IMG/VR virus record: IMGVR_UViG_3300005527_003915
Span: 1-26,351 of that record
Length of the DNA stretch: 26,351 nucleotides
Reading direction: 5' to 3' (one strand)
Origin: a virus
In this document: in pieces, positions 1-26,351 of the stretch
Position numbering within the stretch: the stretch's first letter is position 1
Layout: each line of letters starts with the position of its first letter
Position numbers and translations under genes: made by a program
Notes under the pieces: generated by a model
What the model was told of the DNA's origin: nothing
Databases searched by the model: none
What the model saw: only the letters and a program-made list of their open reading frames with translations

Positions 1-1
1 T

Positions 2-1060
2 AATTGGAATAATGTTTCATCCGCTACAATTACTTCTGGTGGATATAGACAAGCTATAGTAACGATAACACCACCAGCAGGAGCATCTTTCTCCCAATGC
101 TCAATGTCGGAGAAATATACAGGAGTTAGTATTCCTGTACTTAATTTTTATTCCACAGGTTGGCTAGACATGGAGATAAATTTACCAAATCTGGTTTCTG
201 GTCAAAGGCTTTTTATAGGTAATTCTCCTGTAAGATGTGCTTATTTAGAAAGAGTAAACATTACTTCATGGGGAAATATAACTAATGTTAATGGTCTTTT
301 TTATAGCTGTGTTGCATTGAGACAAGTAAATTCAGCAGAATGGAATATGGCAAATATTACCAATGCATCATCAATGTTTTTTCAATGTTTTTCTATACAA
401 TATATCGATGCTTCTACTTGGAATACCTCAAATATTACATCTTTTAATAGTTTTGCTAGAGCTTGTTATAATTTATCAGAAATAAAATGTTCTAACTGGA
501 ATATGTCAAATGTAACAGATTTGGCGTTCTTTATGTTCACATGTACATCTTTATCTAAAATTGATGTGACCAACTGGAACGTATCGAATGTAACCACAAT
601 AGCAAATGCATTTGTAGGATGTAATGCTCTTACAGAATTAAATATCGGAAGTTGGAATCTCGCAAAATTAACAAATGCACAAGCGGCATTTCAAGATTGT
701 TTCTCTTTAAGAAAAACTGGAATAACGATTTTATCTCTTCCTGTTTGCACAAATACTCAAGCGATGTTTAATAACTGCAATGCTCTTGCAAGCACTGGAA
801 TTATTAACTTATCAACGTCTACAAATTGTACAAACATGTATCAAAATTGTTATAATTTGAGAAGTGTAGGTTTAAGTGGAATAAATGCATCTATAAGTTT
901 CTTAAATGCATCTCTGTCTGGTTCAGAATTGAACAATTTATACTATGGGTTGAGTGCTCAACCAACAAGCGGAAAGACAATTACTGTTACTGGAAACTTC
1001 GGAACAGCGACACACAATATAACCATTGCAACTGCAAAAAATTGGACAGTAGCTATTTAA
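2..1060 (+). CDS. BspA-type (DUF285-like) leucine-rich-repeat adhesin, 5' partial
   Basis: The reading frame is open to the left edge of the window, so the ATG at 104 is probably internal and the gene begins upstream. The visible part is dominated by about eight repeats of roughly 23-24 residues with the pattern W-N-x-S-N-x-T followed by a F-x-x-C-x-x-L-x-x-I segment, for example WNMSNVTD and MFTCTSLSKI. This is the pattern of BspA-like/DUF285 surface repeats, known in bacterial surface proteins and some phage tail proteins. A conserved Cys occurs once per repeat. The last 50 or so residues leave the repeat pattern and end in GKTITVTGN and ATAKNWTV, a tail typical of phage repeat adhesins. 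The likely role is a virion or tail-tip protein that binds the host surface. Family assignment is good; the function is inferred from family and context. It is followed after 4 bases by a small ORF, so they are probably cotranscribed. Confidence 0.75.
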   Translation, partial: NWNNVSSATITSGGYRQAIVTITPPAGASFSQCSMSEKYTGVSIPVLNFYSTGWLDMEINLPNLVSGQRLFIGNSPVRCAYLERVNITSWGNITNVNGLFYSCVALRQVNSAEWNMANITNASSMFFQCFSIQYIDASTWNTSNITSFNSFARACYNLSEIKCSNWNMSNVTDLAFFMFTCTSLSKIDVTNWNVSNVTTIANAFVGCNALTELNIGSWNLAKLTNAQAAFQDCFSLRKTGITILSLPVCTNTQAMFNNCNALASTGIINLSTSTNCTNMYQNCYNLRSVGLSGINASISFLNASLSGSELNNLYYGLSAQPTSGKTITVTGNFGTATHNITIATAKNWTVAI

Positions 1061-1064
1061 TTTT

Positions 1065-1247
1065 ATGGAAGAAGACACATCTGGATTTTATAAATTAGAC
1101 GAAAGTGGAGATATTCTTTATGCATCATATGCGGTGTATAATAAAAATTATACATTGTTAAAAGATCAAAAAGATTCATTCACATATCCTGTAGATGGAT
1201 GGTTTTGGTTTGATACTAAAGAAGATGCAGAAAAACATTTTAAATAA
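1065..1247 (+). CDS. Small conserved-type phage protein of unknown function, 60 aa
   Basis: This short acidic and aromatic-rich protein lies between the repeat adhesin (4-base gap) and the hydrolase (2-base gap), so it is almost certainly part of the same transcript. Its centre, with NYTLLKDQKDS and PVDGWFWFDTKEDA, looks like a compact fold that ends in a short helix. I associate this sequence style with small proteins found next to phage tail-fibre genes, but I cannot name a family. There is no signal peptide or membrane segment. It could be a folding or assembly helper for the neighbouring adhesin, or a small virion subunit; that is speculation from position. The coding call rests on tight packing between two genes and a well-formed, non-repetitive composition. 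Confidence 0.7.
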   Translation: MEEDTSGFYKLDESGDILYASYAVYNKNYTLLKDQKDSFTYPVDGWFWFDTKEDAEKHFK

Positions 1248-1249
1248 AT

Positions 1250-2737
1250 ATGCTTGGTATAAAATTTGGAACTACAAATATATCTCCATTATCAACAAAT
1301 CCTGATAATTATAATACTGATTTTTTACCAATAACAGGAGCAAACGGAGAACTTGTTTATTGTCCAGATGGTAATGGAATGAGCATTCCAAATAATACTT
1401 CAATAACTGGATCATATGCTTACAAAAAAAATGGAGAATGGGTTAAAACTGACAATACAAATTTAATTGCAAATGCTGCTTCTCTTTGGAGGAAAGGATA
1501 CTCTTTTGCAAAATTCGATCCAACCGAAGCAGGAAACGGCCCATTCAATCCAACAATAATATCCGATACAACTGCTGGTGGTGTTCGCAGAAGGCAGATT
1601 TATATAGATATTACATTTGCGGGTGAAACATTTCAAATTTATATTGTGTATCGTGTTCCTACAAGCACCCCGCCTGTAGGTGGATTTCCATGCTTATTCA
1701 CAGCATCAGGTTGGCAACAAGGACCACAAGAATTCCCCGCATATAACACGGCTGGATGGGCAACATTAGGATTTGATTTTGCAGGACAAAAAGATGATGG
1801 TTCACCGGCTACAAACTATCCTAACTCTTTAGCTTACGGAAGACATCTAACATCTCAAGGAGGGTATCAAATCAACACAACTTTACAGAACGGAAGCCAA
1901 ATTACCGATCCAAGACAGACTAGCGAGTATTTGTGGGCTTGTGTTATGCGTAGAGCATTTGAATATCTAGTAAATCAACCAGAAATTAATGTTAATCAAA
2001 TTGGAATGAGGGGGCATAGTTACGGAGGGACTATGGCGTTTAATATGGTTATGGAGCCGCGAATGAAAGCTATTGTTAGTTATTTCGGAAATGGTTGGAC
2101 AACATATTATAGAGATAAACTTCTTTGGAAATATCAAACACCAACAACTACATATCCTGCTTTTACATCTGGTGAAAAAATTTATTTAAATGCTCCTACT
2201 GTAGAAATGGAAGCAAAATATGCATGTGTTCCGATTTTATTAATTAATGGGTCTAATGACCATCATGGTGGACACGATAGAGTTGATGATACATTTTCTA
2301 AAATACCATCAGGTGTTCCTTGGGATTTTTCACATGATGCAAATAGAGGACATAACGTATCACTGAATGTAGTAAATGAACAATTATGGTTAAATAAGTA
2401 TGTTCTTGGGTCTGCTATTACTTGGCCAAATAGACCTACTGCTTGGTTTACTAAAGTTGGAGGAATACCACAATTTAATGTAAAACCAGATATAACCTCA
2501 GTTCCAGTTTCAGCGGTTCAATTTTGGACGTGTCAAGTTGAACCTTTTAACGTGAGTCGTACTTGGATTCAAGTTCCAACAGTATCATCAACAGACCTTA
2601 ATGGCATTACGACTTGGACAGGAACCATGACTGCGGCAGATTATTCAAAATATTTATTTGGGTATGCCAACATCATATATACGAATAATATTGTGACATC
2701 TACAAATTTTAATGCTATTATACCAAATAATATTTAA
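1250..2737 (+). CDS. Alpha/beta hydrolase (esterase/peptidase-like), putative virion-associated enzyme
   Basis: A 495-residue protein with a serine-hydrolase core. The nucleophile elbow GHSYGG places Ser257 in the G-x-S-x-G motif after a strand IGMR. A strand LLINGSND puts the acid at Asp337, and RGHN gives the base at His368. This order and spacing fit the alpha/beta hydrolase fold, resembling dienelactone hydrolase, prolyl-oligopeptidase or acetyl-xylan-esterase types. The first 90 or so residues and the last 100 or so lie outside the core. They could be an N-terminal virion anchor and a C-terminal beta domain. There is no signal peptide. Its position after a repeat adhesin and before the head genes suggests a tail or virion enzyme that removes ester groups from host surface polysaccharide. 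The substrate cannot be read from sequence; an intracellular role is possible. The start at 1250 directly follows the previous stop. Confidence 0.8.
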   Translation: MLGIKFGTTNISPLSTNPDNYNTDFLPITGANGELVYCPDGNGMSIPNNTSITGSYAYKKNGEWVKTDNTNLIANAASLWRKGYSFAKFDPTEAGNGPFNPTIISDTTAGGVRRRQIYIDITFAGETFQIYIVYRVPTSTPPVGGFPCLFTASGWQQGPQEFPAYNTAGWATLGFDFAGQKDDGSPATNYPNSLAYGRHLTSQGGYQINTTLQNGSQITDPRQTSEYLWACVMRRAFEYLVNQPEINVNQIGMRGHSYGGTMAFNMVMEPRMKAIVSYFGNGWTTYYRDKLLWKYQTPTTTYPAFTSGEKIYLNAPTVEMEAKYACVPILLINGSNDHHGGHDRVDDTFSKIPSGVPWDFSHDANRGHNVSLNVVNEQLWLNKYVLGSAITWPNRPTAWFTKVGGIPQFNVKPDITSVPVSAVQFWTCQVEPFNVSRTWIQVPTVSSTDLNGITTWTGTMTAADYSKYLFGYANIIYTNNIVTSTNFNAIIPNNI

Positions 2738-2789
2738 TTTTTTTTATCTACAAAAACATAATATTTAATGAAATTGAATATATAATGAA

Positions 2790-2795
2790 TAAGTA
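2790..2795 (+). promoter_or_regulatory. TAAGTA element 8 bases before the protease start
   Basis: The AT-rich 66-base gap 2738-2803 contains TAAGTA ending 8 bases before the ATG at 2804, with no Shine-Dalgarno sequence. The hexamer resembles the core of the T4 late promoter (TATAAATA) and recurs at a similar distance before other starts in this window. A sigma70-like TATAAT is also visible at 2781-2786, without a convincing -35. This is a candidate promoter for the head gene cassette. Confidence 0.4.
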
Positions 2796-2803
2796 AAATA
2801 TAT

Positions 2804-3475
2804 ATGCCAAATAATGTGTATAAGCTCTTAGTTGAAGAACCAACATACGAAGTAAAATATTTAATAGAAGAACAAAATAGAAATTCGCCATCAAATCTTT
2901 TTATTAAAGGACCGTTTTTAATGGCTAATGAAGCGAATAGAAATAAAAGAGTTTATCCATTAGAAGAAATGGTTAAAGAAGTTTCTCGTTATGATAGAGA
3001 AATGATAAGACAAAATAGAGCTACTGGAGAATTGAACCATCCTCAATCACCAGAAATAAATCTTGAAAGAGCTTGTCATATGGTAACAGAACTCACTCAA
3101 GATGGAAATATTTTTAATGGCAAATCAAAAATTTTATCAACACCAGTTGGACAAGTTGTAAGATCATTAATTATGGATGGTGTTAAATTAGGAGTTTCAT
3201 CAAGAGCTTTAGGTAAACTTGATAAAGATGGATCTTTCAATAGAGTTTCTGATTTTCGTTTAGTTGCAGTTGATGTAGTTGCTGATCCATCCGTTCCTAC
3301 AGCATTTGTTAATGGAATTTTGGAATCTAAACAATGGGTTTTAATGGATAATGGTGAGTTTGAACCTGTATATGAAAATTTTGAAAGAAAAATTTCTAAC
3401 TTACCTAAAATAAATAAAGATCAATATTTAAAAGAACAAATTATTTCTTTTATTAATTCTTTAAAGAGTTTGTAA
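2804..3475 (+). CDS. 21: Prohead core protein protease, T4 gp21-like (peptidase family S80/U9)
   Basis: A 223-residue serine protease that cleaves the prohead core and shell proteins during capsid maturation. The T4 gp21 pattern is clear: GELNHP with the candidate catalytic His79, GVSSRALG with the nucleophile Ser132 or Ser133, and DVVADPS with the conserved Asp157/Asp161. N-terminal strands (FIKGPFLMA) and the NKRVYP segment also match the family. Length is close to the T4 enzyme (about 212 residues). The last 40 or so residues are charged and may be removed by self-cleavage, as in T4. It lies directly upstream of the small core protein, scaffold and capsid genes, the expected order for T4-type heads. 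The portal gene, which usually precedes it, is not here; a hydrolase gene occupies that position. Confidence 0.93.
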   Translation: MPNNVYKLLVEEPTYEVKYLIEEQNRNSPSNLFIKGPFLMANEANRNKRVYPLEEMVKEVSRYDREMIRQNRATGELNHPQSPEINLERACHMVTELTQDGNIFNGKSKILSTPVGQVVRSLIMDGVKLGVSSRALGKLDKDGSFNRVSDFRLVAVDVVADPSVPTAFVNGILESKQWVLMDNGEFEPVYENFERKISNLPKINKDQYLKEQIISFINSLKSL

Positions 3476-3486
3476 TTGTTATTATA

Positions 3487-3498
3487 AGGAGATAAGTA
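3487..3498 (+). promoter_or_regulatory. AGGAG followed by TAAGTA upstream of the small core gene
   Basis: AGGAG at 3487-3491 ends 13 bases before the ATG at 3505, much longer than the usual Shine-Dalgarno spacing. TAAGTA at 3493-3498 lies between them and ends 6 bases before the ATG. The AGGAG may still be used as a ribosome-binding site, or the hexamer may be a late promoter core that produces a nearly leaderless message. Confidence 0.4.
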
Positions 3499-3504
3499 TT
3501 CAAT

Positions 3505-3726
3505 ATGGAAACCAGAAAATTAATTTCTAAATTCGTAACAAATATTTTTGAAAAAAATTATGCTCAAGCTAATTTGCAGCTTGCAGAAATAATTTCAGAA
3601 AAGGTTAAGCAAAAAATACAAAAAACAGTAAGTAAAAAGAAGTGCGATTGTGATTGTGATGATTGCGAAAAAAAAACTTTTAAAAAAAATAAAAAAAATT
3701 TAAAAAACGTATCTAAGAAAGGATAA
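3505..3726 (+). CDS. Small Lys/Cys-rich prohead core component (putative)
   Basis: A 73-residue basic protein between the protease and scaffold genes. The first 40 or so residues look helical, with a pattern (KFVTNIFEKNYAQANLQLAE and SEKVKQKIQK) reminiscent of the N-terminal helix of small head-core proteins in T4-type phages such as gp67/gp68. The second half is almost entirely Lys with a tight cluster, CDCDCDDC, at about residues 47-54. That Cys/Asp cluster could bind metal; this is inference. T4 has its small core proteins just before the protease gene, so the position is similar though not identical. The start is supported by an upstream AGGAG, although its spacing is long. The head-core role is a position-based guess with modest sequence support. 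Confidence 0.6.
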   Translation: METRKLISKFVTNIFEKNYAQANLQLAEIISEKVKQKIQKTVSKKKCDCDCDDCEKKTFKKNKKNLKNVSKKG

Positions 3727-3743
3727 GTTATTATATAAACAAT

Positions 3744-4661
3744 ATGGATCTAAAAGCATTACTAGAAAAAATGGACAAATCTGTTATTAACGAAGAAACC
3801 GCTAAGGAAATAGCAGAAGCGTTTGAAACCGCAGTAAACGAAAAAGTAGAATCAAGACTCGCTTTGCAACTTGAAGGTGCATTATCTAAACAAGATGAAG
3901 ATCATGCTCAAAAACTCACAAAGCTTTTAGAAGCCATTGATGCTGACCACAGCGAAAAATTACAAACAGTGGTTTCTGCTATTAATGAAAATCACACCGC
4001 TAAGTTAGAATCTATTTCTTCTTTTTATAAAAACGCTTTAAATGAAAAAGCAGAAGCATTCAGCAATAAAATTTTAACTGACATTAGCAGCTATTTAGAT
4101 TTATACGTTGAAAAATTAATTCCAACAGAACAATTGCAAGAAGCAGTTGAAAACGTAACTGCTAAAAAGAAATTACAAGAGATTAGAAAAATGGTTGGAA
4201 TTGATTCTTCTTACATCAATGAAGAAATTCAAAACACTCTTACTGAAGGTAAGAAAACAATTGATGATTTAAATCAAAAATTAAGAAAGTCTCTTAATGA
4301 GCAACAACAGCTTCTAGAAAAAGTTCAAACAATAGAAGCATCAATGATTTTAGAAGAGAAAACAAAAAATTTCTCTAAAACTAAAAAAGATTTCATCGTT
4401 AAATTATTAGGTGATAAATCAAAAACCTATATCAATGAAAATTTTAACTACGTAGTTGAGATGTTCGAATCTGGTGAAGATGAGAAAACCAACAATTTAG
4501 CTGAAGAAGCGAAGCAAAAGGCTTTAAGTCTTAATGCCAAGGTTCCAGCTACAAATGTTATTTCCGAATCAAACACCAGCACCGCCAACGAATCCGTTGT
4601 CGGCGGATATCTGAGTGAATTAAAAAAATCAGAAGGGTTTGCTAAAAAAGTAAATTCTTGA
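3744..4661 (+). CDS. 22: Prohead core scaffolding protein, T4 gp22-like
   Basis: A 305-residue, highly charged, Glu/Lys-rich and almost entirely helical protein, slightly longer than T4 gp22 (about 269). Characteristic segments are ISSYLDLYVEKLIPTEQLQE followed by an A-x-K-K-x-L-Q-E-I helix near residues 112-150, and YINENFNYVVEMFES near 230-245; both occur in gp22-type scaffolds. It forms the internal core around which the capsid protein assembles and is degraded by the adjacent protease. Several L/I-x-E triplets (for example LTE and ILEE) could be cleavage sites. A coiled-coil character is likely at about residues 160-210. The last 30 or so codons, from about 4560, become richer in C-ending codons, like the downstream capsid gene. 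There is no clear Shine-Dalgarno sequence at a normal distance from the ATG. Confidence 0.88.
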   Translation: MDLKALLEKMDKSVINEETAKEIAEAFETAVNEKVESRLALQLEGALSKQDEDHAQKLTKLLEAIDADHSEKLQTVVSAINENHTAKLESISSFYKNALNEKAEAFSNKILTDISSYLDLYVEKLIPTEQLQEAVENVTAKKKLQEIRKMVGIDSSYINEEIQNTLTEGKKTIDDLNQKLRKSLNEQQQLLEKVQTIEASMILEEKTKNFSKTKKDFIVKLLGDKSKTYINENFNYVVEMFESGEDEKTNNLAEEAKQKALSLNAKVPATNVISESNTSTANESVVGGYLSELKKSEGFAKKVNS

Positions 4662-4685
4662 ATTTTTTAATTCGTATCTATCCAT

Positions 4686-4691
4686 AGGAGG
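4686..4691 (+). promoter_or_regulatory. Shine-Dalgarno AGGAGG of the capsid gene, with long spacing
   Basis: A full AGGAGG lies upstream of the capsid start, but 15 bases separate it from the ATG at 4707. It is the only six-base Shine-Dalgarno match I see at a gene start in the window, and it precedes the gene expected to be expressed most strongly. No alternative in-frame start codon lies closer. Confidence 0.55.
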
Positions 4692-4706
4692 AAAATAAAC
4701 AAAAAT

Positions 4707-6176
4707 ATGAAAACCGTAAATCCCGCAACAGGCTACATCGACCGCTCTCGCGCACAAATGCTCGTTGAGAAGTGGGCACCAGTCCTCGATTACTCATCCG
4801 ATAAGGTTACAGCAATCGAAGACGAACATGCTCGTTTAACAACAGCTATTCTGATGGAAAACCAAGAACGTTGGTGCATTGAAGAGGCTCAAAACTCTTC
4901 CGGCACAAGTGGCGTATTTGGTAACAACTCTGGTGGTCTTTATAACCCACCCGGTTCAATCACATCAGGTGATAGATATGCTACAGGAGACTCACGCTTA
5001 CCTAAGATTCTTATCCCAATGGTTCGCCGTACTTTCCCTGAGCTTATCACTAACGAGATCGTAGGCGTTCAGCCCATGTCAGGACCAGTCGGACTCGCTT
5101 TTGCTTTACGTTACCGCTATGAAGCAGATAGCCTCGGTGCTAATGGCATCGACGGACACGCCTCTGGTTTAACAACTGTAGGACGCGATGGCGTTGACAG
5201 AAGTTATGCCGAAAGTGGTGGTGTCGGTAAAGAATTAGGCTATCAATACTTGGATACACGATTCACTGGCACTTCTGCTGCCGCTCTCTCCGGACTCGGT
5301 GGAGCAGGCTCAGAATTCCAGATGCTTGATGAGGATAAAGGCGTTGCCGCACTCCTCAACAACTTTGAATTGACCGGAAACATTCCACAGGTTGTTGTTG
5401 AATTCAGCAAAACAGCCGTCGAAGCTGGCACACGCCGCCTCGCCGCTCGCTGGTCCGTTGAATTAGAACAAGATCTTAAGAACATGAACGGACTCGATAT
5501 CGACAACGAACTCACTAATGCTATGTCATATGAGCTTCAAGCCGAAATCGACCGTGAAATGGTCATGAGAATGGTCCAAGTTTGCTTAACAGCAGGTAGT
5601 GGTACAGGATACTCCTTCTGGTACGCTGCATCAGCCGACGCCCGTTGGCTTGGTGAAAGAAACCGTGACTTCTATTCCAAGGTTATTGTCGAAGCTAACC
5701 GCATCGCAATTCGTAACCGCCGTGGTAGTGCTAATTTTATTATCGCTACACCACGCGTTTGCGCAATCCTTGAAATGTTGCCCGAGTTTCAGTGGATGCC
5801 AGTAAACGGTAACGTTAACACCCAACCAACAGGCATTGCCAAAGTTGGTAACTTAGGTGGACGTTTCACTGTTTACCGCGACACTCGTACCGATTCACAG
5901 TATCTTGATGGCAGACGCTCATCCGCTCTGGAGTACGCATTGCTCGGTTACAAAGGCACTGAGTACTATGATACAGGTATTGTATATTGCCCATACATCC
6001 CAGTTATGATTCAACGCACAATTGGTCCTAATGACTTCTCACCAAGAGTTGGTCTTATGACCCGTTATGGAGTTGTCGATCATATCTTTGGCGCAAACTT
6101 ATACTACCATGTAATCCTAGTCAAAGGTCTTGGAACCGCCAATGTCGCTCAAGACAATGGCAGACTCTATCTCTGA
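4707..6176 (+). CDS. 23: Major capsid protein, T4 gp23-like
   Basis: A 489-residue capsid precursor, close to the T4 gp23 length (521). T4-type landmarks include MVRRTFPELITNEIVGVQPM with SGPVGLAFALRYRY near residues 105-135, the helical stretch SVELEQDLKNMNGLDIDNEL near 245-265, and ANFIIATPRVCAILEM in the C-terminal half. The protease motif I-x-E is seen at Ile58-Glu59-Glu60, followed by Ala61, matching in position the gp23 propeptide cleavage. Removal would leave about 429 residues. Base composition differs sharply from neighbours: bases 4741-4800 contain 34 G/C of 60, against 13 of 60 at 9901-9960 in gp6. Arg is mostly CGC/CGT rather than AGA. This fits translational selection on a very highly expressed gene, though transfer from a higher-GC relative is possible. 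It ends in TGA just before a strong terminator. Confidence 0.96.
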   Translation: MKTVNPATGYIDRSRAQMLVEKWAPVLDYSSDKVTAIEDEHARLTTAILMENQERWCIEEAQNSSGTSGVFGNNSGGLYNPPGSITSGDRYATGDSRLPKILIPMVRRTFPELITNEIVGVQPMSGPVGLAFALRYRYEADSLGANGIDGHASGLTTVGRDGVDRSYAESGGVGKELGYQYLDTRFTGTSAAALSGLGGAGSEFQMLDEDKGVAALLNNFELTGNIPQVVVEFSKTAVEAGTRRLAARWSVELEQDLKNMNGLDIDNELTNAMSYELQAEIDREMVMRMVQVCLTAGSGTGYSFWYAASADARWLGERNRDFYSKVIVEANRIAIRNRRGSANFIIATPRVCAILEMLPEFQWMPVNGNVNTQPTGIAKVGNLGGRFTVYRDTRTDSQYLDGRRSSALEYALLGYKGTEYYDTGIVYCPYIPVMIQRTIGPNDFSPRVGLMTRYGVVDHIFGANLYYHVILVKGLGTANVAQDNGRLYL

Positions 6177-6196
6177 TAGCGTAGAAGTACCTTAAC

Positions 6197-6232
6197 AAAA
6201 AACCCATCTTCGAAAGAAGATGGGTTTTTTTT
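6197..6232 (+). terminator. Strong intrinsic, probably bidirectional terminator after the capsid gene
   Basis: A perfect stem AACCCATCTTC/GAAGATGGGTT closed by a GAAA (GNRA) tetraloop at 6212-6215, flanked by an A-run on the left (6197-6202) and a T-run on the right (6225-6232). The T-run terminates plus-strand capsid transcripts. The A-run reads as T on the minus strand, so it can also terminate the convergent minus-strand gene that ends at 6250. It is the best hairpin terminator in the window. Confidence 0.93.
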
Positions 6233-6249
6233 ATACTTTTATAAAAAAA

Positions 6250-6747
6250 TTATAAAATTTGAGAATCCATTATTTGGATTTTCTCTTTTTTACTAGCTGG
6301 TTTTTCAAACATTTTTTGCATTATTTCATCTCTTGTAGCTATAACTATATTATTAGTTTGTGGCACCAGTTTAGACAGATGAGAATTTGATTCAAGTTCA
6401 AGTTTTTTAATCTCTAAATTAGATTTAGTTTGTTTATTTTGTAAATTAATCTTATTTAACTGGTCTAAAGCTTTTGAAGCTGAGTTTATAAGCTGTGATA
6501 AAGCTGCTATTTCTTTTGGATCGCTTCCAGCTAGTATATTATCTCTAAATGATTGTATAGCACCTAATGTGGATTCTACTAATTCTCCAGATTTTTTATA
6601 TACATATTCATTTACGTTTTCATCCGTTAATTTTGTCGTATCGGGTTGAATATTATCTTTATGTTGATTACTAATAGACTGTGGTGCAATAGAATCGCCT
6701 TTTAATTGATCTATGATATCGTCTATTTCTGAATTATCGTTTGACAT
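6250..6747 (-). CDS. Helical protein, candidate small terminase subunit (T4 gp16-like)
   Basis: A 165-residue protein on the minus strand. The first 50 residues are polar and probably disordered. Residues of about 50-125 form helices with a heptad-like pattern, including GAIQSFRDNILAG and SASKALDQLNKINLQNKQ. The C-terminus is basic and polar. Size (T4 gp16 is 164 residues) and layout (disordered N-terminus, central coiled coil, basic tail) match T4-type small terminases. The central helices, with an A-x-x-L-I-x-S-A-S-K-A-L-x-x-L pattern, resemble those of marine T4-type small terminases as I remember them. If correct, it would form the ring that recognises DNA for packaging. It stands alone without the large terminase, which weakens the call; any small coiled-coil virion protein is an alternative. 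The start at 6747 is ATG with TAAATA 9 bases upstream. Confidence 0.45.
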   Translation of the reverse strand: MSNDNSEIDDIIDQLKGDSIAPQSISNQHKDNIQPDTTKLTDENVNEYVYKKSGELVESTLGAIQSFRDNILAGSDPKEIAALSQLINSASKALDQLNKINLQNKQTKSNLEIKKLELESNSHLSKLVPQTNNIVIATRDEIMQKMFEKPASKKEKIQIMDSQIL

Positions 6748-6775
6748 ATATAAATATATTTACTAAGTATATCAT
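6748..6775. promoter_or_regulatory. Divergent promoter region between the minus-strand helical gene and the 57-aa gene
   Basis: Only 28 bases separate two divergent ATGs. On the plus strand there is a full T4 late-promoter consensus TATAAATA (6749-6756) and TAAGTA (6764-6769) ending 6 bases before the ATG at 6776. On the minus strand TAAATA (6762-6757) ends 9 bases before the ATG at 6747. No Shine-Dalgarno sequence is present for either gene. Probably two back-to-back late promoters. Confidence 0.5.
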
Positions 6776-6949
6776 ATGACACAAGTAAATATCGAAAACA
6801 TTGGTTCTTTTTTCATCCCAAACGAAAAAATTAATGAACTTGAAGGTTGGTTGGTTGATAATGATGGGATAAAAACAAAAACTAAAGAAGAACAATTAAA
6901 AGAAGTAATAAATAGAGATTTTGATGGTTCTGAACTTTTAATAGGTTAA
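6776..6949 (+). CDS. 57-aa protein of unknown function
   Basis: A short ORF running from ATG at 6776 to TAA at 6947-6949. The protein is acidic and begins MTQVNIENIGSFF, with a likely helix at about residues 33-46 (TKTKEEQLKEVIN) and a C-terminus GSELLIG. It fills the gap between the divergent promoter region and the clamp-loader gene, leaving only about 40 bases for the clamp-loader promoter. Support for coding comes from the TAAGTA element 6 bases upstream, the good fit to the available space, and a natural protein composition. I do not recognise a family. It has no Cys, no membrane segment and no signal peptide. Confidence 0.55.
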   Translation: MTQVNIENIGSFFIPNEKINELEGWLVDNDGIKTKTKEEQLKEVINRDFDGSELLIG

Positions 6950-6952
6950 TCC

Positions 6953-6990
6953 TTGACTTTAATTCGTCATGCCTTATCCTTTATATAAGG
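6953..6990 (+). promoter_or_regulatory. Candidate sigma70-type promoter and start-site hairpin of the clamp-loader gene
   Basis: TTGACT at 6953-6958, then 16 bases, then TATCCT at 6975-6980 gives a plausible host-type -35/-10 pair. The inverted repeat CCTTAT (6972-6977) and ATAAGG (6985-6990) with a 7-base loop ends one base before the ATG at 6992. It could fold over the start codon or act as an operator. No TAAATA/TAAGTA motif is present, consistent with early rather than late expression of a replication gene. Confidence 0.35.
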
Positions 6991-6991
6991 T

Positions 6992-7927
6992 ATGAACAAG
7001 TATAATTCTCTTTGGGTTGAGAAATATAGACCTAAAAAGCTTGATGATCTTCTCTTATCGGAAGACAGTAAGACTTTTTTCTCTAATATTTCGGATACTA
7101 CACCGCATCTATTGTTTTATGGTAGACCCGGAACTGGAAAAACATCATTAGCTAAAATTATTGTTAATGACATACTAAAATGCCAGTACTTATATATAAA
7201 TGCATCGGATGAAAATGGAGTAGACACAATAAGAAATAAGGTTGTAACGTTCGCCCAAACGAAATCTTTAGACGGCAAGAAGAAAGTTATTATATTAGAC
7301 GAGTTTTGCGGTACAACTCCAGAAGCGCAGAGGATATTAAGAAACGTAATGGAAGAGTATTCTAGTAATGTGCGTTTCGTTTTAACTGCAAATTCAATAG
7401 ATAGGATAGTAGAGCCTATACAATCCAGATGTTGTTTGTTTAATTTACAACCAAATACAAATGATATTATAAAAAGATGTGTTCATATTCTGAAAAGTGA
7501 AAATATAACAGTATCAGAAGATCAAAAACCTAAATTATTAAGACATATAGAGTATTGTTATCCAGATTTGAGAAGAATTATAAACGACATTCAAAAGTTT
7601 TCTATATCTGGAAATCTTTTAATATCTGAAAATAATGAATTAAAAGATTTTACTAAACAAATATTTGATTTATTAATATCTAAAACTAATTCACTTATAA
7701 TAAGGAAAAAAATAATAGAAGAAGAAAAAAGATTTAATGCTGATTATCAATTACTTTTATCTCAACTGTTTGATTTATTCTATAATGATCAAAATCAAAA
7801 CGATATGACTAAAAAGAATATCTTAATGGATATAGGTGAATACATGTATAGAGATGTATCAGTTTTAGATAAAGAAATAAACTTTTTTTGTTGTATTATT
7901 TCCTTAGAAAAAATTCTAAAATCTTAA
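6992..7927 (+). CDS. 44: Sliding-clamp loader ATPase subunit, T4 gp44-like (RFC small subunit family)
   Basis: A 311-residue AAA+ ATPase, close to T4 gp44 (319). It opens with WVEKYRPKKLDDL, the typical RFC/gp44 N-terminus. Walker A is GRPGTGKT at residues 44-51, Walker B is VIILDE at 99-104, sensor 1 is TANS at 132-135, and the arginine-finger SRC motif is at 145-147. The C-terminal 150 residues are the helical collar domain. With its partner (gp62-type) it loads the sliding clamp (gp45-type) onto primed DNA during phage replication. Neither partner is in the window, so this gene is separated from its usual neighbours and sits among late structural genes. Its stop overlaps the stop of the convergent minus-strand gene by three bases, leaving no room for a terminator. 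Confidence 0.95.
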   Translation: MNKYNSLWVEKYRPKKLDDLLLSEDSKTFFSNISDTTPHLLFYGRPGTGKTSLAKIIVNDILKCQYLYINASDENGVDTIRNKVVTFAQTKSLDGKKKVIILDEFCGTTPEAQRILRNVMEEYSSNVRFVLTANSIDRIVEPIQSRCCLFNLQPNTNDIIKRCVHILKSENITVSEDQKPKLLRHIEYCYPDLRRIINDIQKFSISGNLLISENNELKDFTKQIFDLLISKTNSLIIRKKIIEEEKRFNADYQLLLSQLFDLFYNDQNQNDMTKKNILMDIGEYMYRDVSVLDKEINFFCCIISLEKILKS

Positions 7928-8445
7928 ATTTTAGTATTTGTTTTTGGTAAACTATTATCTTTTGGTTGATTTCCTAAAGATGTATCTACTTTTACTTCTT
8001 CTGGTTTTTTGTAAACAGGTATTTTTTCGTATTTATTTGGAATACCTTGAACCGGAGGTAAGTTAGCACCAAAATTTAATACTTCAACGTATTCATGATT
8101 GCCCGGAACTGTAAATTCAGCAAGTTCTGTTGGTACTCTTACAGATCTTGGGTCCATTCTTAAGACTAAATAAACATCACCAGTACCTTCATTAGCGTTA
8201 GCGTCTTTAACGTTTTGTTCTGAACCACTAGATGCTACTCTTTTAATAAAGAAAAAATAATCAGAAGTGATTAAATCGCTTAAAAAATTGAAAAATTCAG
8301 TATCTCTACCATAATGTTGTTTACAGTAGGGAGAATTTAAGAATGCTTTTTTAATTCTAATCGGAGATCCTTCTCTGAATCCACCATTAGAATAGTGTGC
8401 AAATGCTGTTTCTAAAAGAGTGTTGAACTTGTTAAACTTTGACAT
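7924..8445 (-). CDS. Unrecognised phage protein, 173 aa, beside the baseplate genes
   Basis: Minus-strand gene whose best start is the ATG at 8445 (MSKFNKFNTLLE). A longer reading to 8469 would need a TTG start and would run to within one base of the divergent gp25 start. The first 65 residues look helical, with an aromatic core LITSDYFFFIKR. Residues of about 75-130 are likely beta with VYLVLRMDPRS and the motif NLPPVQGIPNKYE. The last 35 residues are Lys/Pro-rich and disordered. No signal peptide, membrane segment or enzyme motif is visible. Its own TAAATA motif sits 11 bases upstream, matching late genes in the window, so it is probably a structural or assembly protein. Location next to gp25 and gp6 hints at a tail or baseplate role, but the opposite strand makes this weak. 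Confidence 0.75.
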   Translation of the reverse strand: MSKFNKFNTLLETAFAHYSNGGFREGSPIRIKKAFLNSPYCKQHYGRDTEFFNFLSDLITSDYFFFIKRVASSGSEQNVKDANANEGTGDVYLVLRMDPRSVRVPTELAEFTVPGNHEYVEVLNFGANLPPVQGIPNKYEKIPVYKKPEEVKVDTSLGNQPKDNSLPKTNTKI

Positions 8446-8470
8446 AATACTATAAGTATTTACACTCAAA
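8446..8470. promoter_or_regulatory. Divergent promoter with a palindrome between the minus-strand unknown gene and gp25
   Basis: A 25-base gap separates two divergent ATGs. It holds a perfect inverted repeat AATACT-ATA-AGTATT (8446-8460). The plus strand carries TAAGTA (8453-8458) ending 12 bases before the gp25 start. The minus strand carries TAAATA (8462-8457) ending 11 bases before the ATG at 8445. The two motif copies overlap, so one site may serve both directions. No Shine-Dalgarno sequence is seen on the plus side. Confidence 0.5.
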
Positions 8471-8977
8471 ATGGCTAAAATCGATTTAAATAATTTAGTA
8501 AGACCAAAACAAGTTAATTCTCCAGATACTAAGGTATATGAAGAAGTTGTAGATACAGATTCAGTATATACAGATTTACATCTTGATCTTCAATTATTAA
8601 AAAATATTGGATTGGGTAAAAATACTACAGATTCTAAAGATATAAGAGTTGATAATGATATTTTAGCGGTTAAAAATTCTGTAAGAAATATATTAACAAC
8701 AAAAAAAGGAGAAAAAATATTAGCACCGGAATTTGGTTCATCTTTGGAACAATATCTTTTTGAGCCTGTTAGTGAAGTATATGCAAGAATGATAGGTCAA
8801 GAAATTTTAAACGATATCGAAAATTTTGAACCAAGAATTAGAGTTCAAAAAATTAAAGTTGTTCCTCAACCAGACGAAAATCAGTATCAAATTTTAGTTG
8901 TATATTCTTTTTTAGATATAACTAAAGAAAATGTATTAAATATATTAGCATTAAGGGGAGGAGAAATCTTAATTTAA
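8471..8977 (+). CDS. 25: Baseplate wedge subunit, T4 gp25-like (GPW/gp25 family)
   Basis: A 168-residue protein containing the GPW/gp25 domain in its C-terminal two thirds. Landmarks are AVKNSVRNILTTKKGEKI, PEFGSSLEQYLFEP and the hallmark EPR triplet at residues 120-122 (FEPRIRV). These are shared by lysozyme-like gp25 wedge proteins of T4, P2 gpW-type baseplates and contractile injection systems. It is about 36 residues longer than T4 gp25 because of a polar N-terminal extension (residues 1-60). In T4 the protein joins gp6 and gp53 at the inner baseplate near the sheath. It lies directly upstream of gp6 with a 14-base gap, supporting a baseplate operon. Its start follows the divergent promoter region. 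Confidence 0.93.
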   Translation: MAKIDLNNLVRPKQVNSPDTKVYEEVVDTDSVYTDLHLDLQLLKNIGLGKNTTDSKDIRVDNDILAVKNSVRNILTTKKGEKILAPEFGSSLEQYLFEPVSEVYARMIGQEILNDIENFEPRIRVQKIKVVPQPDENQYQILVVYSFLDITKENVLNILALRGGEILI

Positions 8978-8991
8978 GATAATTATTAATA

Positions 8992-10791
8992 ATGGACAAT
9001 AATCTTTTAAATAAAAACTCTTATCTTTCATTTGATGCTCTAAGTCTAAGAGATTTGGTGATTGATAGGTTAAATAGAGGAAAAGTTTTTACAGATCAAA
9101 ACTATCAAGGATCAAATTTATCATCTTTGTTAGATGTTATAAGTTTTACTTTTGGAACTTTACTTTATTATTTAAACAAAACATCTTCAGAAAGCATGTT
9201 TTCCGAGTCTCAAATATATGAAAACATGAACAGGATAGTTAAAACACTAAACTATAATCCTGTTGGTAGATTAGGTCAAAACGTACCTTATAAAATTACA
9301 GCGCCATCTACACTACCAGCCGCAAACTATACTATACCTAGATATAGTTACATATCAGTAGGCGGAACTACATATTCTATCAATCAAGATTTAACATTTA
9401 CTAAATTTACCAGTGGAAATGAAGTGATAGAAAATATAGCAAACACATATTTAATTTATCAAGGAATATATCAAGAATATCCTATATATAATGCTACTGG
9501 TATGGACAATGAAATAGTTTATTTAGCATTACCAGAAAACATCTATATAGATCATTTCAATATAGATGTATATGTAAAAAGATCTAATAATAACAAATGG
9601 GAAAAATGGACAAGATGCTCTGAATTATTTTTATTCAACTCGAAAGATGAAGTATATGAAGTTAGATTTAATGAAAATAAAAGATACGAAATAAAATTCG
9701 GCGATGATATAAATGGATCAAAATTAAATCAAAATGATAGCGTTTTAATATACTTTTTAAAAGTTGATAAAAATGTAAGTGGAATAGGACCAAACGGATT
9801 AAGAAATTCTCCTTTAATATCTTTTAATTCTGTTAATTTTGTAAATGTTTTAAATGATACTTCAGCGATATATGAAAATTATTTAACTACAGATCAATTA
9901 AAAAATATTACTATTGATAATGATTATCCATCAACAATATTTTCAGACGAAGAAAATGTAGATTCTATTAGAAAAAATGCACCTAAAACATTTAGATCTC
10001 AATATAGGTTAGTTACATCTACTGATTATGAAGCATATTTAAATTCAAATTACAGTTCTTTTTTAGCGGATTTAAAGGTGGTTAATAATGAAAATTTCTT
10101 AAAAAATTATATGAAATATCTTTTTGATATTGGTTTAAATGAACCACAAAAAGACAATCGTTTACTTTTTAATCAAATTAAATTTTCAACAAGTTGTAAT
10201 TTTAATAATTTATACGTTTATATGGTTCCTAAAAATGGAATTCAAGAATATATAACACCCCCTCAAAAAGAAATAATAATAAATGGTCTACAAGAAAATA
10301 AAATATTAACTTCTCATATAGTACCAATGGATCCGGTTTATATATATCTTGATTTTTATTTACAAAAACAAAACGAAACCGTATCTCCTGACATATCAGA
10401 ATTAACTAGAATAAAAATAACAAAATCTTTAAATAGCAGAAGGGCGGATTCGGCTATTAAAAAAGACATAGAAAATGTTTTTAAATCATACTTTGATAGA
10501 AGTGTTAACAAATTAGGTCAAATGATTGATATATATCAAATTTCTACAGATATATTGAATATTGAAAGTATAGATAGAATCCAAACGTATAGAACCGACG
10601 TAGATTTAAATATTGAAGGTTTATCTTTTATATTTTGGAATTCAGTTTATCCAGAATTGGATTCATCCGTTCATTCTCAAAATATACAATTGGAAAACTT
10701 CAAATATCCAATATTTAACAATATATCAAATTTATTCTCAAGAATAGATATAGTCGAAAAAACAGGTTCAATTAAAGCTGCTGATTTTTAA
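8992..10791 (+). CDS. 6: Baseplate wedge subunit, T4 gp6-like (baseplate J-like)
   Basis: A 599-residue protein, slightly shorter than T4 gp6 (660). The N-terminus contains LLDVISFTFGTLLYYLNKTS and an ENMNRIVKTLNYNPVGRL segment typical of gp6/J-type wedge proteins. This is followed by a beta-rich middle with RYEIKFGDDINGSKLNQND, the G-D/G-x-x-x-x-x-G pattern of baseplate J-like domains. Further on, SQYRLVTSTDYEAYLNS also matches the family, and the C-terminal half has the repeated alpha/beta dimerisation-type region. In T4, gp6 dimers form the iris-like ring that holds baseplate wedges together and transmits the conformational change on contraction. The gp25-gp6 pairing makes the identification strong. 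No Shine-Dalgarno sequence is seen near the ATG; it may be translated by coupling from gp25. Confidence 0.93.
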   Translation: MDNNLLNKNSYLSFDALSLRDLVIDRLNRGKVFTDQNYQGSNLSSLLDVISFTFGTLLYYLNKTSSESMFSESQIYENMNRIVKTLNYNPVGRLGQNVPYKITAPSTLPAANYTIPRYSYISVGGTTYSINQDLTFTKFTSGNEVIENIANTYLIYQGIYQEYPIYNATGMDNEIVYLALPENIYIDHFNIDVYVKRSNNNKWEKWTRCSELFLFNSKDEVYEVRFNENKRYEIKFGDDINGSKLNQNDSVLIYFLKVDKNVSGIGPNGLRNSPLISFNSVNFVNVLNDTSAIYENYLTTDQLKNITIDNDYPSTIFSDEENVDSIRKNAPKTFRSQYRLVTSTDYEAYLNSNYSSFLADLKVVNNENFLKNYMKYLFDIGLNEPQKDNRLLFNQIKFSTSCNFNNLYVYMVPKNGIQEYITPPQKEIIINGLQENKILTSHIVPMDPVYIYLDFYLQKQNETVSPDISELTRIKITKSLNSRRADSAIKKDIENVFKSYFDRSVNKLGQMIDIYQISTDILNIESIDRIQTYRTDVDLNIEGLSFIFWNSVYPELDSSVHSQNIQLENFKYPIFNNISNLFSRIDIVEKTGSIKAADF

Positions 10792-10794
10792 GAT

Positions 10795-13700
10795 ATGATT
10801 AGTATTTCACAAAATTTTGGATTCGCAAAAGCAACTCCATTAACATTTAAATTAGACGATTCTATATTAAACGAATATAAAACCTTTTTGTGGAATTTTG
10901 GTGATGGAAATTTTAGTAGAGTTCCGACACCAACATATACATATGATAAACCAAATTCATATGAAGTAACAGTAAATGCATATAAAAACGACGGCACATT
11001 CACCACGTTAACCACGTCAATAAACATATCATTATTTCTAACAGAGTCTATACGTTTTGACACGGTTCCCCCACCAACATTTGCATCTCACTATAATCAA
11101 TATCCATTTAAAGTTAAAATAACGTCATCTTCTGTAGGAAAACACGTAATAGATTTATCTACTCAGTTTTCAAAGTCATACGCTTATCAAAGACCAAAAA
11201 ATAAATGGTCTTTTTTAAGACCAGAGTGGAGATTTTTAGATATAAATGGAAACGAGATAGAATCTATAGAAACCATAGATACTGAAATTAAAATAGATAA
11301 AGATGGTTTATTAGACACTAATGGAACCACGGTAGGAGTAACTGGATATGCGGAATTTTATTTGATTGATGATCTTTATAATATAGACGCTATAGAAAAT
11401 AGAGATCCATACACTACGATAATAGCTACTTTACAAACAAGCGCGATAAATTCTTTTCATGATAGCTATAATACCGGAGAAAATCTACCGAGTTTTAGTA
11501 ATAGTAAAGCAATGGCGATTATGCCTCACGTCTTTATCTGGAGATATCCAGATTACATTGATATAACAGAAAACGGATTGAGGGGTTATGTTGATACTAG
11601 ATGGTCTTTATCTAAACAACCTATTATAACAAAATTTGTTTTTGATGATAAGATAAATTTTGAGTTCAACCACGGAAACGGAATAAAGTTATATAATCCA
11701 GAATCTAATTTTTGTCATTACATACCTTATAATGAAGAAAACACCCAAACTATAAATATTATGGTTTGTGGTATAAGCGCAAATATTACACCATCTCCGC
11801 AAGAGATAAACTTCTTGGATAAAGAAACTGGATTTAAATCTGCTGGTTATTTTAAAGGTTCGTTTGAAGTTGAAAGTGTTTCAGCAAAAAACGTTAAAAT
11901 AGTAGCTAATGCAACCATAACCAATATTCCTAAATTAACTTCAAATTTATATAACCCAATATTTTGGGTTTCTAATCCAGAAGCTGGAATGGCGGCATCT
12001 ATACAATATTTTAAAAACGATTGGATCGATCAATTATCATGTAAAAATTTAAACAATTCTTTTATAAAAGCATTTGATGTTCCTGTTATAAAACCAATAA
12101 CAACCGTATCATTTTTACAAGACGTTCACCCATTATCTGGATTTCATGGAGTGTATTCAATAGCTGCTCTTCCTGCTCCGGATTATCAAGCTTGGATGTG
12201 TGATTCTGAAAATAATATTATATATAAATTTTCTTGCACTGGAGAATTATTATCCACTATAAATTTAAGTGATATCTTTTATAAAAATAACTTTGAATTT
12301 TTAGTAAACAAAAAATTATTCGGGCAAATATCACCAGCATGTATTGCATTAGATGGTGATAAAAATATGTGGGTTACTTTATATGACACCATATCATCTT
12401 TAAAGTTTGATAAAAATGGGAATTTATTATTTGTATCATCTCCAATTAATAGTATAGGATATGATTTAAGCGGTGGTAATAACAGTTCATTTTTAAATTT
12501 TTTCGATGATATTGTTAATGTTTATAATGATAATGAAGACTATGATATAAATTTAATAGAACCAACTGGTGTTGATACTGACAGAGAAGATAATGTTTGG
12601 ATGTCTTATTCTAGCCCTTTAAGTGGGTGGATCGTTAAATATGATAAGAATGGAAATGTTTTAAAAACTATTTCATATCCTCTTTGTTCTAGTCCGCAAG
12701 AAATCAAATGTGATATATACAATAATATTTGGGTTGTTGGGGATCAATTTACACTAGATCATGAATTAAGACCTCCTTTAGCATCTAGACATATGTCTAG
12801 TTTTATAGAAAAAAGAAATTCTGAGGGAGTTTTATTAAGTTCGTTCGGACCCTTTAATAGCATCAATCATCTAACAATAGACAAGTATGAAAATCCTTGG
12901 TTTACGTTTGGTTATCATTGGATAGGAACTATAAATAATATAAACGGAAGACAAAAAAAATTAAAGATAACTTCTGGAGGATATTCTGATAATGTTCCAG
13001 ACTGGTTTAATCCAAATGAAAATGCTGATGAAACAGCATTAGAAGGAATAGCAACAGATTCTTTAAATAACATATATGTTATAAATTCTATAGAAAATAA
13101 AATCTATATAGTAGATGGAGATAATTTGGAAATTAAAGATTATTTTCATTTAAACCCAAAAGGTTTTTTATTTTCAAATGAAAATTATGGTGAAAACTCA
13201 CCAACAAAATTAGAATTTAATTATTGGTCAAAGTCCGCACAGGCACAAGGAGATTGGACTGGTCTTAGATGGGTTTTAAAATATATAGATAGAGTAGATT
13301 TTTTAAGTAATACTCGTCAATTAACAGGAGAAACAAATTATTTAAATTTTTACGATAAAAATCCTTTTGATTTTTTTAAAATTAATCAAAATCATGATTT
13401 AGCGGGTAACATGAAAAGTATAGCTTTTCAACCAGAACTTAAAAAATCAGAATTTTTATTTGATACGTTTTTATCTTCTATATATGGAAAATACCCATTT
13501 GAACATAATGATTTAGGTGTTAATTTATATGAAAAAATATCAAATTTCGTTTCAAATCAATCTGATGTAGATACATGTGACATTAAAACATTATATGATT
13601 TATCACAATCCGTAGATTTAAACGGAGATGATTTTAAATTAAATTTTCCTTTAGAAATAAGAAGATTAATGGATGTTTTAAGTATAAATCAATCTAAACT

Positions 13701-14166
13701 TTGGGGATCTACATTAGAAGATAATTTTAACTTTAAAAAATACAACAAAAATGATAATTTTAATAGAGGAAAATTATTAAAATCAGATAGTTATATGGTA
13801 ACAGCTGGTGTTCCGGTTATACTTAAAACTAAAAGTTTAAACGATCATAAAAAAATAGAAACTGGTTATTATTTTTCTAATAATTTTTCAGTTGTAAGTT
13901 CTTTAAATGTAGGAATATCAACATATAATTTAAGTGGTTTAGCGGAAATATTAAATCTTGGTGATGATTGGAAAGTTTTTTATGAGTTTTACGAGTTTAT
14001 CCCATATAAAAATGAGGTTTACATAGACGGAATGATAGATTGGAACAACGATCAAACCGTATTAAACAGAAATTTATCATCACATCACGAATGGATAAGA
14101 GATGGTGGGATAATGGATACTTTATTCTCATATGAATTATATAAAGGTTTAGGTTTATTAGAGTGA
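10795..14166 (+). CDS. Large baseplate/tail protein with N-terminal PKD domain and six-bladed propeller (gp7 position)
   Basis: A 1123-residue protein starting 3 bases after gp6, the slot held by gp7 in T4 (1032 residues). Residues of about 15-80 form a PKD domain with the WNFGDG motif and YTYDKPNSYEVTV. Residues of about 455-780 contain six NHL/streptogramin-lyase-like propeller blades, each with an N-x-W/I-V-type strand: AWMCDSENNIIYKF (466), NMWVTLYD (525), NVWMSYSS (601), NIWVVGD (645), NPWFTFGY (700) and NIYVINS (759). The C-terminal 300 residues are mixed helical and strand with no recognised motif. There is no signal peptide, so it is assembled in the cytoplasm into the virion. It may link the wedge to fibres, with the propeller binding a partner protein or host glycan. 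Equivalence to gp7 is by position only. Confidence 0.75.
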   Translation: MISISQNFGFAKATPLTFKLDDSILNEYKTFLWNFGDGNFSRVPTPTYTYDKPNSYEVTVNAYKNDGTFTTLTTSINISLFLTESIRFDTVPPPTFASHYNQYPFKVKITSSSVGKHVIDLSTQFSKSYAYQRPKNKWSFLRPEWRFLDINGNEIESIETIDTEIKIDKDGLLDTNGTTVGVTGYAEFYLIDDLYNIDAIENRDPYTTIIATLQTSAINSFHDSYNTGENLPSFSNSKAMAIMPHVFIWRYPDYIDITENGLRGYVDTRWSLSKQPIITKFVFDDKINFEFNHGNGIKLYNPESNFCHYIPYNEENTQTINIMVCGISANITPSPQEINFLDKETGFKSAGYFKGSFEVESVSAKNVKIVANATITNIPKLTSNLYNPIFWVSNPEAGMAASIQYFKNDWIDQLSCKNLNNSFIKAFDVPVIKPITTVSFLQDVHPLSGFHGVYSIAALPAPDYQAWMCDSENNIIYKFSCTGELLSTINLSDIFYKNNFEFLVNKKLFGQISPACIALDGDKNMWVTLYDTISSLKFDKNGNLLFVSSPINSIGYDLSGGNNSSFLNFFDDIVNVYNDNEDYDINLIEPTGVDTDREDNVWMSYSSPLSGWIVKYDKNGNVLKTISYPLCSSPQEIKCDIYNNIWVVGDQFTLDHELRPPLASRHMSSFIEKRNSEGVLLSSFGPFNSINHLTIDKYENPWFTFGYHWIGTINNINGRQKKLKITSGGYSDNVPDWFNPNENADETALEGIATDSLNNIYVINSIENKIYIVDGDNLEIKDYFHLNPKGFLFSNENYGENSPTKLEFNYWSKSAQAQGDWTGLRWVLKYIDRVDFLSNTRQLTGETNYLNFYDKNPFDFFKINQNHDLAGNMKSIAFQPELKKSEFLFDTFLSSIYGKYPFEHNDLGVNLYEKISNFVSNQSDVDTCDIKTLYDLSQSVDLNGDDFKLNFPLEIRRLMDVLSINQSKLWGSTLEDNFNFKKYNKNDNFNRGKLLKSDSYMVTAGVPVILKTKSLNDHKKIETGYYFSNNFSVVSSLNVGISTYNLSGLAEILNLGDDWKVFYEFYEFIPYKNEVYIDGMIDWNNDQTVLNRNLSSHHEWIRDGGIMDTLFSYELYKGLGLLE

Positions 14167-14183
14167 TAAATTAATTTTTTACT

Positions 14184-14190
14184 CTAAATA
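14184..14190 (+). promoter_or_regulatory. CTAAATA element 8 bases before the giant tail gene
   Basis: CTAAATA in the 32-base gap ends 8 bases before the ATG at 14199, and no Shine-Dalgarno sequence is present. It resembles T4-type late promoter cores. A loose inverted repeat TAGAGT (14159-14164)/ACTCTA (14181-14186) overlaps it. Confidence 0.4.
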
Positions 14191-14198
14191 TATTATAT

Positions 14199-17100
14199 AT
14201 GACAAATAATGGGTTTTCATTTGAAAGAAGTGGTTCTTGGCCATCCGAATCTTACAAAATAACTCCTGATTTTTTTAATACCGTAAAAATTGGAATTTTA
14301 CCGTTAGAACTCCAAGCATTTAACATTTTTAGATATTTTGAAAGCCCAACAGTAGGTTTAAATAAACTATTAACCGAATATAACATTCCTAATTTTACAT
14401 ATACAAATGGTGATTATCAATTAGATGATGATTTTTATTATGTATTAAGTTCATCATCTGCAACTCCAACATTTTTTACATGGAATCCTAATAATTTAAG
14501 AGATATAGATTCTGGATATATATTTAATTTTTTCTTTATTAAAGATAAAAAAATAGCATCTCCTTTATACGATACTAACAATCCAAATATGTATTTTGCA
14601 TATTCGATATATCCAACAAAATTAATATTACAGCCAACAAACGTAACTAAAATTTCTGATACTAATTATACATTAACAACACAAACTAAATTAGTAAGTT
14701 CTTCTATAATTCAATACTACGATACTTTTGTTGAAGATTTGGCTTACACCGATTCTTATTTAAAAAGAAGTACACCCCCAACATCATTTGAATCTCTTCC
14801 AGCTACAGGAACTTTAATATATACCTTAAGTTCTTTCAAGACAGTAAGAGAAAAAGAATTAATAAAATTTTCAGAAAGATATAATCCTTATACTTATTAT
14901 TATATATTAGATGAATTTTATAATAGAAGAGGTTTAAGAATAAGACCGGAATCTACGTTTATAACATATAATACATTATTTTATGGTGATGTAGATGTAA
15001 ACAAATATGAATTAAGAGCTTTGGGTCAATCATTACCAGAATTTAACCCATTAATCAAAAAAGATTTGAGATCCAGTTTCATTTTAAATCAAAACATAAC
15101 AAACAATTTAGGAACTCAAACTTTTCAACTATTACAAAGTAGTATAAGTGCGGCTTACGCTCTTGAAAACGTTTTAAATTCTATACAAACAGTATTTTGG
15201 AATTTAACTACTGGTTATATTAAATATGAATCTAAAACACTAACAGATTGGAATGGAAATATAGTTCCTTTAGTAAGTGGATATCCAGATTCTAGTTTAG
15301 CGGTTAGTTATATCGTAGAAGGTGATAAATTTTTCAATGATGTTTCTGTTGGAACGGGAAATAATTCAACATCAATAACAACAAACACATCTAAAACTTG
15401 GAATTTAACTTATCCTCCTCATTATTATACTTTCAAAGTTTCATATTCTAACAATTCAACGTTTAGTGGTGATACCGCAACGTTAAATTTTTATTTATCA
15501 ACGGGAATAACTGAAAAATATAAATCATCTATTCAACCAGTATCTTCAGAATCACTAACAACAAACTCGGTAAGCTATTCTGCTTATAAATTAAAAACAA
15601 AAATAACAAGTGATTATAATTTTTTAGATTTAAATTTGTCTACATATGCAAATAATGATTTTATATCATTTAAATGTTTATATGTGGATGATATAATAAC
15701 TAAAACTTTATCATGTTTTTATGGTCCAAATTCAAATGTTTATTATGATTTAGTAAATTCTCCTTATGTTCCAGCTGCTTCGGCTGAAAATTTATTAATA
15801 ACATATCCAAAAGAAATTTTTGGACAATTAAATCTTAATTTTAAAGCAACTTTAAGCTCAGTATGTACAACATTAGATTCTAAATCACTAGTAAGTTTAG
15901 TTTTTTCCGAAGGTAAAACCAGTCAAGTTGTTGGGTTTCCGATTGAAATCGAATTAAGATCAGAAACTGATAATCAAATAATAGTAAGTTGCGCTAAATT
16001 ATCATCAACTTCTGTTTTACCATGCAGAGATTTAACAAATTCTTTTATAAGATGGTCTTATACTCCAACTAATTTACCAGTTACAATAGCGGGAGTTGAT
16101 TATAATCAATTTACACCAACATTAACATCAAATGTTAGTTCAGATTTAATTCCAAATATTTTTTCTAATGGTCAAATAATACCATTTAACGAATTTACTA
16201 ATACGGTTATGTTTTCGGGGTACGGTAGCGATATCCTAACTATAAATTTGGAATCTTTTAAATATGAAGAAGTAGCTAAATTATTAACCAATCCAATATA
16301 TTTTGATTTTTTTAAAGATAAAACTTTTGTTTTATATAATTCAGATTTTTCAAATATCGAAAAAACAACTAATTTTTCAGTTTCATCGAAAGTATTATAT
16401 GGAAAATCTACTTTTGATATTCCTTCTGATACACCAATATATTGGAAATGGACATATAATGGAAATTCAAATCCATCAACAATGCCAATAACTGCATTTA
16501 AAACTGACGGTTCAGTGTATGAATATGGTAGTGTATTATCATCTGATGATATATCAACTATTTCCTTTAAGGTTTATTTAGAAGATAATGATAATTCATT
16601 TGATTCAAATGAGCTTCAAATTAACTTATTTTCAAATAATAAAGATTATCTTGTCAGTGGAGAATTATTTTTATATCTAAATGATTATCCAGATAAATCA
16701 ATATTCAATGTTGATTTTAAAACGGTTTATTCTGCATATACCGGAGTAGATATTTCTAATACAAGAGATGAAAAGTATGTAATTACAAGACCAAAAGAAG
16801 ACGTAAATAATTTTAGATTTATATCAAATACTGATATTTTACCAACACTTTCGGCTAAATCTATAACGTGGTTTATATCTTCTGATAATGGATATTTTTC
16901 ATCTTTAAATTATTTAACAAATAAAAATATATCATTTACAATACCACAAAATTCAACTAAAACTACTATAACTTTAAGCGCAGAAAAAGCTACTATCAAA
17001 GGTTGGTCTATAGCTAATAACTTGGCAACTACATTAACTATTTTTACGGTTCCTTCTGCTACATTGAGTAAAAAAATTAACTTTTTATTATATCCACCTT

Positions 17101-20048
17101 ATACTTGGTTACAAAACAATAGTGGGTTAATTACATTATTAAATAATACAAATTATACATTAGCTAATGCCCCAACAGCATACTATGGCAAATTATCAAA
17201 CAGTCAAAACTTTTTAGTATCATCTTCTGATAGATCATTTACGGATTATGAATATTATTACAGCGATTCAAAAATATTTTTAACTTTGCTTGATAGTTTT
17301 TCTGGTAGTTTAGAAATACCATATCACCAACAATTATATAGCAATGTAGGAACGCCAATATTTTTAAGTGCTTATAATGAAAAATTTCCAAAATACAATG
17401 GAATTAATTATGTCGGATTAAGTTCTGGAAACGTATTATACAATGGAACATTTAATATAACAACAAGCACATTACCTTTCAGTTCTGTTTATTTAAATGG
17501 AAGAGATAATTTTTTACAATCACCTAAAATAGTTCCATATGATAGCTTGTCCATGACATTTTCATCAAATGTAACTTCTATAAATTTAGACGAAAATATT
17601 TTCATAACAACTAGTCAATCATTTTTCCCAATTAACAGTTCTCAAAGCCCAATACGAGGAGTTGAAGAATTTTTAAATGGAAATGTTGTATATAAACTAT
17701 CATGTAAATACTGGGAAGCTACAACTGACGTTTCTCCTATTAGTGGTATATATGATCTTTTTATATTAAGAATAGGAGATCCATCAATACCATTAAACAT
17801 AAAAGATAATGAAATCACAACTTTATTATTAAGTGCATATGCAACTACTCCTGTTACTATACCAGAAACCACGTTCAGAAATGTAACAGCAACATATACA
17901 GGAGAAACAAAATTATGGAGTGATATATCTCAAAATTTATCAATATCAAATCCTATAACTTTAATAGCTTATAGCACTAGTGTTAAACCTAAATTTTTCG
18001 TATCTTCTTATTATTCTGTAACCGGAGAAGATATATGTTTTCAATTTGAAACTCCAGAAAATTCATATAACTATAAAATAACTGCATATGATTTATATTT
18101 TGGGGATGGATTATCAGCTAGAATAGTAGACGATCAAAAATATTATAAAACATACTTAAAAGAAGGTGCGTTTATGTTATCTTATAATGTTTATTATAAC
18201 GACGGAACTACCAATTTCTTTAAATCTGAAACACCAATTATTATATATAATAATTGGCCGGTATATGAGCAACAAAAAATAAGATTATTGAGTGAAATAA
18301 CTTTAAATTTTGGAGATGAAAGTGAAGATACTTACGATTTAGATCAAATTAAAATACAACCAAATGAATGGGGCGATGCTGATATTTTCAATACAGCAAT
18401 ATCCAGACTTCAAGATAATTTAGATTATTTGATTTACAACTCCCAAACCATGAATACTGATACTCCAACATTATTTTATGGTTGGTTGGGAAATAATAGT
18501 AGTGAAAAAGCATCCGGTATAACTTGGCATACATTAAATTATAATAAAGATTATATCAATAGTTTAAATAATGCAATTTCATTGGAAAACGAAGAAGACC
18601 AAACGTTAAAAAATAAATTTTCATATTTTAATGATTTAAAAGATTTAGTGGTTTTAAAAGATAAAATATATACTATAGACGGAACTAATTTTAGAGCTTT
18701 TTCTTCTGATAAAATACCACAAGAAATAGAATTTGAAAATATTAACGAAATAAATTCTCTTTTAATAAATCCAATATCTATAGATTGTGATAGTACTGGA
18801 GAAAACATTTATATATGTGATACTTTAAAAAATAAAGTATATAAATTAAACGTAGATTTTGAAACATATCCAGCGCAGATTAACATACAATTGAGTATAG
18901 GAAATTTAGGACAATTAGAAGATACAAATAAATTCCATTCTCCAACTGAAGTAGTAACAGAAAATGATATTGTTTTTATTTTAGATTATAATAATAGATG
19001 TGTAAAACAATATACAAAAGACTTAAACTGGATGTTCACTTATTATAGCGAAGATTTTGAAAACGATCAACCAATAAATATAACAGTTCATCCAAAAACA
19101 CTTTTAGTGTATGTATTAACAGAAAGTTATAAAGTATATATATTTGATTATTTTAAATCTGATGTTTTTGAAACATTAGACGTTTCTTTTATAAAAGATG
19201 GTTATCCATTGATTAAAATCTTTTTTGATGAATCTGGAGATTTCTTTTATATTTTAAATTCTAAAAATCTATACAAATACACAACGGCAGGAACATTTAT
19301 AAATCAAGTTATTATACCAAATGATAATAATTTATTTTATTCTTCTGCAAAATATTCTAATGATAGATCTATAGTATTATGTACAACTCACAGCATATTA
19401 AAATTTCATGATATTTTAAGTATATTTAAAATTGGAGATGGATTACCATATAAATATTGGACAAGAGATCAATTATTATTATCAATTGATGAATTTCCAG
19501 ATGATATTACATACAATAGATCTTTAAATAGATTAGCTCAAAATATTAAATCTTTCAGAGACACTTTAGATTCTAGATTTGTAATAGTAACCGAACAAAC
19601 CGATGCTGGTACTATAGAATATTTTTCATTATATCCAGTTTCATACCAAAACAGACCTGTTTTTTCTGAAAAAATAGAAAATGAAAGTTTGGGAGTTGCT
19701 GTTAATGAATTTCATACCCCACAAGTTTTTAACAGAGAGTTAGAAGAATTATATGATGCTCTTTTAATACTAAAAGATTTCTTAAATATAAAAGACGTAA
19801 GAATATTAAATACTACTCAAACATTAGACAATATCAATACTGGTTGTGATGGAGTTTTTTGTTGGTCTTGGAAAGCTATGTCATGTTACAACTTAAGTTT
19901 GCCAGTAATAAGAATTTGCAACATTAATCCGATAACATATTCCGAACTTGAAAGTAAATACCCGAGAGAGTATATTTACGCTTCAACGAATACATATGGA
20001 TCTGCTACATCTAAATGCTGTGATACTCAAGAATCGCCGATAAAATAA
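14199..20048 (+). CDS. Giant tail/baseplate protein (1949 aa) with PKD-like domain and C-terminal propeller
   Basis: The largest gene of the window, a Ser/Thr/Asn/Tyr-rich protein of 1949 residues made mostly of beta-domains. A PKD-like module with YFGDGLSARI lies near residue 1300. A helical stretch TAISRLQDNLDYLIYNSQTM follows near 1405-1425. Six propeller blades lie at about 1485-1735, including KIYTIDG, NIYICDT, IVFILDY, LVYVLTE, FFYILNS and SIVLCTT. The C-terminal 200 residues are helical with a Cys-containing end (GCDGVFCWSW, then a terminal CC pair). It shares this PKD plus propeller design with the upstream protein, in the same operon. It has no signal peptide or membrane segment. It is most likely a large baseplate-attached or tail-fibre-like protein; a tape measure is unlikely because it is not helical. 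The exact role is unknown. Confidence 0.75.
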   Translation: MTNNGFSFERSGSWPSESYKITPDFFNTVKIGILPLELQAFNIFRYFESPTVGLNKLLTEYNIPNFTYTNGDYQLDDDFYYVLSSSSATPTFFTWNPNNLRDIDSGYIFNFFFIKDKKIASPLYDTNNPNMYFAYSIYPTKLILQPTNVTKISDTNYTLTTQTKLVSSSIIQYYDTFVEDLAYTDSYLKRSTPPTSFESLPATGTLIYTLSSFKTVREKELIKFSERYNPYTYYYILDEFYNRRGLRIRPESTFITYNTLFYGDVDVNKYELRALGQSLPEFNPLIKKDLRSSFILNQNITNNLGTQTFQLLQSSISAAYALENVLNSIQTVFWNLTTGYIKYESKTLTDWNGNIVPLVSGYPDSSLAVSYIVEGDKFFNDVSVGTGNNSTSITTNTSKTWNLTYPPHYYTFKVSYSNNSTFSGDTATLNFYLSTGITEKYKSSIQPVSSESLTTNSVSYSAYKLKTKITSDYNFLDLNLSTYANNDFISFKCLYVDDIITKTLSCFYGPNSNVYYDLVNSPYVPAASAENLLITYPKEIFGQLNLNFKATLSSVCTTLDSKSLVSLVFSEGKTSQVVGFPIEIELRSETDNQIIVSCAKLSSTSVLPCRDLTNSFIRWSYTPTNLPVTIAGVDYNQFTPTLTSNVSSDLIPNIFSNGQIIPFNEFTNTVMFSGYGSDILTINLESFKYEEVAKLLTNPIYFDFFKDKTFVLYNSDFSNIEKTTNFSVSSKVLYGKSTFDIPSDTPIYWKWTYNGNSNPSTMPITAFKTDGSVYEYGSVLSSDDISTISFKVYLEDNDNSFDSNELQINLFSNNKDYLVSGELFLYLNDYPDKSIFNVDFKTVYSAYTGVDISNTRDEKYVITRPKEDVNNFRFISNTDILPTLSAKSITWFISSDNGYFSSLNYLTNKNISFTIPQNSTKTTITLSAEKATIKGWSIANNLATTLTIFTVPSATLSKKINFLLYPPYTWLQNNSGLITLLNNTNYTLANAPTAYYGKLSNSQNFLVSSSDRSFTDYEYYYSDSKIFLTLLDSFSGSLEIPYHQQLYSNVGTPIFLSAYNEKFPKYNGINYVGLSSGNVLYNGTFNITTSTLPFSSVYLNGRDNFLQSPKIVPYDSLSMTFSSNVTSINLDENIFITTSQSFFPINSSQSPIRGVEEFLNGNVVYKLSCKYWEATTDVSPISGIYDLFILRIGDPSIPLNIKDNEITTLLLSAYATTPVTIPETTFRNVTATYTGETKLWSDISQNLSISNPITLIAYSTSVKPKFFVSSYYSVTGEDICFQFETPENSYNYKITAYDLYFGDGLSARIVDDQKYYKTYLKEGAFMLSYNVYYNDGTTNFFKSETPIIIYNNWPVYEQQKIRLLSEITLNFGDESEDTYDLDQIKIQPNEWGDADIFNTAISRLQDNLDYLIYNSQTMNTDTPTLFYGWLGNNSSEKASGITWHTLNYNKDYINSLNNAISLENEEDQTLKNKFSYFNDLKDLVVLKDKIYTIDGTNFRAFSSDKIPQEIEFENINEINSLLINPISIDCDSTGENIYICDTLKNKVYKLNVDFETYPAQINIQLSIGNLGQLEDTNKFHSPTEVVTENDIVFILDYNNRCVKQYTKDLNWMFTYYSEDFENDQPINITVHPKTLLVYVLTESYKVYIFDYFKSDVFETLDVSFIKDGYPLIKIFFDESGDFFYILNSKNLYKYTTAGTFINQVIIPNDNNLFYSSAKYSNDRSIVLCTTHSILKFHDILSIFKIGDGLPYKYWTRDQLLLSIDEFPDDITYNRSLNRLAQNIKSFRDTLDSRFVIVTEQTDAGTIEYFSLYPVSYQNRPVFSEKIENESLGVAVNEFHTPQVFNRELEELYDALLILKDFLNIKDVRILNTTQTLDNINTGCDGVFCWSWKAMSCYNLSLPVIRICNINPITYSELESKYPREYIYASTNTYGSATSKCCDTQESPIK

Positions 20049-20141
20049 GTAAAAATAAGATAAATAATTATAATCAATTCAAAAATAGTGACCAATAAAA
20101 TTGGTTCTATGGTGAAATACCCATTGGCTTGAGAAAAGATT
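20049..20141 (+). promoter_or_regulatory. 93-base intergenic region before the repeat fibre
   Basis: The longest gap in the tail operon. TAAGTA (20046-20051, overlapping the stop codon) and TAAATA (20061-20066) lie near its left end, 75 or more bases before the ATG at 20142. A short hairpin ACCAAT-AAA-ATTGGT spans 20091-20105. An ATG at 20109 opens only seven codons. It may hold a late promoter with a real leader, unlike other genes here. Confidence 0.3.
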
Positions 20142-22343
20142 ATGAGCAATAGATTCCATTCAAAATACCACAGATCAAACCACCACACTTACGGAAGTTC
20201 AGTCGGACAAGACGGAACCCCAACAAATCCAGATGCGGGACACGACCCAATAGCATCTCCAGAGCATCCATTTAAAGGAGATTTTTGCTTAAGAGGAGGT
20301 TTAAGCGCATCAGTACCTAGCGCAAGTGCTTATGCTGGAGCATTCATGGGAAATTTACTACTAACCGGAAATTTTGTTATATTTGATAATGTAATAAATG
20401 CAAATTTAGCAACAAGATCTGTCGGTATTAATGTTAATCCAACATCATATCAACCATTTGATTTAATAGTAAATGATAAATTAAAAGTTATAGATAATAT
20501 AACTACATACAGTTTAAGTGCAACTACTATCGGTACAGATTATTTAAGAGTTAATTTAAAAACAGATTCAGTAAATTATCCAGTTAATTTTGTAAACTAT
20601 AATAACAATTATTCATACTTTGCTGTAGATAAAGACGGAAGAGTTGGAGTAAATTTAGGACAAACACCAAATTTCAATTCTAATAATTTTAAAGTTATAG
20701 GAAGCACCCTTTTTGACGTTGGGGCAACTTTATTTGATGTTAGAGGAAATACATATATAAATCATAATGATATTTATATAACAAAAATAGGAACAAATTC
20801 AAATGCCGGAAAGACATCATTAGGCAGAGACGAATTTGTAACATTAAGCGAACAAAAAGTTTTAAGATCTGATGGAGATGTAGTTTTTTCTAAAAACTTT
20901 TATCTTTCTGGTAATTCTGTTTTTGGAGATTCTTCAACCGCAGATACTTCAATTTTTACATCTAGAATAGCTTCGGATTTTATTCCAAATACAGTAAACA
21001 GAAATTTAGGAACAACTTCTTTACCTTGGAATACATTATATTTTAAAACATTAAGCGGAACGGATGGAACATTTTCAAATAATTTATTTGTTAGTGGAAA
21101 CACCCAGTTAGGAAATACAACTAATAATGAAGTTAGAATTTTATCTAAAATATCATCCGATTTAGTTCCAAATACAGTAAACAGAAATTTAGGAACAACT
21201 TCTTTACCTTGGAATACACTATATTTTAATTCATTGAGTGGTTATAATGGAGTATTTACTAACAACTTAAACGTAACTGGAAATTTAACAGTAAATGGAA
21301 ATACTAATATTGGAAATAATAGTAGTGATTTATTATATATTAACTCAAACGTTAATACAAACATTATACCAAATGATACCAATAAAAATTTAGGATCATC
21401 TTCTTTACCTTGGAATACTTTATATTTAGGAGACTTGAGATGTTCAAATAATTATATATCAAATAATTTAAAAATTGATGGAAATACTAATATAGGATCG
21501 GATTCTTCCGATTTAGTCTCTATAACAGCTAGAGTTTCATCAGATATTATACCTTATGATGCAAATAGACAATTAGGATCTCCATTAACATCTTGGTTTA
21601 ATATCTATGTTAAAAATACAATCGGTGAAACCGCCACATACTCCGGAGATTTAAATGTTTATGGTTCTTGCACACTAGGGGATTCACAAACAGATACTGT
21701 TTATATAAACTCTAAAATTGCAACTAATTTAATACCGGATAATACTTCTAGACAATTAGGAAGCCCAACTCTTCAATGGGATTATGTTTATTTTAAAACT
21801 TTAAATGCAATAGACGGAACATTTACTGGACAAATTCTAGCACCAAATCAAACCGCATCTTCCGCATCATCAGTTTTAACTAGATCTCTTGCTGACGCTC
21901 GATATGGTTCTTTTATAGATTCATTTTTAAATGCAGATTCGGGATCAAATGCAACCACAACGTTTGCCACAGTTCAAAATATATCATTAGAAGCTAATTC
22001 AACATATATAATTAGCTCTGTAACATGTGTATCTACTAGTACTACTGGGGGTTCTAAATTACAATTTGCGTATACTGGAACTACATCGAGAGTTAATATA
22101 ACCGATACGTTTAGTTCCAGCGCGGCTACAACAACAAATAGACTTAATTTCTTAGGTGCAACATTACCAGCAAATGTAAGCTCTATGACAAGTACAGCAG
22201 CAGCAAATCACACTTATTCTAGAGACACTTTAATAACTACTAGCACTGCGGGAAATTTTTCAGTTCAAATTGCTTTAAATTCAGCAGCAGGATTGTCTCA
22301 AGCTAAAGCAGGATCATTTATTTCAGCTAGAAAGCTATTATAA
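20142..22343 (+). CDS. Repeat-containing tail fibre protein with C-terminal beta (jelly-roll-like) domain
   Basis: A 733-residue fibre. The N-terminus (KYHRSNHHTYG, then DAGHDPIASPEHPFKGDF) is His/Pro-rich and probably the attachment end. Residues of about 265-560 hold five repeats of 60-65 residues, each with a centre of the form I-P-x-x-x-x-R-x-L-G-x-x-x-x-x-W-x-x-x-Y, starting near residues 281, 342, 407, 467 and 528. The segment between centres carries a G-N-T-x-x-G-N/D motif. Such repeats build elongated trimeric beta-structures. The last 130 or so residues, from about 600, are Ser/Thr/Ala-rich strands that resemble C-terminal receptor-binding jelly-roll domains of phage fibres. It precedes a second fibre by 25 bases. 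The role in host recognition is inferred from architecture. Confidence 0.85.
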   Translation: MSNRFHSKYHRSNHHTYGSSVGQDGTPTNPDAGHDPIASPEHPFKGDFCLRGGLSASVPSASAYAGAFMGNLLLTGNFVIFDNVINANLATRSVGINVNPTSYQPFDLIVNDKLKVIDNITTYSLSATTIGTDYLRVNLKTDSVNYPVNFVNYNNNYSYFAVDKDGRVGVNLGQTPNFNSNNFKVIGSTLFDVGATLFDVRGNTYINHNDIYITKIGTNSNAGKTSLGRDEFVTLSEQKVLRSDGDVVFSKNFYLSGNSVFGDSSTADTSIFTSRIASDFIPNTVNRNLGTTSLPWNTLYFKTLSGTDGTFSNNLFVSGNTQLGNTTNNEVRILSKISSDLVPNTVNRNLGTTSLPWNTLYFNSLSGYNGVFTNNLNVTGNLTVNGNTNIGNNSSDLLYINSNVNTNIIPNDTNKNLGSSSLPWNTLYLGDLRCSNNYISNNLKIDGNTNIGSDSSDLVSITARVSSDIIPYDANRQLGSPLTSWFNIYVKNTIGETATYSGDLNVYGSCTLGDSQTDTVYINSKIATNLIPDNTSRQLGSPTLQWDYVYFKTLNAIDGTFTGQILAPNQTASSASSVLTRSLADARYGSFIDSFLNADSGSNATTTFATVQNISLEANSTYIISSVTCVSTSTTGGSKLQFAYTGTTSRVNITDTFSSSAATTTNRLNFLGATLPANVSSMTSTAAANHTYSRDTLITTSTAGNFSVQIALNSAAGLSQAKAGSFISARKLL
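20983..21046 (+). repeat. Copy 1 of a 64-base near-identical direct repeat in the fibre gene
   Basis: Encodes the centre of fibre repeat 1. It matches 21166-21229 with a single visible difference (TTA versus CTA, both Leu). The copies are 183 bases apart, exactly 61 codons, so the reading frame is kept. The other three repeats are much less alike at the DNA level. Confidence 0.9.
21166..21229 (+). repeat. Copy 2 of the 64-base direct repeat in the fibre gene
   Basis: Encodes the centre of fibre repeat 2 and differs from 20983-21046 at one synonymous position. The high identity suggests recent duplication or gene conversion and could allow recombination that removes or adds a 61-residue unit. 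Confidence 0.9.
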
Positions 22344-22349
22344 TCAACA

Positions 22350-22356
22350 CTAAATA
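22350..22356 (+). promoter_or_regulatory. CTAAATA element 12 bases before the S74 fibre gene
   Basis: CTAAATA in the 25-base gap ends 12 bases before the ATG at 22369. Only a weak AAAGAA purine stretch sits directly before the ATG. It is a candidate late promoter core of the same type as others in the window. Confidence 0.4.
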
Positions 22357-22368
22357 ATATATAAAGAA

Positions 22369-24195
22369 ATGGCTACAACACCAACTACAATAAGATCTAA
22401 AAGAATAACAGAATTAACATCATCTGCTACACTATTAGGCGATGAACTTTTCCCAATTTTACAAGAAGGAAGTACAAAAAAAGCAAGCATGTTAACCGTA
22501 ACGGATTACATGAAAAAACAAGATTTTTCTACTTGGGTTTATGGTAATAGTGCAACAACAATGGATTCAACTAGTTGGGTTAATAGTAACTCCGCACAAA
22601 CAATAAATTCTACAACATGGGTTAATTCAAATAGTTCAAGAGAAACTACAGCTACTGATTATGTTGAATTATGTGGAAATGCTTGGAGTTCGGTTTATAA
22701 CTTCGTTTTAAATAATATCGTAACAGCTGGTATAGCAGATTTATACATTGGAGAAAGTTCAGTAACCACAACTAAAATAGCAGACAGATCGATAACTCCA
22801 GTAAAACTAACTTTAGGTGGACCATCTTGGGATTATAGTGCGGGATCTTTCACGGTTACTGCGAGAGAAGTTTTATTGAATCCATATAATAATACAGATT
22901 TAAACTTAAGATTAAACCCAAATAATACTTCTTATAAAAGTAATATAGTTCATAGAGGAACAGGATCTTTAAATATTAATAGCGTAAACACCGGAGAAAT
23001 AATAGTACAAACTTTACAAGATGGAGATATTGTTTTTAGAACAAACGATATCGAAAGAATGAGAATAGATGGAACTACAGGCTTAATCGATATGCTTTAT
23101 GGGTTAAGAATATCTCCTACTGGAAAATTAATAGTAGGTGATATTGAAGCAAATAGTTTAAAGGTTAATGAAAACATTAACATGACTCAAGGTTCTCTAT
23201 CAACAATAAGAATTCAAGACGGAGCTAATATTGATTTTACGAACTCTTCAAATCAAACTACATATTCAATGTTTGCTACTGGAAATAATAGTTTTGCTAT
23301 TTTTGATAAATCCACAAATCAAATTAGAATATTTATTGATGATGATGGAAATGTTGGAATGGGTAATACTGCGCCAAGATCTAAATTGGATGTAACCGGA
23401 GATGTTAATACCAATACTTTAACATTAAATAGACAAAATACGGTAGCCGAAGGAGGACAAATAAACTTTAATAAGGCAATAGATAATTCCGTTTCTTATT
23501 ATGCTGATGTTTATGGAAATACATCAACTCCATATTTTAGAATAGTTGATACTAACACCGGAGGAGGAGTTGAAAGATTTATATTAGATCCAAACGGAAG
23601 AGTTGGAATAGGAACATATCCATCTTATAGATTACATGTTGCTGGAGACGCTAAAATAAACAGCAATTTAACTGTTGGTGGTGGAGTTTCTAGTGTTGGT
23701 AATACATTAATCCAAAATGGAAATATATCTCTTTCTAATAACTATGGAATAAAAATAAATGATTCCACAGGTTCAATTAAAGATATTTTATTTTTATCAA
23801 ATGCTAATGTAACTTATTTACAAGGTAATGGAATTTATTTTAGAACTTTAAATGGTTCGAATTTAGGTTATTTTGATGCTACAGGAAACTTCACTGCGAT
23901 AGGAGACGTAGCTGGCTTTTCGGATGAAAGATTAAAAACAAACGTTAAAACTATAGAAAATGCGTTAGAAAAAGTTAATGCGTTAAGAGGTGTAGAATTT
24001 GACAGAACAGATATTAACACTAAAGGAATAGGTGTTATAGCTCAAGAAGTTGAAAAGGTTTTACCGGATGTAGTTTCTGAAAATAAAGATGGTTATAAAT
24101 CTGTTGCTTATGGAAACATGGTTGGTGTTTTAATAGAAGCCGTAAAGGAATTAACAAAAGAAGTAGAATATTTAAAAAGCAAAATAAATAACTAA
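22369..24195 (+). CDS. Tail fibre/spike with C-terminal S74 self-cleaving chaperone domain
   Basis: A 608-residue fibre. The N-terminus (KRITELTSSATLLGDELFPI, then KKASML) is the attachment-type segment seen in many phage fibres. Residues of about 55-90 hold three short repeats around TWV-x-x-N-S. The middle has two fibre motifs of the G-x-V-G-x-G-x-x-x-P type (GNVGMGNTAPRSKLDV near 327 and GRVGIGTYPSYRLHV near 411). The C-terminus is a peptidase S74 intramolecular chaperone: FSDERLKTNV places Ser518 and Lys523 five residues apart, as in the known Ser/Lys dyad of endosialidase-type chaperones. GIGVIAQEVEKVLPD follows, and then a final coiled coil. Self-cleavage next to Ser518 would release about 90 residues after trimer folding. 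This identifies it as a trimeric receptor-binding fibre or spike; no depolymerase motif is evident. Confidence 0.92.
   Translation: MATTPTTIRSKRITELTSSATLLGDELFPILQEGSTKKASMLTVTDYMKKQDFSTWVYGNSATTMDSTSWVNSNSAQTINSTTWVNSNSSRETTATDYVELCGNAWSSVYNFVLNNIVTAGIADLYIGESSVTTTKIADRSITPVKLTLGGPSWDYSAGSFTVTAREVLLNPYNNTDLNLRLNPNNTSYKSNIVHRGTGSLNINSVNTGEIIVQTLQDGDIVFRTNDIERMRIDGTTGLIDMLYGLRISPTGKLIVGDIEANSLKVNENINMTQGSLSTIRIQDGANIDFTNSSNQTTYSMFATGNNSFAIFDKSTNQIRIFIDDDGNVGMGNTAPRSKLDVTGDVNTNTLTLNRQNTVAEGGQINFNKAIDNSVSYYADVYGNTSTPYFRIVDTNTGGGVERFILDPNGRVGIGTYPSYRLHVAGDAKINSNLTVGGGVSSVGNTLIQNGNISLSNNYGIKINDSTGSIKDILFLSNANVTYLQGNGIYFRTLNGSNLGYFDATGNFTAIGDVAGFSDERLKTNVKTIENALEKVNALRGVEFDRTDINTKGIGVIAQEVEKVLPDVVSENKDGYKSVAYGNMVGVLIEAVKELTKEVEYLKSKINN
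24185..24190 (+). promoter_or_regulatory. TAAATA element 10 bases before the 260-aa gene
   Basis: TAAATA lies inside the last codons of the S74 fibre gene and ends 10 bases before the ATG at 24201. No Shine-Dalgarno sequence is visible. It may be an internal late promoter; part of the match is constrained by the coding sequence. Confidence 0.35.
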
Positions 24196-24200
24196 GACGT

Positions 24201-24983
24201 ATGGCTACTTTACCGCTATCAGAATTAAAGAATGCTACAAACTCCTCTAGTTTTTCATTAAAAGAATGTAGTGGTTTAGGAGGCACTCCAACAACTCCAA
24301 TAGAATTATCAAACTTCAAGGTTGGAAATATTGTTTCTATAACAACAGATAGTAATGCAATTCCTTATAATTCGGTTTTTAATGCTAATGTCGTTTTTAC
24401 AGGAGAAGAGTATTTATTTTCTAGAATAAAATTAAATGATTTTAATTTCATAGAAACTTTAAATGGAAGTAGATTACAATTAGTATCTGAATCTGGATCA
24501 ACAAAAACTCTTAGAAATGTTTATAATCCGGGTGGTAGAAGTGGTGGAAGTTCAGTAACAGAAAACCTTTTAATAAAATTTTATGATCAATCATATAATG
24601 AAGATGCAAATAATTATAATGTAAATTTATCAAAATCATTAACTCTATATACTCCGCCTAAACCATCCTTGGCCTTTTCATCATCAACAAGACCCCCAAG
24701 ACCATGTTGTGGTGTTTCTGTGGGTTGGGGATATCCTTGTTGCTATGCTACCATTACATTTACATATAATAGTAATCCATGGCAAGGAGTTGATTCTTCT
24801 TCTATAAATTTTTATGTTTCTACAAATGGGACATTAGGTGGATTATTTGCTACCGTTTATAATAGTTCTGGTTCTCAAACTTTATCTAATTTATCTGGTA
24901 ATACAACATATTACATAACAGCTATAAACAACTATAGTTGTTGGAGTGAAACGTTAGTTGTTACAACACCAACATATGTATAA
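24201..24983 (+). CDS. Small tail protein with Cys cluster and fibronectin-III-like C-terminal domain
   Basis: A 260-residue protein 5 bases after the S74 fibre stop. The N-terminus (LPLSELKNATNSSSFSLKE) resembles the short helical starts of phage collar or fibre-tip proteins. The middle has beta-strands and a Gly/Ser-rich turn (PGGRSGGSS). At about residues 167-185 a Pro-rich, Cys-dense segment with paired cysteines (PCCG and PCCYA) joins to the last domain. That domain (SSINFYVSTNG, then LSGNTTYYITAINNYS) reads as an immunoglobulin/fibronectin-III-like beta-sandwich. No signal peptide. It is probably a tail-tip or fibre-associated structural protein. The paired cysteines are unusual for a cytoplasm-assembled virion protein and may bind metal. 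Confidence 0.75.
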   Translation: MATLPLSELKNATNSSSFSLKECSGLGGTPTTPIELSNFKVGNIVSITTDSNAIPYNSVFNANVVFTGEEYLFSRIKLNDFNFIETLNGSRLQLVSESGSTKTLRNVYNPGGRSGGSSVTENLLIKFYDQSYNEDANNYNVNLSKSLTLYTPPKPSLAFSSSTRPPRPCCGVSVGWGYPCCYATITFTYNSNPWQGVDSSSINFYVSTNGTLGGLFATVYNSSGSQTLSNLSGNTTYYITAINNYSCWSETLVVTTPTYV

Positions 24984-24984
24984 T

Positions 24985-25998
24985 ATGAATTTAGAAGAAA
25001 ATAAAATTTATAAAATATATTACGAAAAGGACAGTGTTAATTATTTTTCTTTTGTTAAAAAACAAATAAATGGATTATTAATAGATGATATAACAGGAAC
25101 TATTTTTAAACCAGAACAAATAAAAATTATATCATATCAAGAAATAAACGATAATATTTTATATTTTTTAAGAAAAAAATATAAAAAAAATAAAGACCGC
25201 TCTTTGTTTATTGTAAATGAAGAAATTGAAACTGAATGCCTAACGTCTTATATAAAACTATTAAGGTTTTTTGATTTAGATTATAAAGAATTTACAAAAG
25301 ACGTAAATGATAAACATATTTTAGATAAAGTAATAAACAAATGTAAAAAATATGTTAAAAGATATGTAGATGAAACTATTTTAAATAGATATATTCTACA
25401 ATTAGAAAAATTTAAGAATATATCTGATATAATATCATTCTGTCCATCTGAAATTTATTCAATTAAAAAGTTATTCTGGACTGAAATTTTTATAGGAAGT
25501 TATAAATACAAAATTGTTCTTTATAATGTTCCTATTGATAGAGTTGAATTCTTTAATGAATTAAACTTAGATTGGAATTTATTATTCACTAATTCAGATG
25601 TTGATAAACACATTAGAAATCAATATCAAAACGATTTTATAAATCTTAAAGAATCATATTTAAATAAATTAGGGGAAGAGTTTAAACAAAAAATAACATC
25701 GATTATCAATGAAAGATTAATCGACGCAAAAAATACATTAAAAAAAGAAAAAATATACGCCGAAGAAACAAAAGATGATGATTTATTAAAGGAAGTAGAA
25801 ATCATTGATAATATGATTCGTGAATTAGAAAAAACAGTTTTTGATGATATAAAAAACTTAGACATCAACATGGATTTGTTTACGTTTTGGCCTGAATTAT
25901 TATATCCAGTTCCGGATATAATAAAGAAAGATTTTATTTTTAATAAAAAGACTGAAATATTAAATGATATAATGGAATGGTTTAAACTTTATAGTTGA
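24985..25998 (+). CDS. Lys/Glu-rich protein of unknown function, 337 aa
   Basis: The preferred start is the ATG at 24985 (MNLEENKIYKIYYEKD), one base after the preceding stop. Longer readings from 24958 or 24976 would overlap the previous gene. The first 55 residues form a small beta-domain (FSFVKKQINGLLIDDITGT). The rest is mostly helical and highly charged, with a likely coiled coil at about residues 215-285 (INERLIDAKNTLKKEK, then EVEIIDNMIRELEK). The C-terminus contains FWPELLYPVPDI. There is no signal peptide, membrane helix or enzyme motif that I recognise. Its location between tail genes and a glycosyltransferase-like gene suggests an assembly factor or a partner of the glycosyltransferase, but this is only a guess. 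Composition matches its AT-rich neighbours. Confidence 0.8.
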   Translation: MNLEENKIYKIYYEKDSVNYFSFVKKQINGLLIDDITGTIFKPEQIKIISYQEINDNILYFLRKKYKKNKDRSLFIVNEEIETECLTSYIKLLRFFDLDYKEFTKDVNDKHILDKVINKCKKYVKRYVDETILNRYILQLEKFKNISDIISFCPSEIYSIKKLFWTEIFIGSYKYKIVLYNVPIDRVEFFNELNLDWNLLFTNSDVDKHIRNQYQNDFINLKESYLNKLGEEFKQKITSIINERLIDAKNTLKKEKIYAEETKDDDLLKEVEIIDNMIRELEKTVFDDIKNLDINMDLFTFWPELLYPVPDIIKKDFIFNKKTEILNDIMEWFKLYS

Positions 25999-26012
25999 CT
26001 ATAATTTATTTT

Positions 26013-26035
26013 TTATTACACTTAGAATGTAATAA
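26013..26035 (+). promoter_or_regulatory. Perfect hairpin just before the last gene
   Basis: TTATTACA (26013-26020) and TGTAATAA (26028-26035) form an 8-bp stem with a 7-base loop. It ends 2 bases before the ATG at 26038. There is no long T-run after it, so it is a weak terminator candidate; it could be an operator or a translation-controlling hairpin. TTGACT (25995-26000) and TATAAT (26000-26005) overlap upstream, so they are not a usable -35/-10 pair. Confidence 0.4.
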
Positions 26036-26037
26036 TA

Positions 26038-26351
26038 ATGTTTTACAATATAAAACAGTATCATAATTTTTTATTGGAGTTTTTAAAAGATAAAGATTAT
26101 ATCTACGTAACTACAATAACAAAAGAGTATGTAGATATGGCATATAATTGGTTTTTATCATTAAAAAGATGTAACCAAGATGAATTGGTACTTATAGTAA
26201 CGATAGACGACGAAACAAGTTCTAAAGTTAAAAGTTTCGGTATAAATTCTATAAACATAGGAATAAATTTAACAGAAAATAATACAAAGTCTCAATGGAT
26301 TGAAAATGAGAAAAAAATAAAACTTATTGCGCCATTTTACATAGTAGAAAC
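26038..26351 (+). CDS. Putative glycosyltransferase (nucleotide-diphospho-sugar transferase-like), 3' partial
   Basis: The gene runs off the right edge after 104 full codons. An in-frame stop at 26023-26025 makes the ATG at 26038 the first possible ATG. The visible part (YIYVTTITKEYVDMAYNWF, then LKRCNQDELVLIVTIDDE, then KVKSFGINSINI) has the strand-helix-strand start of a GT-A fold. It resembles the nucleotide-diphospho-sugar transferase family, in which a TxxxxY-M-x-x-W-F/L region precedes a VxxxDxE strand. The catalytic D-x-D motif would lie beyond the window. If confirmed, it could modify virion proteins or host surface glycans. The assignment rests on the N-terminal quarter only and is tentative. 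A hairpin ends 2 bases upstream of the start. Confidence 0.5.
   Translation, partial: MFYNIKQYHNFLLEFLKDKDYIYVTTITKEYVDMAYNWFLSLKRCNQDELVLIVTIDDETSSKVKSFGINSINIGINLTENNTKSQWIENEKKIKLIAPFYIVE

Follow-up and report, generated by a model that had tools for sequence, protein, structure and literature searches.

What does it mean that a phage gene so often has the hexamer TAARTA (R = A or G) only a few bases before its start codon? The question was raised by the window, the 26,351-nt IMG/VR virus record IMGVR_UViG_3300005527_003915 analysed here over its whole length (positions 1 to 26,351; 70% A+T). An initial annotation had listed ten such sites and suggested that they are late promoters giving nearly leaderless mRNAs. 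Patterns in the DNA of the window and its relatives make it likely, with a probability of about 0.8 in our estimate, that TAARTA marks T4-type late promoters which are read by gp55 and lie about 20 bp nearer to the gene, so that late mRNAs would have no leader or next to none.

Results

The window belongs to the genome of a T4-superfamily phage, as evident from gp23, gp21, gp25, gp6 and gp44 homologues identified by Pfam and PHROG profiles. The gp21 prohead protease gene (Pfam Peptidase_S77; plus strand, ATG 2804) is followed by a probable gp22 scaffold gene (3744; Pfam/PHROG profiles) and, by the same profiles, the gp23 major capsid gene (4707). The gp44 clamp loader gene (phrog_168; plus strand, ATG 6992), and the gp25 baseplate wedge (plus strand, ATG 8471) and gp6 (8992) genes, both from Pfam/PHROG profiles, lie further downstream. 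No listed isolate has a capsid protein more than about 34% identical to that of the window. A capsid-protein scan of genome contigs gave only two distant T4-like loci, both in marine MAGs, and contigs related to the window are abundant in IMG/VR. One of these records, G001 (71 kb), is 100% identical to the window over bases 723-26351 and extends another 45 kb past the window end. Relatives were analysed in two samples, the first of six of the longer related records, each fetched whole, and the second of 74 further related contigs.

All ten sites of the initial annotation were found, at the distances it had given. On the plus strand, TAAGTA cores are located at 2790..2795 before gp21 (gap 8) and at 3493..3498 before ORF 3505-3726 (gap 6), for which leaders of about 3 nt and 0-1 nt, respectively, are predicted. 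A divergent pair follows, with TAAATA at 6757..6762 on the minus strand before ORF 6747-6250 (gap 9) and TAAGTA at 6764..6769 on the plus strand before ORF 6776-6949 (gap 6); their leaders are predicted to measure about 4 nt and 0-1 nt, respectively. Two further cores overlap on opposite strands, namely TAAATA at 8457..8462 (minus) before ORF 8445-7924 (gap 11) and TAAGTA at 8453..8458 (plus), contained in TATAAGTA, before gp25 (gap 12). The near-palindrome TAAGTATTTA (8453-8462) would thereby represent overlapping divergent late promoters serving both strands. TAARTA is also present upstream of gp25 in G003, G005 and G006, and 16 of the 57 divergent gaps in records G001-G006 have a positioned TAARTA facing each way. 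The remaining plus-strand cores are all TAAATA, at 14185..14190 before the giant ORF 14199-20048 (gap 8, again predicting about 3 nt of leader), at 22351..22356 before ORF 22369-24195 (gap 12), at 24185..24190 before ORF 24201-24983 (gap 10) and at 1241..1246 before ATG 1250. The last of these is the weakest candidate, with a gap of 3 and an overlap with the upstream TAA stop (1245-1247). Upstream coding DNA is overlapped at two window sites, 1250 and 24201, the latter core lying inside the end of the preceding ORF. Leaders of about 1-7 nt are predicted for the window, looser than the 0-1 nt that the clade as a whole appears to prefer.

That far fewer sites would be expected by chance was borne out. 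TAARTA is found 5-13 bases upstream of 9 of the 19 starts, against a mean of 0.8 in dinucleotide shuffles of the same 40-bp upstreams, and none of 5000 shuffles reached 9. TAARTA is depleted across the window as a whole (97 vs 124 expected), and the pile-up at starts is therefore not an effect of base composition. A genome-wide search, which had been proposed as a check, was performed on the related genomes and showed TAARTA to be enriched at fixed distance relative to matched shuffles. In the six related records it precedes 57/231, 57/222, 61/240, 24/62, 22/113 and 26/90 genes, where 3.7-12.7 were expected and where the simple gene caller will have set some start codons wrongly. The enrichment is 4-6 fold per record and falls largely within the last ~15 bases before the ATG. 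When all 6-mers were ranked across the six larger related records, TAAATA came out on top (205 vs 43 expected) and TAAGTA third. This exhaustive ranking was adopted in place of an unsupervised EM motif search with a free positional prior, which recovered the motif in only 2/6 records and otherwise yielded weak AT-rich patterns. The 74 further contigs have TAARTA at 231/679 genes against 37 expected; related contigs share ancestry, and counts across them are thus statistically non-independent. When only those genes of the six larger records are counted that are preceded by at least 21 nt of non-coding DNA, 155/483 still have TAARTA (26 expected), which rules out stop-codon effects.

The distance to the start codon is sharply distributed, with a peak at gaps 5-6 (233/478 sites) and, in the 74 further contigs, at exactly 5 (69 sites). 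For the other half or so, the gap is 7-14 or 3-4, and many leaders would thus be short, not absent. In T4 the late element spans -13 to -6 (PMC1524935), a geometry that at gap 5 sets the predicted +1 on the A of the ATG. The base at -1 is a pyrimidine in 90% of the 117 gap-5 sites, compared to 62% in genes lacking the motif. A pyrimidine is usual just before a purine start, and this bias may be read as an indirect, initiator-like signature. The case for near-leaderless transcripts has thus become stronger than initially put, in that the preferred gap of 5-6 would place +1 at the ATG if T4 geometry applies. The lack of Shine-Dalgarno sequences first noted at the window genes agrees with the counts, since SD-like words stay at background where TAARTA lies at 3-8 (15 vs 12.9 expected; 7 vs 4.5 in the second set), and it is the remaining genes that have them in excess.

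These observations suggest a simple course of events. Host RNA polymerase with a phage gp55-type sigma would read TAARTA, gp55 recognising it with the spacing known from T4, and late-gene transcripts would begin with the A of the AUG itself at gap 5, and often at gap 6, or else a few bases ahead of it, the exact +1 being a prediction. A leader that is nearly absent would leave no room for a Shine-Dalgarno sequence, and ribosomes would be expected to engage the AUG directly at or near the 5′ end of the mRNA.

The distribution among gene classes, which were assigned by T4 homologues and not by expression data, is in line with a late promoter. TAARTA precedes 28/55 late (structural) but 2/34 early (replication) genes (p=7e-6), and the difference persists where 15 nt or more of upstream space is available (25/36 late vs 1/12 early, p=4e-4). 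The motif is found at 41% of divergent starts and in 65% of 15-29-nt spacers, and among overlapping genes it is at background (5% vs 3% expected). The clamp-loader gene (6992) is without TAARTA, as had been noted, and has instead a sigma70-like box, TTGACT-N16-TATCCT, at 6953..6980 on the plus strand, 11 nt before its ATG, as a candidate early promoter. The major capsid gene is an exception to the rule. Its leader, the gp22-gp23 spacer (4662..4706, plus strand), contains AGGAGG and no TAARTA; in the gp23 leaders of relatives TAARTA is absent in 75/79 and AGGAG present in 24/79. In all probability gp23 is transcribed from a promoter further upstream and translated from an ordinary ribosome site. 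The idea of a conserved hairpin before gp23 was dropped: such a hairpin is strong in some relatives, as in contig L005 (z -5.1), and weak or absent in the window.

One may ask whether TAARTA is instead a translation-initiation element, an A-rich, Kozak-like sequence suited to an SD-poor host and located within normally leadered mRNAs. The scarcity of SD words would fit, as would the position of the motif in the ribosome-covered zone, and non-SD hosts such as Flavobacterium are known to use A at -3 and -6 (PMC6847099). Such a signal should, however, serve early, overlapping and operon-internal genes as well, and those are without TAARTA. The distance to the start codon ranges from 3 to 14, the hexamer agrees with the T4 late promoter in phages that encode gp55, and at other genes this position is taken by another hexamer, TATAAT preceded by TTGA. 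We therefore regard this explanation as improbable.

The late-promoter reading gains further from the gp55 search that had also been proposed. A gp55-type late sigma is encoded in 7/9 related records (E 1e-24 to 1e-29), the window contig being too short to show it and the window's own contigs, G000 and G001, not including the gp55 region. The gene order uvsW-gp55-gp47 is that of S-PM2 and other T4-likes, and in alignment gp55 of G003 is 29-36% identical to gp55 of T4, S-PM2 and HTVC008M. Fixed-distance enrichment, gp55 in the relatives and the separation of late from early genes together support TAARTA as a late promoter. In two gp55 homologues (L134:1294-1929 and L136:1195-1929) the N-terminus is extended by a long acidic stretch and the C-terminal end of T4 gp55 has no recognisable counterpart, terminal differences that may bear on clamp coupling. 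A gp33 search gave 0/9 records and was also silent in controls, and gp45 was found in 1/9, so that a T4-like co-activator set and clamp-coupled activation would be hypothetical in this clade. The ribosomal protein bS21 is encoded in G002, G003 and G004, and comparison of these proteins with solved ribosomes indicated no phylum. Lake phages bearing bS21 have been assigned to Bacteroidetes (PMC9723584). For Bacteroidetes host promoters (TANNTTTG), enrichment was confined to G002 and G005 and weak at best, and a Bacteroidetes host is not claimed.

A second promoter class, TTGA-N17-20-TATAAT, precedes other genes in the same position as TAARTA and with a preferred gap of 6 (G004, and also G002, G003 and G006); in G004, 13/24 TATAAT sites lie 6 nt from the ATG. 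Both elements resemble -10 boxes positioned such that transcription would begin at the ATG, and the clear -35 box is confined to the TTGA class. TTGA is located upstream of 22/62 TATAAT sites (3.9 expected) vs 31/247 TAARTA sites (13.5 expected), so that TAARTA sites mostly lack a -35 and a small TTGA excess is left. In G003 the TTGA class is clustered at 82-92 kb together with polymerase, uvsX and helicase genes. Clustering of the two classes along the genome is significant in G003 and G006, not in G002, G004 and G005.

The shared geometry of the two classes, and the weak TTGA excess at TAARTA sites, could be taken to mean that the host main sigma reads TAARTA as a variant -10 box, with the genes leaderless and gp55 uninvolved. 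Three observations speak against it: the gene sets of TAARTA and TTGA/TATAAT are nearly disjoint, TAARTA favours structural genes while the TTGA class of G003 groups with replication genes, and a conserved gp55 needs a target. We judge this to be slightly less probable still than a ribosomal signal.

Returning to gp55-read late promoters, the placement of TTGA/TATAAT implies that leaderlessness is not special to late genes, and going by position many non-late genes should be leaderless too. One may speculate more widely on a branch of the T4 superfamily in which early (TTGA/TATAAT) and late (TAARTA) genes are mainly leaderless, gp55 works without a recognisable gp33, bS21 aids 5′-terminal AUGs and the capsid gene, often with an SD-like leader, is the exception. 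In its entirety we hold this to be rather unlikely, though better placed than either of the two alternatives above.

Discussion

Late transcription in T4 is a textbook system, and T4 late leaders carry a ribosome-binding site. The clade shares with the T4 gp55/gp33/gp45 system the TAAATA core, its association with virion genes, the lack of a strong -35 and the gp55-type sigma. Position is what sets the two apart: in T4, run through the same pipeline, the late element lies mostly 24-28 nt before the ATG with an SD leader between, and in the clade preferentially 5-6 nt before it with no leader predicted. The clade consensus, approximately [A/C]TAARTA[T/A], matches the inner six bases of TATAAATA in T4, but TAAGTA is common, conservation does not extend to the outer TA of TATAAATA and gp33 was not detected. 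Outer bases are relaxed in late promoters of other T4-likes as well (PMC1524935). Aeromonas phage Aeh1, whose gp55 is divergent, has CTAAATA (PMC1524935), with C for the outer A as at many clade sites. The late promoter of cyanophage S-PM2, NATAAATA (PMC2984593), has the same core, a relaxed outer base and a gp55, as in the clade, whereas its gaps are mostly 19-37 nt in the same pipeline. A spacing of 20-29 is retained in the single-cell-derived marine T4-like phages AG-345-L05 and -F15.

An artefact of AT-rich sequence, TAA stops and start-site choice, to which the 70% A+T and the overlap of some motifs with upstream stops (1250) might lend credence, is refuted by dinucleotide shuffles of the same upstreams that fall short by 4-fold or more, by the signal in wholly non-coding upstreams, by depletion across the window and by the other distances that T4 and cyanophage controls yield in the same pipeline.

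The nearest parallel in culture is Pelagibacter phage HTVC008M, in which TAAATA stands exactly 5 nt before 8/98 starts, often as TATAAATAGT; genes with this arrangement begin at 6280, 7562, 19456, 31132 and 49760 of NC_020484, among others. Like the clade relatives it has gp55 and bS21 genes; it differs in being distantly related by capsid protein and still rich in SD-like words (19 vs 7.2 expected). A published search for late promoters in pelagimyophage genomes was unsuccessful (PMC7029224), which promoters abutting the start codon may explain. The first 50 kb of the Far-T4 isolate RM378 displayed no comparable promoter pattern, and Far-T4 membership was dropped as an explanation. Outside the phages, leaderless mRNAs are known in bacteria, e.g. 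Mycobacterium and Deinococcus (PMC3160421, PMC4633059). There too the -10 box abuts the start codon, but it is read by a host sigma, where in the clade mainly the phage late sigma would be involved. No description of leaderless late transcription in T4-like phages was found in the part of the literature that was searched.

The same T4 promoter thus seems to have shifted as far as the start codon in many uncultured phages and in HTVC008M, which offers a cultivable system for the prediction. If true, late virion synthesis would depend on leaderless translation. The spacing of TAARTA would also provide a simple rule for locating late genes and their true start codons in such genomes.

Two minor features of the window may be added. 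A DUF285 (BspA-like) repeat protein (104-1060) is followed by an alpha/beta-hydrolase (Peptidase_S9-like) protein (1250-2737), a pair that is perhaps tail-fibre or receptor-related. Comparison with G001 further revealed a 99-bp internal repeat, 89% identical, at 20960-21058 and 21143-21241 within ORF 20142-22343.
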